This document shows, piece after piece, positions 1 through 64,000 of a stretch of DNA of 64,000 nucleotides; positions within the stretch are counted from its first letter, which is position 1, and each line of letters starts with the position of its first letter. This DNA is from Arthrobacter wenxiniae (GTDB taxonomy: Bacteria; Actinomycetota; Actinomycetes; Actinomycetales; Micrococcaceae). Both the position numbers and the translations under genes were made by a program. The notes beneath the pieces are model-generated. The model saw only the letters and a program-made list of their open reading frames with translations, searched no databases and was not told the origin of the DNA. The stretch is taken from assembly GCF_013376105.1 (NCBI RefSeq), contig NZ_JAAMFM010000013.1:1-64000 (forward strand). The letters run 5' to 3'.

Positions 1-3
1 AAC

Positions 4-37
4 GGAAAGCCCCCGGCCAGTTGGCCGGGGGCTTTCC
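4..37 (-). terminator. Rho-independent terminator after tRNA-fMet
   Basis: Perfect inverted repeat with 15-bp arms (4-18 and 23-37) and a 4-base AGTT loop. It lies just downstream (leftwards) of the minus-strand tRNA at 44-120. The Ts on the minus-strand exit side lie within the stem base rather than in a separate run. It closely resembles the hairpin at 19973-20004 beside the second tRNA copy. It could also serve a gene to the left of the window. Confidence 0.8.
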
Positions 38-43
38 TCATCA

Positions 44-120
<77 letters not shown>

Positions 121-131
121 TTGCGTCCTCA

Positions 132-161
132 ACAGTACATGCGCCAGGGCCAAATCACCAA
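132..161 (-). promoter_or_regulatory. Probable promoter of tRNA-fMet copy 1
   Basis: On the minus strand TACTGT (137-132) lies exactly 11 bases upstream of the tRNA 5' end and TTGGTG (161-156) lies 18 bases further upstream. The second tRNA copy has TAAAGT at the same 11-base distance, which supports the -10 assignment. The -35 match is weak. Confidence 0.45.
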
Positions 162-218
162 CTCGGGGGTGGGGAGCCGCTGGGGAAACATGCGGCCACC
201 TGCAGCGCTCGGGCAACG

Positions 219-455
219 AAGGGCAGCTCGAGCACCTGGGCTGGGTGAGGGTCTCGACGCGCTCGCAGGGCTCGCTGCTCGACCACCGGGGTGAGGGTCT
301 CGACGCGCTCGCAGGGCTCGCTGCTCGACCACCGGAAGGGCTCGCTGCTCGACCACCGGAAGGGCTCGCTGCTCGAGCGCCGGGGTGAGGGTCTCGACGC
401 GCTCGCAGAGCTCGCTGCTCGACCACCGGAAGGGCTCGCAGCTCGACCACCGGGG
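219..455. repeat. Tandem array of GC-rich intergenic repeats
   Basis: The stretch holds no credible gene. It is built from two related modules. The long module, about 45 bp, starts GTGAGGGTCTCGACGCGCTC and ends GCTCGACCACCGG; copies lie at 245-290, 291-335 and 385-429. The short module, about 25 bp, starts AAGGGCTCGC and ends in a CACCGG-like word; copies lie at 336-359, 360-384 and 430-455, with a degenerate copy at 219-244. The short module is the 3' half of the long one, so the array looks like unequal duplication of one element. It sits between the tRNA and the 3' end of the enoyl-CoA hydratase gene. Related words recur in frame in two coding sequences of this window. Confidence 0.85.
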
Positions 456-464
456 CGGGCTCAA

Positions 465-1241
465 TCACCGATGCTTGAACTCCGCGGCGCGCTTTTCGGT
501 AAACGCCGCCATGCCTTCCTTCTGGTCCTCGGTGGCGAAGCAGGAGAAGATGAGGCGGCGTTCCAGGCGCACGCCTTCCGCCAGGGTCAGTTCGTAGGCG
601 GCGTTGACGGCATCCTTCGCGGTCATGGCGGCGGGCAGGGACATGGAGGCGACCACGGCGGCGGTCTCCAGCGCGTCGTCGAGCAGCGAGTCCACGGGGA
701 CCACGCGGGCCACCAGCCCGGCCTGCTCGGCCTCGGCCGCGCCCATGACCCGCCCGGTCAGGACCATTTCCATGGCCTTCGCCTTTCCAACGGCGCGGGT
801 CAGCCGTTGCGATCCGCCCATGCCGGGGATGACGCCAAGCTTGATTTCCGGCTGGCCGAACTTGGCGTTGTCCGCGGCGATGATGAAGTCGGCGATCATG
901 GCCAGCTCGCAGCCGCCGCCCAGGGCGTGCCCGGCGACGGCGGCAATCAGCGGGGTGCGGACGCGGGCCAGGGCGTCCCAGGCGGCGAACCAGTCCAGCT
1001 GGTACATCTCCACGGCCGACTTTTCGGCCATTTCCTTGATGTCGGCGCCGGCCGCAAACGCCCGGGAGGAGCCGGTGATGACGATTGCGCCCACGCCGGG
1101 ATCGGCGTCGAACGCCTGCGCGGCCGCGAGGATCTCCCGGCCCATGGCGTCGCTGAGGGCGTTGAGGGCCTCGGGCCGGTTGAGCGTGATCAGGCCAACC
1201 CGGCCACGTTGCTCGGCAAGGATCAGGGAGTATTGAGTCAT
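465..1241 (-). CDS. echA: Enoyl-CoA hydratase, ECHS1-like
   Basis: Crotonase-fold protein of 258 residues, the normal length for short-chain enoyl-CoA hydratase. The oxyanion-hole region [13 protein letters not shown] carries the first catalytic Glu (E112) and [12 protein letters not shown] the second (E132), so this is a true hydratase with both acid/base residues. It hydrates trans-2-enoyl-CoA to 3-hydroxyacyl-CoA in the cytoplasm. It is the last gene of a minus-strand run after isobutyryl-CoA dehydrogenase-like, 3-hydroxyisobutyryl-CoA hydrolase and 3-hydroxyisobutyrate dehydrogenase genes. The natural reading is therefore methacrylyl-CoA hydration in valine catabolism, though such enzymes are usually broad in specificity. 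Forty bases separate it from the upstream mmsB. Confidence 0.93.
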
Positions 1242-1281
1242 GTGGATGTAGTTCCGTTCAGTTCAGGGTCCAAGGCGGGGG

Positions 1282-2229
1282 TCAGGAGTCGGTGTCCAGG
1301 GTGGCCAGCCCCTCGGACGCCTGCCGGATGGTGTTGATGATGCCGGAGAAGTCCGTGCCGGCGCCGCCGTCAAGGGCGAAGTGGCGGTAGATTTCCTCCG
1401 CCGCCCGGCCCAGGGAGGCGGCCGTGCCGGTGGCGTTGAGGGCCTCCACAGCCAGGCCGAGGTCCTTGGCCATGAGCGCGCCGGCAAAGCCGGGCTGGTA
1501 GTCGCGGTTGGCGGGGCTGGCGGGCACGGGCCCGGGGACGGGACAGTTGGTGGTCAGCGCCCAGCACTGCCCGGAGGCGTTCGCGGCGACGTCAAACAGC
1601 GCCTGGTGCGTGAGCCCCAGCTTTTCGCCCAGCACAAAGGCCTCGCTGACGGCGATCATGGACACGCCCAGGATCATGTTGTTGCACACCTTGGCGGCCT
1701 GCCCGGCTCCGGCCCCGCCGCAGTGCACAATCCGCTTGCCCATGACCTCGAGGATCTCCGCCGCGTCGGCAAAGTCCTCCGCGGTTCCGCCCACCATGAA
1801 CGTCAGGGTGCCCGCCTCGGCGCCCATGACGCCGCCGGAGACCGGCGCGTCCAGGCTGTGGTGGCCCGCCGCCAGCGCGAGCTCGTGGGCGGTCCGGGCG
1901 TCCTCCACCGCAATGGTGGAGCACTCCAGGAACAGGGACCCCGGCTTGGCCGCGGCCAGCAGCCCGCCGCCGGGGCCCTCGCCCTCATACGCGGCAAAGA
2001 CGTGCTTGCCGGCGGGCAGCATGGTGATCACCACGTCGGCCCCGGACGCCGCCTCCGCGGAGGACGAAGCGACTGCCACGCCCGCGGCCTGTGCCGCCTC
2101 CAGCGCCTCGGGGACGACGTCGAATCCCGTCACCGGGTAGCCGGCCCTGACCAGGTTGGCCGCCATGGGCCCGCCCATGTGGCCCAGGCCGATAAAACCG
2201 ATTGTCCTGCGTGCTGCTTCGCTGCTCAT
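1282..2229 (-). CDS. mmsB: 3-hydroxyisobutyrate dehydrogenase
   Basis: Oxidises 3-hydroxyisobutyrate to methylmalonate semialdehyde with NAD in valine degradation. The 315-residue protein begins with the dinucleotide-binding motif GFIGLGHMGGPMAANL (11-26). It has the family's substrate-binding signature DAPVSGG (127-133) and the catalytic Lys in GQAAKVCNN (K180), followed by the helical C-terminal domain with KDLGLA. The start codon overlaps the stop of the upstream hydrolase gene by 4 bases (2226-2229), indicating translational coupling with the enzyme that makes its substrate. The next enzyme, methylmalonate semialdehyde dehydrogenase, is not in this window. Confidence 0.95.
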   Translation of the reverse strand: MSSEAARRTIGFIGLGHMGGPMAANLVRAGYPVTGFDVVPEALEAAQAAGVAVASSSAEAASGADVVITMLPAGKHVFAAYEGEGPGGGLLAAAKPGSLFLECSTIAVEDARTAHELALAAGHHSLDAPVSGGVMGAEAGTLTFMVGGTAEDFADAAEILEVMGKRIVHCGGAGAGQAAKVCNNMILGVSMIAVSEAFVLGEKLGLTHQALFDVAANASGQCWALTTNCPVPGPVPASPANRDYQPGFAGALMAKDLGLAVEALNATGTAASLGRAAEEIYRHFALDGGAGTDFSGIINTIRQASEGLATLDTDS

Positions 2230-3293
2230 GGCACCTTCACCGATCCGTTCCGTGCGTTTCCCAACCCGAGTTCGTCCGGGCCCAGGCTCTCAAATGTCCG
2301 CTTCACCACGTCCGCCGGCACGTCCGCCAGGGCGGCCGGCCGCCAGGCCGGGTTGCGGTCCTTGTCCACCAGCTGCGCCCTGATGCCCTCGGCAAAGTCG
2401 GGCCAGCGCAGGGCCCGCAGCGACACCCGCATGTCCTGGTCGAGCACCTCCTCCAGCGACCCGAGCACGCGCGCCCGGCGGAGGGCCTCCAGCGTGACCG
2501 TCACCGCGGTGGGCGACTTCGCCGCAATGGTGGCCGCCGCCTTCTCCGCCTCCGGGACGCCGGAGCCGGCCAGGCGCTTGACGATGGTGACGGCGTCGTC
2601 CGCGGAATAGGCGTCGTCAATCCAGGCCCGGGCCGCGAGGAGGGCGGATTCCGGCGGTTCCTGCCCGTGGCGTGCGACGGCGGAGCTGGCGTTGCGCCCG
2701 GCCAGCTCGGCTGCCAGCGTGGGCAGCAGCGAGGAATCGACAAAGTGGTCGGCCAGGCCCATGGCGACGGCGTCCGCGCCGCTGACCATGGTCCCGGTGA
2801 GCCCGGCGTGCGTGCCCAGTTCGCCCGGGGCGCGGGAGAGCAGGTACGTCCCGCCGACGTCCGGGACAAATCCGATCCCGGTCTCCGGCATGCCGATCCT
2901 CGAGCGTTCGGTGACCACGCGATGGGAGGCGTGCGCGGAAATGCCGACCCCGCCGCCCAGCACCACGCCGTCCATGAACGCGACAACGGGCTTCGGGTAG
3001 CGCTTGATACGGGCGTTGAGGTGGTATTCGTCGCGCCAGAATTGTTCGCTCTGGTTCCCGCCGGTGCGGGCGTCGTGGTAGATCGAGACGATGTCCCCGC
3101 CGGCGCACAGGCCCCGCTCACCGGCGCCCGAGATCAACACCGTTGCCACGCCGTCGTCGGTTTCCCAGGCATCCAGCGCGGCCGCCACGGCCTGGATCAT
3201 GCCGTGGTTGAGGGCGTTCATGGCCTGCGGCCGGTTCAGCACGACGTGGCCAAGATGCCCGGTGCGCTGCAGCAAAACGTCGGTGTCTGTCAT
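2226..3293 (-). CDS. 3-hydroxyisobutyryl-CoA hydrolase
   Basis: Crotonase-superfamily thioesterase (355 residues with the chosen start) that releases CoA from 3-hydroxyisobutyryl-CoA in the valine pathway. Family marks are LCAGGDI near residue 65, VLGGGVG in the oxyanion hole and PETGIGFVPDVGGTYLLS with the catalytic Glu and Asp. The C-terminal extension beyond a plain hydratase is typical of HIBCH. An in-frame ATG 15 bases upstream (3308) exists, but the ATG at 3293 is preceded by AGGAGG at good spacing and is preferred. The gene overlaps mmsB by 4 bases and follows the acyl-CoA dehydrogenase gene by 33 bases. Confidence 0.93.
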   Translation of the reverse strand: MTDTDVLLQRTGHLGHVVLNRPQAMNALNHGMIQAVAAALDAWETDDGVATVLISGAGERGLCAGGDIVSIYHDARTGGNQSEQFWRDEYHLNARIKRYPKPVVAFMDGVVLGGGVGISAHASHRVVTERSRIGMPETGIGFVPDVGGTYLLSRAPGELGTHAGLTGTMVSGADAVAMGLADHFVDSSLLPTLAAELAGRNASSAVARHGQEPPESALLAARAWIDDAYSADDAVTIVKRLAGSGVPEAEKAAATIAAKSPTAVTVTLEALRRARVLGSLEEVLDQDMRVSLRALRWPDFAEGIRAQLVDKDRNPAWRPAALADVPADVVKRTFESLGPDELGLGNARNGSVKVP

Positions 3294-3326
3294 CTGCGCC
3301 TCCTCCATGTTCCAGTCTCCAACACC

Positions 3327-4463
3327 CTAGTCTTCGACCGCCAGCCGGCCCACAATCAAGCGCATGATCTCATTGCTGCCCTCCAGGATCTGGTGGACGC
3401 GCAGGTCACGGACAATCTTTTCCAGCCCGTACTCGGAGAGGTAGCCGTAGCCCCCGTGGAGCTGCAGCGCCTGGTTGGCGACATGGAATCCGGCGTCGGT
3501 GGCGACCCGCTTGGCCATGGCGCACAGCTTCACCGTGTCCGGCGCGCCGGTCTCCAGGGCTTCCGCGGCGCGCAGGAGCATGGTGCGGGCGGTTTCCAGT
3601 TCGGTGTCCATGTCCGCCAGTTCAAACAGCAGGTGCTGCTGTTTGATGAGCGGGCCGCCAAACGCCTGGCGCTCCTTCAGGTAGGCAACCGACTTGGCGA
3701 AGGCGGCACGGCCGCCGCCCAGCGAGCAGGCGCCAATGTTGACGCGGCCGCCGTTGAGCCCCTTCATGGCGATGCCGAAGCCGTCGCCCTCCTCGCCGAG
3801 GCGGTTGGTCACCGGGACGCGGACGTCCTCTAACACCACCTGCCGGGTGGGCTGCGCACGCCAGCCCATCTTTTTTTCCTCCGCGCCGAAGGACAAACCG
3901 GGCGTGCCGTCCGGGACGACGATGGCGGTGATGCCGTGGCTGCCCGTGTCCTGGGTGCGGGCCATCACGATGTACCAGGCGGAGGAACCGGCACCGGAGA
4001 TGAATTGTTTTGTGCCATTGATGACGTAGTGGTCGCCGTCGCGCACGGCGCGGGTGGTGAGTGCGCCGGCGTCGGACCCCACGCCGGGTTCGGTCAGGCA
4101 GTAGCTGCCCAGCTCCGTCATGGCCGTCAGTCCGGGCAGCCAGGCGGCGCGCTGGGTGTCGTTGCCAAAGGCGTCAATCATCCATGCCACCATGTTGTGG
4201 ATGGAGATGTAGGCGGCGATGGACGGGTCCGCCGCTGCCAGTTCCTCAAAGATCAGCACCGCGTCGGTGCGGGTCATGCCGGAGCCGCCGTACTCCTCCC
4301 CCACGTAAATGCCGCCCATGCCAAGAGCCCCGGCCTCGGCCAGCACGTCCACGGGAAAGTGCTTCGCCTCGTCCCATGCGGCGGCGTGCGGGGCCAGCGC
4401 CGTCGCGGCGAAGTCACGCACCATCTCTACAATGGCGTGTTGGTCTTCGGTCAGGTTTTCCAT
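3327..4463 (-). CDS. Acyl-CoA dehydrogenase, isobutyryl-CoA dehydrogenase-like
   Basis: FAD-dependent acyl-CoA dehydrogenase of 378 residues passing electrons to ETF. It carries YCLTEPGVGSDA (FAD/substrate loop), GTKQFISGAG, the helix RQAFGGPLIKQQ and the C-terminal signature HQILEGSNEIMR, whose first Glu (E361) is the expected catalytic base in the usual position. Its place ahead of the hydrolase, mmsB and echA genes points to isobutyryl-CoA (ACAD8 role) as substrate. A 2-methyl branched or short-chain acyl-CoA would be the alternative. Both ETF genes lie about 1.1-2.9 kb upstream on the same strand. Confidence 0.88.
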   Translation of the reverse strand: MENLTEDQHAIVEMVRDFAATALAPHAAAWDEAKHFPVDVLAEAGALGMGGIYVGEEYGGSGMTRTDAVLIFEELAAADPSIAAYISIHNMVAWMIDAFGNDTQRAAWLPGLTAMTELGSYCLTEPGVGSDAGALTTRAVRDGDHYVINGTKQFISGAGSSAWYIVMARTQDTGSHGITAIVVPDGTPGLSFGAEEKKMGWRAQPTRQVVLEDVRVPVTNRLGEEGDGFGIAMKGLNGGRVNIGACSLGGGRAAFAKSVAYLKERQAFGGPLIKQQHLLFELADMDTELETARTMLLRAAEALETGAPDTVKLCAMAKRVATDAGFHVANQALQLHGGYGYLSEYGLEKIVRDLRVHQILEGSNEIMRLIVGRLAVED

Positions 4464-4544
4464 GGCGTCTCCTTTGACATTTCCGGGCAGTTGGGTGGGC
4501 CCGTCCTGGGTTCCTGCCCGGCGCGGGTGGGCCGGGCGGCCAGC

Positions 4545-5471
4545 TTACTTGGTGACCTTGCCGGTCAGTGAGGCGATGGGCCGCAGGAACAGGGGCCGGG
4601 CCGCGAACCACGCACCGGCGGTGAACAGCAGGGACAAGGCAAAGATGCCAAAGCCCCACCAGTTGACGGCGTCGCTGGCGCCGTACATGTGGTTGAGGTT
4701 CCGGAGGGCCCCCGTGGCCAGCACCAGTGTCACGTGGACAATGATGAACAGGACAAAGTAGACCATGACCGGAAAGTGCACCAGGCGGGCAAGTTCAACC
4801 GGGTAGAACCTGTTCAGCCGCTTGGCATTTTTGGGCCACGCGCCGGACATGCGGATGCCCGTGAGGATGGCCAGCGGCGCGGCAATGAACACCGTGGCGA
4901 AGTAGGTCAGCAGCTGCAGCGAGTTGTAGTTCACCCAGCCGTTCTCCGTGGGCCAGTTCAGGGACAGGTACTGCAGCCCGGCGGAAATGGCATTGGGGAA
5001 CACGTCCCAGGTGGTGGGCACGATCCGCAGCCACTGCCCCGTGGCGAAAATGACGATGATGAAGATGAGCCCGTTGAGCACCCACAGGGCGTCCAGCGTC
5101 AGGTGGAACCAGAGGTCCAGGCTGATCTTGACGGGCGCGTTCCTTGTCCTGATCAGGCCCTTGTTGTTGCGGATCCAGTGCGCCGGCGGCCGCTTGGCGG
5201 TGCGCACCTGCCAGCCGGAGCGGATGATCAGCACAATGAAGAACATGTTCAAAAAGTGCTGCCAGCCCAACCACGCCGGAAAGCCGACGGGCGTGGTGGC
5301 CGGGAGCTCAGACTGCCCCGGGTAGCTCACCATCCACGATTTCACGCCGTCAAGGCCCGTGAACCAGCGGGCGGCCAGCACCAGGACCAGCAGGCCAAGG
5401 ACAATGGCGCCGGCAACCAGGGCCGGTGTGGCCCACCTGCTCCGGGGCTGCTTCTTCGTGGGGGTCGTCAT
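4545..5471 (-). CDS. b-type cytochrome, cytochrome b561-like membrane protein
   Basis: A 308-residue integral membrane protein with about six hydrophobic segments (roughly 15-34, 66-86, 121-143, 186-208, 230-254, 272-292). Histidines H72, H123, H232 and H246 lie in or at the edges of these helices and could ligate two hemes b, as in the cytochrome b561/Ni-hydrogenase cytochrome b superfamily. The likely role is electron transfer between a partner dehydrogenase and the quinone pool. No periplasmic molybdopterin partner is present in the window. The setting between the ETF genes and acyl-CoA dehydrogenase suggests, without proving, a link to flavoprotein electron disposal. Spacers of 81 and 123 bases suggest its own promoter. 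Confidence 0.75.
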   Translation of the reverse strand: MTTPTKKQPRSRWATPALVAGAIVLGLLVLVLAARWFTGLDGVKSWMVSYPGQSELPATTPVGFPAWLGWQHFLNMFFIVLIIRSGWQVRTAKRPPAHWIRNNKGLIRTRNAPVKISLDLWFHLTLDALWVLNGLIFIIVIFATGQWLRIVPTTWDVFPNAISAGLQYLSLNWPTENGWVNYNSLQLLTYFATVFIAAPLAILTGIRMSGAWPKNAKRLNRFYPVELARLVHFPVMVYFVLFIIVHVTLVLATGALRNLNHMYGASDAVNWWGFGIFALSLLFTAGAWFAARPLFLRPIASLTGKVTK

Positions 5472-5594
5472 GGATCCTCATACCTCTTTCAAGAACGCTT
5501 CCGCTGCCACAGTAACCGCATTCCGGCGGTGGCTTCCAACGTCTATTTGTAACAGCTGCGCGGGCGTGGGCAGCCATCGGCCGTAACAGTCGTC

Positions 5595-6566
5595 TCAGCC
5601 CTGGTGCGAGCGGGCCGCCAGCGCCTCGATCAATTGCGGGACCACCGTGAAGACGTCGCCCACAATGCCGAAGTCGGCCACGTCAAAGATGGGGCTGTCC
5701 GCGTCCTTGTTGATGGCCACAATGGTCTTGGCCGTCTGCATGCCGGCCCGGTGCTGGATGGCGCCGGAGATCCCCAAGGCTATGTAAAGCTGGGGCGAGA
5801 CGCTTACGCCGGTCTGGCCCACCTGGGCCGTCTGCTCCACAAAGCCGGCGTCGACGGCGGCCCGCGAGGCCCCGACCGCCGCGCCCAGGGCGTCGGCGAG
5901 CTGCTCCACGAGGGCAAAATTTTCCCGGGAGCCGAGCCCGCGCCCGCCGGAGACCACCGTCTTGGCGCCGCGCAGCTCGGGGCGGCCCGCGGCGACCGGC
6001 GCGTCATTGACGGCGTCGATGCGGGCTCCGGTTGCTGGGCCCAGCTCCACCGTCGACATCTCCGGTGCTGCGGCGGGCGCGCCGCCCTCAATGGCGCCCT
6101 GGCGGATGGTGATGACGGGCAGTCCGCCCTCCACCGCCGACTCGACGTCGTAGCTGCCGCCAAACACCGAGTGTCCGGCCACGATCCGGTCCCCGTCGAC
6201 CCGGACAGCCACGGCGTCCACCAGCAGGGCCCCGCCGGTGCGCACAGCCAGGCGGGCGGCCACCTCGCGGCCGTCCACGGAGTTGGCGGCCAGCACGGCG
6301 GCGGGCGACAGCGCCTCCACCGCATGCTCCAGTGCGTCCACGGCCGGCGTGCCGAGCACCGATGCGGCGTCCGCACCCACGCCCTGGTACACCGCCGACG
6401 CGCCCAGCGCACCGAGGTGCGAGACGACGTCGTCCGCCAGAGCGGCGGGGGACGCCACCACGGCCACGGGGGTGCCGAGCGACGCGGCGGCCGCCAGCAG
6501 CCCCCGCGCCGATCCGGCCACGGCACCCTGGTGGGTCAATTCAATCAATGCAAGTATGTTCGCCAT
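5595..6566 (-). CDS. etfA: Electron transfer flavoprotein subunit alpha
   Basis: The 323-residue alpha subunit holds the FAD of the ETF heterodimer that collects electrons from acyl-CoA dehydrogenases. The C-terminal FAD domain is intact: [50 protein letters not shown] and [20 protein letters not shown] appear in the family order. It follows etfB by 12 bases and must be cotranscribed with it. In this neighbourhood it would serve the two acyl-CoA dehydrogenases at 3327-4463 and 16191-17348. An ETF:quinone oxidoreductase is not present in the window. Confidence 0.96.
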
Positions 6567-6578
6567 GCCCAGCCCTTC

Positions 6579-7346
6579 CTAGACCAAACGGTTTTCAACG
6601 AGGTAGTCGGCCAGCTGCGTGCCGGCATTGCCCTCGTCGACGATCTTTGTGCCGGCAGTGCGCGGCGGGCGCTCGCTGTGGGAGAGGATCACGGCGCGGG
6701 CCGGCGTGGCCTGCACGTCCAGCTCCGCGAGGGAGAGGGTGGCGACGGGCTTGCGCTTGGCCGTCAGGATGCCCTTGAAGTTGGGGAAGCGGGCCTCGGC
6801 GCTGCGCTCGGTGACGGTCACGACGGCGGGCAGCGCGGCGCTGACGGACAGCGTGCCGGATTCGCCCTGCCGCTCCCCGGACACCGTGCCGGGGACGATT
6901 TCCAGGGACGCGAGGGACCCGACGAGCGGCAGGCCCAGGTGCTCGGCCACCATGGCCGGCACCACGCCGCCGCGGCCGTCGGTCGACTCGTTGCCGGCCA
7001 CGATGACGTCCGCGCCGGCGTCCTTGAGGGCCGCGGCCAGCACGGCGGCCGTGCGCGCCGCGTCGGCGCCGGCCAGGGAACCGTCCAGGACGTGGATGCC
7101 GGAGTCGGCCCCCATGGACAGTGCCTTGCGGATGGCCTTGGACGCCTCCTCCGGCCCCATGGCCAGCACCACCACCTCGGTGGACTTGTCGCCGTCCTTC
7201 ACGCGGAGGGCAACCTCCAGGGCTCGCTCGTTGATCTCGTCAACGATGTTGTCCCCGGCGTCGCGGTTGAGCCAGCCCGTCTCCGGGTCCAGCGTGCGCT
7301 CGTCGGCCGTGTCAGGCACCTGCTTGATCAACACCACGATCTTCAT
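6579..7346 (-). CDS. etfB: Electron transfer flavoprotein subunit beta
   Basis: A 255-residue beta subunit binding AMP. It begins MKIVVLIKQVPDT, continues with the NDEIN-like patch IVDEINERALE and has the loop AGNESTDGRGGVVPAMVAEHLGLP that matches the ETF-beta signature region. A GAAGGGG ribosome site precedes the ATG. The gene is the first of the minus-strand series running to echA and is divergent from a MarR-family gene. The shared upstream region contains repeated ACTAGG-type words that look like an operator, so etfBA is probably under MarR control (inference). Confidence 0.95.
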   Translation of the reverse strand: MKIVVLIKQVPDTADERTLDPETGWLNRDAGDNIVDEINERALEVALRVKDGDKSTEVVVLAMGPEEASKAIRKALSMGADSGIHVLDGSLAGADAARTAAVLAAALKDAGADVIVAGNESTDGRGGVVPAMVAEHLGLPLVGSLASLEIVPGTVSGERQGESGTLSVSAALPAVVTVTERSAEARFPNFKGILTAKRKPVATLSLAELDVQATPARAVILSHSERPPRTAGTKIVDEGNAGTQLADYLVENRLV

Positions 7347-7383
7347 GGACAGCCCCTTCGCGTAGAAAGTGTTCTGCGGCCAG

Positions 7384-7425
7384 ATTACTAGGAACTGCTA
7401 GCATTTACTAGGTACCCCGAGTAAA
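7384..7425. promoter_or_regulatory. Putative MarR operator between etfB and marR
   Basis: TTACTAGG occurs twice in direct orientation (7385-7392 and 7405-7412), exactly 20 bp apart, i.e. two helical turns. CTAG-GAACTG-CTAG lies across the first copy, and TTTACT/AGTAAA arms (7404-7409 and 7420-7425) flank the second. This AT-rich patch stands out in a GC-rich intergenic region and is placed to control both divergent genes. Confidence 0.5.
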
Positions 7426-7482
7426 TTGTTTGGGAAGGGCGGTTGTACGCCCGCCACCGCCCGCCGCGAGGAAGGACACGCC

Positions 7483-8019
7483 ATGGCCCCCGGAGCACCG
7501 CTGCCCATGGACCCCATTGCGGAAGCCAGGCGGCAGTGGATAGCCCACGGCTGGGCCGACGCGGCGGACGGCATGGCCGCGTATTCCTCCGTGATGCGCG
7601 CCCACCAGCTCATGTACAGCCGCGTGGACGCCGTCCTCAAGCCGCTGGGCCTCTCCTATGCGAGGCTGGAGCTGTTGCGGCTGCTGTCCTTCACGCGCGA
7701 CGGCGCCCTGCCGATGGCCAGCGCCAGCGTCCGCCTGCAGGTCCATCCCACGAGCATCACCAATGTCGTGGACCGGCTGGAGCGGGACGGCTTTGTCCGG
7801 CGCGAGGCCCACCCGACGGACGGCCGGGCCACGCTGGTGGTGCTGACCGGCCCGGGCCGCGCCCTGGTGGAGAAGGCCACCGAGGTGCTCAATGAACAGG
7901 TGTTTGAACGGCCCGGCATCCCCGTGGGGGAGCTGCGCAGCATGACCGGCATCCTGGCCCGCTTCCGCCGCGCCGCCGGAGACTTCACCGACCCCGCGCC
8001 GCGCCCCGACCCGCTGTAG
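7483..8019 (+). CDS. MarR-family transcriptional regulator
   Basis: A 178-residue winged-helix protein. YARLELLRLLSF, a recognition helix region in HPTSITNVVDRLERDGFVRREAHPTDGRATLVVLT and a C-terminal dimerisation helix give the complete MarR layout. In-frame translation could begin at 7426, but the ATG at 7483 has a GAGGAAGGA ribosome site about 7 bases upstream and is preferred. Divergent from etfB and flanked by the operator-like repeats, it probably represses or senses an acyl-CoA or aromatic ligand for the etf genes; the ligand is unknown. Its 3' end overlaps the convergent metallo-hydrolase gene by 35 bases. Confidence 0.9.
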   Translation: MAPGAPLPMDPIAEARRQWIAHGWADAADGMAAYSSVMRAHQLMYSRVDAVLKPLGLSYARLELLRLLSFTRDGALPMASASVRLQVHPTSITNVVDRLERDGFVRREAHPTDGRATLVVLTGPGRALVEKATEVLNEQVFERPGIPVGELRSMTGILARFRRAAGDFTDPAPRPDPL

Positions 8020-9061
8020 CCCCGGGGGCGCCGCGGGGGACGTCGATGTCCACGGGCACGCCCTGCGAGCGCAGGTAGACCAGGTGGCTGGCGGTTTCGG
8101 CCAGGGCCAGGCGCAGGGTGAAGCGGCGCAGCGAGCCGAAGCCGCGCGACCACGTCAGCCCGCGGGCCACGTCCCACACCGTCCGCGCGGCTCCCGCGGC
8201 CAGCAGTCCCTCGACCTCGCGGGAGCGTTCCAGGGTGTGCTTTTTCAGCTCGGCCACCCTCGCCGGCAGGCCCCGGAAGCGGTATTCGTGCGCGGGCAGC
8301 ACCTCCATGTCCGCCGCGGCCGCCATGCGCTCCAGCGAGGCAAGGTAGTCCGCCACGGGGTTGTCCCGGCCGTGGGCCTCCAGCGAGACGTGCGGGGTGA
8401 TGCGCGGCAGCACGTGGTCGCCGGTGAGGATGAGCCGGTTGGCGGCGTCGACCAGGCAGATGTGCCCCGGCGTGTGGCCGGGCGTGGCCAGGACCCGCAC
8501 GTCCAGCCCGGCGACGGGCAGCAGCGCCCCGTCGGGCAGCCTGAGCTCCGGTTCCGCGATGCCGCGCAGCGCCGCCCATTGGTGTTCGCGAAAGGTCACG
8601 GCGTCCAGCTGCGCCGCCGGCACGCCCCAGGCCGTGAACTGGGCCAGGTCCGCCGCCACAAAGTCCCCGGTGCCGGCGGAGAACTGCGACGGCACCGGCT
8701 CGTGCTCGCCCAGCGCCATCCAGGCCCGCCCGACCGCCCGCAGCCGCGCGGCCATGCCCAGGTGGTCCGGGTGGTAGTGGGTGACCACCACGCCGGTGAT
8801 GTCCGACGGCGCCGCCCCCGCCGTCCTGAGCCCTGCCTTAAGCGCTTCCCATCCTTCGTCCGAGTCCCAGCCGGGGTCCACGAGTGCGGCGCCGCCGTCC
8901 CCCGCCAGCAGGTAGGCGATGGTGTAGCGCATGGGGTTGTTCGGGAACGGCACGGGGATGGACCACACCCCGGGGCGAACCTCCTCCACGGGCGGCATGG
9001 AGCCCTCCTGCCAGGCGGCGAACTGCGCGTGGCCCGTCACAGTGGTCGTCGCAGTGGTCAT
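7985..9061 (-). CDS. Metallo-beta-lactamase-fold hydrolase
   Basis: A 358-residue protein with the zinc-binding THYHPDHLG motif (H95, H97, D99, H100), the downstream [11 protein letters not shown] histidine and GDHVLP metal Asp, followed by a C-terminal helical domain that is typical of MBL proteins found in fatty-acid operons. The exact reaction cannot be read from sequence; thioester or lactone hydrolysis on an acyl-CoA intermediate would suit the operon. It overlaps the racemase gene by 4 bases and is the last gene of the minus-strand operon beginning at 17348. Its stop lies inside the 3' end of the convergent marR gene. Confidence 0.85.
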
Positions 9062-10176
9062 GGCGTCCTCCAGGAGCTGGTGATGGCGTGGATGTCGGCG
9101 TCCGCCGGTGCTGCCGCCCCCGGCCCGGGCAGCGTGCCCGGCCCGGGGGCGCTGGCGGGGCCGGAGCGTGAGAACCGCGGGGCGGGCGCGGCCACCACGT
9201 GCCGGCCCGAGCCGGAGAGCGTGCCCCGGACGGCCAGGTGCGGCGCTTTCGCCGCTTCCGCATAGCTCAGCACGGGGGTGACGCAGGCGTCGGTGCCGTC
9301 AAAGGCGTCCGCCCATTCGTCCCGGGTGCGCGTGGCGAAGGCCGCGCCCAGCACCTCGGCCAGCGCGGGCCACTGGGAGGGGTCGTCCCGGTCCGGCAGC
9401 GCCGCCGCGGCCAGGCCCAGCCCGGCCAGCAGCACGGCATGGAACTGCGGCTCAATGGCACCCACGGCGACAAATCCGCCATCGGCGCATTGATAGGTGC
9501 GGTAGAAGGGGGCGCCGCCGTCCAGCAGGTTGCTTCCGCGCGCATCGTTCCACATCCCCACCGAGCGCAGTTCCAGGATGATCTGCGACAGGACGCTGAC
9601 GCCGTCCACCATGGCCGCATCCACCACCTGGCCCAGCCCGGAGCGTTCCCGTTCCCACAGGGCGGCGAGGATCCCGGTGAGCGCAAACATGGAGCCGCCG
9701 CCGAAGTCGCCCACCAGGTTCAGGGGCGGGACGGGCTGCCCCGCCGGGCCCATCGCGTGCAGGGCCCCGGTCAGGGCAATGTAGTTGATGTCGTGCCCGG
9801 CCCGTTGTGCCAGCGGCCCGTCCTGGCCCCAGCCGGTCATGCGCGCATAGACCAGCCGGGGGTTGGCGGCCAGGCATTCCGCCGGCCCCAGCCCCAGCCG
9901 CTCGGTGGTGCCGGGGCGGAAGCCCTCGAGCAGGACGTCCGCCTGCGCCAGCAGTGCGCGCACGGAAGCCAGTTCCGAGGGCACCTTCAGGTTCGCCCGG
10001 ACGGTGGTGCGGGAACGTTGGAGGTGCGTGACGACGTCGTACCCGCCCACGGGAGGGGCGGGCCCCACCACCCGCACCACCTCGGCGCCCAGGTCGGCCA
10101 GCATCATGGCGGCGTGGGGCGCCGCCCCCAGCCCGGAGAGCTCCACCACCTTCAGCCCCTGCAACGGCCCGCCCAC
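9058..10176 (-). CDS. Alpha-methylacyl-CoA racemase-like (CaiB/BaiF fold)
   Basis: A 372-residue class III CoA-transferase-fold protein. The racemase catalytic pair seen in mycobacterial MCR (His126/Asp156) is present as [13 protein letters not shown] (H128) and [12 protein letters not shown] (D157). Near the N-terminus LGAEVVRV and ANLK bind CoA, and the catalytic Asp of true CoA transferases is not evident. This favours epimerisation of 2-methylacyl-CoAs between R and S, which is needed because acyl-CoA dehydrogenases accept only the S form. The C-terminus is Pro/Ala/Gly-rich. It is coupled by 4 bases to the MBL gene and lies 9 bases after the acyl-CoA ligase. Confidence 0.85.
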
Positions 10177-10185
10177 GGAGTGGCC

Positions 10186-11736
10186 CTAGACCCCAGCCGC
10201 GGAGTCCGCATGCGCCGCCGCATGGCTGTCCCGCAGGTCGCGCTTGAGGATCTTGCCCGCCCCGGACATGGGCAGCGCGTCAAGGAATTCAAAGCTGCGC
10301 GGCACCTTGTACCGGGCAATGTGTTCCCCGCAGAATTCCGCCAGCTCCCCGCCCGTCGCGGCGGCGCCGGCGGCCAGCACCACCACGGCGTGGACGCGCT
10401 CGCCGAAGTTCGCGTCCGGCACCCCGATGACGGCGGAGGACGCCACGGCCGGGTGCTTGCTGAGTGCGTTTTCCACCTCTGCCGAGTACACGTTTTCACC
10501 GCCGGTGATGATCATGTCCTTGAGCCGGTCCACCACAAAGACAAATCCGTCGGCGTCCACGTAGCCGAGGTCCCCGGTGTGCAGCCAGCCCCCGCGCAGC
10601 GCCTCGGCGCTCTGTTCCGGGTTGTTCCAGTAGCCCTGCATGACGTGGGCGCCGCGGCAGCAGATCTCGCCCACCACGCCCGCCGCCGCCGGACGCCCGT
10701 CGAGGTCCAGCACGGCCACCTCGGAATGCGGCGCGGCCCGGCCACCGGAGCGCAGCCAGTCTCCGTGGTGGTCATTCGGCAGCAACAGCGTGATGACCGG
10801 CGCGGCCTCCGTCTGCCCGTAGGCCTGGACCAGGCGCAGCCGCGGCAGCAGCGCCATGGTGCGCTTGAGCACGCCCTCGGAAATGGAGGAGCCCCCGTAC
10901 AGCATGCGCTGCAGGGAGGAGAGGTCGTAGCGGGCGGTGTCCGGGTGGTCCACGAGCATCTGGATCATGGTGGGCACCAGCAGGACGTCCGTGGGCCGGT
11001 GTTCCTGGATGGCGGCCATGACGGAGACGGGTTCAAAGAACGGCACCATGAGGTGCGTGCCGCCCAGGATGGTCAGACCGCTCCAGGCGGCGAGGTCGGC
11101 GAGGTGGAACATGGGCGCCGCGTGCAGCAGCGTGGCCCCTGCCTCCAGCAGCTCCCCGCTGGCCACGGTGCCCAGGCCGGAGGTGACCAGGTTCGTGTGG
11201 CTGAGCATGACGCCCTTGGGGAAGCCGGTGGTGCCGCCGGTGTAGTAGATGCCGGCGAGGTCGTCCCCCTGCCGGCGGGCGTCGTCCACCGGTTCCGTGC
11301 CGGCCACCAGGTCCTCGTAGGAAAGCATGCCTTCCGGGGCGGGGCCGTCGCCGCAGTGTATGTAGGTTTCCACCCCTGGCGCCTTGTCCCGCAGCACGTC
11401 CGCCACCGGCGCGAAGGCGTCGTCGAGCAGCAGGACCCTGGTGCCGGAATCGTTCATGGCGTAGGCCACCTCGGCGGGGCTCCAGCGGATGTTGACGGGC
11501 ACCACCGCCGCCCCGGCCCACGGCACGGCCACCAGGTACTCGGCGAAGCGGTCACTGTTCAGCGACACAATGCCCACCCTGTCCCCGGCGGCCACGCCGA
11601 GCCTTTGCAGGGCCCCGGCCAGGCGCGCCACCCTGTCGGCGTGCTCAACGTAGCTGCGCCGCCTGTCCTTGTAGATGGTGGCAACGCCGTGGGGCGTGGC
11701 CTGCAGCGAGCGGTGCAGTCCTTGGGTCAGATACAC
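10186..11736 (-). CDS. fadD: Long-chain acyl-CoA synthetase / AMP-binding ligase
   Basis: A 516-residue ANL-superfamily ligase activating a carboxylic acid to its CoA thioester through an acyl-adenylate. Motif A3 is YYTGGTTGFPKGVMLSH. The substrate-site YGGSS and AYGQTEAAP motifs, the hinge TGDLGYVDADGFVFVVDR and the catalytic C-terminal Lys in SGAGKILKRDLR are all intact. GGAGTCACC supplies the ribosome site. It is the entry enzyme of the minus-strand beta-oxidation operon, directly ahead of the racemase. Substrate chain length cannot be predicted; the company of the racemase suggests methyl-branched acids. Confidence 0.9.
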   Translation of the reverse strand: MYLTQGLHRSLQATPHGVATIYKDRRRSYVEHADRVARLAGALQRLGVAAGDRVGIVSLNSDRFAEYLVAVPWAGAAVVPVNIRWSPAEVAYAMNDSGTRVLLLDDAFAPVADVLRDKAPGVETYIHCGDGPAPEGMLSYEDLVAGTEPVDDARRQGDDLAGIYYTGGTTGFPKGVMLSHTNLVTSGLGTVASGELLEAGATLLHAAPMFHLADLAAWSGLTILGGTHLMVPFFEPVSVMAAIQEHRPTDVLLVPTMIQMLVDHPDTARYDLSSLQRMLYGGSSISEGVLKRTMALLPRLRLVQAYGQTEAAPVITLLLPNDHHGDWLRSGGRAAPHSEVAVLDLDGRPAAAGVVGEICCRGAHVMQGYWNNPEQSAEALRGGWLHTGDLGYVDADGFVFVVDRLKDMIITGGENVYSAEVENALSKHPAVASSAVIGVPDANFGERVHAVVVLAAGAAATGGELAEFCGEHIARYKVPRSFEFLDALPMSGAGKILKRDLRDSHAAAHADSAAGV

Positions 11737-11863
11737 GGTGACTCCTTGATCCTTGTCGACGGTCAGACAACGCAGTTTTGTGAAGCGTTTGCTTGCGCCC
11801 CATCCGGCCCGCCGGCTGCCAGCGCAGCGGGCGTCCAGCGCCGTCGGGGCCCGACGCCGGCAC

Positions 11864-12751
11864 TCACCTTCCCTGGAACTCGGCCGGCCGGTGCTCCCCC
11901 AGCGCCGTGACGGCCTCCACCAGGTCCGCGCTGTGCAGGAACGCGGAGTTCCAGAGGGCCACGTGGCGCAGCCCGCGGGCGATCCGTTCCTCCCGGTCGT
12001 CGTTCAGCACTGCCTTCGTGCCGGCCACTGCCAGCGGCGAGTTGGCGGCCATCTCCGCGGCCATCCCCAGCGCGGCGGCCAGGAGCGCTTCCGGGTCGGG
12101 GAGGACGGCGTTGACGAGGCCGATCCTTTCCGCGCGTTCCGCGCCGATGTCCTTGCCGGTCAATGCCAGCTCTCTCAGGTGGCCCTCGGCGATGATGCCG
12201 CGCAGCCGCTGCAGGCTGCCGACGTCGGCCACGATGGCCAGCCTGGCCTCCCTGATACTGAACTGCGCGCCGGCGGAGGCCAGCCGGACGTCGGCGGCGC
12301 TGATGAGGTCCACGCCGCCGCCGATGCACCAGCCGGAGACCGCCGCGATGACGGGCTTGCGGCACGCGGCCACGGCCGTGATGCCGTCCTGGAGCCGGCC
12401 GATCAACCGCAGCAGCTCGCCGCGGGCCGCGGCCGTGGGGCCGCTTTCGGCACCGAGCCGCCCCAGCCAGGGGCCCAGGACTTCCTGCACGTCGAGCCCC
12501 ACGCTGAAGTGCTTCCCGGTGCCGGTGAGGACCACTGCCCGGACGGAGGCGTCGGCGTCGAGCCCGCCGATCAGCCGGGGCAGCTCGTCCCAGAAGTCCA
12601 GGCCCATCATGTTGCCGCGCCCGGGGCCGGCCAGGCGGACCACGGCCACTCCGGGTGCGCCCGTCCTGTCCACCGTGAACGCCTTCCAGCGGTTCTCCCG
12701 CCCCGCGGCCGCCGCCCGGGCGTCCGCCGGGGATTCCGCCGGGGTCGCCAT
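11864..12751 (-). CDS. Delta3,5-delta2,4-dienoyl-CoA isomerase-like crotonase
   Basis: A 295-residue crotonase-superfamily protein. GGGVDLISAADVRLAS, SIREARLAIVADVGSLQRL and the residues D148, E168 and D176 match the three catalytic acids of eukaryotic ECH1 (Asp176, Glu196, Asp204), and ADVGxLQRL is its hallmark. It should shift double bases of 3,5-dienoyl-CoAs formed from odd-position unsaturated fatty acids into the beta-oxidation path. The reading frame is open further upstream, but the ATG at 12749-12751 overlaps the TGA of the multifunctional-enzyme gene by one base and fits the family length. Confidence 0.83.
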   Translation of the reverse strand: MATPAESPADARAAAAGRENRWKAFTVDRTGAPGVAVVRLAGPGRGNMMGLDFWDELPRLIGGLDADASVRAVVLTGTGKHFSVGLDVQEVLGPWLGRLGAESGPTAAARGELLRLIGRLQDGITAVAACRKPVIAAVSGWCIGGGVDLISAADVRLASAGAQFSIREARLAIVADVGSLQRLRGIIAEGHLRELALTGKDIGAERAERIGLVNAVLPDPEALLAAALGMAAEMAANSPLAVAGTKAVLNDDREERIARGLRHVALWNSAFLHSADLVEAVTALGEHRPAEFQGR

Positions 12752-14919
12752 CAGTACTGCTCCCCGCGTCCGGCCTTGGCCACGAGGGATTCCGGAGGCA
12801 GGAAGCGCTCCCCGTACCGGGCGGCCAGTTCGCGGGCCCTGGCCACAAAGCCCGGCAGGCCGCCGGCGTACCCGTTCATGAACTGCACCACGCCGCCCGT
12901 CCAGCCGGGGAAGCCAATGCCCAGGATCGAGCCGACGTTGGCGTCCTCCACGCTGCGCAGCACACCCTCGTCCAGGCACTTGACGGTTTCCAGGGATTCG
13001 GCGAAGAGCATGCGCTCCTTCATGTCCTCGAAGGGGACCTGCGCCGTGCCGCCCCAGGTTTCGGCCAGGCCTTCCCAGAGCCCGGTGCGGTGGCCGTCGG
13101 CGTAGTTGTAGAACCCGGCGCCGCCCAGCCTTCCCGTGCGCTGGAACTCCCCGACCATCCGGTCCAGGAGGTCGTAGGCGGGGTGGTGCTGGTACGTCTG
13201 GGGACCGCCGTCGCGCGCCAGCCCCGCCTTGGTCTCCTGCTGGATCTTGGACATCAGGGTCAGGTTCAGCTCGTCGGCCAGCTGCAGCGGAGGGGCCGGG
13301 TAGCCGGCCTGGGCGCCGGCCTGCTCCACCGACGCGGCGGAAATGCCCTCGCCCACCATGGCGATGGCCTCGTTCAGGAAGGTGCCGATGACGCGGCTGG
13401 TGAAGAAGCCGCGGGAATCGTTGACCACAATGGGCGTCTTGCGGAGCTGCCTGGCTATGTCGAAGGCCCGGGCCAGGGTTTCATCCGAGGTGTTCTTCCC
13501 GGCGATGATTTCCAGCAGCGGCATCCTCTCCACGGGGGAGAAGAAGTGCAGGCCGATGAAGTCCGGCTGGTTCCGCACGCCCTCGGCCAGCTGGCTGATG
13601 GGCAGCGAGGAGGTGTTGGAGGCCAGGACGGCGCCGCCGGCCACCAGGCCCTCGATCTCCTGGAAGGCCTTGTGCTTCACCTCCACATTTTCAAACACGG
13701 CCTCGATCACCAGGTCCGCCCCGGCCACGTCCGCGGCGCTCCCTGTGGGGGTGATCCTGGCCAGCAGCGCCTCCGCGTCCGCCTGCGTGGACCGGCCGCG
13801 GGCCACGGCCTTTTCGGTCAGGCCGCGCGAGTAGTCCTTGCCGTGCCGGGCCGCCTCGAGGGAAACGTCCTTGAGCACCACGTCCAGGCCGGCACGGGCG
13901 CACACGTACGCGATGCCGGCGCCCATCATGCCGGCGCCGAGCACTGCCACTTTTTTGGCCGTGTGCCTGTCATGGCCGGCCGGGCGGCTGCCGCCGGCCT
14001 TGATGTGCGCCATGTCAAGGAAGAACGCCTTGATCATGTTGGTGGAGACCTGCCCGGCAACCACTTCGACGAAGTACCGGGACTCAATTTCCAGGGCGGT
14101 GTCGATGTCCACCTGGCTGCCTTCGACGGCGGCCGCCAGGATGGCCCGGGGCGCCGGGTAGTTCGCGCCCTTCAGGTCCTCGCGCAGCTTCGCCGGAAAG
14201 GACGGCAGGACAGCGGCGAGCGCCGGCGATGCGGGCGTGCCTCCGGGGATCCGGTAGCCGGGCACGTCATAGGGCTGGACGGCGTCCGGGTGGGCGGCGA
14301 TCCAGGCCTTGGCGGCGGGGACCAGTTCCGCCGCGGTATCCACCACTTCGTCCACGAGCCCGATGTCCCGTGCCTCGCGCGGCTTGTACCGGCGGCCCTG
14401 CAGCAGGACCTTGGTGAGGGCGTCGGCCAGGCCCATGAGGCGCACGGTCCGCACGATGCCGCCGCCGCCGGGCAGCAGGCCCAGCGTGACCTCGGGCAGC
14501 CCGATCACGGAGCCCGGGGTGTCCGCGGCAATCCGGTGGTGGGCGGCCAGGGCAATTTCGAGCCCGCCGCCGAGGGCCGCGCCGTTGAGGGCCGCCACCA
14601 CGGGCCTGCCCAGCGTTTCCAATGCGCGCAGCGGCGCCTTGATGGCCTGGCCAAGCTCAAAAACCCGCTGCGCGTCGCCGGGCCCGGCCTTGACGAGGTC
14701 GTTGAGGTCCCCGCCGGCGAAGAACGTCTTCTTGGCGGAGGTCAGGATGACGCCGGTGAGCGTGTCCTTCTCCGCCACCAGCCGCGCCACGGCGGCCTGC
14801 ATGGACGCCGCGTAGGCCTCATTCATGATGTTCGCCGACTGGTCCGGATCATCCATGGTCAAGATGACGACGCCGTCGGCGTCCCGGTCCCAGCGGATGG
14901 TGCTCAAGGTGTGCGTCAT
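12751..14919 (-). CDS. fadJ: Fatty acid oxidation multifunctional enzyme (FadB/FadJ type)
   Basis: A 722-residue fusion of an N-terminal enoyl-CoA hydratase (GGGLEIALAAHHRI with E121; LPEVTLGLLPGGGG with E143) and a C-terminal 3-hydroxyacyl-CoA dehydrogenase. The NAD-binding motif VAVLGAGMMGAGIAY is at about 324-338, HFFSPVERMPLLEI carries the catalytic His, and two 3HCDH C-terminal domains follow. It performs hydration and NAD-dependent oxidation of beta-oxidation. It partners the thiolase encoded 4 bases upstream. Length is normal for the family. The hydratase half diverges in its N-terminal loop (PDQSANIMNE), as is common in actinobacterial FadB proteins. Confidence 0.94.
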   Translation of the reverse strand: MTHTLSTIRWDRDADGVVILTMDDPDQSANIMNEAYAASMQAAVARLVAEKDTLTGVILTSAKKTFFAGGDLNDLVKAGPGDAQRVFELGQAIKAPLRALETLGRPVVAALNGAALGGGLEIALAAHHRIAADTPGSVIGLPEVTLGLLPGGGGIVRTVRLMGLADALTKVLLQGRRYKPREARDIGLVDEVVDTAAELVPAAKAWIAAHPDAVQPYDVPGYRIPGGTPASPALAAVLPSFPAKLREDLKGANYPAPRAILAAAVEGSQVDIDTALEIESRYFVEVVAGQVSTNMIKAFFLDMAHIKAGGSRPAGHDRHTAKKVAVLGAGMMGAGIAYVCARAGLDVVLKDVSLEAARHGKDYSRGLTEKAVARGRSTQADAEALLARITPTGSAADVAGADLVIEAVFENVEVKHKAFQEIEGLVAGGAVLASNTSSLPISQLAEGVRNQPDFIGLHFFSPVERMPLLEIIAGKNTSDETLARAFDIARQLRKTPIVVNDSRGFFTSRVIGTFLNEAIAMVGEGISAASVEQAGAQAGYPAPPLQLADELNLTLMSKIQQETKAGLARDGGPQTYQHHPAYDLLDRMVGEFQRTGRLGGAGFYNYADGHRTGLWEGLAETWGGTAQVPFEDMKERMLFAESLETVKCLDEGVLRSVEDANVGSILGIGFPGWTGGVVQFMNGYAGGLPGFVARARELAARYGERFLPPESLVAKAGRGEQY

Positions 14920-14923
14920 TTCG

Positions 14924-16147
<1,224 letters not shown>

Positions 16148-16190
16148 AGCTGGCCAAGTCCTTTCAGTGGTTCGTTGCTAGGTCCGGGGC

Positions 16191-17348
16191 TTACAGGGAG
16201 CGGGCGATGAGCTCCTTCATGACCTCGTTGGCGCCCGCCAGGACGCGCAGCACCCGGTTGTCCGCGTACATGCCGGCGATCGGGTATTCCAGGCAGTAGC
16301 CGTAGCCGCCGAAGAGCTGCTGGCAGCGGTCCACCACCTCCCCGGTCCTGTCTGTGAGCCAGTACTTGGCCATGGACGCCGTGGCCGCATCCAGCCCGCC
16401 ATTGACGTGCCGGGTGATGCAGTCGTCCAGGAAGACGCGGTTGACGCGCGTGATGGTGGCGCACTCGGCCAGTTCGAAGCGGGTGTTTTGCAGTTCGAAG
16501 AGCGGCTTGCCAAACGCCTCGCGTGTCTTGGTGTAGTCCAGTGCGGCGCGGACCGCGGCTTCGCTGATGGATTGTGCCAGGATGGCGGTGATGAGCCGCT
16601 CCTGGGACAGCTGGTTCATCAGCTGGAAGAAGCCCTGTCCTTCCGCGCCGCCCAGGACGTTTGCGGCGGGGATGCGCAGGTCCTCGAAGAAAAGTTCCGA
16701 GGTGTCCTGCCCCTTCAGCCCGATCTTGTCCAGGTTGCGCCCGCGGGTGAACCCGGGGGTGCCCGCGCCCACCTCCGCCACCAGCAGGGAGATGCCCCTG
16801 GCACCCTGCGTGGTGTCGGTCTTGGCGGCGATGACCACCAGGTCGCACAGCTGGCCGTTGGAGATGAAGGTCTTCGAGCCGTTCACCACGTAGTGCTCCC
16901 CCTCGCGGCGGGCCCGGGTGGTGATGGCCTGGAGGTCGGAGCCCGCGCCGGGCTCGGTCATGGCGATGGCGCCCACCCATTCGCCGCTGCACAGCTTCGG
17001 GAGCCAGCGCAGCTTCTGCTCCTCCCTGGCGTAGGCCAGCAGGTAGTGGGCCACGATCCCTTCGCTGACGGCAAAGCCCAGGCTGCCGGCACCCGCCGCG
17101 GTTTGTTCCTGCAGCAGCAGCGCCAGGTTGGCAAAGGTGCCGCCTCCGCCGCCGTACTCCTCCGGGATGCTCATGCCGCACAGTCCCAGCTCCCCGGCCC
17201 TGCGGTACAACGCACGGTCGGGGTACCCCTGCTGGCGGAATTGTTCCTCGCGCGGGGCCACCTCCCTGGCAAAGAAGTCCCTCAGCAGGTGGGCGACGTC
17301 CGCCAGGTCGTCGTCGATCCAGCTGGGGGAAACCGTGGTGGTTGACAT
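16191..17348 (-). CDS. LCAD-type acyl-CoA dehydrogenase
   Basis: A 385-residue flavoprotein dehydrogenase. It has AMTEPGAGSD, NGSKTFISNGQ and the C-terminal VLAGANEVMKELIARSL. In the last motif the usual catalytic Glu of the YEGT/LEGS position is replaced by Ala. The acid is instead in QLSQERLITA (E250), the arrangement of mammalian long-chain acyl-CoA dehydrogenase (PQERLLIA; ...GGTNEIMKELIA). Mammalian LCAD accepts 2-methyl branched long chains, which fits the racemase in this operon. It is the first gene of the minus-strand operon ending at 7985, and its promoter region carries the 19-bp palindrome at 17368-17386. Confidence 0.88.
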   Translation of the reverse strand: MSTTTVSPSWIDDDLADVAHLLRDFFAREVAPREEQFRQQGYPDRALYRRAGELGLCGMSIPEEYGGGGGTFANLALLLQEQTAAGAGSLGFAVSEGIVAHYLLAYAREEQKLRWLPKLCSGEWVGAIAMTEPGAGSDLQAITTRARREGEHYVVNGSKTFISNGQLCDLVVIAAKTDTTQGARGISLLVAEVGAGTPGFTRGRNLDKIGLKGQDTSELFFEDLRIPAANVLGGAEGQGFFQLMNQLSQERLITAILAQSISEAAVRAALDYTKTREAFGKPLFELQNTRFELAECATITRVNRVFLDDCITRHVNGGLDAATASMAKYWLTDRTGEVVDRCQQLFGGYGYCLEYPIAGMYADNRVLRVLAGANEVMKELIARSL

Positions 17349-17367
17349 ACTGCCAATGCTGCAGAAT

Positions 17368-17386
17368 TATTGACAGCGTGTCAATA
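17368..17386. promoter_or_regulatory. Perfect 19-bp palindrome, probable TetR operator
   Basis: TATTGACAGCGTGTCAATA has perfect 8-bp arms around a GCG centre. It is located between the divergent LCAD-type operon (start 17348) and the isomerase-tetR pair (start 17419). Each arm contains TTGACA, the consensus -35 hexamer, in opposite orientation, so binding would cover -35 elements of both directions. The nearby TetR gene (18267-18959) is the obvious ligand-responsive partner. No second perfect copy was noticed in the window. Confidence 0.7.
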
Positions 17387-17418
17387 GCCTGCCGGCGTTT
17401 CGAGCGAAAGCGGTTCCC

Positions 17419-18270
17419 ATGACCAGCTACACAGCCATCGGCTCCACGGTGTCGGAGCAGATCGCCACCGTCACGCTCAACCGCCCCGAAGCACGCAACG
17501 GCTACACGCCCGCCATGGCCAACGAGCTTGAGCACGCCTTCAAGGCGGCCGACGCCGACCCCTCGGTCCGCGTGGTGGTGTTCACCTGTGCGGGCCCGGA
17601 CTTCTCCGTCGGGGCTGACCTCAGCGGCGGCGCCTTCAACCTCCGGCCCGGCGACGGCGACGGGGACGATTGGCAGGAGCCGGCCGGCCGTTGTTCCAAG
17701 ACAATCTTCGGCCTGGACAAGCCCGTCATCGCCGCCCTGCGCGGGGTGGCCGTGGGCGGCGGCCTCACCATCACGCTCTCCTGTGACTTCCGCCTGGCGT
17801 CCACCGATTCCCGCTTCTCCTTCCCGTTCAGCCGTCGCGGCATCTTTCCCGAGGGCGCCTCCACCTGGTACCTGCCGCGGCTGGTCGGCATGACCCGTGC
17901 CGCCGACTGGATGCTGACCGGGCGCCTCTTTGGCGCCCAGGAAGCGCTCGACGCCGGACTGGTCACCTCCGTGCACCAGCCCGAGGCCGTGCTGGGTGCT
18001 GCGTACGCCCTGGCCCGGGACCTCATCTCCCACACGTCCCCCGTCTCGACGGCCGTGATCCGGCAGATGCTCAACCGCCTCAGCGCCCTGGACTCCCCCT
18101 ACCCCGCGCACGCCGTGGACTCACGCCTGATCTCAGGCCTGGAGGGCAGCGCCGACGCCCGGGAGGGGGTTGCGTCATTCCTGGAAAAACGGCCGCCGTC
18201 CTTCCCCTGGACCGTGCCGGCGGACATTCCGGCCTGGTTGCCGTGGCGCGTCCCGGGAGGCGCGCCGTGA
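17419..18270 (+). CDS. Crotonase-family enoyl-CoA isomerase-like protein
   Basis: A 283-residue crotonase-fold protein. In GGGLTITLSCDF the first hydratase Glu is replaced by Thr (T117). In SFPFSRRGIFPEGASTWYLPRLVG the second hydratase Glu position is Phe (F137), while a Glu lies in FPEG (E145). That PEG(x)S motif is seen in delta3-delta2-enoyl-CoA isomerases (ECI2/yeast Eci1), whose single catalytic Glu sits there. Isomerisation is therefore more likely than hydration (inference). It would complement the dienoyl-CoA isomerase for unsaturated chains. It is divergent from the beta-oxidation operon and translationally coupled (GTGA overlap) to the TetR gene. Confidence 0.78.
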   Translation: MTSYTAIGSTVSEQIATVTLNRPEARNGYTPAMANELEHAFKAADADPSVRVVVFTCAGPDFSVGADLSGGAFNLRPGDGDGDDWQEPAGRCSKTIFGLDKPVIAALRGVAVGGGLTITLSCDFRLASTDSRFSFPFSRRGIFPEGASTWYLPRLVGMTRAADWMLTGRLFGAQEALDAGLVTSVHQPEAVLGAAYALARDLISHTSPVSTAVIRQMLNRLSALDSPYPAHAVDSRLISGLEGSADAREGVASFLEKRPPSFPWTVPADIPAWLPWRVPGGAP

Positions 18271-18959
18271 CGGCGCCCGGGGAGCCCCCCCTCAAGGCGG
18301 GGCGGACCGCCCACGGCGGGTCCGGCGTCGACCATTCCGGCATAGACCATTCCGGCCGCGAGGCCGGGCAGCGGCGCCAGCGGCTCACCCCGGACCAGCG
18401 CCGCGGGCAGATCTTCGACTGTGCCCAGCGGCTGTTCGCCCAGCGGCCCTACGAGGACGTCTCCGCGACGGACATCGCCGCGGCGGCGGGCGTGGCGCGC
18501 GGGCTGGTCAACCACTATTTCGGCAACAAGCGCGAACTGTACCTGGAGGTGGTTCGGCTGAACTCCACCGTGCCCGAGGTGGCCGTGGCCGCGCTGCCCG
18601 AGGGAACGCTGCAGGAGCGGATCGACGCCTCCGTGACGTGGTTCCTGGACACGCTGGCGGCCACCGGGGGGACGTGGCTTGGGCTCGGCTCAGGCGGGAT
18701 GGGCCGGGACCCGGACGTGGAACGCATCCTCATCGAGGCGGAGAACCTCTCGGTGGAGCGGCTCATGGAGGCCATGGGGCTGGCCGGGCGCGCCACCGGG
18801 CAGGAGGAGGTGCGGGCCATGATGCGGGTCTACGTCCAGCTGGCGCGCAGCGGGGCCCGCGAGTGGCTGCTGCGGAAAACCCTCAGCCGGGCGCAGGTCC
18901 ATTCACTGCTGGCGGGCACGCTGCTGGTGGTGGTCCGCGACGCCGCCGCGGCGATCTGA
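18267..18959 (+). CDS. TetR-family regulator of the beta-oxidation operon
   Basis: A 230-residue regulator. The TetR helix-turn-helix lies in RRGQIFDCAQRLFAQRPYEDVSATDIAAAAGVARGLVNHYFGNKRELY (shown here only as its extent, about residues 48-95), and the C-terminal half is a ligand domain. The frame is open upstream, but the GTG at 18267 follows GGGAGG by 5 bases and overlaps the upstream stop, so it is preferred. Cotranscribed with the isomerase-like gene and facing the LCAD-type operon across a perfect palindrome, it most likely represses both units and is released by an acyl-CoA (inference from FadR-type TetR proteins). Confidence 0.88.
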   Translation: MTAPGEPPLKAGRTAHGGSGVDHSGIDHSGREAGQRRQRLTPDQRRGQIFDCAQRLFAQRPYEDVSATDIAAAAGVARGLVNHYFGNKRELYLEVVRLNSTVPEVAVAALPEGTLQERIDASVTWFLDTLAATGGTWLGLGSGGMGRDPDVERILIEAENLSVERLMEAMGLAGRATGQEEVRAMMRVYVQLARSGAREWLLRKTLSRAQVHSLLAGTLLVVVRDAAAAI

Positions 18960-19054
18960 CGCCGCCCCCGCGTGTCCGTGGAGGACAAGTTGGACCGAAT
19001 TCGCCGATTTTCAGGGTTTTTCGTCGACGACCGGCAACACAGATCCGGGCGGGG

Positions 19055-19912
19055 CTACGGGTCCACGTATAGGTCCGGCATCAGCTCCGCTGAAGGATCC
19101 ACGGCATACCGCGCGAAGTCGCTGGTGCCGCGGGACCGCAGGAATTCCTCGTCAATGATGACCTGCCCGGTCAGTTCGCGGCTGGGGGTGGTGAGGATGG
19201 CGTGGGCGGCGTCGGCCATGATCTCCGGGGTGCGTGAGCGGCGCACCATCTCCGCGCCGCCCAGGATGTTCGCCACCGCGGCCGTGGCGATGGTGGTGCG
19301 CGGCCACAGTGCGTTCGACGCCACGCCCTGCTGCGCGAACTCGGCGGCGAAGGACAGCGCGCACAGCGTCATCCCGTACTTGGCCAGCGTGTAGGCGGGG
19401 TGGGCCCCGAGCCACTTGGGGTCCAGGTTCAGCGGCGGGCTGAGGGTCAGGATGTGCGGGTTTTCGGCCGTGAGCAGGTGCGGCAGCGCGGCCCGGGTGA
19501 GCATGTACGTGCCCCGCGTGTTGACGTCCTGCATGAGGTCGTACCGCCGGGGCGCCAGTTCCAGGGTCCCGGCCACGGAGAGCACGCTGGCGTTGTTGAG
19601 GACGACGTCGATGCCCCCGAACGCCGTCACCGCCCCCTCCACGGCGCGCGAGATGGTCTCGTCGCTGCGGATGTCGCCGACCACCGCCAGGACCCGCCCG
19701 CCGGCGGCCTCAATGGCCGCCGCCGCCGTGTGGATGGTGCCTTCCAGGCGCGGATCCGGCTTGTCAGTCTTGGCGACGAGCACCACGTTGGCGCCGTCGC
19801 GCGCGGCCCGCAGGGCAATGGCCAGGCCGATTCCGCGGGAACCGCCGGACATCACGATGGTCCGCCCGGCCAGGCTGCCGGACCGGTCGGTGGACGATTC
19901 CTTGGCTGGCAT
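19055..19912 (-). CDS. Short-chain dehydrogenase, HSDL2-like
   Basis: A 285-residue SDR with the cofactor loop SGGSRGIG (22-29), the VGD adenine-site Asp and NNAS (106-109). The catalytic residues are S158 (LTLSPPLN), Y174 and K178 (YTLAK). AKTDKPDPRLEGTIHTAA, MQDVNTRGTY, SPPLNLDP and NALWPRT closely follow mammalian hydroxysteroid dehydrogenase-like 2, a fatty-acid/steroid-associated SDR. The C-terminal SCP2 lipid-binding domain of the animal protein is missing here. The substrate is unknown. It stands alone between the TetR gene (convergent) and the second tRNA-fMet, and belongs functionally with the lipid genes to its left (inference). Confidence 0.85.
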   Translation of the reverse strand: MPAKESSTDRSGSLAGRTIVMSGGSRGIGLAIALRAARDGANVVLVAKTDKPDPRLEGTIHTAAAAIEAAGGRVLAVVGDIRSDETISRAVEGAVTAFGGIDVVLNNASVLSVAGTLELAPRRYDLMQDVNTRGTYMLTRAALPHLLTAENPHILTLSPPLNLDPKWLGAHPAYTLAKYGMTLCALSFAAEFAQQGVASNALWPRTTIATAAVANILGGAEMVRRSRTPEIMADAAHAILTTPSRELTGQVIIDEEFLRSRGTSDFARYAVDPSAELMPDLYVDP

Positions 19913-19972
19913 TTTCCCGGTCCCTCCGTGACGGCCTTTCCGCCCACTGTACTCCGGGCCCGGGTTAAGGCA

Positions 19973-20004
19973 GAAAGCCCCCGGTCCGAAGACCGGGGGC
20001 TTTC
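19973..20004 (-). terminator. Rho-independent terminator after second tRNA-fMet
   Basis: Perfect 14-bp arms (19973-19986 and 19991-20004) with a CGAA loop, beginning 7 bases past the 3' end of the minus-strand tRNA. Its stem (GAAAGCCCCCGG...) is nearly the same as the terminator at 4-37, so the tRNA-terminator unit looks duplicated. Confidence 0.8.
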
Positions 20005-20011
20005 CTTTTCG

Positions 20012-20085
<74 letters not shown>

Positions 20086-20177
20086 ATGTGATCCCCACTT
20101 TACCCCGGGGCGGGCGGCCCGCAAAATCCGGGGCACGTGACCTTCGTCGCGTGCCCCGGATCCCGCTTCCCCAGCCG

Positions 20178-23100
20178 CTACGGCTTGGTGGTGGGCGATG
20201 GCGTGGCCTTGGCGCTGGGCGACGGCGCTGCCTTGGTGGCGGCGCCTTCCGCCGCAATGGCTGCGTCAATGGCCGCCTGCAGCGCCTTTTGGGCCGTGCC
20301 GTAGGCGGCGAAGTCGCCCTTGGTCAGTGCTGCCTGGCTGTCCTTCATGGCCTGGCTGGCATCGTTGAGCGCCTTCGCCAGGGCCGGGTTGGTGCTGGTG
20401 CTGCCTCCGGAGCCTCCCGTGGAGGTGCCGGACGTCCCGGGTGCCTTCTGGACGTTGGCGTCGCCGGCGGAGGCGCCGGAGTTGCCGCCAAAGAGCTGGT
20501 CCAGCGCGTCGTTCAACGTGGCCGCATAGCCGATCTTGTTGCCGAAGGCGACGAGGACGCGCTGGAGCGTGGGGTACGACGTCGAGCCCGTGGACTTGAC
20601 GTAGACGGGCTGGACGTAGAGCAGCCCGCCGCCCATGGGCAGCGTGAGCAGGTTGCCGTTGATGACGTCCGACTGGCCGAGTTTCAACACGTTGAGCTGC
20701 TCGGACACCGTCGGATCGGACTGGAAGGTGTTCTGCACCTGCCCGGGTCCGGGCACCTGCGTGTCCACAGGCAGCTCCAGCAGCTGGAGCTTGCCGTAGT
20801 CGGGGCTCTTGACGCCCTTGACGTTGCCGGCGTCGCCGTTGGCGGCCATGAAGCCGTACAGGATGTTGCGGGAGTCGGTGCCCTGGACCTCCTGGGGGAT
20901 GAAGTCGGTGGTCAGCGAAAACGCCGTCTTGGTCTGGCCCGGCATCTGCAGCGACAGGTAGTAGGGCGGCTGCTTGTCAACCGCCGTCGTGGTGGGGTCA
21001 TCCGGAACGCTCCAGGCTTCCTGGTTGGCGTAGAACTTGCCGGCGTCCGTCACGTGGTAGCGCCCCAGCAGCTCGCGCTGGACCTTGAACAGGTCCTCCG
21101 GGTAACGCACGTGGGACATCAGGTCCCCGGACATTTCCGTGAACGGCTTGACCGTGGCGGGGAACACCTTCTCCCAGGACTTCAGGATGGGATCCTGGGT
21201 GTCCCAGGCGTACAGCTGGACCGAACCGTCATAGGCGTCCACGGTGGCCTTGACCGAGTTGCGGATGTAGTTCACGGACGCGGCCGGCAGGGCGCCCACA
21301 CCGCCCGTCGCGGTCAGCGAGTCCGTGGTGGCTTCCTGGAGCTGCTGCTGCTGCGAGTACGGGTAGGCGGCGCTGGTGGTGTAGCCGTCCACGATCCACT
21401 TGACCCGGCCGTCAATGACTGCGGGGTACGGGTTGCCGTCCAGGGTCAGGTACGGCGCCACCTTGGCGACGCGTTCGGCAGGGGTGCGGTCGTAGAGGAT
21501 CTGCGACTGGCTGTTGACGCCGTTGGTCAGCAGCAGGTCCGAGGACTGGAACTTCATGGCGTACATCAGGCGGTTGAACCAGTTGCCCAGCGACGGGCCG
21601 CCGCTGCCTGCGAAGGTGGTCATCGACTCGCCGGAGGTGTTGGCGCTGTCCTTTGACGCCGGCGTGGTTCCCTGCGGGCGGTCCAGCTCCACGGGCGTCG
21701 AACCCTTCGGGGCGCCGACAATGGAGTACTCGGTCATGGACTGGCCGAAGTAAATGCGCGGCTGGTAGCTGGTGTCTGTGCCCAGCACGCCGGTCGAGGG
21801 AACGCCGGACTGCATGAACACGGGCTTGCCGTCCGCGGTGACCGTGTTGCCGTAGGCCGCCACCACGCCGTAGCCGTGGGTGTAGACCAGGTGCTGGTTG
21901 TACCAGCTCTGCTGGCCGGGGTTGATGCCGTTCGGGTTTAGCTCGCGCACCGCGATCACGGCGTCCTGGACCTTGCCGTCAATCGTGTAGCGGTCCACGT
22001 TGAGGGTCTTGGGGAATTCGTAATACGGGCGGTACTGTTCCAGCTGGGCAAAGGTGGAGGAGATGAGGTTGGGGTCCAGCAGCCGGATGCTGGCCACCGT
22101 GGACGCGTCCTTGCGCAGGGCCCCCGGGGTCGCCGTCGTCGTTGCGTTGTACGGGGTCACCTGCATGTCGGAGAGCCCGTACGCCTGGCGGGTGGCGTCA
22201 ATGTTGCGCGTGATGTACGGCGCCTCCACCACGCCCTCCGACGGCTTGACCTGCAGGCTCTGGATGGCCCAGGGGTAGATGCCGCCCGCCACGATGGCCG
22301 TGATGACCAGCATGCCGGTGCCGATGAGGGGCAGCTTCCAGCGGCCAAGGAACGCGGCCACCACGAAGAGGACGGCCACGATGACGGCGGCCACGGCCAG
22401 GATGGCCTTGGTGGGGATGACGGCGTTGACGTCGGTGAACATGGCCCCGGCGCGGTAGCCGCCGTTGTTTTGCAGCGTCCCGTAGGTGTCCAGCCAAAAG
22501 TTGATGCCGAGCAGGACCAGGAACACCGCGGCCAGCACGGCCATGTGGATTTGCGCGCTGCGCGAGGTGAAGATCCCGTGCTCGGCCAGGCGGACGGCGC
22601 CGTACAGGTAGTGGGTGAGCAGACCGGCGATGAAGGAGACCACCGTGACGCTGATCAGCAGGCCGGTGATGAAGCCAAGGAACGGCAGCGTGTTGGTGTA
22701 GAAGCTGATGTCCAGCCCGAACTGCGGGTCCGTCTTGCCAAACGGCACCCGGTACAGGAACAGCAGCACCTTGTCCCACTGAGCCATGGCGGCGGTGCCG
22801 GCAAACAGCCCGAACACCACGGGAACGCCCACCATCACCACCCGGCGGACGGGCTCCAGCTGCGCCTGGTAGCGGTTGAGGTTGTCGTCGCGCTGGTTGT
22901 CGGGGGCGTAGATGGGCCGGGCCCGGTAGGCGACCCTGATGGAGAAGTACACGCCGGCGCCCATGATCAGGAACCCCGCGGCGAAGATCACCAGCTTGGC
23001 CAGCTTTTCGCGCCAGAAGACCGTGGAGTAGCCGAGCTGGCTGAACCAGAGCGCGTCGGTGTAGATGCCGGCAAAAATCACCAGGGCGATGACCAGTGCC

Positions 23101-23186
23101 ACCACAACGATGATGGTGGGCATGAGGGCGCTGCGGCGCCTGGGCCGGGCGGAGTTGTGCGGCGAAGGGGCTGGGCGGGATGTCAC
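20178..23186 (-). CDS. UPF0182 family membrane protein
   Basis: A 1002-residue integral membrane protein of the UPF0182 family, widespread in actinobacteria (Rv3193c in M. tuberculosis, from memory) with no established function. The N-terminal third has about seven hydrophobic segments. A large extracytoplasmic region follows ([21 protein letters not shown] and similar conserved text), and the C-terminus is a low-complexity Ser/Gly/Thr linker and Ala/Pro/Ser tail ending SPTTKP. The GTG at 23184-23186 follows an AGAGG ribosome site. A longer frame from 23249 lacks one and adds a polar stretch, so it is not used. It lies next to a Lon-like PDZ protease, a conserved pairing. Confidence 0.93.
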
Positions 23187-23314
23187 TCGTACCTCTGTTT
23201 GCTGTTTGCTGATACCTGGGTGCTGCCGGTGCTGTGCTGCGCCTGGCACTGCGGCCAGGGTACTAATGCTGCCACGAACGGCTCCGCGGCGAAGTTCCCC
23301 GCGATGCCCAATCG

Positions 23315-24418
23315 TTATTTACACGTGGGCAGCGTTGAACTGTCCGCGCCGGATCCAATGGCGGTCACGGCGGCGTACGCTTCCTTCAGCGTAGCGACTT
23401 TGACCACGTGAAGCCCGTCGGGGACGTGGCCGACCACGTCGGAGCAGTTTGCGGCCGGGGCCAGAAAGTAGTCGGCCCCGTTGTTTTGCGCGCCAACCAT
23501 CTTTTGGGCGATGCCGCCGATGGCTCCCACGGTGCCGTCGGGACTGATGGTTCCGGTGCCGGCAAAGTGCTTCCCCCCGGTCAGCTCGCCCTTGGTCAGG
23601 GTGTCCATGATGCCGAGGGCAAACATCATGCCCGCGCTGGGCCCGCCAATGTTGCTCAGCGTGATGTCCACCTTGAAGGGGAAGGTGTACTTGTTTTGCA
23701 GGGCGATGCCGAGCAGGTACTTGCCGTCCTTGCCGGCCCGCGGCGTGATGCTGACGGTCTTCTCCGTGCCGCCGCGCCGGACAGCCACCTCGATGGGCGC
23801 ACCCCTTCCGGCGGCAAGGGCATTCTGGATCACGGGCAGGCCCGTGATGGCCTTGCCGCCAATGGTCAGGAGGACGTCGTCGGGCTTGAGAATGCCGGCG
23901 GCGGCGCCGTCGGACGGCACGGAGGCGACCGCCAGGACGGTCTTGTAGCCGATGCCCAGGGCTTTCAGGGCCGCAGCGGTGGCGTCTTCCTGGGAGCCGG
24001 TCATGGCCGCGGAGTTCTCGCTGTTGACGGCCTCCTGGCTGGCGCCCGGCGGGTAGATGAGTTCTGCCGGGTAGATGGAGTCCGACGGCGCCAGCCATGC
24101 CTGGAGGGCTTCGAAGATGTTGATTTCGCTGTCCGGCAGGCCTCCGGTCATGTGGACCGTGGTGAGGTCGAGGGTGCCCGACCGGGCGGGGTAGCTCTCG
24201 TGGCCGGTGACGCTGATGACGGCCTGGCCGTCCACTTTGCCGATCGTGTTGATGGCCGGGCCCGGGGACTCAACAACGTACGGAACCGGGATGGCCATGG
24301 CGGCCACTGCCAGCACCGCGGCGATGACGCCGGAGACCACCATCAGGGACACGCGCCGATCGCGGGGCGCCGGGTCCGCCACAGGATGCGGCGCAGCGTC
24401 CTGGTTCTCCTGGCTCAA
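23315..24418 (-). CDS. Lon-like membrane-anchored PDZ serine protease
   Basis: A 367-residue protein with one N-terminal membrane anchor (about 24-46), a PDZ domain (about 160-225) and a C-terminal S16 Lon protease domain without an ATPase. The catalytic dyad is S261 in [14 protein letters not shown] and K306 in [10 protein letters not shown]. The layout is that of YlbL/Rv3194c proteins. The active site would face the cell exterior. It is probably involved in processing or quality control of envelope proteins; substrates are unknown. It is encoded just upstream of the UPF0182 gene on the same strand and divergent from a second protease gene. Confidence 0.93.
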
Positions 24419-24689
24419 TAACTTGACCTTTCCAAGGTTCCTCTAAATTCGCGTCGGCGTGCCGCAGCCGCCCGTGAACAGGCGGCCTGCGCTTGTGCAC
24501 CACCCACCACCCTACTGTGTGCCGCCGGGTTCCCGCTGTGAATCGGCGGGGTTCCGGCCGGGTCCCTATTTGGCGACTTTCCGGGGCCTTTGCCGGTAGC
24601 GAACAGGAGCCGTCCATAGGGCGACAAGCGCACACGGCGGCGGTAACGTGAACATAATCGCAACACTTTCCTGCAACGATCGGGACGCC

Positions 24690-26108
24690 ATGTCTTCCAC
24701 CCCAGCCAACAACGACGACGACACGCCGAAGGACCCGCTGTCTGAAATGCTGGCCAACCTCCTGGGCGGCAAGGGCATGGAGGGCTTCGACCCCGCCGAA
24801 CTGGCCAAGGCCGCCGGCCTGCCCAACGACCCCAACGTGCTGGCGCAAATGTTCTCCCAGGTGCAGGCCATGATGAACAATTCCTCGGACACGCCGGTGA
24901 ACTGGGAGCTGGCGCACGACGCTGCCCGCAAGTCGGCCGCCGGGGGCGACCCCTCCGTCACCCCGGCACAGTCCCGCGAAGTGGATGAGGCGCTGCGCCT
25001 TGCCGAGATGTGGCTGGACCCCTTCACCGACCTGGCGGCCACGTCCATCATCGGGAAGGCCTGGTCCCGGGCCGAATGGGTGGAGGAAACCCTGGGCACC
25101 TGGCAGCGGCTGACCGAGCCGGTGGCCAACAGCATCGCGTTTGCCATCTCCTCCGCCATGAACGAGCAGCTGCCCGAGGAAATGAAGTCCATGATGGGCG
25201 GGGCGGCCTCCATGATGCAGAACGTGGGCGGCGCACTCTTCGGCCTGCAGCTGGGACAGGCCGTCGGCGCGCTTGCCAAGGAGGTGCTCGGGTCCACGGA
25301 CATCGGCATCCCGCTGGCGGACCTGCAGATGGCCCTGCTGCCGGCCAATGTCAAGGCGTTCGGCGAGGGCCTGGAGGTACCGGAGCAGGAAATCCGCCTG
25401 TTCCTGGCGCTGCGGGAAGCGGCCCATGCGCGCCTGTTTGTTCAGGTTCCGTGGCTGCGTGGACACCTGCTGGGCACCATCGAGTCCTACGCCCGGGGCA
25501 TCCACATCGACATGTCCCGCATCGAGGACCTGGCCCACAACCTGGACCCGAGCAATCCGGAGGCCATGCAGGCGGCCCTTTCCGAGGGTGTCTTCATGCC
25601 AGCCCGCACGCCCGAGCAGGAGGCCGCGCTAGCCAAGCTGGAGACCGCCCTGGCCCTCGTGGAGGGGTGGGTTGACGAGGTCACCTTTGGGGCGGCCGCC
25701 AACCTGCCCGCCGCCGCGGCAATCCGCGAGACCATCCGGCGCCGCCGGGCCACGGGCGGCCCCGCCGAGCACGCCTTCGGGTCCCTGGTGGGCCTGGAAC
25801 TGCGGCCGCGGCGCCTCCGCGAGGCCGCCGCGCTGTGGGCAAGCCTCAAGGAGCAGCGCGGCATCGCCGGCCGCGACGCCATCTGGGCCCACCCGGACCT
25901 GCTGCCCACCTCCGCCGACCTCGACGACGCGGCCGGGTTCAGTGCCCGCCGCACCGCCGCCGACGCCTCCGCTTCAGAGGTGGACGCGGCCCTCGCCAAG
26001 TTGCTTGACGGCGGCTTTGACGCCGCCCCGGGCGACGGCACGGACGACGCCGGTCCCTCCGACGGCGCGCCCGGCACCGACACGGGCGGCACCGAGACGG
26101 ACAAATAG
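24690..26108 (+). CDS. Zinc-dependent metalloprotease-like protein (zincin_2/DUF2342)
   Basis: A 472-residue cytoplasmic protein of the actinobacterial zincin_2 family, the same length as Rv3195 (from memory). The presumed metal motif is LREAAHARLF (E243, H246), where the first His of HEXXH is Arg. Such degenerate motifs are normal for the family, and protease activity is not established. The C-terminal 50 residues are low-complexity Asp/Gly/Thr. A GTG at 24648 opens the same frame, but the ATG at 24690 starts the conserved polar N-terminus and is preferred. It is divergent from the Lon-like protease gene; the 271-base gap between the two must carry both promoters. Confidence 0.85.
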   Translation: MSSTPANNDDDTPKDPLSEMLANLLGGKGMEGFDPAELAKAAGLPNDPNVLAQMFSQVQAMMNNSSDTPVNWELAHDAARKSAAGGDPSVTPAQSREVDEALRLAEMWLDPFTDLAATSIIGKAWSRAEWVEETLGTWQRLTEPVANSIAFAISSAMNEQLPEEMKSMMGGAASMMQNVGGALFGLQLGQAVGALAKEVLGSTDIGIPLADLQMALLPANVKAFGEGLEVPEQEIRLFLALREAAHARLFVQVPWLRGHLLGTIESYARGIHIDMSRIEDLAHNLDPSNPEAMQAALSEGVFMPARTPEQEAALAKLETALALVEGWVDEVTFGAAANLPAAAAIRETIRRRRATGGPAEHAFGSLVGLELRPRRLREAAALWASLKEQRGIAGRDAIWAHPDLLPTSADLDDAAGFSARRTAADASASEVDAALAKLLDGGFDAAPGDGTDDAGPSDGAPGTDTGGTETDK

Positions 26109-26131
26109 CCGGCCGGTTTGCGCCTGGGGCA

Positions 26132-26887
26132 TCAGAACAGCTGCCCGGCCGGGGGCCAGCCCGCAGGCTCCTGCGCCGCGTGGGTGAGTTCGCCGCCGTC
26201 GTCGTCCCCACCCTCGTCCGGGCCGCCGTCGTCGTCCAGGTCCGCGCCCATCCCGTGGATGTTCCGGGCAGAGGCGAACGACGCACCCTCCAGGAACGCC
26301 TTGGCACGGTCCTGTTCCGGGTAGCCGCCCAATTCAGCCCAGAATTGGGGGCTGTGGTTGGGGTGGATCAGGTGGGCCAGTTCGTGTAGCAGGACGTAGT
26401 CCAGCACCCATTCGGGCATGCCCTTGACATGGTGTGAAATGCGGATGGTCTTGCGCGCATGGGTGCAGGATCCCCAGCGGCCGTTCTGGTTGGTCACCCA
26501 GCGCACGGAATCGGGGACGGCCCGCGAGCCCAGGTACCTTGCGGAGAGGTCCAGGCAGCGGCGCATGAGCGCGTCGTCGCCGGCGGGGGTGCGCCCGCGC
26601 CTCCCCGCCGCCTTGGCGCGTGTGTCCCCTTCCAGCCGTGAGACCATGTGCGGAACCCAATATTGCTCGTCTTCAAGGCTCAGCCGCGAGGGCACGGCAA
26701 TGACGGCGCGGCCCTTCTCCCAGAAGGCTGCGATGCCGCTCTTGCGGCGCCGGGTGCGCCGCACCACCACGGCGGCCCCGTTGGACGCACGGTGCACGGA
26801 GAGCGAGTCGCCCAGCGGCCCGGGCGTGCCGCGCCCAATCGGCGTCCGCCGGGGATCCTGGTGTGCCGGTGCAAACTTTTCTGACAT
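26132..26887 (-). CDS. YgjP-like (DUF45) metallopeptidase
   Basis: A 251-residue protein with the zinc motif LLHELAHLIHPNHSPQFW (HELAH, then H after NHS), preceded by NGRWGSC and IRISHHVKGMP, the signature order of the YgjP/WLM-related M48-like metallopeptidases. The tail is acidic and Asp/Gly-rich. Function in the cell is not defined; relatives sit near repair genes. Frame upstream of 26887 remains open but only the ATG at 26885-26887 gives a family-like N-terminus. It is convergent with the zincin gene with a 23-base gap. Confidence 0.87.
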   Translation of the reverse strand: MSEKFAPAHQDPRRTPIGRGTPGPLGDSLSVHRASNGAAVVVRRTRRRKSGIAAFWEKGRAVIAVPSRLSLEDEQYWVPHMVSRLEGDTRAKAAGRRGRTPAGDDALMRRCLDLSARYLGSRAVPDSVRWVTNQNGRWGSCTHARKTIRISHHVKGMPEWVLDYVLLHELAHLIHPNHSPQFWAELGGYPEQDRAKAFLEGASFASARNIHGMGADLDDDGGPDEGGDDDGGELTHAAQEPAGWPPAGQLF

Positions 26888-27053
26888 GAGTCGACGGTAC
26901 AACGGGGCGCCGGCGAAAATCGAGCCGGGCGCCACGTGCTGTGGACAACCGCGGCCTGTGGAAAACTTCGAGCGGGGACTTGTCCGACGTGCCAGGATCA
27001 AGGGGGATGGCCGCGGCGGCACTGCCCCGGCCACGGACCCTTGGGAGGCGGCT

Positions 27054-28142
27054 GTGACAACCATCAACCCCGGACTGCGGCTGGTCGCCAGGGGCGCCGG
27101 CAGCATTCAAGTCGGAGTGGGGCCCGGCGGCACCATCATCGACGGGCTCCAGCCGGCAGACCTGCTCTTCATCGAGGCCCTGCGCAGGGGCGTTCCGGAC
27201 GGCGGGGCGCTGGCCGCCGCCACGGCCTGCGGCCTCGGGGAGCCCCGGGCCGCGGAGATCTGTGCCAAGCTGCGCGGATTCCTGGTCGGTGATTCCGAGC
27301 TGGGGACGCATGGATTCCGGGCGGAGCGGCTGCGCCCGGAGCATTCCTCCCTGCTGGGCCTGCACCGGGGCCCGAGCCGGGGCTACATGGACAGGCGTGA
27401 ACGCGGTGTGGTGCACGTCATGGGACTTGGGCGAACGGGTGCGGCGCTGGCGCTGGTGCTGGCCAGCGCAGGCGTGGGGACCATCCTGCTGGAGGACGAC
27501 ACGCCCGTCACCGCCGCCGACGTCAGTCCGGGCTCCTTCCGGCTCGCCGACATCGGGCTGGCGAGGTCGGCGGCCGCCCGCAGGCACCTGCTGGCGCTGG
27601 ATCCGGGTTGCCACGCGCACATACTGCACGACGGCGGCACGGGCGGCCCGGACATGCGCTGCCTGGACCTGGCCGTCGTCGTGGCACACGACGCCGTCGG
27701 CGCGGAAAAGGCGGCCCGCTTCATGAGCACCGACAGGCCCCACCTTTTTGTGCTTGTCCGCGAGCAGGACGGCACCGTGGGGCCCCTGGTCCTGCCCGGC
27801 GACACGGCCTGCGCCGAGTGCGTGGAACGGCACCGCGGCGCCAACGATCCCCAATGGCTTCAGGTCTGCGAGCAGCTCGCGGCGGACGGCCGGACCGCGC
27901 CCGGCAGCCAGCCGCACAGGCTGGAGGATGCCGCCCTGTCAACAGCCCTGGCCGGCACCGCGGCGGCCCAGGCGCTGCTGTTCCTGGACGCCGTCAACCG
28001 ACCCAGCGCCTGGTCCGCCGTCCTCACCTTCCACCAGGACAACGGCCGCTGGAGCAGGGAGGAGTTTGCGGCGCACCCGGACTGCGGCTGCCAGCTGCAG
28101 CGTCAGGTGCTGGAAACGATTTCCAGCACCGCCGCGCCGTAG
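27054..28142 (+). CDS. ThiF-family (E1-like) adenylyltransferase-fold protein
   Basis: A 362-residue protein. The N-terminal ~120 residues look like a recognition/winged domain (LQPADLLFIEALRRG). The rest is a ThiF fold with the nucleotide loop HVMGLGRTGAALALVLASAGVG and the acidic LLEDDTPVT. LVLPGDTACAECVERHR holds the CxxC expected to bind zinc together with a C-terminal CGC. The arrangement resembles E1-like proteins of TOMM/ubiquitin-like systems, yet no carrier protein, YcaO or dehydrogenase lies nearby. GTG at 27054 has GGAGG 5 bases upstream; the longer open frame from 26418 is antisense to the peptidase gene. The 3' end overlaps convergent uvrD2 by 40 bases. Confidence 0.75.
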   Translation: MTTINPGLRLVARGAGSIQVGVGPGGTIIDGLQPADLLFIEALRRGVPDGGALAAATACGLGEPRAAEICAKLRGFLVGDSELGTHGFRAERLRPEHSSLLGLHRGPSRGYMDRRERGVVHVMGLGRTGAALALVLASAGVGTILLEDDTPVTAADVSPGSFRLADIGLARSAAARRHLLALDPGCHAHILHDGGTGGPDMRCLDLAVVVAHDAVGAEKAARFMSTDRPHLFVLVREQDGTVGPLVLPGDTACAECVERHRGANDPQWLQVCEQLAADGRTAPGSQPHRLEDAALSTALAGTAAAQALLFLDAVNRPSAWSAVLTFHQDNGRWSREEFAAHPDCGCQLQRQVLETISSTAAP

Positions 28143-30250
28143 CGCTCCAGCTTTGACGGACCCACGCCCGGCAGGGCGGAGAGCGCCTGCAGGTCCTGCG
28201 GCGCGGCCTCCGCGATCGCCATGAGCGTGGCGTCGGTAAAAACCACAAAGGCCGGCACCTCCGCCGCCGTGGCCTCCTTCAGCCGCCAGGCGCGCAGCTC
28301 TTCAAAGACGGCCTCGTCGTAACCCGCGGGGCAGGTGGAGCAGCGGCCGATCTTGCGCTCGGCGCCGGTGGTGAGGACCTTGCCACATACCCTGCACACC
28401 GACGGCGACGCCGTCTTGCGGGGCTTGCGGGACGCAGCTTGCCGCGGCCCGGTGGGGCCGCCGCCCACGGAATTGGGACGCAGCCCGTCGAGGAAGCGCG
28501 ACGGCCTGCGGTTGGCCCGTCCCCCGGGCGTGCGGGCCGTGGACCAGGAAAAGTTCAGGAATTCCCGGGCACGGGTGATGCCCACGTACAGCAGCCGCCG
28601 CTCCTCGTCCACCGTTTCGGGGCTGTCCGCGAAGGAAATGGGCATCAGTCCCTCGCTCAGGCCCACCAGGAACACCGCGTCCCATTCCAGGCCCTTGGCC
28701 GAGTGCAGCGACGCCAGCGTCACCCCCTGGACGGTGGGCGCGTGCTGGGCGGAGGCGCGCTCCGTCAGCTCGGCCACAAAATCCACCACCGAGAAGGTGT
28801 GTTCCGGCGTGCTCCGGGAAGCCACGAGGTCGTCCGCCAGCGCCACCAGGGCCGACAGCGACTCCCAGCGCTCGCGCACCGCCCCGCCCGCCGTGGGCGC
28901 CCCGGCCTGCCAGCCCAGGTTGCCCAGGATGTCCCGGACCAGCTGCCCCAGCGGCTCGTCCTCGGCCGCACGGGAAGCAGCGCGCAGCTGCAGGATGCCG
29001 TCGCGGACTTCCTTCCGGGCAAAGAACCGCTCCCCGCCGCGCAGCTGATAGCCGACCCCGGCGCCGGACAGGGCCTGCTCATAGGCTTCCGACTGTCCGT
29101 TCGTGCGGAAGAGGACGGCGATTTCACTGGCCGGGGTGCCGTGGTCGATGAGGATCTTGATGCGGGCCGCAACGGCGGAGGCCTCGGCCTCGTCGTCCGT
29201 GCATTCCAGGAACTCGGGAGACGGGCCGTTGGGGCGTTGCGCCAGCAGTTCCAGCGGCGCCGACCACAGGGCGTCGGCCGCAAAGCCGCCGCTGCGTCGG
29301 TTCGCCAACAGCGAATTGGCCAGTCCCACCACCTGTGGCGTGGACCGGTAGTCGCGGACCAGCTTGACCACGTTGGCCGCCGGGTAGCGGGCCGGGAAGT
29401 CCAGCAGGTGCCGGGGAGTGGCACCCGTGAAGGAGTAGATGGTCTGGCTGGCGTCGCCCACCACGCACAGTTCCTCGCGCCCGCCCAGCCACAGGTCCAG
29501 CATGCGCTGCTGAAGCGGGGACACGTCCTGGTATTCGTCCACCACAAAGTGCCGGTACTGTTCCCTGACGGTGGCCGCCACGCGGGGGTCTTCCTGCAGG
29601 ATGCCGACGGTGATCAGCAGGACGTCTTCAAAGTCGATGAGGTTACGGTCCGCCTTGACGTCCTCATACGCCTGGAAAAGGCGTCCGACCGCGAGCTTGT
29701 CCAGGCCTCCCGGCTCACCCCTGTCCTGGGCCTGGGTCAGGTAGGTCTCCGGCGTGAGCATCGAGACCTTGGCCCATTCAACCTCCGAGGCGAGGTCGCG
29801 GATGGCCGCGCGGTCCGTGGGCAGGCGCAGCCTGCGGGCTGCCTCGGCAATGATTTGTGCCTTGTGTTCGAGCAGGCCCGGGAGCTGGCCGCCGACGGCG
29901 TGCGGCCAAAAATACTGCAGCTGCCGCAGTGCCGCGGCGTGGAAGGTGCGCGCCTGCACCGTCCCCACGCCGAGGTCCCGCAGCCGGGTGCGCATTTCGG
30001 CGGCCGCCCGTGCGGTGAACGTGACAGCGAGGAGGCGGTTGGGATTGTAGACGCCGGTGTGGACGCCGTAGGCAATCCGGTGCGTGATGGCGCGGGTCTT
30101 TCCGGTGCCGGCCCCGGCCAGAACGCACAGCGGGCCCGTGAGCGTCGTGGCGACGGTGCGCTGTTCGTCGTCGAGCCCGGCCAGGATGCGTTCCTCGGCG
30201 GTGCGTTCATCCATCACCGGCAAGCCGGCCTGGCGTGGATCGTAGCTCAC
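28103..30250 (-). CDS. uvrD2: ATP-dependent DNA helicase UvrD2
   Basis: A 715-residue superfamily 1A helicase. Motifs appear in order: AGAGTGKT (Walker A, about 46-53), FTARAAAEMR, VVDEYQDVSPLQ (motif II), VGDASQTIYSFTGA (III), VRDYRSTPQV (IV), SLHSAKGLEWDAVFLVG (V) and YVGITRARE (VI). A tetracysteine CRVCGK...CSTCP follows and then a C-terminal HRDC-like domain ending in ALPGVGPSKLERYG. This is the actinobacterial UvrD2 architecture, a repair helicase. The GTG start overlaps the nudC stop (GTGA), an arrangement shared with mycobacteria. Confidence 0.95.
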   Translation of the reverse strand: MSYDPRQAGLPVMDERTAEERILAGLDDEQRTVATTLTGPLCVLAGAGTGKTRAITHRIAYGVHTGVYNPNRLLAVTFTARAAAEMRTRLRDLGVGTVQARTFHAAALRQLQYFWPHAVGGQLPGLLEHKAQIIAEAARRLRLPTDRAAIRDLASEVEWAKVSMLTPETYLTQAQDRGEPGGLDKLAVGRLFQAYEDVKADRNLIDFEDVLLITVGILQEDPRVAATVREQYRHFVVDEYQDVSPLQQRMLDLWLGGREELCVVGDASQTIYSFTGATPRHLLDFPARYPAANVVKLVRDYRSTPQVVGLANSLLANRRSGGFAADALWSAPLELLAQRPNGPSPEFLECTDDEAEASAVAARIKILIDHGTPASEIAVLFRTNGQSEAYEQALSGAGVGYQLRGGERFFARKEVRDGILQLRAASRAAEDEPLGQLVRDILGNLGWQAGAPTAGGAVRERWESLSALVALADDLVASRSTPEHTFSVVDFVAELTERASAQHAPTVQGVTLASLHSAKGLEWDAVFLVGLSEGLMPISFADSPETVDEERRLLYVGITRAREFLNFSWSTARTPGGRANRRPSRFLDGLRPNSVGGGPTGPRQAASRKPRKTASPSVCRVCGKVLTTGAERKIGRCSTCPAGYDEAVFEELRAWRLKEATAAEVPAFVVFTDATLMAIAEAAPQDLQALSALPGVGPSKLERYGAAVLEIVSST

Positions 30251-31221
30251 GCCCGGCCGCCCGCCGGGGCATGGTCCAGCGCGTCCCCGGGCTCGAGAAT
30301 GGGGCCGCCAAACCAGTGTTCAATGAGTGCCCTTGCTATGGACAGCCGCCGGGAGATGACAGCGTCGCCGCTGAGCACCGCGGCCTGCAGCTCACCGCGG
30401 CTGAACCAGCGGGCCTCCCGGACCTCGGTGCCGTCCGGCACGGCCACGGCGTCATCCGTGTGGGCCACGAAGCCGATCATGAGCGAGCGCGGAAACGGCC
30501 AGGCCTGTGATCCGACGTAGTGCGTGGTGTGCAGGTGGACGCCCACCTCCTCGGCGATCTCGCGCACGGCTCCCTGCTCGGCGCTCTCGCCGGCCTCGAT
30601 AAAACCGGCCACCGTGGAGTAGCGGTTGCCCTCCCAGGCGAAATTGCTGGCGAGTAGAATCCTGTCGTCTGCGCCCACAATGGCCACGATGGCGGCGGGG
30701 TCGGTGCGGGGGAAGTGTTCGGAGCCGTCGGCCGTGCAGCGCCGCATCCAGCCCGACTGCTCGGGGGTGGTGGCAGCTCCGCAGCGCGGGCAGAAGCGGT
30801 GGCTCGTGTGCCAGTTGGCCACGGCCTGCGCCTCGATGAATACGGCCGCATCCCCGGCCCCGAGCGAATCGCCCACGTCACGGTACCCGGAGAAGAAGGT
30901 GCCCCCGGGCACCCAGGAGAGGTCCCCGGCGTCGTCCGCCAAGACCTTCAGGACGAGGTCCGTCCCCTCGGGCAGCTGCGGGTTTCCGCCCGCCAGCGTC
31001 CTGCCAAGGTACACGGTCACGGCACCGGCAGGCAGGTGGCCGCCGGCGTCCGCGGGGCGGAGATAGGCCAGGCCGTTAGCGTCCATCAGGGCGCGGCCGC
31101 CCCTGAAGAGGACGATGCGGTGGCCGGGGCCGCCCTGCACCTTGTCCAGGTAACCGGATTCGCTGCGCTGTTCGCAGTTTCTCTCGAGCGCGGCTGCGGC
31201 GGACGGCAAAGCTTGGATCAT
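30247..31221 (-). CDS. nudC: NAD(+) diphosphatase NudC
   Basis: A 324-residue Nudix hydrolase that cleaves NAD(H) to NMN(H) and AMP and can remove NAD caps from RNA. The Nudix box runs G206...REIAEEVG (206-228) and is followed by the NudC-specific SQAWPFPRSLM. The zinc ribbon is CPRC (C144, C147) but the second pair reads CTAD, with C162 and Asp at 165 instead of the fourth Cys. It precedes uvrD2 with a 4-base overlap and is divergent from the phosphotransferase gene. Confidence 0.94.
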   Translation of the reverse strand: MIQALPSAAAALERNCEQRSESGYLDKVQGGPGHRIVLFRGGRALMDANGLAYLRPADAGGHLPAGAVTVYLGRTLAGGNPQLPEGTDLVLKVLADDAGDLSWVPGGTFFSGYRDVGDSLGAGDAAVFIEAQAVANWHTSHRFCPRCGAATTPEQSGWMRRCTADGSEHFPRTDPAAIVAIVGADDRILLASNFAWEGNRYSTVAGFIEAGESAEQGAVREIAEEVGVHLHTTHYVGSQAWPFPRSLMIGFVAHTDDAVAVPDGTEVREARWFSRGELQAAVLSGDAVISRRLSIARALIEHWFGGPILEPGDALDHAPAGGRA

Positions 31222-31374
31222 GGTTCTACCGTACGCAGTCCGGCATGGATTTTACATTCGGCGCCGCGGACCTGTGGACGGGGCATGGTGGAGGCCGGCG
31301 CGGCATCTCACGACTCGCCGCCGCAACCGCAGACAGTTGCCAGCTTGGCACTCTACGGTGGAGGGGTGAGACGA

Positions 31375-32652
31375 ATGACTGCAATCGAACTGGCCGCCAT
31401 CGCCAGCGCCGCCGTGCCCGGACTGATCGTGACGGCGTTTGGGCCCGAACCCGACGATGCAGCCGATTTCAGCTCCGCACTGCTGGTCGATTCCGAGAAC
31501 CGGCGGTGGCGGGTGCGGTCACCCAAGCATGTGGAGGCCAGCGCGCGGCTGGAGACCGAACGCCAGGTCCTGCGGGCCTTCTCCCCCGCCATCCGGGCCG
31601 AGCTGCCCTTCCTGCTGCCCACCGTCGCCGGGACGGTCCGCCAGGGCGAACTCATCACCTTTGTTTACTCGCACATTGCCGGCAAGCCGGAATCCGTGGA
31701 GGAACTGGCCGCCGGAGGCGCCGCGCTGGCCCTGGAAATCGGTGCCGCCATTGCGGCGATCCACGACTTGCCGCAGGAACTGGTCACCCGCGCGGACCTG
31801 CCCAGCTACACGGCCAACGAATTCCGCCAGCGCAAGCTGAACGAACTGGACCAGGCCGCCACCACGGGCAAGATCCCGCCGTCGCTGCTGCTGCGGTGGG
31901 AACACGCCATGGAGGACGTGGCCCTGTGGCGCTTCAACGCCTCAGTGGTCCACGGCGACCTGCACGAGGACAACATCCTGCTCGACGGTCCGCACGTCAC
32001 CGCCGTCATGGGCTGGACCGACCTGCACGTGGGCGACCCCGCGGACGACTTCGCCTGGCTTGTTGCCATCAACGACCCCACCTTCGTGGACACCGTCATG
32101 CAGTCGTACGCGGCCGCCCGCCACGAAACCCCGGACCCGCACCTGCTGCGCCGGGCCGCGTTGAGCGCGGAGTTTGCCCTGGCCCAGTGGCTGGTCAAGG
32201 GTGTTGCCGCGGACTCCGCGCGCATGGTGGAAGACGCCCAAAGCATGCTGGCCACGCTCAAGGCGGACATCGATGCCCACGGCGGCCAGCCCATCAGCAC
32301 CGAACCCGCGCCGGTGGTCGAGCCCGTCCAGGCCCAAGCGGACGACGCCGGTGAGGCCGCCACGGGTGCCATTCCGGTGGTCAAGCCCGCCGAGACCCAG
32401 ACGGCCGGGACCCAAGCGGACGACGCCGGCGGGGCCGCCACGGGTGCCATTCCGGTGGCGGGTCGTGAAGGCGCCGGGACCCAGGCCGCGGTGGGCGGGC
32501 CCGGGGAGGACGACGCCGGCGCCGCACCCGCCGCCGAACCGGCGACTACGGTGGCCTCCAGGCCTGACGACGGTCCGGCCGCCGGCTCGGCCGAGGACCT
32601 CGACACGACGGCCATGAAGGTCATTCCGCTCAAGACTCCCCCGGGCAGTTGA
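31375..32652 (+). CDS. APH-like phosphotransferase with repeat tail
   Basis: A 425-residue protein with an aminoglycoside/macrolide phosphotransferase (APH) kinase fold. The Brenner-type catalytic loop VVHGDLHEDNILL (193-200 core) and GDPADDFAWL are present. The metal-binding Asp expected in the IDW motif is Gly here (VMGW, G213), so activity is uncertain. Residues about 305-425 form an Ala/Asp/Glu/Thr-rich low-complexity tail made of an imperfect 26-residue repeat. The ATG at 31375 with a GGTGGAGG site 9-10 bases upstream is preferred over the long open frame upstream. It is divergent from nudC and convergent with adnB. Confidence 0.8.
   Translation: MTAIELAAIASAAVPGLIVTAFGPEPDDAADFSSALLVDSENRRWRVRSPKHVEASARLETERQVLRAFSPAIRAELPFLLPTVAGTVRQGELITFVYSHIAGKPESVEELAAGGAALALEIGAAIAAIHDLPQELVTRADLPSYTANEFRQRKLNELDQAATTGKIPPSLLLRWEHAMEDVALWRFNASVVHGDLHEDNILLDGPHVTAVMGWTDLHVGDPADDFAWLVAINDPTFVDTVMQSYAAARHETPDPHLLRRAALSAEFALAQWLVKGVAADSARMVEDAQSMLATLKADIDAHGGQPISTEPAPVVEPVQAQADDAGEAATGAIPVVKPAETQTAGTQADDAGGAATGAIPVAGREGAGTQAAVGGPGEDDAGAAPAAEPATTVASRPDDGPAAGSAEDLDTTAMKVIPLKTPPGS
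32309..32482 (+). repeat. In-frame 78-bp imperfect repeats in phosphotransferase tail
   Basis: Units beginning CCGGTGGTC recur at about 32311, 32374 and 32452; CAAGCGGACGACGCCGG recurs at 32335 and 32413, exactly 78 bp apart. CCGGTGGTCGAGC followed by a CGAGACCC-like word matches the ends of the intergenic repeat array at 219-455 with the middle deleted. Confidence 0.7.
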
Positions 32653-32777
32653 CGCCAAGTCTCTGCCGCCAGCCTGCGTGGGGTGTCCGCAAGCGGCCGA
32701 CACAACGCGCATTGGCGGCTGCAGGAACTGTACTTCCTCAAGTGTCGGGGCCCTGCGGCTGCATGGCGCCGTCCCGT

Positions 32778-32802
32778 CCCCTCCGCCGGCCCCGGCGGAG
32801 GG
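32778..32802. terminator. Hairpin between convergent phosphotransferase and adnB genes
   Basis: CCCTCCGCC (32778-32786) and GGCGGAGGG (32794-32802) form a perfect 9-bp stem with a 7-base loop in the 216-base gap between the two stops. No T run follows on either side. It is placed to end both transcripts. The rest of the gap holds only a short word, CTCGACGCGCTCG, shared with the repeats at 219-455. Confidence 0.5.
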
Positions 32803-32868
32803 CGCCCGCCGACGTTGTGCAACAGGCGCAGCTTGCGGGCCTCGACGCGCTCGATCGGGTGGCGCAGA

Positions 32869-35800
32869 TCAACCGGCGGACGTGTAGGCGTTGGTGACGA
32901 TCGCTTCGAGCTCCTCCTGCCCGGCCAGGTCCACGGGCCTTATCAGCTTGTCCTGTCCCACGTAGTAGAACGCCGCCCGCACCTGTTCCAGCGGAACGCC
33001 CTTCAGTCTCGACCAGGCCAGCCGGTACACGGCCAGCTGAACCCCGCGCACCGCGAGCAGCGCCTTGGACGGCACCTTGCCGGTCTTCCAGTCGATCAAG
33101 TCCCAGCCGCCGTCGTCGTCCCGGAAGATGGCGTCAATGCGCCCGCGGACCACGACGTCGGCCACGCGCGTTTCGATCGGCACCTCCAGTTCCGCCGGGG
33201 TCCGGCCTGCCCAGGCCGAGTTCTTGAAGGTCTCCTGCATCTCCGCCAGGCCGTAAGCCTCGTCAACGTAGGCGTCGGCGCCGGGAGCCTCGTCGAGGTC
33301 CAGCTGGCCGGTGGCGCCAAAGTATTCCTCGATCCAGGCATGGAAGGCGGTGCCCTTGCGGGCAGCCATCCCCGGCTTGGTGGGCACCGGACGGCGCATG
33401 GCCCGGGTGACCTTCTCCGCGTCCTCACCCAGGGACACCAGGCGGGAGGCGGAGATGTGCGGCGGCAGCTCCACCCGCAGCTGGTCCGATTCGACCTTTT
33501 CCTGCGCGAGCAGCACGGCGGTTTCCCGTCCCCACCGCGGATTCGCCGCGAGAAAGGCAGCGGTCCCAACCTCACGGGACAAGGACCCACACGAGCGAGG
33601 GTTCCCTGGCCCAGGCACGGGTCCGGGGACGGAGCGGTGATCATCTCCAACCTCAACGGAGGAGGGGCCGTCATCTCCAACCTCAACGGAGGCGGCCAGG
33701 ACGGCGGCTGCAGACGCCTCCACGTTGTCCCGGCGGCCGGCCCGGGCGGCGGCCCCGGCCTGCCCGGTGATGACGGGCCCGTTCAGTGGATCATAGGGCC
33801 ACTCGGCGGTTTCCTCGCCGGCACTGACAGGATTCTCGGCTCCGTCCTGGGGGTCGTCGGCCCACGGCCCCAGGCTGGCGCTTTGGGCGGCGCCGGAGGC
33901 CAGCGGCAGCAGTTCCGCCAGGAACAGCGACGGTTCCAGCGGCGCCCTGGCACTGCCCCACACCGTGGCGCTGCACATCAGGAAGTCACGGGCCCTTGTG
34001 AAGGCCACATAGGCGAGCCGCCGCTCCTCCTCCTCGGAATGGAGCTTCACGTCGTCGGCGAACAGTTTTTCGTGCTCCAGCAGGGTCTTGACGTCCGGCA
34101 CGTTCGTGTCCCACGCCGGCAGGTCCTCCCGGTCCCCGCGCAGCGGCCACGGCAGCGACTTGGCGCCTGTGGTCCACCGGTCGGCCTTAGCGCTGGGAAA
34201 CGCGCCGGCGTTCATGCCGGGCACAAACACCACGTCCCATTCCAGCCCCTTGGAGGCGTGCACGGTGAGCAGCTGCACGGCGTCCGGGTTGGCCTCGACG
34301 GCCGCCATTTCCAGGCCGCCCTCCTCCGACTCCGCCGTCTCCAGCCAGGCCAGGAACGCCGTCAGGTCCACGCGTTCGGCGGCCTGCATGAACGTGGCCG
34401 CGGCATCGGCGAAGGCGTCGAGGTTGCGACGGGCGTGGTGGATGCTGGAGCCGGGCTTGGCCGCCAGCTCTATGTCCAGCAACATGGTCCGCTCCACCAC
34501 GCCGATCAGGTTGCTGAGGTCGTCGCCCACAAAGCTGCGCAGGACGCGCAGCTCGTCGCGCAGGCCCAGCAGCCGCGCACGCGCCGTGTCGGTCAGCGGC
34601 CGGGCGGACTCGGGCCAGAAGTCCGGGCTGAGGTAGTCCAGCGCCTCCACCAGCGACGCGGAATCGACGACGTCGGACGTCACCACCGCGCCTTCGGGCG
34701 GCTCCGGCGTGTCGCCGTCCGGCCCGTCCCCGTGAATCACCGAGGCGCCAAATGCCAGGCGGTTCTTCGCCGCCCATTCCCGGCGCCGGGCCAGGTACCG
34801 GGACCAGTCGGCGAAGGCCATGAGGTCCGCCGGGCCAATCCGCCAGCGGGCGCCTGTCAGCAGGCGCATGAGCGAATCCGAGCGCCCGGGATCGGCAATG
34901 ACCCTCAGCGTGGCCACCAGGTCCACGATTTCCGGGGTGGACAGCAGGCCGCCCAGGCCCACGATCTCGTAGGGGATCCCGCGGGCGTCGAAAACGGACT
35001 GGAAGCAAGCAAACTGTGCCCGCCGGCGGCACAGCACGGACACCGTCATGGCGCCCTGGGCGCCGCGTCGGGGCGTGAAGTCGCCCTTGCGGTCCAGGAT
35101 TTCCGCGGCGATGGCCTCGGCCTCGGCCAGGGCCGTATCGAAGCGGGCCAGCGCAACCTCGCCGTCCGGGGCGTTGGGCTTTTCCTGCAGGGGCGACACC
35201 GCCACCCGCGGTCCGGCCGCGGCCCGCTCCGCTTCCGTCAGCCCGGCCGCGAGCCGGGCGTTGGACTTGCGTTCCTGCGCGGCCGTGAGCTCGGCGGACA
35301 TGACGTTGGCCGCCGCCAGAATGCGCGCGGAGTTGCGCCACGCAATGGTGAGCTCGGCTGTCGGCGCCCGGCCGCCGTCCTGCCTGCGGAAGATTTCCGG
35401 GAAGCGGAAGAGCTGTCCGGCGGAGGCGCCGCGGAAGCCGTAGATGGACTGGTGGGGGTCGCCGACGGCGGTGACGGGGTGGCCGCCGCCGAAGAGCTGG
35501 GCGAAGAGCTGCAGCTGGGCGTGGGAGGTGTCCTGGAATTCATCCAGCAGCACCACCTTGAAGCGCTGGCGCTCCATCTGCCCCGCGTGCGGGACCTCGG
35601 CGGCGATCCGGGCCGCGAGCGCCACGAGGTCGCCGTAGTCCAGGGCGTTGCGGCGGCGCTTGGCCGCGGCGTAGCGCTGGACCAGGTCCACCACGGTGCC
35701 GCGGGTGCGCAGCGTGTCCATCAGCCTTTCGGCGGCCTGGCTGCGCGGCTTGGCCGTCCCGTCGAGGTAGGGCAGGGCCTGGAAGCCGGCCACCCAGGCG

Positions 35801-36423
35801 TCCAGCTCGGCCCGCACGTGCGCGGGGTCCTGGAGGTGCTCGGCGCACTCGCCGGCCAGGTCCATGACGGACTGGATCAGCGTGGACTTCGCGGCCGTGA
35901 AGTGCTGGTGGCCGCCGTCGTGCGCCTCGACCACGTCGCTGGCGAGCTGCCAGGCCTCGGCGGCGCCAAGCACCACGGCGTCGCGCTCAATGCCCAGGCG
36001 CAGGCCGTAGTCGGTGACGATCCCGCTGGCGTAGGAGTGGTACGTGGAGACCTTTGCTTCCAGGGCGTCGCGGGCTGCGGCGGCGGGCGCCAGCTGCACG
36101 ACGCCGGAGCGCGCCAGGGTGCCGAGCTTGGCCAGCTGGCCGCGGATGCGCGAGGCGAGCTCGCCGGCGGCCTTGCGGGTGAAGGTGACGCCGAGGATTT
36201 CCTCGGGCCGCACCAGGCCGTTGGCCACCAGCCACACCACGCGGTCCGCCATGGTGGTGGTCTTTCCCGAGCCGGCGCCGGCAATGACCAGCAGCGGCTC
36301 CAGGGGTGAGCAAATGATGGCTGCCTGTTCCGTCGTGGGCGGGAACTGTCCCAGGAGCTCCGCCAGCTCACGGGGGCTCAACAAGGGGTCCAGGACAGTG
36401 CCGCCCTCAGGGGCTCCGCTCAT
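32869..36423 (-). CDS. adnB: AdnB-like helicase-nuclease subunit
   Basis: A 1184-residue UvrD-type helicase with a C-terminal PD-(D/E)XK nuclease, the AdnB half of the actinobacterial AdnAB double-strand-break resecting enzyme. Motor motifs are IAGAGSGKTTTMADR, VVLLDEFQDTSHAQ, AVGDPHQSIYGFRGA, HASKGLEWDVVFVPGM and YVAFTRARD. Nuclease residues are D1097 (GRIDAIF), D1111 and K1113 (LIDWKTGK) and the QLAVYRLAW helix. The ATG at 36421-36423 overlaps the adnA stop (ATGA). The segment about 911-955, between motor and nuclease, is encoded by repetitive DNA (33560-33692) and looks like an insertion. Confidence 0.87.
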   Translation of the reverse strand: MSGAPEGGTVLDPLLSPRELAELLGQFPPTTEQAAIICSPLEPLLVIAGAGSGKTTTMADRVVWLVANGLVRPEEILGVTFTRKAAGELASRIRGQLAKLGTLARSGVVQLAPAAAARDALEAKVSTYHSYASGIVTDYGLRLGIERDAVVLGAAEAWQLASDVVEAHDGGHQHFTAAKSTLIQSVMDLAGECAEHLQDPAHVRAELDAWVAGFQALPYLDGTAKPRSQAAERLMDTLRTRGTVVDLVQRYAAAKRRRNALDYGDLVALAARIAAEVPHAGQMERQRFKVVLLDEFQDTSHAQLQLFAQLFGGGHPVTAVGDPHQSIYGFRGASAGQLFRFPEIFRRQDGGRAPTAELTIAWRNSARILAAANVMSAELTAAQERKSNARLAAGLTEAERAAAGPRVAVSPLQEKPNAPDGEVALARFDTALAEAEAIAAEILDRKGDFTPRRGAQGAMTVSVLCRRRAQFACFQSVFDARGIPYEIVGLGGLLSTPEIVDLVATLRVIADPGRSDSLMRLLTGARWRIGPADLMAFADWSRYLARRREWAAKNRLAFGASVIHGDGPDGDTPEPPEGAVVTSDVVDSASLVEALDYLSPDFWPESARPLTDTARARLLGLRDELRVLRSFVGDDLSNLIGVVERTMLLDIELAAKPGSSIHHARRNLDAFADAAATFMQAAERVDLTAFLAWLETAESEEGGLEMAAVEANPDAVQLLTVHASKGLEWDVVFVPGMNAGAFPSAKADRWTTGAKSLPWPLRGDREDLPAWDTNVPDVKTLLEHEKLFADDVKLHSEEEERRLAYVAFTRARDFLMCSATVWGSARAPLEPSLFLAELLPLASGAAQSASLGPWADDPQDGAENPVSAGEETAEWPYDPLNGPVITGQAGAAARAGRRDNVEASAAAVLAASVEVGDDGPSSVEVGDDHRSVPGPVPGPGNPRSCGSLSREVGTAAFLAANPRWGRETAVLLAQEKVESDQLRVELPPHISASRLVSLGEDAEKVTRAMRRPVPTKPGMAARKGTAFHAWIEEYFGATGQLDLDEAPGADAYVDEAYGLAEMQETFKNSAWAGRTPAELEVPIETRVADVVVRGRIDAIFRDDDGGWDLIDWKTGKVPSKALLAVRGVQLAVYRLAWSRLKGVPLEQVRAAFYYVGQDKLIRPVDLAGQEELEAIVTNAYTSAG
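33641..33692. repeat. 22-bp direct repeat inside adnB
   Basis: TCATCTCCAACCTCAACGGA followed by GG occurs at 33641-33662 and 33671-33692, a 30-bp period. On the coding strand it encodes two SVEVGDD units. A related CCCAACCTCACGGG word lies 70 bases to the left. It keeps the frame open. Confidence 0.85.
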
Positions 36424-39400
36424 TCGGTGACCTGCTTTCCTTCGCGGCACAACGGGCAGATGGTGGGCAGCGGGCAGCCGCTGCGTTCGGTCCAGTCGGC
36501 GCCGTGGCGGGCCGGGAACGCGGCCTGCGCCATGAGGTGCGCGGCGCGCAGGACCTCGGGCGTCGCCCAGTCGTCGGCGCCCGGCGCCAGGGCGGGCTGG
36601 TCCTGGGTCTTCACGGCCTTGGTCCCGTCCCCCAGCGGCAGCAGCGCGGCACCGCCGGGACGCGGGTCCGGGATGCCCGCCGCGGCGGCCTCCACCCGGA
36701 ACGCCCCGGCCAGCACGGCGGCCTGGTAGGCGCCGAGCTGCAGGTGCGTGGCGATTTCCTTCTGGGTGGGCTTGGTCCGCCCGGTTTTCAGGTCCACCAC
36801 CACCAGCCCTCCCCCCGCGTCGGCCTCCAGCCGGTCCACCTGGCCGCGCAGCCGGGCCGTGCGCCCGTCCGCGGGAATTTCCACGTCAAAGTCGAGCTCG
36901 ACGCCGATGAGTGTGCGGCCCTGCTGCCGGGCGTCCACCACGTACTGGGCCAGCTTGCGCAGCATCTCCTGGGCCCGCTCGTAGTCCTTCTCCGCCTCCC
37001 AGCCGTCCCCCATGCCGAGGGACGGCCACCGGCGTTCGAGCTCCTCGAGATATTCGTGCCCCGCGCCCTCCGGGATCTGCTCGGCGATGGCATGGATGAG
37101 GGTGCCCAGGCTGCGGGCAAAGTCCGTGGCGGCCTCTCCCCCGGCGGCCTTCACAAACCAGTTCAGGGGGGACTTCAGCACCGCCTCCACCTTCGACGGC
37201 GAGACCGTCACGGGGTCGCCGTCGGCCACGATGGGCGCGTCGGTACTCAGCGGCAGCAGCCCCCACCACTGTTCGGGTGCCGCGCCGGGCACGGATTCGG
37301 CAGCCAGGGCGGCCAGCATGCGGGCGGCCTCGGGATCGGCGTGCATCTCCGATTCCTGGCGCAGCTCCGCCACGAGCGAGCGCAGCGTCATGGGCCGGGG
37401 TACCTGTTCAACGGGGCGGACGGGGTACTGGGACTCGCCGCCGGAATCGGTCACGGGAACGTAGGGGGCGGCCAGGTCCAGGAACTGCGAGGGCTGGAGG
37501 TCGTGGCCGGAGGCCCCGGTGAGGATCAGCCGCCGTCCCGCCCGGGAGATGGCGGCGGCAAAGCTGCGCAGTTCGTCGTAGCGGACGTCGCGCAGCCGCG
37601 CAGCCGGGTCCACCTGGCGCGCCGCCAGCGGGCCGCGCTCCAGCACGTCCACCAGGAACTGGCTGCCCAGCAGCTCGCCGCGCAGGCGGGTATTGGGCCA
37701 CACGCCCTCCTGGAGCCCGGCCACAATCACCACGGGCCACTCCCTCCCGGCCGCGCTGGCGGGCGTCAGGATTTCCACCGCGTCGGCGCGCTGGGCCCGG
37801 GCCGCCAGGGTGTCCATGGGCAGCTCCTGGCTGAGCAGGTATTCCAGGAACTGGCGCGGGGTGGAGCCGGGCAGCTGGTCCACATACCGTTCCGCGGTCT
37901 GGAACAGGGCCATGACGGCGTCCAGGTCGCGGTCCGCACGGATGCCCGTGGGCCCGCCGCGCAGGGCCTGCGCCTCCCACGTGCCCGAACAGTCCGAGGC
38001 CTCCCACAGGGCCCACAGCACCGTCTCCGCGTTCGCGCCGGGCTCGGCCACTGACTGCTTCCCGGCGGCCAGCATGGCCGCAATCCGGCCCGCGTTCTGG
38101 GCCTCCCAGCCCAGGGGGGCCAGCTTTTCCGGGTTCGCGAGCGCCTCGGCCAGCAGTTCGTCGCTGGCCCGGCCGCCGCCGGCGCCGAGTTCCTGCTGGC
38201 GCAGCGCCTGCCGCAGCCGGCGCAGGTGCAGCGCCGTGGAACGGCCCAGGCGCGACGTCAGCAGCGACACGGCCAGCTCCGCATCCAGCACGTCAGGGTC
38301 CAGCGCCACGCGGAACGCCTCCAGCAGCGGCCGGACGGCAGGTTCGTCGCGGACCGGGTTCTCGGCCACGGGCACCTTGACGGGGATGCCCAGGCCGCTC
38401 AGGTACCGCTGCAGCCCGGCCAAGGCCGATCCCGTGCGCACAATGACGGCGATCTCGCCCAGCCGGTGCCCGGCCAGGTGCTGCAGGTGCAGGATGCGCT
38501 CGGCCACCAGGCGCAGCTCATGGACTTCGGAAGCCACCACGTGTGCACTGACGCCGCCCTCCTGGGTGGCGTCCGACGCCGGCCCCCCGGCCGGGGTGTC
38601 TTCCGGCGCCTTGGGTGGCTGGCCGTTTTGGGCTGTGCCGTCCCGGGTGTCCGGCGCCGCCGGCCAGGCCAGCACGCGCGCCCGCTGCCCGCCGCGGGCC
38701 TGGGAGATCCGTTCGGCCACGGCGGACCAGGCGTGGGCGAGTTCCGGGGTCATGCGGTGGGACGTGGAGAGTGTGAATTCGGTGACCGGCGCGTGGCCGT
38801 CGGACAGGGTGTCGCGCAGCGAGCCCACCAGGTCCGGCCGGGCGCCGCGGAAGCCCTGCACCACGGTGTCCGGGGAGGCGGTGACCAGGATGTCCCTGCC
38901 CCGCCCCACCAGCGCCAGGAGGTCGTGGACGGAGCGGCCGGCCTCTTGGATGTCGTCCACCAGGATCAGCTGGAGGCGGGCGCGCTCCCGGGCGAGGAAT
39001 TCGGCGTCGTTCTTCAGAAGCGTGGCGGCGGCCGTGATGATGCCGGCCGGGTCGAAGGAGCCGGACTTGCCCCAGTCCACCACATCCCGGTACTCGGCGT
39101 AGAGCGAGGCGGCAGCAGCCCAGTCCGCCCGGCCGAGCTCCCGGCCCAGGCGGGCCAGCTCCTCCGGGACGACGTCGTATTCTATGACGCGGTCAAACAA
39201 CTGCCTGATTTCCTGCCGGAAGCCGCGTGTGTCCAGGGCCTCGGCCAGTTCGGCCGGCCAGTTCGGCGCCGCGCCCAGCCCCAGCCGGTGCCCGGCCAGC
39301 AGGTCCTTGATGATGAGGTCCTGCTCCGGGCCGCTCATGAGGCGCGGCGGGCCCTCGATGTGCGGCATGCGGCCCTCCACCTTGGCCCGCCGCAGGAGGT

Positions 39401-39755
39401 CAAAGGCATAGGAGGACCAGGTCCGTGCCGGGGACGTGCTCAGGCTCCTGGTGAGGCGCGCGCTGAACGCGTTGCGCAGCCGCGCCGCCGCCAGCCGCGA
39501 CGGGGCCAGCAGGAGGGCACCTGCGGGATCAACGCCGTCGTGCTCCATCCGCTTGACCGCGGCCTCCACCAGGACGGTGGACTTGCCCGTGCCCGGGGCG
39601 CCCCAGACCAGCACGGGGCCGGAACCGGGGGCCAGCCCCACCACGGGCTGCTGGTCCGGGCTCAGGTCCGGTGCCGGGCGGAGCGAGGCCGCGGGCGCCA
39701 CAAGTGTCAGTCGGGGCAGGCGGTTCGGGGCGGGCGGATGATTGGGGGAACTCAT
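36420..39755 (-). CDS. adnA: AdnA-like helicase-nuclease subunit
   Basis: A 1111-residue partner of AdnB. Walker A is WGAPGTGKST (about 51-60). Motif II reads LILVDDIQEAG, with DDIQ in place of DEYQ. This agrees with the known division of labour in which AdnB is the main motor (family knowledge). The C-terminal nuclease has GQVDRLE (D974), VVVDLKTG (D988, K990) and the QLGAYQ helix. Three closely spaced Cys near the end (GCPLPTICPLC) could help bind metal or an Fe-S cluster. The ATG overlaps the upstream gene by 4 bases and the stop overlaps adnB, so three genes are translationally coupled. Confidence 0.87.
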   Translation of the reverse strand: MSSPNHPPAPNRLPRLTLVAPAASLRPAPDLSPDQQPVVGLAPGSGPVLVWGAPGTGKSTVLVEAAVKRMEHDGVDPAGALLLAPSRLAAARLRNAFSARLTRSLSTSPARTWSSYAFDLLRRAKVEGRMPHIEGPPRLMSGPEQDLIIKDLLAGHRLGLGAAPNWPAELAEALDTRGFRQEIRQLFDRVIEYDVVPEELARLGRELGRADWAAAASLYAEYRDVVDWGKSGSFDPAGIITAAATLLKNDAEFLARERARLQLILVDDIQEAGRSVHDLLALVGRGRDILVTASPDTVVQGFRGARPDLVGSLRDTLSDGHAPVTEFTLSTSHRMTPELAHAWSAVAERISQARGGQRARVLAWPAAPDTRDGTAQNGQPPKAPEDTPAGGPASDATQEGGVSAHVVASEVHELRLVAERILHLQHLAGHRLGEIAVIVRTGSALAGLQRYLSGLGIPVKVPVAENPVRDEPAVRPLLEAFRVALDPDVLDAELAVSLLTSRLGRSTALHLRRLRQALRQQELGAGGGRASDELLAEALANPEKLAPLGWEAQNAGRIAAMLAAGKQSVAEPGANAETVLWALWEASDCSGTWEAQALRGGPTGIRADRDLDAVMALFQTAERYVDQLPGSTPRQFLEYLLSQELPMDTLAARAQRADAVEILTPASAAGREWPVVIVAGLQEGVWPNTRLRGELLGSQFLVDVLERGPLAARQVDPAARLRDVRYDELRSFAAAISRAGRRLILTGASGHDLQPSQFLDLAAPYVPVTDSGGESQYPVRPVEQVPRPMTLRSLVAELRQESEMHADPEAARMLAALAAESVPGAAPEQWWGLLPLSTDAPIVADGDPVTVSPSKVEAVLKSPLNWFVKAAGGEAATDFARSLGTLIHAIAEQIPEGAGHEYLEELERRWPSLGMGDGWEAEKDYERAQEMLRKLAQYVVDARQQGRTLIGVELDFDVEIPADGRTARLRGQVDRLEADAGGGLVVVDLKTGRTKPTQKEIATHLQLGAYQAAVLAGAFRVEAAAAGIPDPRPGGAALLPLGDGTKAVKTQDQPALAPGADDWATPEVLRAAHLMAQAAFPARHGADWTERSGCPLPTICPLCREGKQVTE

Positions 39756-40198
39756 GCCCCGAGTCCACCACGGGGCTCCGACATTTCAGCCGGACGGGGC
39801 TGCAGGGGCCCTTCCGCGGCGTGCAGCCGCGCGGCTATGGCGTCAATGCGGTCAAAGTCTGTCTCCGTGGGGTTCCAGCGGGCCGCCGCCATGTGGACCC
39901 GCCACGAGGGGTGCCCGCCGCCGGTGTCCCCGCGCAGTTCGGTGGCTTCCTCGCGGTAGTGCACCAGGGCGCCGGCGTCGTGGCACGACGGGGGCTGGCC
40001 CCCGGCCCGGATCACCCGCCACCAGGGCACGGCCGAGCCGTGGTGGGACATGACGGACCCCACCTGCCGGGGGCCGCCGCGCTCCAGCAGCGCGGCAACG
40101 TCGCCGTAGGAAAGCACCCGCCCGGCCGGAATGAGCTCCACCACGTCCAGGACCGCTTCAACATACTCAGCACGCATGGTTCCAGCGTAGTTCTCCAC
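39752..40198 (-). CDS. Alkyltransferase-like protein (ATL), MGMT family
   Basis: A 148-residue protein with the winged-helix DNA-binding part of O6-alkylguanine transferases: IPAGRVLSYGDVAALL and RQVGSVMSHHGS. The reactive PCHRV motif is PWWRVIRAGG, so the alkyl-accepting Cys is Trp. ATL proteins with this change bind O6-alkylguanine and hand it to nucleotide excision repair (family knowledge). The C-terminal 50 residues extend beyond the usual ATL. Starts at GTG 40198 or ATG 40177 are both possible, and neither has a strong ribosome site. It overlaps adnA by 4 bases, linking it with break repair. Confidence 0.85.
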   Translation of the reverse strand: MENYAGTMRAEYVEAVLDVVELIPAGRVLSYGDVAALLERGGPRQVGSVMSHHGSAVPWWRVIRAGGQPPSCHDAGALVHYREEATELRGDTGGGHPSWRVHMAAARWNPTETDFDRIDAIAARLHAAEGPLQPRPAEMSEPRGGLGA

Positions 40199-40260
40199 AG
40201 GCCCGCCCGGCGCACGGCCATGGCGGCTTTCGTGTCGGTGGCAGCAGGTAGCGTTGGGGC

Positions 40261-40947
40261 ATGACTAGCTGGAACATGCACCCCCGGGCCGCGTTTGACT
40301 TGGAAACCACGGGCAAGGACCCCCGCGAGGCCCGGATAGTGACCGCGTCCATCGTGATGGTGGACGAATCCGGCGCGGTGGCGGACACCCACGAGTGGCT
40401 CGCCGACCCGGGCGTGGACATCCCGGAGGAGGCTGCCGCCATCCACGGCATCAGCACGGCCCACGCCCGCGCCAATGGCCGGCCGGCGGATGAGGTGACG
40501 GCGGAAATTGGTGCCGTCCTCGCCACCCTGTTCCAAAACCAGATTCCCGTCATCGCCTTCAATGCCAGCTACGACTTCACGGTCCTGGCCAACGAGGCCC
40601 GCCGCCACGGCCTGGCGGCCATCACCCCGGCGCCGGTCATCGACCCCTTCATCTGCAACAAGCATGTGGACAGGTTCCGCAAGGGCAGCCGCACGCTGGT
40701 GGCCCTGTGCGAGGAATACGGAATCCCGCTCGACGACGCCCACACCTCCGCGGCCGACGCCGAGGCCACGCTCCGGCTGGCCGACGCCCTCGCCGCCAAA
40801 TACAGCGCCCTGCGCCTGGAGCTGGCCGAGCTCCACGCCGCCCAGGTGGGGTGGGCCCGCGAGCAGGCGGCTGACTTCCAGCAGTACCTGCGCCGGGTCA
40901 AGGACCCGGCGGCCGTCATTGAGGGCGACTGGCCGGTGTTGCCGTAG
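40261..40947 (+). CDS. DnaQ-like 3'-5' exonuclease
   Basis: A 228-residue DEDDh exonuclease: FDLETTGKDP (Exo I), HGIS and IAFNASYDFTVL (Exo II), and HTSAADAEAT (Exo III with the general-base His). It is like the proofreading subunit of DNA polymerase III but stands alone; such single-domain proteins occur in actinobacterial repair or RNA processing. The ATG at 40261 is the first good start. It is divergent from the ATL gene with a 62-base spacer that must carry both promoters. Confidence 0.9.
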   Translation: MTSWNMHPRAAFDLETTGKDPREARIVTASIVMVDESGAVADTHEWLADPGVDIPEEAAAIHGISTAHARANGRPADEVTAEIGAVLATLFQNQIPVIAFNASYDFTVLANEARRHGLAAITPAPVIDPFICNKHVDRFRKGSRTLVALCEEYGIPLDDAHTSAADAEATLRLADALAAKYSALRLELAELHAAQVGWAREQAADFQQYLRRVKDPAAVIEGDWPVLP

Positions 40948-41306
40948 GCCGCCGGGGCTGCGTCCGGGCGGCGGCGGTGCCCGCGCCGGACGCATGAGCT
41001 AAATCACACAGGGAATTAACAGCCTTCGCCGTTGCGGGGCCGCGCCTGTCGTGCGGCCGGCGCACCGCTGGGCCCGGGCTGTGCCCGCCGCCGCCCCAGA
41101 TGATCAATCATTTCTTCCATGAATGACACTTTTGTTAAGCATTTGTTCGCACGCGCCACATTTGCCGCCCCGATGACATAATTTAGTTCCGCGGGTAGAG
41201 CTCTGCTATGCCGCTCGTGCGGGCCTTTGCGAGGGCTCCCCGCGCCCCTGAAACCCGGCCGTCGTCCTTGTCGATGCCGGGTACCTGCAATGAAAGTGAT
41301 CGCGTA
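40948..41306 (+). promoter_or_regulatory. Long intergenic leader before amino-acid ABC operon
   Basis: A 359-base gap with no credible gene. The part at about 41101-41190 is AT-rich for this genome (ATCAATCATTTC, TTTGTTAAGC, GACATAATTTAG) and probably contains the promoter; CATAAT at 41177-41182 is the best -10 candidate, without a good -35. That leaves a leader of about 120 bases before the ATG at 41307. No known riboswitch was recognised in it. Confidence 0.4.
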
Positions 41307-42245
41307 ATGAAGAATTCTGCCCTGAAGTGGCTCACCACCGTGCCCGTGGCGGTTGCACTGGCCTTTTCGCTGGCCGCCTGCGGCGGCGGCACCGGTGCCA
41401 CCAGCTCCTCCAAGCCGACGAATGCCCTGGCCGGAAGCGACCAGCAGTCCCTGGACAAGTACACCACCAAGGACGTCACCGCCCTGGACAAGATTGACAA
41501 GGCCGCGCTGGGCTTGATCACCCCAGGCACCCTCACGGTCGGCACGCTCTCCGACGCCCCGCCGAACATCTTCATCGACAAGTCCGGCAAGTTCACCGGA
41601 TACGACAATGAACTGCTGCGCGCCATGGCGGCCAAGCTGGGCCTGAAGGTGGAGTTCAAGTCCACCGACTTCGCCGCCCTGCTCTCCCAGGTTGCCAACA
41701 AGCAGTTCGACGTCGGCTCCTCCTCGATCTCCACGACGGACGCCCGCCGCAAGTCGGTCGGCTTCTCCAACGGCTACGACTTCGGCTACATGGCCGTGGT
41801 TGCCAAGAAGGACTCGGCCATCAAGGGCTTCAAGGACCTCAAGGCCGGCACGCGCATCGCCGTGGTCCAGGGCACCGTGCAGGACGACTACGTCACCAAC
41901 ACCCTGAAAATGGAACCGGTCCGCTTCTCGGACTACAACACCGCCTACGCCAACCTGAAGAACGGCCAGGTTGACGCCTGGGTTGCCCCGTCGCAGCAGG
42001 CCACCGGCCAGGTCAAGCCCGGCGACGGCACGGTCATCGCCGAGTCCGTGGTCAACACGCAGAACTTCACCGCCTATGCCGTGAACAAGGAGAACCAGCC
42101 GCTGATCGATGCGCTGAACTCCGCCCTTGACGCGGTGATTGCCGACGGCACCTGGTCCAAGCTGACCAAGCAGTGGTACCCGGACCGCCAGACCCCCGCA
42201 ACCTGGTCACCGGGCTCCAAGGCCGTCACAGTCCCGAAGGGCTAA
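41307..42245 (+). CDS. Amino-acid ABC transporter substrate-binding lipoprotein
   Basis: A 312-residue lipoprotein. The signal peptide ends in the lipobox SLAAC with lipidated C25. The mature part is a family-3 periplasmic binding fold: GTLTVGTLSDAPPNIFID, GYDNELLRAMAAKLGL, FDVGSSSISTTDARRK and GTRIAVVQGTVQDDY. It binds a polar amino acid or similar solute outside the membrane; the ligand cannot be read from sequence. The ATG at 41307 gives a proper signal peptide, whereas the open frame upstream (from 41208) does not. It is followed by permease and ATPase genes with 3-base spacers. Confidence 0.9.
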   Translation: MKNSALKWLTTVPVAVALAFSLAACGGGTGATSSSKPTNALAGSDQQSLDKYTTKDVTALDKIDKAALGLITPGTLTVGTLSDAPPNIFIDKSGKFTGYDNELLRAMAAKLGLKVEFKSTDFAALLSQVANKQFDVGSSSISTTDARRKSVGFSNGYDFGYMAVVAKKDSAIKGFKDLKAGTRIAVVQGTVQDDYVTNTLKMEPVRFSDYNTAYANLKNGQVDAWVAPSQQATGQVKPGDGTVIAESVVNTQNFTAYAVNKENQPLIDALNSALDAVIADGTWSKLTKQWYPDRQTPATWSPGSKAVTVPKG

Positions 42246-42248
42246 TCT

Positions 42249-43007
42249 ATGGACGCACTCCAGCAGCTCCTTAAGACGTTTTTCGACTGGCAGGCCATGG
42301 GGGGCGTCATCCCCCAGATGCTCACAGTCGGTTTGCCGAACACGCTCATCCTGGCCGTATCGTCGGCCGTACTCGGCTGCATTCTTGGCCTGGTCCTGGC
42401 CGTCATGGGCATCTCGCGGAACCCCATCCCCCGGTGGATCGCCCGTATCTACACGGACATTTTCCGCGGTCTGCCGGCCATCCTGACCATCCTGCTGATC
42501 GGCCTGGGATTCGGCCCGGTGATCAGGATTCTGACCGGCAGCACCAACCCGTTCCCCCTGGGGATCGCGGCGCTGACCTTGATGGCCGCGGCGTACATTG
42601 GGGAAATCTTCCGTTCCGGCATTCAAAGCGTCGACAGGGGGCAACTGGAGGCCTCCCGCGCACTGGGGTTCAGCTACACGTCCTCGATGATCCTGGTGGT
42701 CATCCCCCAGGGCATCCGGCGGGTGCTGCCCGCGCTGGTGAACCAGCTGATTGCCCTGATCAAGGATTCGTCCCTGATCTATCTGCTGGGCCTGCTGTCC
42801 AGCCAGCGTGAGATTTTCCGCATCGGCAACGATGCGGCCGCCAACACCGGAAACCTCTCGCCGCTGGTCGCAGCCGGGGTTTTGTACCTGGTCCTGACCA
42901 TTCCGCTGACCCACCTGGTGAACTTCATGGACAAGCGCATGCGCGAAGGCAAGCGCGCCAAGATTGAACCCGATGAAGTTGCCGCCGTTGTTGGAAAGGG
43001 CGCCTAG
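42249..43007 (+). CDS. Amino-acid ABC transporter permease
   Basis: A 252-residue inner-membrane permease with about five helices. It carries the HisMQ-type coupling motif EIFRSGIQSVDRGQLEASRALGFS near residue 115, followed by VIPQGIRRVLPALVNQLIALIKDSSL. Both are diagnostic of polar amino-acid uptake systems. It is the only permease in the operon and so probably forms a homodimer. Only 3 bases separate it from the binding-protein and ATPase genes. Confidence 0.93.
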   Translation: MDALQQLLKTFFDWQAMGGVIPQMLTVGLPNTLILAVSSAVLGCILGLVLAVMGISRNPIPRWIARIYTDIFRGLPAILTILLIGLGFGPVIRILTGSTNPFPLGIAALTLMAAAYIGEIFRSGIQSVDRGQLEASRALGFSYTSSMILVVIPQGIRRVLPALVNQLIALIKDSSLIYLLGLLSSQREIFRIGNDAAANTGNLSPLVAAGVLYLVLTIPLTHLVNFMDKRMREGKRAKIEPDEVAAVVGKGA

Positions 43008-43010
43008 GCC

Positions 43011-43748
43011 ATGAGTGAATTCAAGTCGGGGTCCCTGACGGCCCGGAACATCCACCTGGCCTTCGGCTCCAACAAGGTGCTGCGCGGGATCGACCTGCAC
43101 GTCCCGCGGGGCACCACGGCCTCCGTGATCGGCCCGTCGGGTTCGGGAAAGTCCACGCTGCTGCGCGTCATGAACCGCCTGATCGAACCCGATGCGGGCG
43201 ACATCCTGCTGGACGAGCGCTCCGTCCTGGCGGACAACCCGGACGAGCTGCGGCGGCGCATCGGCATGGTGTTCCAGCAGTTCAACCTGTTCCCGCACAA
43301 GACCGTGGCGGACAACGTGGCGCTTGCGCTGAACAAGCTGCGGAAGCTGCCGAAGGACCAGGCCCGCGCCAAGGCCCTCGAGCAGCTGGACATGGTGGGC
43401 CTGAAGCACAAGGCCGATGCCCGGCCGGGCAACCTGTCCGGCGGGCAGCAGCAGCGCGTGGCCATTGCCCGGGCGCTGGCCATGGAGCCGGAAGTCATGT
43501 TCTTTGACGAGGCAACCTCGGCACTGGACCCGGAACTCGTCAAGGGGATCCTGGCGCTCATGACGGACCTGTCCAAGGGAGGCATGACCATGGTTGTTGT
43601 GACGCACGAGATGGGCTTCTGCCGCAACGTGTCCGACACCGTGACGTTCATGGACGGCGGCGTGGTGGTGGAGACCGGACCCCCGGACGAGCTCTTCAGC
43701 GCGCCGAAAACCGAGCGCTTGAAGGGCTTCCTCTCCGACGTCCTCTAG
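43011..43748 (+). CDS. Amino-acid ABC transporter ATP-binding protein
   Basis: A 245-residue ABC ATPase with all motifs: [12 protein letters not shown] (Walker A), [11 protein letters not shown] (Q-loop), [15 protein letters not shown] (signature), [14 protein letters not shown] (Walker B) and [10 protein letters not shown] (H-loop). The sequence is of the GlnQ type, powering the upstream permease. It is the last gene of the transporter operon. The toxin-antitoxin-like module begins about 90 bases downstream. Confidence 0.95.
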
Positions 43749-43840
43749 CCGGCGCCACCACCGCGACGCCCCCCGATATCGTTGAAGGCACGATTGCGTC
43801 TGCCCGGCTGGTTTCCCCGGAGCCGATCAGGCGACGGGCC

Positions 43841-43987
43841 ATGACACTGGATGCCAATGACGATCGCCGGGCCATCGAGGCCGCTCTCGGCGCGTGGGAT
43901 GGACGGGACATCGACGGTGAGAAGTACGTCGAGCGCCTTCGTTCCGGCCGCCGGCTGGGCGACACGACTGTGCGATGCCAGTCGTAG
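43841..43987 (+). CDS. Putative short antitoxin preceding VapC
   Basis: A 48-residue ORF: MTLDANDDRRAIEAALGAWD, then GRDIDGEKYVERLRSGRRL and a short tail. The charged helical part with GRDIDGEKYVERLR is like the C-terminal, toxin-binding half of small antitoxins. Its frame stays open upstream (residues VEGTIASARLVSPEPIRRRA) without an ATG, GTG or TTG nearby, so either the start is unusual or the DNA-binding N-terminus has been lost. It overlaps the toxin start by 13 bases, the usual coupling in TA operons. I do not recognise the family with certainty. Confidence 0.5.
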   Translation: MTLDANDDRRAIEAALGAWDGRDIDGEKYVERLRSGRRLGDTTVRCQS

Positions 43988-44352
43988 TCGACACGTCGAT
44001 TTTAATTGATCTGCTCCGAGGGGAACCTGCAGCCGCCCAGACCCTCTACGAATCGCGTGGATCCGGTTTGCTGCACGCGAGCGAGGTGGTCAGATTGGAA
44101 GTGTTGGCCGGGATGCGCGAGCGGGAGGAGAAGGCCACTCGGGCGCTGTTCAGTGCTTTCACGTGGCATCCGTTGGACGGGAGGATCGCTGAAATCGCTG
44201 GCGAACTCGGGCGTCGCTGGCTCCCCGGCAACCGCGGCATCGATTCGGCGGATCTGGTGATCGCAGCCACTGCGATCTCGCTCGACGCTCGGCTGCTGAC
44301 CAGGAATGTCAAGCACTTCCCCATGTTCGGCGGGTTGTCCGCGCCGTACTGA
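43975..44352 (+). CDS. vapC: VapC-type PIN-domain ribonuclease toxin
   Basis: A 125-residue PIN-domain protein. It begins MPVVVDTSILIDLLRG with the first metal Asp (D6). SEVVRLEVLAG carries the conserved Glu, GIDSADLVIAATAI the third acid and LDARLLTRNVKHFPMF the last. Length and acids fit a VapC endoribonuclease toxin. It lies immediately after the short antitoxin-like ORF and convergent with the GH3 gene (17-base gap). Local base composition is lower in GC than the flanking genes, suggesting acquisition. Confidence 0.85.
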   Translation: MPVVVDTSILIDLLRGEPAAAQTLYESRGSGLLHASEVVRLEVLAGMREREEKATRALFSAFTWHPLDGRIAEIAGELGRRWLPGNRGIDSADLVIAATAISLDARLLTRNVKHFPMFGGLSAPY

Positions 44353-44369
44353 ATTGTGGCCCCGGACCG

Positions 44370-45524
44370 CTACTGCCCGTGCTTGACCGTGAGGATCGTG
44401 AGCACCGCGGCGTTGACCTTGGCCAGGAAGTCGGGGCGCTGCTGGGCCAGCTGCAGCACCGCGGCGTACATGTAGGGGACGGCGTTGGGGTTGGCACACA
44501 GGATCATGGTGCCGCCGGCGTTGATGAAGTTGTTGGCCCGCACGGCCCAGCTCCAGGGAGCCAACTGGGCGGCGCCGCACAGGTCGTCGGAAACGATGAT
44601 TCCGGTGAACCCTGCGTTGTGCCGCAGCATGGTGCCCATGACCACGGTGGAGAACGGCGCGATCTTGCCGGGGCGCGAATCAATCCTGTCGTAGTAGGCG
44701 CTGGAGACCATGACCCACCGCGCCCCGTTGTTGATGGCCGTCTGGAAAGGCAACAGGTTGGGATCGTTGATCGTGGTCTGGGTGTCGTGGACATTGCCCG
44801 TCACATCCGTGTTCCCGGTGACCCTGCCCAGTCCGGGGAAATGCTTGACCGTGGGCATCACGTAGCCGGCCTTGATGCCGGCGAGGAACGCGTTGCCCTT
44901 GGCGGAGACGGCCGCCGGGGTGTACCCATATTCGCGGTCGTAGTACCCGATCGGGGCGTTGGACGGGGCAAAGGCCTGCGTGACGGTGTCAAGGACGGGG
45001 GCCAGGTCCACCTTCAGGCCCGCCCAGCGCAGCTGGTTCCCCCAGTTTTTGGCGTCCGCCTCCAGCGTGGCCGTGGACAGCGTGCCCTGGGCCAGCGCCG
45101 TCGGAATTTTCGAGAATCCAGGGCCGCTGAGCACCTGGACGTAGCCCCCCTCCTGGTCGGTGGCCACGGCAAGATATTCATTGTCCGTCGTCGCCGTGGA
45201 AACGGTGTTCGTCATCCGCCGCACAACTGCCGCCGTGGCATTGATCCCGGCGGAGCTTCGCCCGGCCAGGTAGACGTTGCCCACATGGTCCCAGCTCAGC
45301 ACGTTCATGGTGGCCTGGCTGGCACCGGTGGCACCGGCCGCAACCATGAACAGCTGGCCCACCCGCTGCTGCAGCGTCATGTGGGCCAGGTGCTGCGCCG
45401 GCGTGGTCCACCCCAACGACGCCGGTGCCGCGGCGGTGGCCGCCCCCGCCAGCGGCATCGCGGCGAGGAGTGTGGCAAGGATGGCGAGGGACTTCAAAGG
45501 GCGAAACTTCTGGAACTGGCGCAT
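44370..45524 (-). CDS. Secreted GH3 beta-N-acetylhexosaminidase-like protein
   Basis: A 384-residue protein with a Sec signal peptide (about 1-33, ending AGAATAAAP) and a glycoside hydrolase family 3 catalytic domain. Marks are DQEGGYVQVL, KVDLAPVLDT, VKHFPGLGRVTGNTD and IIVSDDLCGA with the nucleophile Asp in SDD. The acid/base His-Asp loop of NagZ is only partly recognisable. It probably removes GlcNAc residues from wall fragments or chitin outside the cell. The start MRQFQKFRP with its basic n-region is appropriate. A TATAGA -10-like hexamer lies about 26 bases upstream of the start on the minus strand. Confidence 0.85.
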   Translation of the reverse strand: MRQFQKFRPLKSLAILATLLAAMPLAGAATAAAPASLGWTTPAQHLAHMTLQQRVGQLFMVAAGATGASQATMNVLSWDHVGNVYLAGRSSAGINATAAVVRRMTNTVSTATTDNEYLAVATDQEGGYVQVLSGPGFSKIPTALAQGTLSTATLEADAKNWGNQLRWAGLKVDLAPVLDTVTQAFAPSNAPIGYYDREYGYTPAAVSAKGNAFLAGIKAGYVMPTVKHFPGLGRVTGNTDVTGNVHDTQTTINDPNLLPFQTAINNGARWVMVSSAYYDRIDSRPGKIAPFSTVVMGTMLRHNAGFTGIIVSDDLCGAAQLAPWSWAVRANNFINAGGTMILCANPNAVPYMYAAVLQLAQQRPDFLAKVNAAVLTILTVKHGQ

Positions 45525-45602
45525 GGCCCACGCGGCTTAGTTGAGAGGAATCTATAGCCGAAAATTGTACTCCGACGCGCTCATTTCCGTCATGACGAAT
45601 CC

Positions 45603-45665
45603 GTGTTGCAGCCGTTGGATCACATGTGGCACTTTGGGGTTGTTTTAGTCCAACAACTGCAACAC
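45603..45665. repeat. Long imperfect inverted repeat downstream of hemL
   Basis: Left arm 45603-45619 (GTGTTGCAGCCGTTGGA) and right arm 45649-45665 (TCCAACAACTGCAACAC) pair at 15 of 17 positions around a 29-base loop that contains the palindrome CACATGTG. It lies 9 bases beyond the hemL stop. No T run follows, so it may be a factor-dependent terminator, an RNA-stabilising hairpin or a REP-like element. Confidence 0.75.
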
Positions 45666-45674
45666 AGTCTTCGG

Positions 45675-46982
45675 CTAGGCCGTGGCGGAGGCCGCCGCCC
45701 TGGCCGCCGCCGGCAGGGCGTCGAAGATCCGGTTCATGGCGGCGTCGTCGTGCGCGGCCGAGAGGAACCAGGCCTCGAAAACACTGGGTGGCAGGTAGAC
45801 CCCGGAATCAAGCATGGAATGGAAGAACGGCGCGTAGCGGAACACGTCCTGGCCCTGCGCGTCGTCGTAGTTGCGGACGCCCGACGCGGACGTGCCGAAG
45901 GCCACGGAGAAGAGGCTGCCGGCGCGCTGGACCGAGTGGTCCACGCCCTCGGCGGACAGGGCCGCGGAGACGGCGGCGGACAGTTCCAGCGAGCGCGCGT
46001 CCACGGTCTCATAGACGGCGGACGTGGCCGCGGTCAGCGTGGCCACGCCGGCCGCCATGGCCACCGGGTTCCCGGACAGCGTGCCGGCCTGGTACACGGG
46101 GCCCAGGGGTGCCAGCCAGTCCATGACGTCGGCGCGCCCGCCCAGTGCCGCTGTCGGCAGTCCCCCGCCAATGACCTTGCCGAAGGTGAACAGGTCCGGC
46201 GTCCACCCCTCGGAAGCGCCGGTCAGGCCCCAGTAGCCGGCCGCCCCCACCCGGAAGCCGGTGAGGACCTCGTCCAGGATCAGCAGCGCGCCGTGCCCGG
46301 AGGTGATGCGGGACAGCCCGGCATTAAACCCGGGGGCCGGGGTCACGACGCCCATGTTGGCGGGCGCGGCCTCGGTGATGACGGCGGCGATGCGGTCCCC
46401 GTGCGCGGCGAACGCGGCCTCGACGGCGGCGAGGTCGTTGTAGGGCAGGACCAGGGTTTCGGCGGCGGTGGCGGCCGTGACGCCGGCGGATCCGGGCAGG
46501 GCCAGCGTGGCCAGGCCGGAGCCGGCGGCGGCAAGGAGCGAGTCGAGGTGGCCGTGGTAGCAGCCGGCGAACTTGATGATGAGCTCGCGCCCCGTGAAGC
46601 CGCGGGCCAGGCGCACCGCGGTCATGGTCGCCTCGGTGCCCGTGGAGACCATGCGCAGGCGTTCAACGCCGGACACACGCCCCTGCACGAGGGCGGCGAG
46701 TTCGCTTTCGGCCGGCGTGGACGCGCCAAAGCTCAGCCCGTGGTCCACGGCGGCATGGACCGCGGCGAGCACGTCCGGGTGCGAGTGTCCCAGCAGCGCC
46801 GGGCCCCAGGAGCAGACCAGGTCCACGTAGTCGCGGCCGTCGGCGTCGGTCAGGTAGGCGCCCTTGGCGTTGACCATGAAGCGGGGGGTGCCGCCCACGG
46901 AGCCGAAGGCGCGCACGGGCGAGTTCACCCCGCCCGGCATGAGGGTCTTGGCACGGTCAAAGAGTTCCTGCGAACTGGTCAT
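45675..46982 (-). CDS. hemL: Glutamate-1-semialdehyde 2,1-aminomutase
   Basis: A 435-residue PLP enzyme forming 5-aminolevulinate from glutamate-1-semialdehyde, the second step of the C5 route after HemA. It has [11 protein letters not shown] at the N-terminus, [14 protein letters not shown] with the PLP-binding Asp, and [18 protein letters not shown] carrying the Schiff-base Lys. It also has [13 protein letters not shown]. It is the last gene of the minus-strand heme cluster, 33 bases after hemB. Confidence 0.96.
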
Positions 46983-47015
46983 GAAGGGGTCCTTGCTTGA
47001 AGAATGCCGGAAGTG

Positions 47016-47996
47016 TCAGTTGCTGCGGAGCCAGCCGGCCAGCTCGGCCGCCCAGTAGGTCAGGATCATGGTGGCGCCGGCCCGCTTGATGCTGAGCACG
47101 GACTCCTCGATGGCTGCGCGGCGGTTGATCCAGCCGTTGGCGGCCGCGGCTTCAATCATGGCGTATTCCCCGGAGATTTGGTACGCGGCCACCGGCACCG
47201 GGGACATGGCGGCCACGTCCGCCAGGATGTCCAGGTAGCTCATGGCGGGCTTGACCATGACGATGTCGGCGCCTTCGGCCAGGTCCAGCTCCACCTCGTG
47301 CAGTGCCTCGCGGCGGTTGCCGGCGTCCATCTGGTACGTGCGGCGGTCGCCCTGGAGCTGGGAGTCGACGGCCTCGCGGAACGGCCCGTAAAACGCGGAG
47401 GCGTACTTCGCGGCGTAGGCCAGCACCGCGACGTCGGTGAAGCCGGCGGCGTCCAGGGCCTGGCGGATCACGCCCACCTGGCCGTCCATCATGCCCGACG
47501 GCGCCACCACGTGCGCGCCCGCCCTCGCCTGCGCCACGCCCATCCGGGCATAAATGGCCAGCGTGGCGTCATTGTCCACTGCGCCGTTGGCGTCGAGAAT
47601 CCCGCAGTGGCCGTGGTCGGTGAATTCGTCCAGGCAGAGGTCGCTCATGACCACCAGCTCGTTGCCCACGGCGGCCCGCACGCTTGCGATGGCCGCATTC
47701 AGCACGCCCTCCGGGTCGAGGGAGGCGGTGCCGGCGGCGTCGCGGACGGCGGGAATGCCGAACAGCATGATCCCCCCGAGCCCCAGCTCCACGGCCTCGC
47801 GGGCGGCGGCCACGAGCGACTGGGTGGTGTGCTGCACCACCCCGGGCATCGACGAGATCGGCGCAGGTTCGCTGAGCCCTTCGCGGATGAACACGGGCAG
47901 GATCAGCTCGGCCGGCGCCAGCCGGTGCTCGGCGACCAGCCGGCGCATGGCCGTGGTGGTGCGCAGCCTGCGGGGGCGGTGTTGGGGGAAGCTCAC
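47016..47996 (-). CDS. hemB: Delta-aminolevulinic acid dehydratase (porphobilinogen synthase)
   Basis: A 326-residue enzyme condensing two 5-aminolevulinates to porphobilinogen. Active-site lysines are in [16 protein letters not shown] and [31 protein letters not shown] is also conserved. The metal loop [16 protein letters not shown] has Asp residues where zinc enzymes have more Cys, pointing to the Mg-dependent class. The start overlaps the hemD stop by 4 bases. Confidence 0.96.
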
Positions 47997-48955
47997 GTGC
48001 TCTCTCCTGGGTTGCTGGGGGTGGATTGTTGGACTGCGGCGGCCAGTGCGGCCACCAGGCCGGCGGGCGTTGGGTGAACGGCCGTGGCGGCGACCCGCAG
48101 GCCCAGCCGCTCGGCCTCGGCCCGCGTGGGCTGCCCGATCGCCACGACCAGGCAGGCATCCGGCAGCGGCGCCATGGTTGCCGCGACCCTGCGCGCCGCG
48201 CTTCCCGAGGCAAGGACGACGGCGTTGATCGCCCCCTCCTGCACCTCACGCGCCGCCTGGGCGGGGGTGAGCAGCGGGTGGCTGGCCTGGTGGTTTGCAG
48301 GCCCCGGGGACGCCCGGTGGAGCACGGCGGTCAGGCGCATGCCCTCCGTGGCGGGGTAGTCGACCGTCCTGTAGGCGGTGACGGTTTCGGGCGTCCAGCC
48401 CTTCGCGGCCAGGCCGTCGGCGAGGGCAGGCCCGGCAAGGTTCGACTGGGGCAGCAGCACGCGCGCGTTGCCGCCGTCGTCCGCACGGAAGGGGGGCCAC
48501 AGTGCGACAAGCCCGGCCGCGGACTGCAGGTCGAGAGGCGCCAGCTCGGCATGGACCCCCTCAGCTTGCAGAACAGCAACAGAGGTGGGCCCGATCGTGG
48601 CCACTTTGGTGCCGGTGGGGATGAGTTCAGCCAGCGAAGTCTCGGCACCCTCACACCACTGCTTCAGCGCGCGCACCGTGGTGATGGAGCTGATCACGAG
48701 CCAGCGGTACTCCCCCGCGGCAAGCCGGTGGAGGGCATCGCCCAGTACGTCATGATCTCCAACCTCAAAGTCAATGACCGGAACCAGCACCGGGTCCGCA
48801 CCGGCATCCGTCAACGCCGACAGCAAACCGCCGGCCCGGTCAGCACTGCGGGTAACCGCCACGCGCAGGCCCGCAAGCGCGCCCTGGGTCTCGACCGGCT
48901 CGACCGACGCGACAGGCGCAACCGACGGGCTGGCGCCCTCTCGACTTGCGGTCAC
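47993..48955 (-). CDS. hemD: Uroporphyrinogen-III synthase
   Basis: A 320-residue HemD-fold protein that cyclises hydroxymethylbilane with inversion of ring D. The family is weakly conserved, but [15 protein letters not shown] at the start of domain 1, [32 protein letters not shown] and [13 protein letters not shown] in domain 2 are typical. The first ~30 residues are an extra Ala/Ser/Val/Glu segment encoded by a repeat-like stretch (48884-48908). The coding start overlaps hemC by 4 bases (ATGA), so translation probably begins there despite the extension. Confidence 0.88.
48884..48908. repeat. Repeat-like word encoding HemD N-terminal extension
   Basis: The minus strand reads GGTCGAGCCGGTCGAGACCC, encoding VEPVET. 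It combines the GGTCGAGC and CGAGACCC words that end the intergenic repeat units at 219-455 and recur in the phosphotransferase tail (32309-32482). The similarity is short, so common origin is an inference. Confidence 0.45.
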
Positions 48956-49947
48956 TTTGCCGAGCCGGACAGATCCGCCAGGTCCGCGGCGCCGCCGGCG
49001 AGCAGTTCCTCGGCCAGTTCGATCCCGAGGAGGGTGGCGCCCACGCTGGTGAGCCCGTCGGTGGCCTTCTTCAGGCGGAGCGAGCGGGCACCGTCGAGCG
49101 AGCAGACCACGGCCTCAAGGTACAGCATCGACCCCTTGCGGAACGCGAACGCCCCGACGGGTGCGGCACAGCCGGCCTCCAGCCGGGCCAGCAGGGCACG
49201 CTCGGCGGTCACGGCAAGGCGCGTGTCGGCGTCGTCCACGGCGGCCAGCGCCCGGCCCAGGACACCGCTCGGCTCGGCGTCGGCGGTGCGGCACTCCAAG
49301 GCCAGGGCGCCCTGGCCGGGCGCCGGGAGCATGACGTCCGCCTCCAGGTATTCGGTGACGGTGTCCAGCCGGCCGATGCGGGAAAGTCCCGCGGCGGCCA
49401 GCACGACGGCGTCAAGGTCGCCCGTCTTGCCGGGCACCACCGCGGCGGGGGCGTTGCCGGGCAGCCCGGCCACCCGTCCCAGCCGGGTGTCGACGTTGCC
49501 GCGGATGTCCACGATCATCAGGTCCGGGCGGGCGGCCAGCAGCTGGGCCGCGCGGCGCGGGGAGCCGGTGCCCACGGAGGCGCCGGCCGGCAGCTCCGCG
49601 AGCGACAGCGAGTCGCGCGAGCAGAGGGCGTCGCGGGGGTCCACGCGCGCGGGCACGGCGGCCAGGGTGAGGCCGGGCACGGCGGCCGTGGGCAGGTCCT
49701 TGAGCGAGTGGACGGCCACGTCAACGCCACCATCCAGGACGGCGGCGCGCAGGGCCGCGGCGAACACTCCGGTGCCGCCCATCTGGGACAGCGGGCCGGT
49801 GAGGACGTCGCCGTCGGTCCTGACGGTGACAATCTCCGCCTCAAAGCCGCCCACGCCGGTCAGGACGTCGGCTATCTGGCCGGTCTGGCCCAGGGCCAGC
49901 CTGCTTCCGCGGGTGCCGACTTTCACGGACGCAACTATTTCAGTCAT
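48952..49947 (-). CDS. hemC: Porphobilinogen deaminase (hydroxymethylbilane synthase)
   Basis: A 331-residue enzyme linking four porphobilinogens. KVGTRGSRLALGQTG opens the protein. VHSLKDLPTA and the RVDPRDALCSRD loop bind substrate, GTGSPRRAAQLLAARPDL is the arginine-rich cofactor site, and LEAGCAAPVGAFA contains the Cys that carries the dipyrromethane cofactor. It follows hemH by 5 bases and overlaps hemD by 4. Confidence 0.96.
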   Translation of the reverse strand: MTEIVASVKVGTRGSRLALGQTGQIADVLTGVGGFEAEIVTVRTDGDVLTGPLSQMGGTGVFAAALRAAVLDGGVDVAVHSLKDLPTAAVPGLTLAAVPARVDPRDALCSRDSLSLAELPAGASVGTGSPRRAAQLLAARPDLMIVDIRGNVDTRLGRVAGLPGNAPAAVVPGKTGDLDAVVLAAAGLSRIGRLDTVTEYLEADVMLPAPGQGALALECRTADAEPSGVLGRALAAVDDADTRLAVTAERALLARLEAGCAAPVGAFAFRKGSMLYLEAVVCSLDGARSLRLKKATDGLTSVGATLLGIELAEELLAGGAADLADLSGSAK

Positions 49948-49952
49948 GGGGA

Positions 49953-51128
49953 CTAGGAACCACTTCCGGCGGCCACGAGGCCCACGGGGCTGCCGACTTC
50001 GGATATGGCCGGCTTCTCACCGCGGAAGTTGGCGCAGCACCCCGGGTTGCAGACGTCGTACCACGGGCCGAGCCCGGTCATGGCCGGACGCTCGGCGACG
50101 TGGTTCTCCACCGTTCGCTCGCAGATCAGGTCGACCAGTCCGGTGACGAATTTTTGGTGCGTGGAAGGGGTCGGGGCCCTGTCGAAGGCCAGGCCGAGTT
50201 CCTCGCAGGTTTCCTTGGCTTCGGTGTCCAGGTCCCAGACAACCTCCATGTGGTCGCTGACAAACCCCAGCGGGACCACCACAACGCCCTTGGTGCCGTC
50301 GGCGGCCAGTTGGGTGATGGCGTCGTTGATGTCCGGTTCAAGCCAGGGCACGTGCGGTGCCCCGGAGCGCGACTGGTACACCAGGGACCAGTCCTGGGCC
50401 GCATCGACCCGGGCCATGATGGCCTCGGCGTTGGCCAGGTGCTGGGCCACGTAGGCGGAGCCCTCGGCGAATTCACGCGGCTCGTTCACGGAGTTGCCGG
50501 CTGCTTCGGCGTCGCGCGTCGGGATGGAGTGCGTGGCGAAGAGGACGTGCACCGGGGCGTCCGGGGTGCCTGCGGCGGCAAGGTCGGCGCGGACCTTGGC
50601 CAGTGACGCGGCGGTGCCTTCAATGAACGGTTCCACAAATCCGGGGTGGTCAAAGTACTGGCGCACCTTGTCCACGGCGAGCTTGCCGTCCAGGCCCGTT
50701 TCCGTCAGGGCCATGCCGATGTCCTCGCGGTACTGCCGGCAGCTGGAGTAGCAGGAGTAGGCGCTGGTGGTGAGCATGAGCAGGCGGCGTTGGCCGGCGT
50801 CGTAGGCATCCTGGAGGACCGCCGGGATGTAGGGGTCCCAGTTGCGGTTGCCCCACAGGACGGGCAGCTCGATGTTGCGCGCGGCAAGCTCGGCCTCCAG
50901 TGCCGCCTTCAGGGCCCGGTTCTGGGCGTTGATGGGGCTGATGCCGCCGTTGGCGCGGTAGTGGTGGCTGACCTCTTCGAGGCGCTCGTCGGGGATGCCG
51001 CGGCCGCGGGTGACGTTGCGCAGGAAGGGCAGGACGTCGTCCTGGCCCTCCGGCCCGCCAAAGGAGGCGAGCAGGATGGCGTCGTAGTGCTGTGGCTCTG
51101 ACACGGGAGCACCGCTGAATGCGGTCAT
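49953..51128 (-). CDS. hemH: Coproporphyrin III ferrochelatase, Fe-S type
   Basis: A 391-residue ferrochelatase inserting iron into coproporphyrin III in the actinobacterial pathway (also called cpfC). LLASFGGPEGQDDVLPFL, TSAYSCYSSCRQYRED and LFATHSIPTRD (metal-site His) are conserved. The C-terminal DVCNPGCCANF (C360, C364, C365) with the earlier SYSSC Cys matches the [2Fe-2S] ligands known in actinobacterial enzymes. The frame is open far upstream, but the ATG at 51126-51128 overlaps the hemQ stop (ATGA) and fits the family. Confidence 0.93.
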   Translation of the reverse strand: MTAFSGAPVSEPQHYDAILLASFGGPEGQDDVLPFLRNVTRGRGIPDERLEEVSHHYRANGGISPINAQNRALKAALEAELAARNIELPVLWGNRNWDPYIPAVLQDAYDAGQRRLLMLTTSAYSCYSSCRQYREDIGMALTETGLDGKLAVDKVRQYFDHPGFVEPFIEGTAASLAKVRADLAAAGTPDAPVHVLFATHSIPTRDAEAAGNSVNEPREFAEGSAYVAQHLANAEAIMARVDAAQDWSLVYQSRSGAPHVPWLEPDINDAITQLAADGTKGVVVVPLGFVSDHMEVVWDLDTEAKETCEELGLAFDRAPTPSTHQKFVTGLVDLICERTVENHVAERPAMTGLGPWYDVCNPGCCANFRGEKPAISEVGSPVGLVAAGSGS

Positions 51129-51835
51129 CGCAGGACCTCTGCAACCTCGGCTGCGCTGATCCGGCGCCCGGTGTAGAAGGGGATTTCCTCGCGCACGTGC
51201 AGGCGGGCGTCGGTGGAGCGCAGGTGGCGCATCATGTCCACCAGCTCGGTGAGGTCGTCGGCTTCCAGGCCCAGCAGCCACTCCCAGTCGCCCAGCGCGA
51301 AGGCGGAGACGGTGTTGGACAGGACGTTGGGAAAGTCCCGGCCCAGCATGCCGTGGTCGCGCAGCATGCGGCTGCGGTCCTCGGCGGGCAGGATGTACCA
51401 GTCGTAGGAACGCACGAACGGGTAGACGCAAACCCAGCCCTTGGGAGCATTCGGTCCCATGTAGGACGGGGCGTGGCTCTTGGCGAACTCGGCCTCGCGG
51501 TGCACGCCCATGGCGGACCAGGAGATCTCGGTGGCGGCAAACAGCTCCAGGCGGCGGATGCTGCGCACAGCCTGCTGCAGGCCCTCGGGCTTGGGACCCA
51601 CCAGCCAGACCATGACGTCGGCGTCGTTGCGCATGGCGGAGACGTCATAGGCCCCGCGCAGCGTGATGTTCTCGGCGGCCAGGGAGGCGGCCAGCTCGTC
51701 AAAGGCGGCAACGGCGCCGTCGCCGCCGGTGAACGAGCCGGTGCGCTTGAAGACGGTCCACAGCGTGAACGGCGTGGCCAGGGCGTCGGCCGGCTCAGAG
51801 GTTTTGGTGACAGATTCCGCGAAAGTGTGGCTCAT
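51125..51835 (-). CDS. hemQ: Coproheme decarboxylase HemQ/ChdC
   Basis: A 236-residue chlorite-dismutase-fold protein that converts coproheme to heme b in Gram-positive bacteria. YPFVRSYDWYIL includes the catalytic Tyr region, and RSRMLRDHGMLGRDFPNV supplies the heme-ligating His. The C-terminal half LGDWEWLLGLEADDLTELVDMM is typical. Its presence with hemH and hemY fixes the pathway as coproporphyrin-dependent. It overlaps hemH by 4 bases. A small palindrome (51883-51897) lies about 50 bases upstream of the start. Confidence 0.95.
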   Translation of the reverse strand: MSHTFAESVTKTSEPADALATPFTLWTVFKRTGSFTGGDGAVAAFDELAASLAAENITLRGAYDVSAMRNDADVMVWLVGPKPEGLQQAVRSIRRLELFAATEISWSAMGVHREAEFAKSHAPSYMGPNAPKGWVCVYPFVRSYDWYILPAEDRSRMLRDHGMLGRDFPNVLSNTVSAFALGDWEWLLGLEADDLTELVDMMRHLRSTDARLHVREEIPFYTGRRISAAEVAEVLR

Positions 51836-52139
51836 GGCTTCAAGTTTGCACCCAAGGGAGCGGAAATCTGAAACCCGGCTTCTCTACATGACGTAGAAAG
51901 TGCGCAAGGTCACTGATCTGCCTCCGGCTTGCCTGGGTCATCCCTGCCCCGCGGTCAATCGTTCACCCCTGCGGCCCAAACCGCCTGGATGCGCCAGGAG
52001 CACTCCGCGGGGACGCGCGCATGGCCGTGCCGCGACCCCTTCCGCGCCGGGCGCGGGGCGGGCCCGGCGCAGCTCAGTGTCATGCGTACGGCCCCGGCCG
52101 TCCCAGCCGGCACCCCGGGCAAGCCGGAAATGCCCAATG
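51836..52139 (-). other. 304-base gap between hemY and hemQ
   Basis: No convincing gene. It contains a GC-rich hairpin with 8-bp arms GCGCCGGG (52044-52051) and CCCGGCGC (52063-52070), a possible terminator for hemE-hemY. Near hemQ it holds TCTAC-ATGAC-GTAGA (51883-51897), a small palindrome with perfect 5-bp arms that could be a regulator site. The rest shows nothing recognisable. Confidence 0.5.
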
Positions 52140-53672
52140 TCACGTTGTCGACACGCCGTCCCCCACGCTGTCCAGCACGGCGCGGACCTGCCGCCGCGTC
52201 CCCGCCACGACGGCGGCCAGCCCGTTGCCGGACATCCAGCCGCCCGTCAGGACCAGCCCGGGGTGCCTTTGGGCCAGGGCGTGGATCTGCGCCACCTTGG
52301 CCTGATGCCCGACGGCGGCAAATGGCAGTGCGCCCTTCCAGCGGACAATGTCCGCCCCCAGGACGTCGTCCCCCGTGACCGGCACGCCCAGCAGCGTGGT
52401 GGCGTCGGCGAGTGCCGTGGCGACGAGTTGGCGCTCGTCCTCCGGGCGCGCCGTGAGCCGGACGGCATCCGCCGCCGTGCCGGCACGGCCGTAGGAAAGC
52501 CGCAGGACGTGCGTTCCGGGCCCGGTGGAATCGGCCAGCCATTGCCATTTGGCCGTGGCGTGGGTCAGCGCCTTCGCCGCGATGCCGGGGGTTTGCGGCG
52601 CCACGAGGACGCCGGTGCCGCGCGGCTTGGAGTCCAGTTCCGGCACGTCCACCACGAGCGTGACCAGGCGGATGTCCGGCCCGGGGGCGGGGGCAAACGG
52701 GAGCAGTTCCGGAAGTTCCGGGGCCAGCAGCTTCACGGCGGTGGGGCCGTCGGTGGCAACGACCAGCAGCTCGACGGTGTCACTGCCGGTGTCCGGGCCG
52801 GCCGCCCAGTCCACGGTCCAGCGGGAGGGGAAGCCGGCGCCGTGCCGGGCAGCGCCCGCGGGTGCGCGGCGGATGGCGGTGACGGCGTGCCCGGGGTGCA
52901 GGGCCGCGCCCGTGTCGGCCAGCCGCGCCACGAGCGCCGCGACCAGGGTGTGCATGCCGCCGACGAGCCCGCCCACGGCGGAGCCGGGCTTGCTGCCGGA
53001 ATGGCCGGCGGCCGAGCGTTGCGCGGCCACGGCGGCGACGAGGGAACCGTGCTCGCGGATGCCTGCGCGCAGGCCGGGAGCCACCATGTCCACGTCCAGG
53101 ACCTCGGGGTCGGCGGAGTGCACGCCGGCCACCACGGGTGCCACGAGCCGCTCCAGCACGCGGCGGCCCATGCGGGCGCGGACCAGCTCGGCCACGCTGC
53201 ACTCGGCCTCGGTGGTGCCCACGCTGGCGGGCATCTTCGCGTCAAGGGCTGCCCGCAGCAGGCCGGAGGCGCCCAGCGCCTCGCGCACCTCGGGGGCCTG
53301 GAGGTCCGACGGGATCCCCAGGATGCCGGTGCGCGGCAGCGGCACGGGGCCGTCCGGCAGCCAGACCCACGCTCCCGCCGGGTCCGGTGCCACAATGTTC
53401 TTCGCCAGGCCCACTTCCGCGGCGAGCTCGGCCACGGCGGAGCTGCGCGTGGCGAACGACTCCGCCCCGCTGTCCAGGGCCAGCCCGGCCACCTCGTGGA
53501 CGCCCACACAGCCGCCCCAGGAGGAGGCGGCGTCGTACACGCCCACCTGCCAGCCGGCAGCCTGCAGGTCCATGGCCGCGAGCAGGCCGGACACGCCGCC
53601 GCCCACCACCGCGGCACGCCGGGCGGACGCGGACGCCGTGCGGGGCCGCGGGGTGTACTTGTTCCGGTCCAT
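52140..53672 (-). CDS. hemY: Coproporphyrinogen III oxidase, HemY/CgoX flavoprotein
   Basis: A 510-residue FAD enzyme oxidising coproporphyrinogen III to coproporphyrin III (oxygen-dependent HemY/CgoX class). AAVVGGGVSGLLAAMDL is the FAD Rossmann motif, followed by SWGGCVG, DSGAESFATR and a C-terminal FAD-contact GWMSGNGLAAVVAGTR. About 18 extra residues precede the Rossmann motif. It lies 18 bases after hemE, and the hemQ-hemH genes that use its product follow after a 304-base gap. Confidence 0.93.
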   Translation of the reverse strand: MDRNKYTPRPRTASASARRAAVVGGGVSGLLAAMDLQAAGWQVGVYDAASSWGGCVGVHEVAGLALDSGAESFATRSSAVAELAAEVGLAKNIVAPDPAGAWVWLPDGPVPLPRTGILGIPSDLQAPEVREALGASGLLRAALDAKMPASVGTTEAECSVAELVRARMGRRVLERLVAPVVAGVHSADPEVLDVDMVAPGLRAGIREHGSLVAAVAAQRSAAGHSGSKPGSAVGGLVGGMHTLVAALVARLADTGAALHPGHAVTAIRRAPAGAARHGAGFPSRWTVDWAAGPDTGSDTVELLVVATDGPTAVKLLAPELPELLPFAPAPGPDIRLVTLVVDVPELDSKPRGTGVLVAPQTPGIAAKALTHATAKWQWLADSTGPGTHVLRLSYGRAGTAADAVRLTARPEDERQLVATALADATTLLGVPVTGDDVLGADIVRWKGALPFAAVGHQAKVAQIHALAQRHPGLVLTGGWMSGNGLAAVVAGTRRQVRAVLDSVGDGVSTT

Positions 53673-53690
53673 GGCTCTCCCTGCCGTCCG

Positions 53691-54752
53691 TTACGGTTCG
53701 ATCGAGTGGATCAATTCGACCACGCGCGTCAGCACGGCCGGATCGGTGTCCGGGGGGACGCCGTGACCCAGGTTGAGCACGTGTGCCGGGGCGGCGGCGC
53801 CGGCGGCAATGACGTCGCGGACGTGCGCCTCAAGGACGGACCAGGGGGCGCCCAGCAGCGCGGGGTCGATGTTGCCCTGCAGCGGCACGCGCCCGCCCAG
53901 GCGGCGGTTGGCCTCGTCCAGGGGCAGGCGGTAGTCCACGCCCATGACGTCGACGCCCACGTTGAGCATGGCACCGAGGAGTTCGGAGGTGCCCGTGCCG
54001 AAGTGGATGAGCGGGACGTCCAGGTCGCGGACGTGGTCCAGGGCCCGGGCCGACGCCGGGGCCACATGTTCCGTGTAGTCGTCCAGTCCCAGCGACCCCG
54101 CCCAGGAGTCAAAGAGCTGGGCCGCGCTGGCGCCGGCCTCCACCTGGGCGCGTAGGAACTTCCCGGAGGCGTCCGCAGCCCAGTTCATGAGGGCGCCCCA
54201 CACCTCGGGGTCGGCGTGCATCATGGTGCGCGGGCCCAGGTGGTCGCGGGACGGGCGGCCCTCCACCATGTAGGCGGCCACGGTGAACGGGGCGCCGGCG
54301 AACCCGATGAGCGGGGTATGGCCCAGTTCCTGCACAGTCAGGGCCACGGCTTCGCGGATGGGATCCAGGGCCCCATCCTCCAGCTCCGGGAGGTTGGCCA
54401 CATCCTCGGCGGTGCGGACGGGGCGGTCCAGCACGGGGCCCACGCCGGGAACTATGTCCACGCCCACGCCGGCGAGCTTGAGCGGGATGACGATGTCGGA
54501 AAAGAAGATGGCGGCGTCCACGTCGTGGCGGCGCACTGGCTGCAGCGTGATTTCGGCGGCCATGGCCGGCTTGAGGCAGGACTCCAGCATGGTGGTTCCC
54601 ACGCGCAGCTCGCGGTATTCGGGCAGGGAACGCCCGGCCTGGCGCATGAACCAGACGGGCCGGCGGCTCGGCCTGCCGCCGCGATAGGCGGTGATCAGCG
54701 GGGAGTTGGCGGTGCGGCCATCCATCAAGGGGTGATTTGGGCGGAGAGTCAT
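53691..54752 (-). CDS. hemE: Uroporphyrinogen decarboxylase
   Basis: A 353-residue enzyme removing four carboxyls from uroporphyrinogen III. VWFMRQAGRSLPEYR is the invariant N-terminal signature. DAAIFFSDIVIPLKLAGVGVDI has the active-site Asp. GFAGAPFTVAAYMVEG and LQGNIDPALLGAP complete the pattern. It is the first gene of the minus-strand heme cluster. No ribosome site precedes the ATG; a TATGGT hexamer ends 6 bases upstream, suggesting a leaderless mRNA. Confidence 0.97.
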   Translation of the reverse strand: MTLRPNHPLMDGRTANSPLITAYRGGRPSRRPVWFMRQAGRSLPEYRELRVGTTMLESCLKPAMAAEITLQPVRRHDVDAAIFFSDIVIPLKLAGVGVDIVPGVGPVLDRPVRTAEDVANLPELEDGALDPIREAVALTVQELGHTPLIGFAGAPFTVAAYMVEGRPSRDHLGPRTMMHADPEVWGALMNWAADASGKFLRAQVEAGASAAQLFDSWAGSLGLDDYTEHVAPASARALDHVRDLDVPLIHFGTGTSELLGAMLNVGVDVMGVDYRLPLDEANRRLGGRVPLQGNIDPALLGAPWSVLEAHVRDVIAAGAAAPAHVLNLGHGVPPDTDPAVLTRVVELIHSIEP

Positions 54753-54758
54753 GGCACC

Positions 54759-54764
54759 ACCATA
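54759..54764 (-). promoter_or_regulatory. -10 box for leaderless hemE
   Basis: Minus-strand TATGGT (54764-54759), then 6 bases, then the hemE ATG (54752-54750), with no Shine-Dalgarno sequence. The spacing puts transcription start at or next to the A of ATG, the leaderless pattern common in actinobacteria. Confidence 0.5.
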
Positions 54765-54854
54765 CAGAGGGAACGGCCCATGATTTTGCGCACAGGCGTC
54801 CGCCCGCAGCTCGCGCAGCCATGGGCGCGGCCTCTGGAAAGCGGGGTTTTTGCT

Positions 54855-54875
54855 GACAGGTTAGGATGACCTGTC
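54855..54875 (+). promoter_or_regulatory. DtxR/IdeR-like iron box over hemA promoter
   Basis: ACAGGTTAGGATGACCTGT (54856-54874) matches the DtxR/IdeR consensus TTAGGTTAGSCTAACCTAA at 12 of 19 positions and has perfect outer arms (GACAGGT/ACCTGTC). The inner TAGGAT (54862-54867) is a good -10 hexamer 46 bases before the hemA start, so a bound repressor would block the promoter. No clear -35 was found. Confidence 0.5.
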
Positions 54876-54913
54876 TCTAAAACAGGGTTCGCAAGGTTTA
54901 CCATGGAGGCATT

Positions 54914-56284
54914 GTGGTTCTCTTTTCCTTAGTTGCCTCGCACTCCAGCCTTGACCTCGAAACCGTGGCCCGCCTCAGCGCCGGCGCGGCCGAGGTCGGT
55001 GCCGACGTCGTGGCCGGTGACAACGACGTGGTGGGCATGGTGACCCTGGCCACCTGCAACCGGTTCGAGCTGTATGCCCAGGCCCGCACGGCGGAGGACG
55101 TCGAATCGGCGCGCAGCAGCATTGTGGCAGCCGTCAGCGCCCGCACCGGACTCAGCGAACGCCAGGTGTCCAACGCCCTTGCCACCCGGCAGGGCCCGGC
55201 GGTACCCCGCCACCTCTTTGCCGTCAGCACCGGCCTGGAATCCGCCGTGGTGGGCGAGCGCGAAATTGCCGGGCAGGTGCGCCGCGCACTGAGTTTCGCG
55301 CAGGAGGCCGGCGTCAGCACCCCCGCCCTGGTGCGCCTGTTCCAGGCGGCCTCCAAGACCGCCAAGGACGTGGGCGCCCAGACGGCGCTCGGCCGGCGCG
55401 GCATGTCCATCGTGTCCGTGGCCCTGGATCTGGCCGCCGAGCTGCAGGACGCCCCGTCGCTGGCCGGCAGGACCGCCGTGCTGTTCGGCACGGGCGCCTA
55501 TGCCGGCGCCGCCATGGCTCAGCTGGCGCAGCGCGGCTGCACCGACATTCGGGTCTACTCCGCGTCGGGCCGGGCTGAAACCTTTGTGGCCTCCCGCGGC
55601 GGCACGGCGCTCGGCGACGACAGCCTGCCGGCCGCCCTCGCGGCGGCACACCTGCTGCTGGGCTGCAGCGGCATGGACCGCCAGGTGGCGGCCGCAGACA
55701 TTGCCCCGCTGCGCGGCGCGGGTTCGCCGCAGCTGACGGTCATTGACCTGGCCCTCACGCACGACTTTGCCCCGGACATTGCCGAGCTGCCCGGGGTGGA
55801 CCTGCTCACCCTGGAAACCGTGCGCCAGGCGGCACCGGCGGAGCAGTCCGCCACGCTGGTGGAGGCCGCCACCCTGGTGGCCGACGCCGCCACGACCTTT
55901 GAGCAGGCGCAAAACGCGCGCTCGCTGGACCACGCCATTGTGGCACTGCGCCGGCACACGATGGCCGTGCTCGACGACGAGATCGCCAAGATCCGCCAGC
56001 AGCACGGCTGCACGGCCGCCACGGCCGAGGTGGAATTTGCCATGCGCCGCATGGTCAAGCAGCTCCTCCACGTGCCCACCGTCAGGGCCAAGGAACTGGC
56101 CGCGTCCGGCGACGCCGAAAGCTACCTCGCCGCCCTGGATGCGCTCTACGGGCTCAAGTTGGAACCTGCCGCGCTGGGCGCGGCCGCCGAGGCAAGCCTG
56201 CGGGGCGGCGCGGGGGACGCCGGCGGGTCAAAGCTGGGCGGCGCGGCAGGCGGACGGCGTTCGGGAAGCCAGCGCCTGGCCTGA
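54914..56284 (+). CDS. hemA: Glutamyl-tRNA reductase
   Basis: A 456-residue enzyme reducing glutamyl-tRNA(Glu) to glutamate-1-semialdehyde, the committed step of C5 heme synthesis. The catalytic Cys is C48 in [48 protein letters not shown], the NADPH-binding [12 protein letters not shown] and a C-terminal dimerisation helix follow. The GTG at 54914 has GGAGG 4 bases upstream. The final 40 residues are Gly/Ala-rich and likely disordered. It is divergent from the other heme genes, with its own promoter containing the iron-box-like palindrome. Confidence 0.95.
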
Positions 56285-56369
56285 CAGGCTTCCAGCGCCT
56301 GGCGATGGGCCCCAGCCCGGCGCGTCGACGCCCGTCAGTTCCGCTGAAACTTCACACGGCTTGGCGGCG

Positions 56370-57560
56370 CTAGCCGGCCCCCTGCCGGTTCCAGGCGTCG
56401 ATCCCGCCGTCAAGATGGACGACGTCGGCATAGCCCGCCGCCTTCAGGCTCGCCAAGGCTTGGGCGGAGCGCCCGCCGGACTTGCAGTGCAGCACCAGCG
56501 GCACGTCCCGGGGGATGTCCGCCAGGGCCGAGCCGTCCTTGATCCCGGCGAGCGGGATGAGCACGGAACCGGGGATCCGGGAGATCTCAAATTCCACCGG
56601 CTCGCGCACGTCCACCAGCACAAAGTCCTCCGTCCCGCGCTTTCTGTTGGCCAGGCGGGAGGCGAGCTGGGGCACGGTGATGAGTCCGGCGTCGTGCCCG
56701 GGTTCGGCGGGCGGGACCAGGCCGCAGAAGAAGTCGTAGTCAATCAGTTCGGTGATGGGAGCGGCGTCCGGGTCCCTGGCGATCCGGATTTCGCGCCAGC
56801 GCGAGGTGAGCGCGTCGAAGATCAGCAGCCGGCCCAGCAGGCTTTGCCCAATTCCCGTGATGAGCTTGACGGCCTCGGTGACCATCATGGCCCCGATGGA
56901 CGCGCACAGCATGCCGAAAACGCCGCCCTCCGCGCAGGAGGGGACGGTGCCGGGGGCGGGCGGTTCGGGATAGAGGTCGCGGTAGTTGGGGCCGTACTTG
57001 TCCCAAAAAACGCTGACCTGGCCGTCGAAGCGCAGGATGGAGCCCCACACATAGGGCTTTCCGAGCAGGGCGGCGGCGTCGTTGACCAGGTAGCGGGTGG
57101 AAAAGTTGTCCGCGCCGTCCAGGATGATGTCATAGCCATTGAAGAGTTCCAGGGCGTTGGAGGAGTCCAGCCGGAGCTGGTGCAGCACCACCTCGACGCC
57201 GGGGTTGATGGCCTCGATGGAATCCCTGGCGGATTCCAGCTTGGTGCGGCCGATGTCCGCCACCCCGTGGATGACCTGCCGCTGGAGGTTGCTCAATTCC
57301 ACGGTGTCGTCGTCGATGATGCCCAGCGTGCCCACCCCGGCTGCAGCCAGGTACAGCAGAGCGGGAGATCCCAGCCCGCCGGCGCCGATCACCAGCACCC
57401 TGGCATTGCGCAGCCGGCGCTGGCCCTCCAGCCCGATTTCCGGGATGAGCGCGTGGCGTGAATACCGTTCCAGTTCGTCCCGGCCCATGGGCGGGCCCGG
57501 TTCCACCAGGGCAGGAAGCTGCCGGTGCGGGGCGGGCATGGGCTTGATCAGGGAAACCAT
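56370..57560 (-). CDS. moeZ: MoeZ/MoeB-type adenylyltransferase-rhodanese fusion
   Basis: A 396-residue protein that activates the C-terminus of ubiquitin-like sulfur carriers (MoaD, ThiS, CysO) and passes sulfur to them. The E1 domain has RYSRHALIPEIGLEGQRRL, the ATP loop VIGAGGLGSPALLYLAAAGVG and DGADNFSTRYLVND. The C-terminal rhodanese domain has the active loop HCKSGGRSAQ with the persulfide Cys. Rv3206c (MoeB1) has the same layout. It could supply sulfur to the ThiS encoded at 60602-60841. The ATG at 57560 lacks a ribosome site but is 7 bases from TACATT (leaderless pattern); ATG 57539 is the alternative. Confidence 0.93.
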   Translation of the reverse strand: MVSLIKPMPAPHRQLPALVEPGPPMGRDELERYSRHALIPEIGLEGQRRLRNARVLVIGAGGLGSPALLYLAAAGVGTLGIIDDDTVELSNLQRQVIHGVADIGRTKLESARDSIEAINPGVEVVLHQLRLDSSNALELFNGYDIILDGADNFSTRYLVNDAAALLGKPYVWGSILRFDGQVSVFWDKYGPNYRDLYPEPPAPGTVPSCAEGGVFGMLCASIGAMMVTEAVKLITGIGQSLLGRLLIFDALTSRWREIRIARDPDAAPITELIDYDFFCGLVPPAEPGHDAGLITVPQLASRLANRKRGTEDFVLVDVREPVEFEISRIPGSVLIPLAGIKDGSALADIPRDVPLVLHCKSGGRSAQALASLKAAGYADVVHLDGGIDAWNRQGAG

Positions 57561-57567
57561 GATTAAT

Positions 57568-57573
57568 AATGTA
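57568..57573 (-). promoter_or_regulatory. -10 box for leaderless moeZ
   Basis: Minus-strand TACATT (57573-57568) lies 7 bases from the ATG at 57560 with no Shine-Dalgarno sequence between. On the opposite strand TAGAAT (57609-57614) is a candidate -10 for the divergent tetR gene. Confidence 0.5.
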
Positions 57574-57672
57574 GTCCGGCCTGCGCCCATTGGGTTATTA
57601 CCCCCCGGTAGAATGACACTAGCCGCAGCCGTGAAGCAGCAATGGCCTTGGCCTGAGTGAAAGGGACGCACC

Positions 57673-58326
57673 ATGACTTCCGAAGCCCGCACCGGGGAAG
57701 GGGCCGAACGGCGCGCCCCGCTGGCCCGCCTGCCCCGCGATGAACGCCGCGCCCAGCTGCTCGTGGCCGCGTTGGAAGTGTTTGTGAACAACGGCTACCA
57801 CGGTGCGGCCATGGATGAGATCGCCGAGGCCGCCAAGGTCAGCAAGCCGGTGCTGTACCAGCACTTCCCCAGCAAGCGGGAACTGTATGTGGCGCTGTTG
57901 GAGAGCCACCTCTCGAACCTGAAGCAGATGCTGATCACGGCCCTGAATTCCACCACGGACAACAAATTGCGCGTCCAGGCGACGATGAAGGCCTATTTCC
58001 AGTTTGTGGCCAACGACGACCAGGCGTACCGGCTCGTTTTTGAATCCGACCTGGTCAATGACCATGACGTCGCCGTGCGGCTGGAGAAGTTCAACTCGGA
58101 ATTCGCCGATGCACTCGGTGCCGTCATTGCCGAGGACACCCTGCTGGGCCGGCTGGAGGCCGTCCTGCTGGGACGGGCGCTGTCGGGCATGGCCCAGGTA
58201 AGCGCCCGCTACTGGCTCGAGGCCAACGGGGACCTGGACCTCGAGGTGGCCAGCGATCTTGTGTACCGTTTAGCTTGGCGCGGAATTAGCCGGTTCCCGA
58301 AGGAGCAGCAGGGCCCTTCCGCATAG
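57673..58326 (+). CDS. TetR-family regulator preceding DUF3107
   Basis: A 217-residue TetR protein. The HTH lies at about 28-72 (AALEVFVNNGYHGAAMDEIA, SKPVLYQHFPSKRELY) and the C-terminal domain is helical. It corresponds in order and neighbours to Rv3208 of M. tuberculosis, which also precedes a DUF3107 gene; no ligand is known. GAAAGGGACGCACC before the ATG supplies a ribosome site. It is divergent from moeZ. Confidence 0.9.
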   Translation: MTSEARTGEGAERRAPLARLPRDERRAQLLVAALEVFVNNGYHGAAMDEIAEAAKVSKPVLYQHFPSKRELYVALLESHLSNLKQMLITALNSTTDNKLRVQATMKAYFQFVANDDQAYRLVFESDLVNDHDVAVRLEKFNSEFADALGAVIAEDTLLGRLEAVLLGRALSGMAQVSARYWLEANGDLDLEVASDLVYRLAWRGISRFPKEQQGPSA

Positions 58327-58372
58327 AGTTGGCCGTACGAACATTTTGCCCGCACGCATCGAGGAGACACCT

Positions 58373-58597
58373 GTGGAAATCAAGATCGGCATCCAGAACA
58401 TCACCCGCGAAATCGTCTTTGAGTCCGAGCAGTCCGCGGACGACGTCGCGGCGCAGGTCTCCGAGGCGCTGGCCAAGGGAACCGAGCTGCGCCTCAAGGA
58501 CGAGAAGGGCCGCATCGTGATTGTTCCCGGCAAGGCGCTGGGATACGTTGAACTGGGTGCCGAAGAGGCCCGCCGGGTGGGCTTCGGCGCGCTCTAG
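58373..58597 (+). CDS. DUF3107 family small protein (TB9.4-like)
   Basis: A 74-residue protein: VEIKIGIQNITREIVFESEQ, a helix SADDVAAQVSEALAKG, then RLKDEKGRIVIVPGKALGYV and ELG. It belongs to the DUF3107 family found next to TetR genes throughout actinobacteria (TB9.4 in M. tuberculosis); function unknown. GTG at 58373 is preceded by GAGGAGA, giving the family length; an in-frame start 27 bases upstream is less likely. Confidence 0.9.
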   Translation: MEIKIGIQNITREIVFESEQSADDVAAQVSEALAKGTELRLKDEKGRIVIVPGKALGYVELGAEEARRVGFGAL

Positions 58598-58679
58598 CCG
58601 GCCGGCGCCACCCGCTCCGGTTTCCCGGAAAAAACACGGCCGTTCCCCCTGCGGCGGCCCCGAAGGAAGAGGAAGTTCC

Positions 58680-58985
58680 ATGGTTGCACTCGTCATTATT
58701 GCCCTGGTGGCGGGCGGCTTCGGGGCCATCGCGTGGGGCGTGGACAGGTACCGCGCCACCTTTGGCGCGCTGCTTCCAGCGGGCGCGGCCGTGGTTGCGG
58801 CGGAAATTCTGTGGATGGTCACGATGGCCGCGGGACTGGGCGGCTCTTCCGCCACCGCCTGGATTCCCTGGATCCTGCCCATGGCCGTGGGCGGAGCGGT
58901 GGCCTGGTCCGTGGCCGGCTTCGTGGGCCGCAGCCGCCACCACCACCTCGTGGAGCGGACCAACCAGATCCTCGCAATCCGCTAG
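58680..58985 (+). CDS. Small membrane protein of unknown function
   Basis: A 101-residue protein with three predicted hydrophobic segments (about 2-20, 28-50 and 58-80) and a short basic tail RSRHHHLVERTNQILAIR. The ATG at 58680 follows GGAAGAGGAAG by 5 bases. It is downstream of the DUF3107 gene by 82 bases and convergent with the pterin dehydratase fusion. I do not recognise a family with a known function. Confidence 0.75.
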   Translation: MVALVIIALVAGGFGAIAWGVDRYRATFGALLPAGAAVVAAEILWMVTMAAGLGGSSATAWIPWILPMAVGGAVAWSVAGFVGRSRHHHLVERTNQILAIR

Positions 58986-59025
58986 ACCCGGAAGTCGGTC
59001 CGCCACGGCGGGTCCAGCCGCCGGT

Positions 59026-59682
59026 TCAGGCGTCGCGGCCTTCCTCGGTGCAGATGCACAGCCGGTTGCCCTGCACGTCCGTGGCGATCACAAATTCGGG
59101 CGCGTTGGACCGGTCAAGGGTGGCACCGGCCGCCTCCACGGCCGCGAGGACGCCCTGCGCCTCGCTGGCCGGCACGTGGATGTCAAAGTGGAAGCGGTTC
59201 GCGTTGGGCGTCTGGGTCTGCTGGAACCACATCGTGGGCAGCCGGCCCGACGGATCCTTTAATTCGTCCGGCTCCCCCGCCTTGAACCCCAGCGCCGCCG
59301 CCCACACGGGTGCCACGGCCGTGAAATCCGCCGAGTCCATGGCAATTTCGACGGACCGCAGCAGCTCCGGATGCGCCGCCGCGCCCGCCTCCCGCGCCGC
59401 CGCCGAGATGGCCTTTGCCAGGGCCGCGTCCCGCGCCGTCACTTTGGAGCCGGCGTCGTGCGAGGTCAGCGCCACGAAAAGGGTGTCGTACCGCCAGTCC
59501 ACGTCCGGGTGGTGGTTTGCCTCCTGTGCCAAGGCGCCAACGGCGGCGAAGAGCTCCAGTGCCGCGGCCGACGTCGGGCATTTCAGTGCCGCTGCCAGCC
59601 CGCCCAGGCGGAACCTCCAGTCCGGCAGCGCCGCCAGTTCCGCGTCGATCTGGTCCCTGGTCAAAACATCGTTCGCAGCCAT
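59026..59682 (-). CDS. Pterin-4a-carbinolamine dehydratase fused to VOC domain
   Basis: A 218-residue two-domain protein. Residues about 1-95 are a 4a-hydroxytetrahydrobiopterin dehydratase with EANHHPDVDWRYDTLFVALT and SHDAGSKVTARDAALA, including the His-His-Pro active site. Residues about 105-218 form a glyoxalase/VOC-type domain (FHFDIHVP, ATLDRSNAPEFVIATDVQGN, LCICTEE). The dehydratase recycles oxidised pterin cofactor; the VOC part may bind metal or a ligand. Frame is open from GTG 59697, but ATG 59682 with GAAGGAG 6 bases upstream is preferred. It is 9 bases after thiG, though no thiamine role is evident. Confidence 0.85.
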   Translation of the reverse strand: MAANDVLTRDQIDAELAALPDWRFRLGGLAAALKCPTSAAALELFAAVGALAQEANHHPDVDWRYDTLFVALTSHDAGSKVTARDAALAKAISAAAREAGAAAHPELLRSVEIAMDSADFTAVAPVWAAALGFKAGEPDELKDPSGRLPTMWFQQTQTPNANRFHFDIHVPASEAQGVLAAVEAAGATLDRSNAPEFVIATDVQGNRLCICTEEGRDA

Positions 59683-59706
59683 GGCAGGCTCCTTCACGTT
59701 TCCGGT

Positions 59707-60534
<828 letters not shown>

Positions 60535-60601
60535 TCAAGGTTCTCAGGTTCCGGGGCCGGCGTGCCCGGGGAGGCCGGGGTGAGGGCCTGCCCGGGGGTG
60601 C

Positions 60602-60841
60602 CTAGCCGCCCTGGACGGCGGTGACGATCTCGACGTCGTCGTCGGTTTCCACCGCTGTCTGGGACCACCGGCTGCGCGGCACGATGTCCGCGTTGCGGGC
60701 CACGGCCACTCCCAGGCGGCGTCCGTCGGCCGGCTGCCCGGTGGGCAGGATGGCCCGGCCCGTGACGGCGGCGACAAGGTCGGCGACGGTGGTGCCGGCG
60801 GCCAGGGGCGCGGGGGCGCCGTTGAGGTGGATGGTGCTCAT
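60602..60841 (-). CDS. thiS: Sulfur carrier protein ThiS
   Basis: A 79-residue ubiquitin-like carrier ending in the required Gly-Gly (EIVTAVQGG). It is adenylated and thiocarboxylated, then donates sulfur to ThiG. Residues 25-50 contain a loop longer than in the E. coli protein. It overlaps thiO by 4 bases and precedes thiG by 82 bases. No ThiF is in the operon, so the MoeZ-type protein at 56370-57560 may activate it (inference). Confidence 0.93.
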   Translation of the reverse strand: MSTIHLNGAPAPLAAGTTVADLVAAVTGRAILPTGQPADGRRLGVAVARNADIVPRSRWSQTAVETDDDVEIVTAVQGG

Positions 60842-62133
60842 GGTGTCTCCTGTGTGGCGGGGGCGGATGTGGCGAGTGCGGGTGAAAACCTGTCCGGGCG
60901 GAAGCGCTCCCAGGCGAGGTCGGTGATGTCGCCCAGCAGCTGGCGGGTGATGTGGGCGGCAATGGCCGTCAGCAGCACGCCGTGGCGGAAGAAGCCGGTG
61001 GCGACGATGAGCCCGGGGATGTCGCGGCCGGCGCCGTCCCCGACCCGGCCCAGCAGGGGGGCGTTGTCCGGGGTGCCGGGGCGGGCGCGGGCAGTGGTTT
61101 CCAGCAGTTCGAGTTCGGCGACGGCGGGGACCAGCACCTGGGCGTCGCGCAGCAGCTGGTGCACTCCCCCGGCGCTGACAGCCGCCGAACCGTCCTCGCG
61201 GCTCGTGGCGCCGACGACCACCGTGTTGTCGTTCCGGGGCACCAGGTAGACCGGCAGCCCGCGCACCAGGCCGCGAACCGTCGCCGTCACCAGCGGCTGC
61301 AGGTGCGCGGGCACGCGGAGGCGCAGGATGTCGCCGTAGACGGGCCGCACGGGCAGCACCAGCCCCTCCGGCAGCCCGTGCAGGAGGGGGGCGCCGAGCC
61401 CGTTGGCCACGACCACCTCGCGGGCAAGGACTTCGCGGCCATCCTCCAGGACGACGCCGGTGACCCGGGAGTGCGTGTTTCCCGGCTCCGCGTGAAGCAG
61501 GCGGACGGCGTTGCGGCGGATGGAGGTCTCCTCCTCGCGCAGGCGCCCCCGCGCGGCCGCCACCACGTTGAGCTGCACCCGGATGGCGGTTGCCACGCCG
61601 CGCGGGTCCACCTGGTGATCCTGGACGATGCGGTAGGCGCAGGAAATGTGCGGGCCCACCAGCGGCTCGGCGGCCCGCGCCTCGCGGATGGTCAGCTGTT
61701 CCACGTCCAGGCCGTGCGCGAGCTGGACGTCCCGGAGGTCGGCCAGCGCCGCGCGGTCCGCAGCGTCGGCACCCATGACGAGCGTCGGCGTCGTGCGGAA
61801 TCCGGTGTCGGCATGGCCGGCAGCCACGAGCGGGGCCACAAACTCCGGCCAGCGCGCAGCGGAGGCCAGGGTCAGCTCCAGCAGGTCATCCTCCTGGTAG
61901 TGGAGTTCACTGACGGGTGCCAGCATGCCCGCGGCCGCGAAGGTGGCGCCGGTGGCCGGCGTCGGGTCGATGACGGTGACGTTGCGGCCGCTGCGCTGGG
62001 CTTCCCATGCGATGCCCAGTCCCACGATTCCGCCGCCGATCACGGCCACGTCGGTGGTGATCGTGCAGGGCTTGCCGGGATGGGGCTTGCCGGCATCCGG
62101 CACGGTGTTCTGAGGTGGCACAGTGCGCGCCAT
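60838..62133 (-). CDS. thiO: Glycine oxidase ThiO
   Basis: A 431-residue FAD-dependent amine oxidase of the DAO family converting glycine to dehydroglycine for ThiG. VAVIGGGIVGLGIAWEA is the FAD motif. AAGMLAPVSE, VYGDILRLR and the C-terminal GFFRHGVLLTAI close the FAD domain as in B. subtilis ThiO. The ATG at 62131-62133 follows GGAAGGAG, which lies at the 3' edge of the TPP riboswitch, so translation initiation is probably what the riboswitch controls. Confidence 0.93.
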   Translation of the reverse strand: MARTVPPQNTVPDAGKPHPGKPCTITTDVAVIGGGIVGLGIAWEAQRSGRNVTVIDPTPATGATFAAAGMLAPVSELHYQEDDLLELTLASAARWPEFVAPLVAAGHADTGFRTTPTLVMGADAADRAALADLRDVQLAHGLDVEQLTIREARAAEPLVGPHISCAYRIVQDHQVDPRGVATAIRVQLNVVAAARGRLREEETSIRRNAVRLLHAEPGNTHSRVTGVVLEDGREVLAREVVVANGLGAPLLHGLPEGLVLPVRPVYGDILRLRVPAHLQPLVTATVRGLVRGLPVYLVPRNDNTVVVGATSREDGSAAVSAGGVHQLLRDAQVLVPAVAELELLETTARARPGTPDNAPLLGRVGDGAGRDIPGLIVATGFFRHGVLLTAIAAHITRQLLGDITDLAWERFRPDRFSPALATSAPATQETP

Positions 62134-62142
62134 CGCTGTCTC

Positions 62143-62243
62143 CTTCCCTACGCCGGTATGACCCGGATCAGGTTCCGCGCCCTGGGGCGCCAATCGGTCG
62201 GCACGTGCACGTGCCCTCTCAGCCGGCTTTCCCGGCTCCCGCG
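62143..62243 (-). promoter_or_regulatory. TPP riboswitch (THI element)
   Basis: The minus strand has the aptamer's conserved blocks in order: GGGAGCC, GGCTGAGAGGGCACG, a variable stem-loop (GGCGCCCCAGGGCGC region), then GGAACCTGATCCGGGTCATA and CCGGCGTAGGGA. The thiO Shine-Dalgarno GGAAGGAG directly abuts the 3' edge (62148-62141), so TPP binding probably hides it. No separate intrinsic terminator is seen between aptamer and ATG, favouring translational control. Confidence 0.95.
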
Positions 62244-62252
62244 GTACTGAAC

Positions 62253-62259
62253 TAGTCTA
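62253..62259. promoter_or_regulatory. Overlapping divergent -10 boxes for thiE and thiO
   Basis: TAGTCT (62253-62258, plus) lies 7 bases before the thiE ATG, and TAGACT (62259-62254, minus) lies about 7 bases before the likely 5' end of the riboswitch RNA. The two hexamers overlap by five bases, giving one near-symmetric AT-rich patch for both directions. Confidence 0.6.
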
Positions 62260-62265
62260 TGAGAC

Positions 62266-62958
62266 ATGAGCCTGCCTTCCGCCATCCATGACGCCGCGCC
62301 CGCAACACCTGCCTCCCCGGCCGCCGACGCCCGGCTGTACGTGTGCACCGATTCGCGCCGGGAACGCGGGGACTTTGAGGACTTCCTGCGTGCCGCCTAC
62401 GCCGGCGGGGTGGACATCATCCAGCTGCGCGACAAGTCGCTCGAGGCCGCGGAGGAGCTGGAGCTGCTGGCCGTGCTGCGCACGGTGGCGGAGGAGTTTG
62501 GCAAACCGTGGGCGGTGAATGACCGGGCGGACATCGCCGTGCTGTCCGGGGCGCCGGTGTTCCATGTGGGCCAAAAGGACCTGCCGCTGCGGGCCGCGCG
62601 GTCCCTGGTCGGGCCGTCGGTGGCCATCGGGCTCTCGAGCCACGACCCCGCGCAGGCCGCGGCCGCCGCCGCCGATCCGGGAACCGACTACTTCTGCGTC
62701 GGCCCGCTGTGGGCCACCCCCACCAAGCCGGGCCGGGCCGCCGTCGGACTTGGCCTGGTGGAGCACGCAGCCTCCCTGGGGACGGACAAGCCATGGTTTG
62801 CCATCGGCGGGGTGGACCTCTCCAACGTGGACGCCGTGGTGGAGGCGGGCGCGTCCCGGATTGTGGTAGTCCGCGCAGTCACTGATGCGGACGATCCGAC
62901 GGCGGCTGCCCGGGAACTGCTGTCCCGGCTGCCTGCGCTGGGGCAGCGGCCGCGCTAG
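62266..62958 (+). CDS. thiE: Thiamine-phosphate synthase
   Basis: A 230-residue TIM-barrel enzyme joining HMP pyrophosphate and thiazole phosphate. IIQLRDKS (pyrophosphate contact), [49 protein letters not shown] and [10 protein letters not shown] follow the family pattern. The first 20 residues are an Ala/Pro extension. No Shine-Dalgarno sequence is present and TAGTCT lies 7 bases before the ATG, so the mRNA is probably leaderless. Unlike divergent thiOSG it therefore escapes the riboswitch. The stop overlaps the convergent tetR gene by 4 bases. Confidence 0.95.
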
Positions 62959-63695
62959 CTGAGCCCCGCCGTCCCGGCCAGGATGTCGAGCTGGACCTCG
63001 AACAGCGCGGCGGGGTCGCGGAACGTGGCCTTCCCGTACTGGCCGAACACCTCGAAGCTGACGGCGCCAAATATCGCCGCCCACGCCAGGACGCCGCGGG
63101 CCAGTGCCTCGTCGTCCGCCGTGATGGCCCATTCGGCACGGATGGCCCGGAAGTCGGCGGCCAGGATGTGCCCCGGGGCCGGAACCACGCCCGCGTCGGC
63201 AGCTCCGCCCGCCGGGGCTCCCGCCCCGTGGCGGACAATGTAGGCGCCCTCCAGGATGCCCACCAGCCTGGCGATGACGCGGGTGCCCGGCCCCGTGGTC
63301 TGCTCCGCGGGAGCGTCGTAGCCTGGCACGGGTGAACCAAACAGCAGTCCGTAGCGGGCCGGTTCCGCGAGCGCCCACTCCCGGACGGCCCGGCCCAGTG
63401 CCCGGAACTGTCCGGGAAAATCGTCGGCGGGAACTCTGCCCACGGCCAGGTCCACGGCATCCCCCAGCGCGTTGTAGCCGTCCACCAGCAGCAGCGTCAG
63501 CAGCTCGTCACGGCTTTTCACGTACCGGTAGACGGCGGAAGAGACCACGCCCAGGTCCCGGGCCACCGCGCGCAGCGACAGCCCGGCCGCCCCGTGGAGG
63601 ACAAGGTGGCGGCGCCCGATGAGGAGGATCTCATCCATGGTCTGGAGGCGGGCACGCTCCCGCGGTGTTTGTGCCATGCCTTGATTTTGGGCCAT
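62955..63695 (-). CDS. TetR-family regulator (TetR_C_13-like)
   Basis: About 246 residues with a TetR HTH ([40 protein letters not shown]) and a C-terminal ligand domain containing [23 protein letters not shown], a motif typical of a common actinobacterial TetR subgroup. ATG 63695 or ATG 63677 could be the start; neither has a strong ribosome site. It is divergent from the NAD(P)-binding protein gene at 63821, and two operator-like palindromes lie between, so it very likely represses itself and that gene. Confidence 0.87.
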
Positions 63696-63715
63696 GAGGA
63701 GAGCGCCGTCAACTT

Positions 63716-63731
63716 TAGTGATCAGTGCTCT
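63716..63731. promoter_or_regulatory. TetR operator-like site 2
   Basis: TAGTGATCAGTGCTCT matches the reverse complement of the perfect palindrome at 63768-63782 (GAGAGCGGTGCTCTC) at about 12 of 16 aligned positions. It lies about 22 bases upstream of the tetR start. Confidence 0.5.
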
Positions 63732-63767
63732 TGACTTTGCCCGGCCGGGGTTCCACACTTAATTCCT

Positions 63768-63782
63768 GAGAGCACCGCTCTC
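63768..63782. promoter_or_regulatory. TetR operator-like palindrome 1
   Basis: GAGAGCACCGCTCTC has perfect 6-bp arms around ACC and lies 38 bases upstream of the plus-strand gene at 63821. Its sequence is of the AGAGCA-type seen at many TetR-controlled promoters. Confidence 0.65.
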
Positions 63783-63820
63783 TATTAGTTCATTTGCCAC
63801 TTCAGGGAATCGAGAACACC

Positions 63821-64000
63821 ATGGACGCCGTCAAGGTCGTCACCGGCGCAGGGCCCGTCGGCTGGACCGTCGCCTCACAACTTGCCGCTTCCGGCCAGCG
63901 CGTCAGGGTCCTGACCCGCTCCGGCTCGGGCCCGGAACATGAGCTGGTGGAGCGGCGCCGTGTGGACGCCAGCCAGCCGGACGCGCTCACGGCGGCCATG
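63821..64000 (+). CDS. NAD(P)-binding Rossmann protein, 5' part
   Basis: The first 60 codons of a gene cut by the window edge, with no stop. MDAVKVVTGAGPVGWTVASQ gives a GxGxVG dinucleotide motif near the N-terminus, and QRVRVLTRSGSG places the Arg that usually selects NADP. RRVDASQPDAL follows, as in NAD-dependent epimerase/NmrA-like proteins. It is probably the target of the adjacent TetR regulator. Substrate unknown. Confidence 0.75.
   Translation, partial: MDAVKVVTGAGPVGWTVASQLAASGQRVRVLTRSGSGPEHELVERRRVDASQPDALTAAM

What the first reader, a model, noticed from the sequence alone, without database searches (positions are those of the whole stretch)
465..19912. Candidate complete route for methyl-branched (isoprenoid-type) fatty acids down to the valine pathway
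Seen: acyl-CoA ligase, alpha-methylacyl-CoA racemase (H128/D157), LCAD-type dehydrogenase, FadB-type enzyme, thiolase, ECH1-type dienoyl-CoA isomerase, ECI-like isomerase, HSDL2-like SDR, ETF, and next to them isobutyryl-CoA dehydrogenase-like, hydratase, HIBCH and HIBADH genes. Known: beta-oxidation of 2-methyl branched isoprenoid acids such as pristanic acid needs a racemase, yields propionyl- and acetyl-CoA and ends in isobutyryl-CoA; mammalian LCAD accepts 2-methyl chains. Inference: both halves form one catabolic module, a bacterial counterpart of the peroxisomal/mitochondrial branched-chain pathway encoded at one locus. Methylmalonate semialdehyde dehydrogenase is missing from the window.
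Basis: partly seen in the sequence, partly recalled or inferred. Interest (0 to 1): 0.75.

Follow-up and report, generated by a model that had tools for sequence, protein, structure and literature searches.

The report
Two neighbouring branched-acid breakdown operons
This stretch holds two separately controlled sets of fat-breakdown genes, one with optional enzymes for methyl-branched fats and one for the valine pathway; they could work in sequence, but relatives keep the two sets together even when the branched-fat enzymes are gone, so their closeness does not prove one dedicated pathway.

Summary
The racemase is AMACR-type by sequence: best solved match M. tuberculosis MCR, with H128, D129, D157 and E242 invariant in 13 aligned sequences. 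One acyl-CoA dehydrogenase is LCAD-type; another is the genome's only close isobutyryl-CoA-dehydrogenase match.

The 'one module' inference is only partly supported. There are two operons, each with its own regulator gene (TetR, MarR) and its own conserved palindromic site; neither site occurs at the other operon. Both halves lie together in 22 of 23 same-genus genomes, yet the racemase is in only 9. Outside the genus, 7 of 40 family genomes with the isobutyryl-CoA gene have the thiolase, and 1 has it linked.

The racemase tracks the in-locus LCAD-type gene instead: both in 8 genomes, neither in 12, one alone in 3 (p 0.0007 ignoring ancestry; on the tree 4:0, not significant). LCAD-type genes also adjoin racemases in distant bacteria.

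Best reading: a general beta-oxidation operon with an optional racemase plus LCAD adaptor for 2-methyl acids, beside a valine operon able to consume isobutyryl-CoA. Enzyme types are supported by sequence; substrates, flux and regulation are inferred. Methylmalonate-semialdehyde dehydrogenase is encoded elsewhere in the genome.

The parts
465..1241 (-). enoyl-CoA hydratase (PRK05862), valine half
   Evidence: 415 bits vs cut-off 396; in 22 of 22 genus loci
1282..2229 (-). 3-hydroxyisobutyrate dehydrogenase (HIBADH)
   Evidence: TIGR01692 392 bits vs cut-off 291.6; 22 of 22 loci
2226..3308 (-). 3-hydroxyisobutyryl-CoA hydrolase (HIBCH)
   Evidence: NF004127 444 bits vs cut-off 274; 22 of 22 loci
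3327..4463 (-). isobutyryl-CoA dehydrogenase-type ACAD (IBD)
   Evidence: best solved match human ACAD8, 449 vs 306 bits for the next; next match in own genome only 36%
4545..5471 (-). cytochrome b561-like membrane protein
   Evidence: PF01292 weak, 28.7 vs 30.1 bits; 22 of 22 loci
5595..6566 (-). ETF alpha
   Evidence: under cut-offs; 16 of 22 loci
6579..7346 (-). ETF beta
   Evidence: under cut-offs; 16 of 22 loci
7404..7425 (.). palindrome TTTACTNGGNNNNCCNAGTAAA, proposed MarR operator of the ETF/valine operon
   Evidence: at most 2 mismatches in 19 of 19 loci with the MarR gene and in 0 of 3 without; only exact copy in own genome
7483..8019 (+). MarR-family regulator, divergent from ETF
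   Evidence: PF01047; 19 of 22 loci
7985..9061 (-). MBL-fold hydrolase, last gene of the first operon
   Evidence: PF00753; 19 of 22 loci
9058..10176 (-). alpha-methylacyl-CoA racemase (AMACR)
   Evidence: M. tuberculosis MCR 434 bits; H128 D129 D157 E242 invariant; 9 of 23 genus genomes; dN/dS 0.12-0.20
10186..11736 (-). acyl-CoA ligase
   Evidence: PRK06187 499.7 vs cut-off 476; 15 of 22 loci
11864..12754 (-). ECH1-type dienoyl-CoA isomerase (start codon not settled)
   Evidence: PRK06142 359.5 vs cut-off 308; EchA21 and ECH1 structures; 21 of 22 loci
12751..14919 (-). FadB/FadJ-type multifunctional enzyme
   Evidence: full-length FadJ/FadB matches under cut-off; 22 of 22 loci
14924..16147 (-). 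thiolase (PRK08242)
   Evidence: 698.6 vs cut-off 514; 22 of 22 loci
16191..17348 (-). LCAD-type acyl-CoA dehydrogenase
   Evidence: human LCAD 334 bits, 2pg0 326, next 236; orthologue in 10 of 23 genus genomes
17341..17385 (.). two palindromic sites TTGACANNNTGTCAA, 28 bases apart, proposed TetR operator of the first operon
   Evidence: exact site in 20 of 22 loci, one mismatch in 1, none in 1; only exact copy in own genome
17419..18270 (+). crotonase-family protein (PRK08260-like), divergent
   Evidence: 318.2 vs cut-off 320; 19 of 22 loci
18243..18959 (+). TetR-family regulator
   Evidence: PF00440; 20 of 22 loci
19055..19912 (-). HSDL2-like short-chain dehydrogenase (PRK08278)
   Evidence: 420.8 vs cut-off 250; seen in 15 of 22 fetched stretches, some of which end before it

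Best explanation
Two operons with separate local regulators lie side by side. Operon 1 (LCAD, thiolase, FadB, ECH1, ligase, AMACR, MBL; divergent crotonase and TetR) activates long-chain acids and runs beta-oxidation; ECH1 deals with double bonds. AMACR turns 2R-methylacyl-CoA into 2S-methylacyl-CoA and the LCAD-type enzyme dehydrogenates it, so this pair is an optional adaptor that widens a general operon to 2-methyl-branched (isoprenoid-type) acids. Operon 2 (ETF, b561-like protein, IBD, HIBCH, HIBADH, hydratase; MarR) breaks down isobutyryl-CoA from valine and would also take isobutyryl-CoA left by iso-branched or isoprenoid chains. Supported by sequence: gene identities, the conserved pair of regulator sites, patchiness of AMACR and LCAD, constancy of the rest. 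Inferred: substrates, stereochemistry, electron flow, actual regulation and metabolic coupling.
For: Gene families and catalytic residues. Both halves in one locus in 22 of 22 genus genomes that have them, AMACR in 9 of 23. AMACR and in-locus LCAD: both 8, AMACR only 1, LCAD only 2, neither 12; Fisher p 0.0007. They stand at opposite ends of the operon with thiolase, FadB and ECH1 between them kept, so joint absence is not one deletion. LCAD-type gene within 400 bases on the same strand of AMACR in 4 of 80 other AMACR loci, from Actinomycetota and Pseudomonadota, against 0 of 80 for IBD; three such or nearby ACADs have only LCAD-type proteins as top solved matches. LCAD-thiolase-FadB-AMACR in a row in an order relative (L049). 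TetR site in 21 of 22 loci; MarR site in 19 of 19 loci with MarR and 0 of 3 without. AMACR dN/dS 0.12-0.20.
Against: On the locus tree the AMACR/LCAD association gives about 4 pairs the same way and 0 to 1 against, sign test median p 0.125, not significant. A second LCAD-type gene (54-56%) lies elsewhere in 9 of the 14 genomes without AMACR and in 0 of 9 with it, so in-locus LCAD loss may be replacement, not loss of function. Most of the 80 AMACR loci (69) have no LCAD-type match of 44% or more within the fetched flanks. G012 has AMACR without LCAD; G005 and G014 the reverse. One locus (G015) keeps the TetR site without the TetR gene in the fetched stretch. No substrate or expression data.
Confidence: 0.6

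Rival explanations
1. One reading: one dedicated isoprenoid-acid module in which both halves are selected together because pristanate-like acids end in isobutyryl-CoA.
For: Both halves linked in 22 of 22 genus genomes that have them and both missing in G018; the chemistry is sound (established knowledge); one distant locus (L137, Leucobacter MAG) has AMACR directly before HIBCH.
Against: Linkage holds in 13 genomes without AMACR; separate regulators and sites; 1 of 40 IBD-bearing family genomes outside the genus linked to the thiolase; IBD near AMACR in 0 of 80 other loci.
Confidence: 0.2
2. Linkage reflects breakdown of ordinary even iso-branched membrane fatty acids (iso-C14, iso-C16), which end in isobutyryl-CoA without any racemase; AMACR is a later or optional addition.
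For: Explains why beta-oxidation and isobutyryl-CoA genes stay together without AMACR or LCAD. That such bacteria make iso and anteiso acids is recalled, not tested.
Against: No test of substrates; anteiso acids, recalled as the major class, would end in 2-methylbutyryl-CoA instead.
Confidence: 0.3
3. Plain neighbourhood: two unrelated catabolic operons kept together by shared ancestry, perhaps also by sharing ETF.
For: Each has its own regulator and site; linkage is almost absent outside the genus.
Against: Order is kept in 22 of 22 loci despite much gain and loss of accessory genes, which suggests some selection; ETF sharing cannot be the reason where locus ETF is gone (6 of 22).
Confidence: 0.35
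4. AMACR acts on a valine-side alpha-methyl intermediate (3-hydroxyisobutyryl-CoA) rather than on long 2-methyl chains.
For: 3-hydroxyisobutyryl-CoA is itself a 2-methylacyl-CoA with a stereocentre (established chemistry); AMACR-HIBCH neighbours in L137.
Against: AMACR is in the LCAD/FadB operon here, not in the HIBCH operon; HIBCH is present in 22 of 22 loci while AMACR is in 9.
Confidence: 0.05

Closest known systems
Bacterial mcr (alpha-methylacyl-CoA racemase) in isoprenoid breakdown: Gordonia mcr mutants lose growth on polyisoprene and methyl-branched isoprenoids (Arenskotter 2008, as cited in passages of PMC8538451); Mycobacterium sp. P101 pristane work of 2004 (recalled)
   Same: Same enzyme family and proposed role in 2-methyl-branched beta-oxidation
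   Different: Here it sits in one operon with an LCAD-type dehydrogenase, thiolase and FadB, next to a valine operon
Mycobacterial far-fadA-fadB region (gene names Rv0855, Rv0859, Rv0860 recalled)
   Same: AMACR with 74-77% identical thiolase and 60-68% identical FadB nearby, as in several Mycobacterium and Mycolicibacterium loci; Far is the second kind of solved AMACR match
   Different: There the genes are 2-9 kb apart, with no valine half and no LCAD-type match in most of those loci
Mammalian peroxisomal/mitochondrial pristanic acid oxidation (AMACR, LCAD; established knowledge)
   Same: Racemase plus LCAD-type dehydrogenase; isobutyryl-CoA as end product
   Different: Bacterial operons; function not tested here
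Bacterial valine catabolic operons (IBD, HIBCH, HIBADH, hydratase)
   Same: Same four enzymes, over family cut-offs or best matches
   Different: Preceded by ETF and a b561-like membrane protein and controlled by a MarR gene; MMSDH elsewhere

Membership tests
alpha-methylacyl-CoA racemase (AMACR/MCR) | Closer to AMACR than to class III CoA-transferases | tested here: met
   MCR 434 bits and Far 402 bits; best CoA-transferase 113 bits
alpha-methylacyl-CoA racemase (AMACR/MCR) | Catalytic His and Asp (MCR H126, D156; numbering recalled) | tested here: met
   H128 and D157 aligned, invariant in 13 sequences
alpha-methylacyl-CoA racemase (AMACR/MCR) | Racemase activity on 2-methylacyl-CoA | not testable with these tools
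   needs enzyme assay
LCAD-type acyl-CoA dehydrogenase | Best match LCAD rather than other ACADs | tested here: met
   human LCAD 334 bits, 2pg0 326, next 236; groups apart from IBD in the tree
LCAD-type acyl-CoA dehydrogenase | Acts on 2-methyl-branched acyl-CoA | not testable with these tools
   needs enzyme assay
isobutyryl-CoA dehydrogenase (ACAD8) | Best match ACAD8, clear of other ACADs | tested here: met
   449 vs 306 bits
complete valine catabolic operon | IBD, hydratase, HIBCH, HIBADH and MMSDH together | tested here: not met
   four of five in the locus; MMSDH elsewhere in the genome at C1 and C34
single co-regulated isoprenoid module | Both halves share a regulator or operator | tested here: not met
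   different local sites for TetR and MarR; neither found at the other operon in 22 loci at up to 2 mismatches. Sequence evidence only, not binding
single co-regulated isoprenoid module | Linkage of the halves depends on AMACR | tested here: not met
   13 genus genomes keep the linkage without AMACR
isoprenoid-acid catabolic locus | Growth on or induction by pristanic acid or phytol | not testable with these tools
   needs culture

The most novel reading that the evidence does not exclude
AMACR and the LCAD-type dehydrogenase form a portable two-enzyme adaptor that converts a straight-chain beta-oxidation operon into one for 2-methyl-branched acids. It is lost or kept as a pair within this genus although four genes lie between the two, and pairs up again in distant phyla; in this genus the adaptor, the general beta-oxidation enzymes and the isobutyryl-CoA exit happen to lie in one locus, giving a natural with/without comparison among close relatives.
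Probability: 0.4. Interest if true: 0.5.

Novelty: new member of a known kind. Interest (0 to 1): 0.33.

Why it matters
If the adaptor reading holds, close relatives that differ in AMACR and LCAD but share the rest of the locus are a ready natural experiment on how bacteria gain the ability to degrade 2-methyl-branched (isoprenoid, petroleum-type) acids, and gene presence could predict that ability. The comparison also warns that gene closeness alone would have over-called a single pathway.

Tried and rejected
Rejected: that the racemase is a class III CoA-transferase (AMACR matches exceed the best transferase by more than 280 bits). Rejected: a TetR site at the valine operon (none with up to 2 mismatches in 22 loci). 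The looser own-genome TetR pattern at up to 2 mismatches is background (41 forward matches against 33 for the reversed control), so no regulon was claimed from it; the one-mismatch site at 26424 was not pursued. The MarR pattern at up to 3 mismatches is also background apart from the exact site (4 against 4 for the control).

The tree test of AMACR with LCAD did not reach significance; AMACR with ligase and AMACR with ETF gave similar, weaker results. Literature: searches found no paper in the held open library; some searches gave listings; passages only were seen of PMC8538451 and PMC12472514 (a Dietzia pristane transcriptome: its main text has no mention of racemase, valine or isobutyryl; supplements not seen). 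The library lacks most subscription journals, so this is no claim of absence from print. Structure prediction was not used.
Full report
Observation. One search translates the frames; searches identify them. Minus-strand order from 17348 down: LCAD-type dehydrogenase, thiolase, FadB-type enzyme, ECH1-type isomerase, ligase, AMACR, MBL hydrolase; then ETF beta, ETF alpha, b561-like membrane protein, isobutyryl-CoA dehydrogenase, HIBCH, HIBADH, enoyl-CoA hydratase. On the plus strand are a MarR gene (7483-8019), which breaks the minus-strand run between MBL and ETF, and a crotonase plus TetR (17419-18959). An HSDL2-like SDR (19055-19912) lies beyond. The crotonase is not confirmed as ECI-like.

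Identity of key enzymes. AMACR: MCR of M. tuberculosis 434 bits, best CoA-transferase 113 bits; H128, D129, D157 and E242 invariant across 13 sequences, of the 18 close or moderate relatives found plus the window only 13 being aligned. LCAD type: human LCAD 334 bits and the bacterial 2pg0 326, next 236. IBD: human ACAD8 449 bits, next 306; the next match in the own genome is only 36% identical. MMSDH has two copies over the cut-off elsewhere in the genome, so the valine route can be completed. The genome has another, 33% similar FadB-like gene, so this FadB is not its only one.

Conservation in the genus. Of 23 genomes (own included), 22 have FadB, thiolase and the IBD-HIBCH-HIBADH-hydratase genes in one stretch of at most 20 kb; G018 has neither half. 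G011 has a diverged FadB (55-59%). AMACR orthologues (75% or more) occur in 9 of 23, in-locus LCAD orthologues (82% or more) in 10 of 23, ligase in 15 of 22 loci, ETF in 16 of 22, MBL in 19 of 22. So the halves stay linked in 13 genomes that lack AMACR.

AMACR goes with LCAD. Both 8, AMACR only 1 (G012), LCAD only 2 (G005, G014), neither 12; Fisher p 0.0007, ignoring ancestry. The genes are separated by thiolase, FadB, ECH1 and mostly a ligase; thiolase and FadB are kept throughout and ECH1 in 21 of 22, so joint absence is not one deletion. On a tree of seven locus proteins AMACR changes 6 times and LCAD 7 times; of 6 independent pairs LCAD goes the same way in 4 on average, the other way in 0.2; sign test median p 0.125, not significant. 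Against a simple adaptor story, a second LCAD-type gene (54-56%) elsewhere in the genome is found in 9 of 14 genomes without AMACR and 0 of 9 with it (p 0.0026).

Beyond the genus. Of 148 family genomes searched, 47 have IBD (E at most 1e-120), 40 of them outside the genus. Of these 40, 7 have the thiolase (E at most 1e-100) and 1 (G050) has it on the same contig about 8 kb away; in G189, a single-contig genome, they are 850 kb apart; in the other 5 they are on different contigs, and in G148 the IBD gene is so near a contig end that linkage cannot be judged. Only IBD and thiolase, not the whole halves, were tested there. The named genome scan kept the 80 best AMACR loci of at least 591. Among these 80, LCAD-type genes (44% or more, 70% coverage) lie in 11, and within 400 bases on the same strand in 4 (Speluncibacter, Acrocarpospora, Marinobacter, a Burkholderiales MAG); thiolase in 11 and FadB in 8; IBD in 0; HIBCH in 1. 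In one of 9 further loci from the same family or order (L049), LCAD, thiolase, FadB and AMACR stand in a row. A Rhodospirillaceae MAG (L127) has ligase, LCAD-type, FadB and AMACR in a row, its LCAD falling just under the 44% threshold.

Regulation, from sequence only. A perfect palindrome ATTGACAgcgTGTCAAT lies between LCAD and the divergent crotonase/TetR, with a weaker copy 28 bases away. The exact core is in 20 of 22 loci, with one mismatch in one and absent in one (G011, which lacks TetR); G015 keeps the site though no TetR was found in its fetched stretch. A different palindrome lies between ETF and MarR: present with at most 2 mismatches in 19 of 19 loci with MarR and 0 of 3 without, and where ETF is gone it stands before the b561-like gene. 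Neither motif is found at the other operon in these loci, and each has its only exact copy in the own genome here. That TetR and MarR bind these sites is inferred from position and co-occurrence.

Interpretation. The evidence favours two neighbouring, separately controlled operons. Operon 1 is a general beta-oxidation operon that in some species carries AMACR plus an LCAD-type dehydrogenase, the pair expected for 2-methyl-branched acids. Operon 2 is the genome's isobutyryl-CoA (valine) route. Isoprenoid acids and ordinary even iso fatty acids both end in isobutyryl-CoA (established chemistry), so operon 2 can act downstream of operon 1, but that coupling is untested. Genus-wide linkage needs another reason than AMACR; iso-fatty acids or shared ancestry are the candidates. 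That AMACR serves isoprenoid breakdown in bacteria is already known (passage in PMC8538451), so this is a new member of a known kind with an informative comparative pattern.

Noticed in passing
window 4545-5471 (-): A b561-like membrane protein between ETF and IBD is kept in 22 of 22 genus loci, also where locus ETF is lost. A 68% relative sits beside ETF alpha/beta in another cluster of G007 (L160) and a 61% relative directly follows ETF alpha on a Cnuibacter plasmid (L164). The own genome has no Fer4_ETF_QO match (PF05187). It may be an ETF-to-quinone electron carrier; against this, more distant relatives on plasmids lie in genes annotated as molybdopterin oxidoreductases, and two other Arthrobacter plasmid relatives lie apart from ETF.
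   Followed up: partly
window 44-120 (-) and 20011-20085 (-): Two tRNA-Met (CAT) genes, identical over the 75 aligned bases, flank the whole locus as direct repeats; two copies are also seen in the stretches L043, L056 and L068. Recombination between them could delete the locus, which might explain its absence in G018; not tested.
   Followed up: partly
L137:541-10502: Leucobacter MAG with TRAP transporter, acyl-CoA dehydrogenase, ligase, hydratase, 4HBT thioesterase, AMACR and HIBCH, the last six reading the same way: a different AMACR-HIBCH link.
   Followed up: partly
L151-L157: A second LCAD-type gene (54-56%) in other catabolic clusters, found only in genus members without AMACR (9 of 14 against 0 of 9).
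   Followed up: partly
window 7985-9061 (-): MBL-fold hydrolase overlapping the AMACR gene by 4 bases and kept in 19 of 22 loci, mostly without AMACR; role in beta-oxidation unknown.
   Followed up: no
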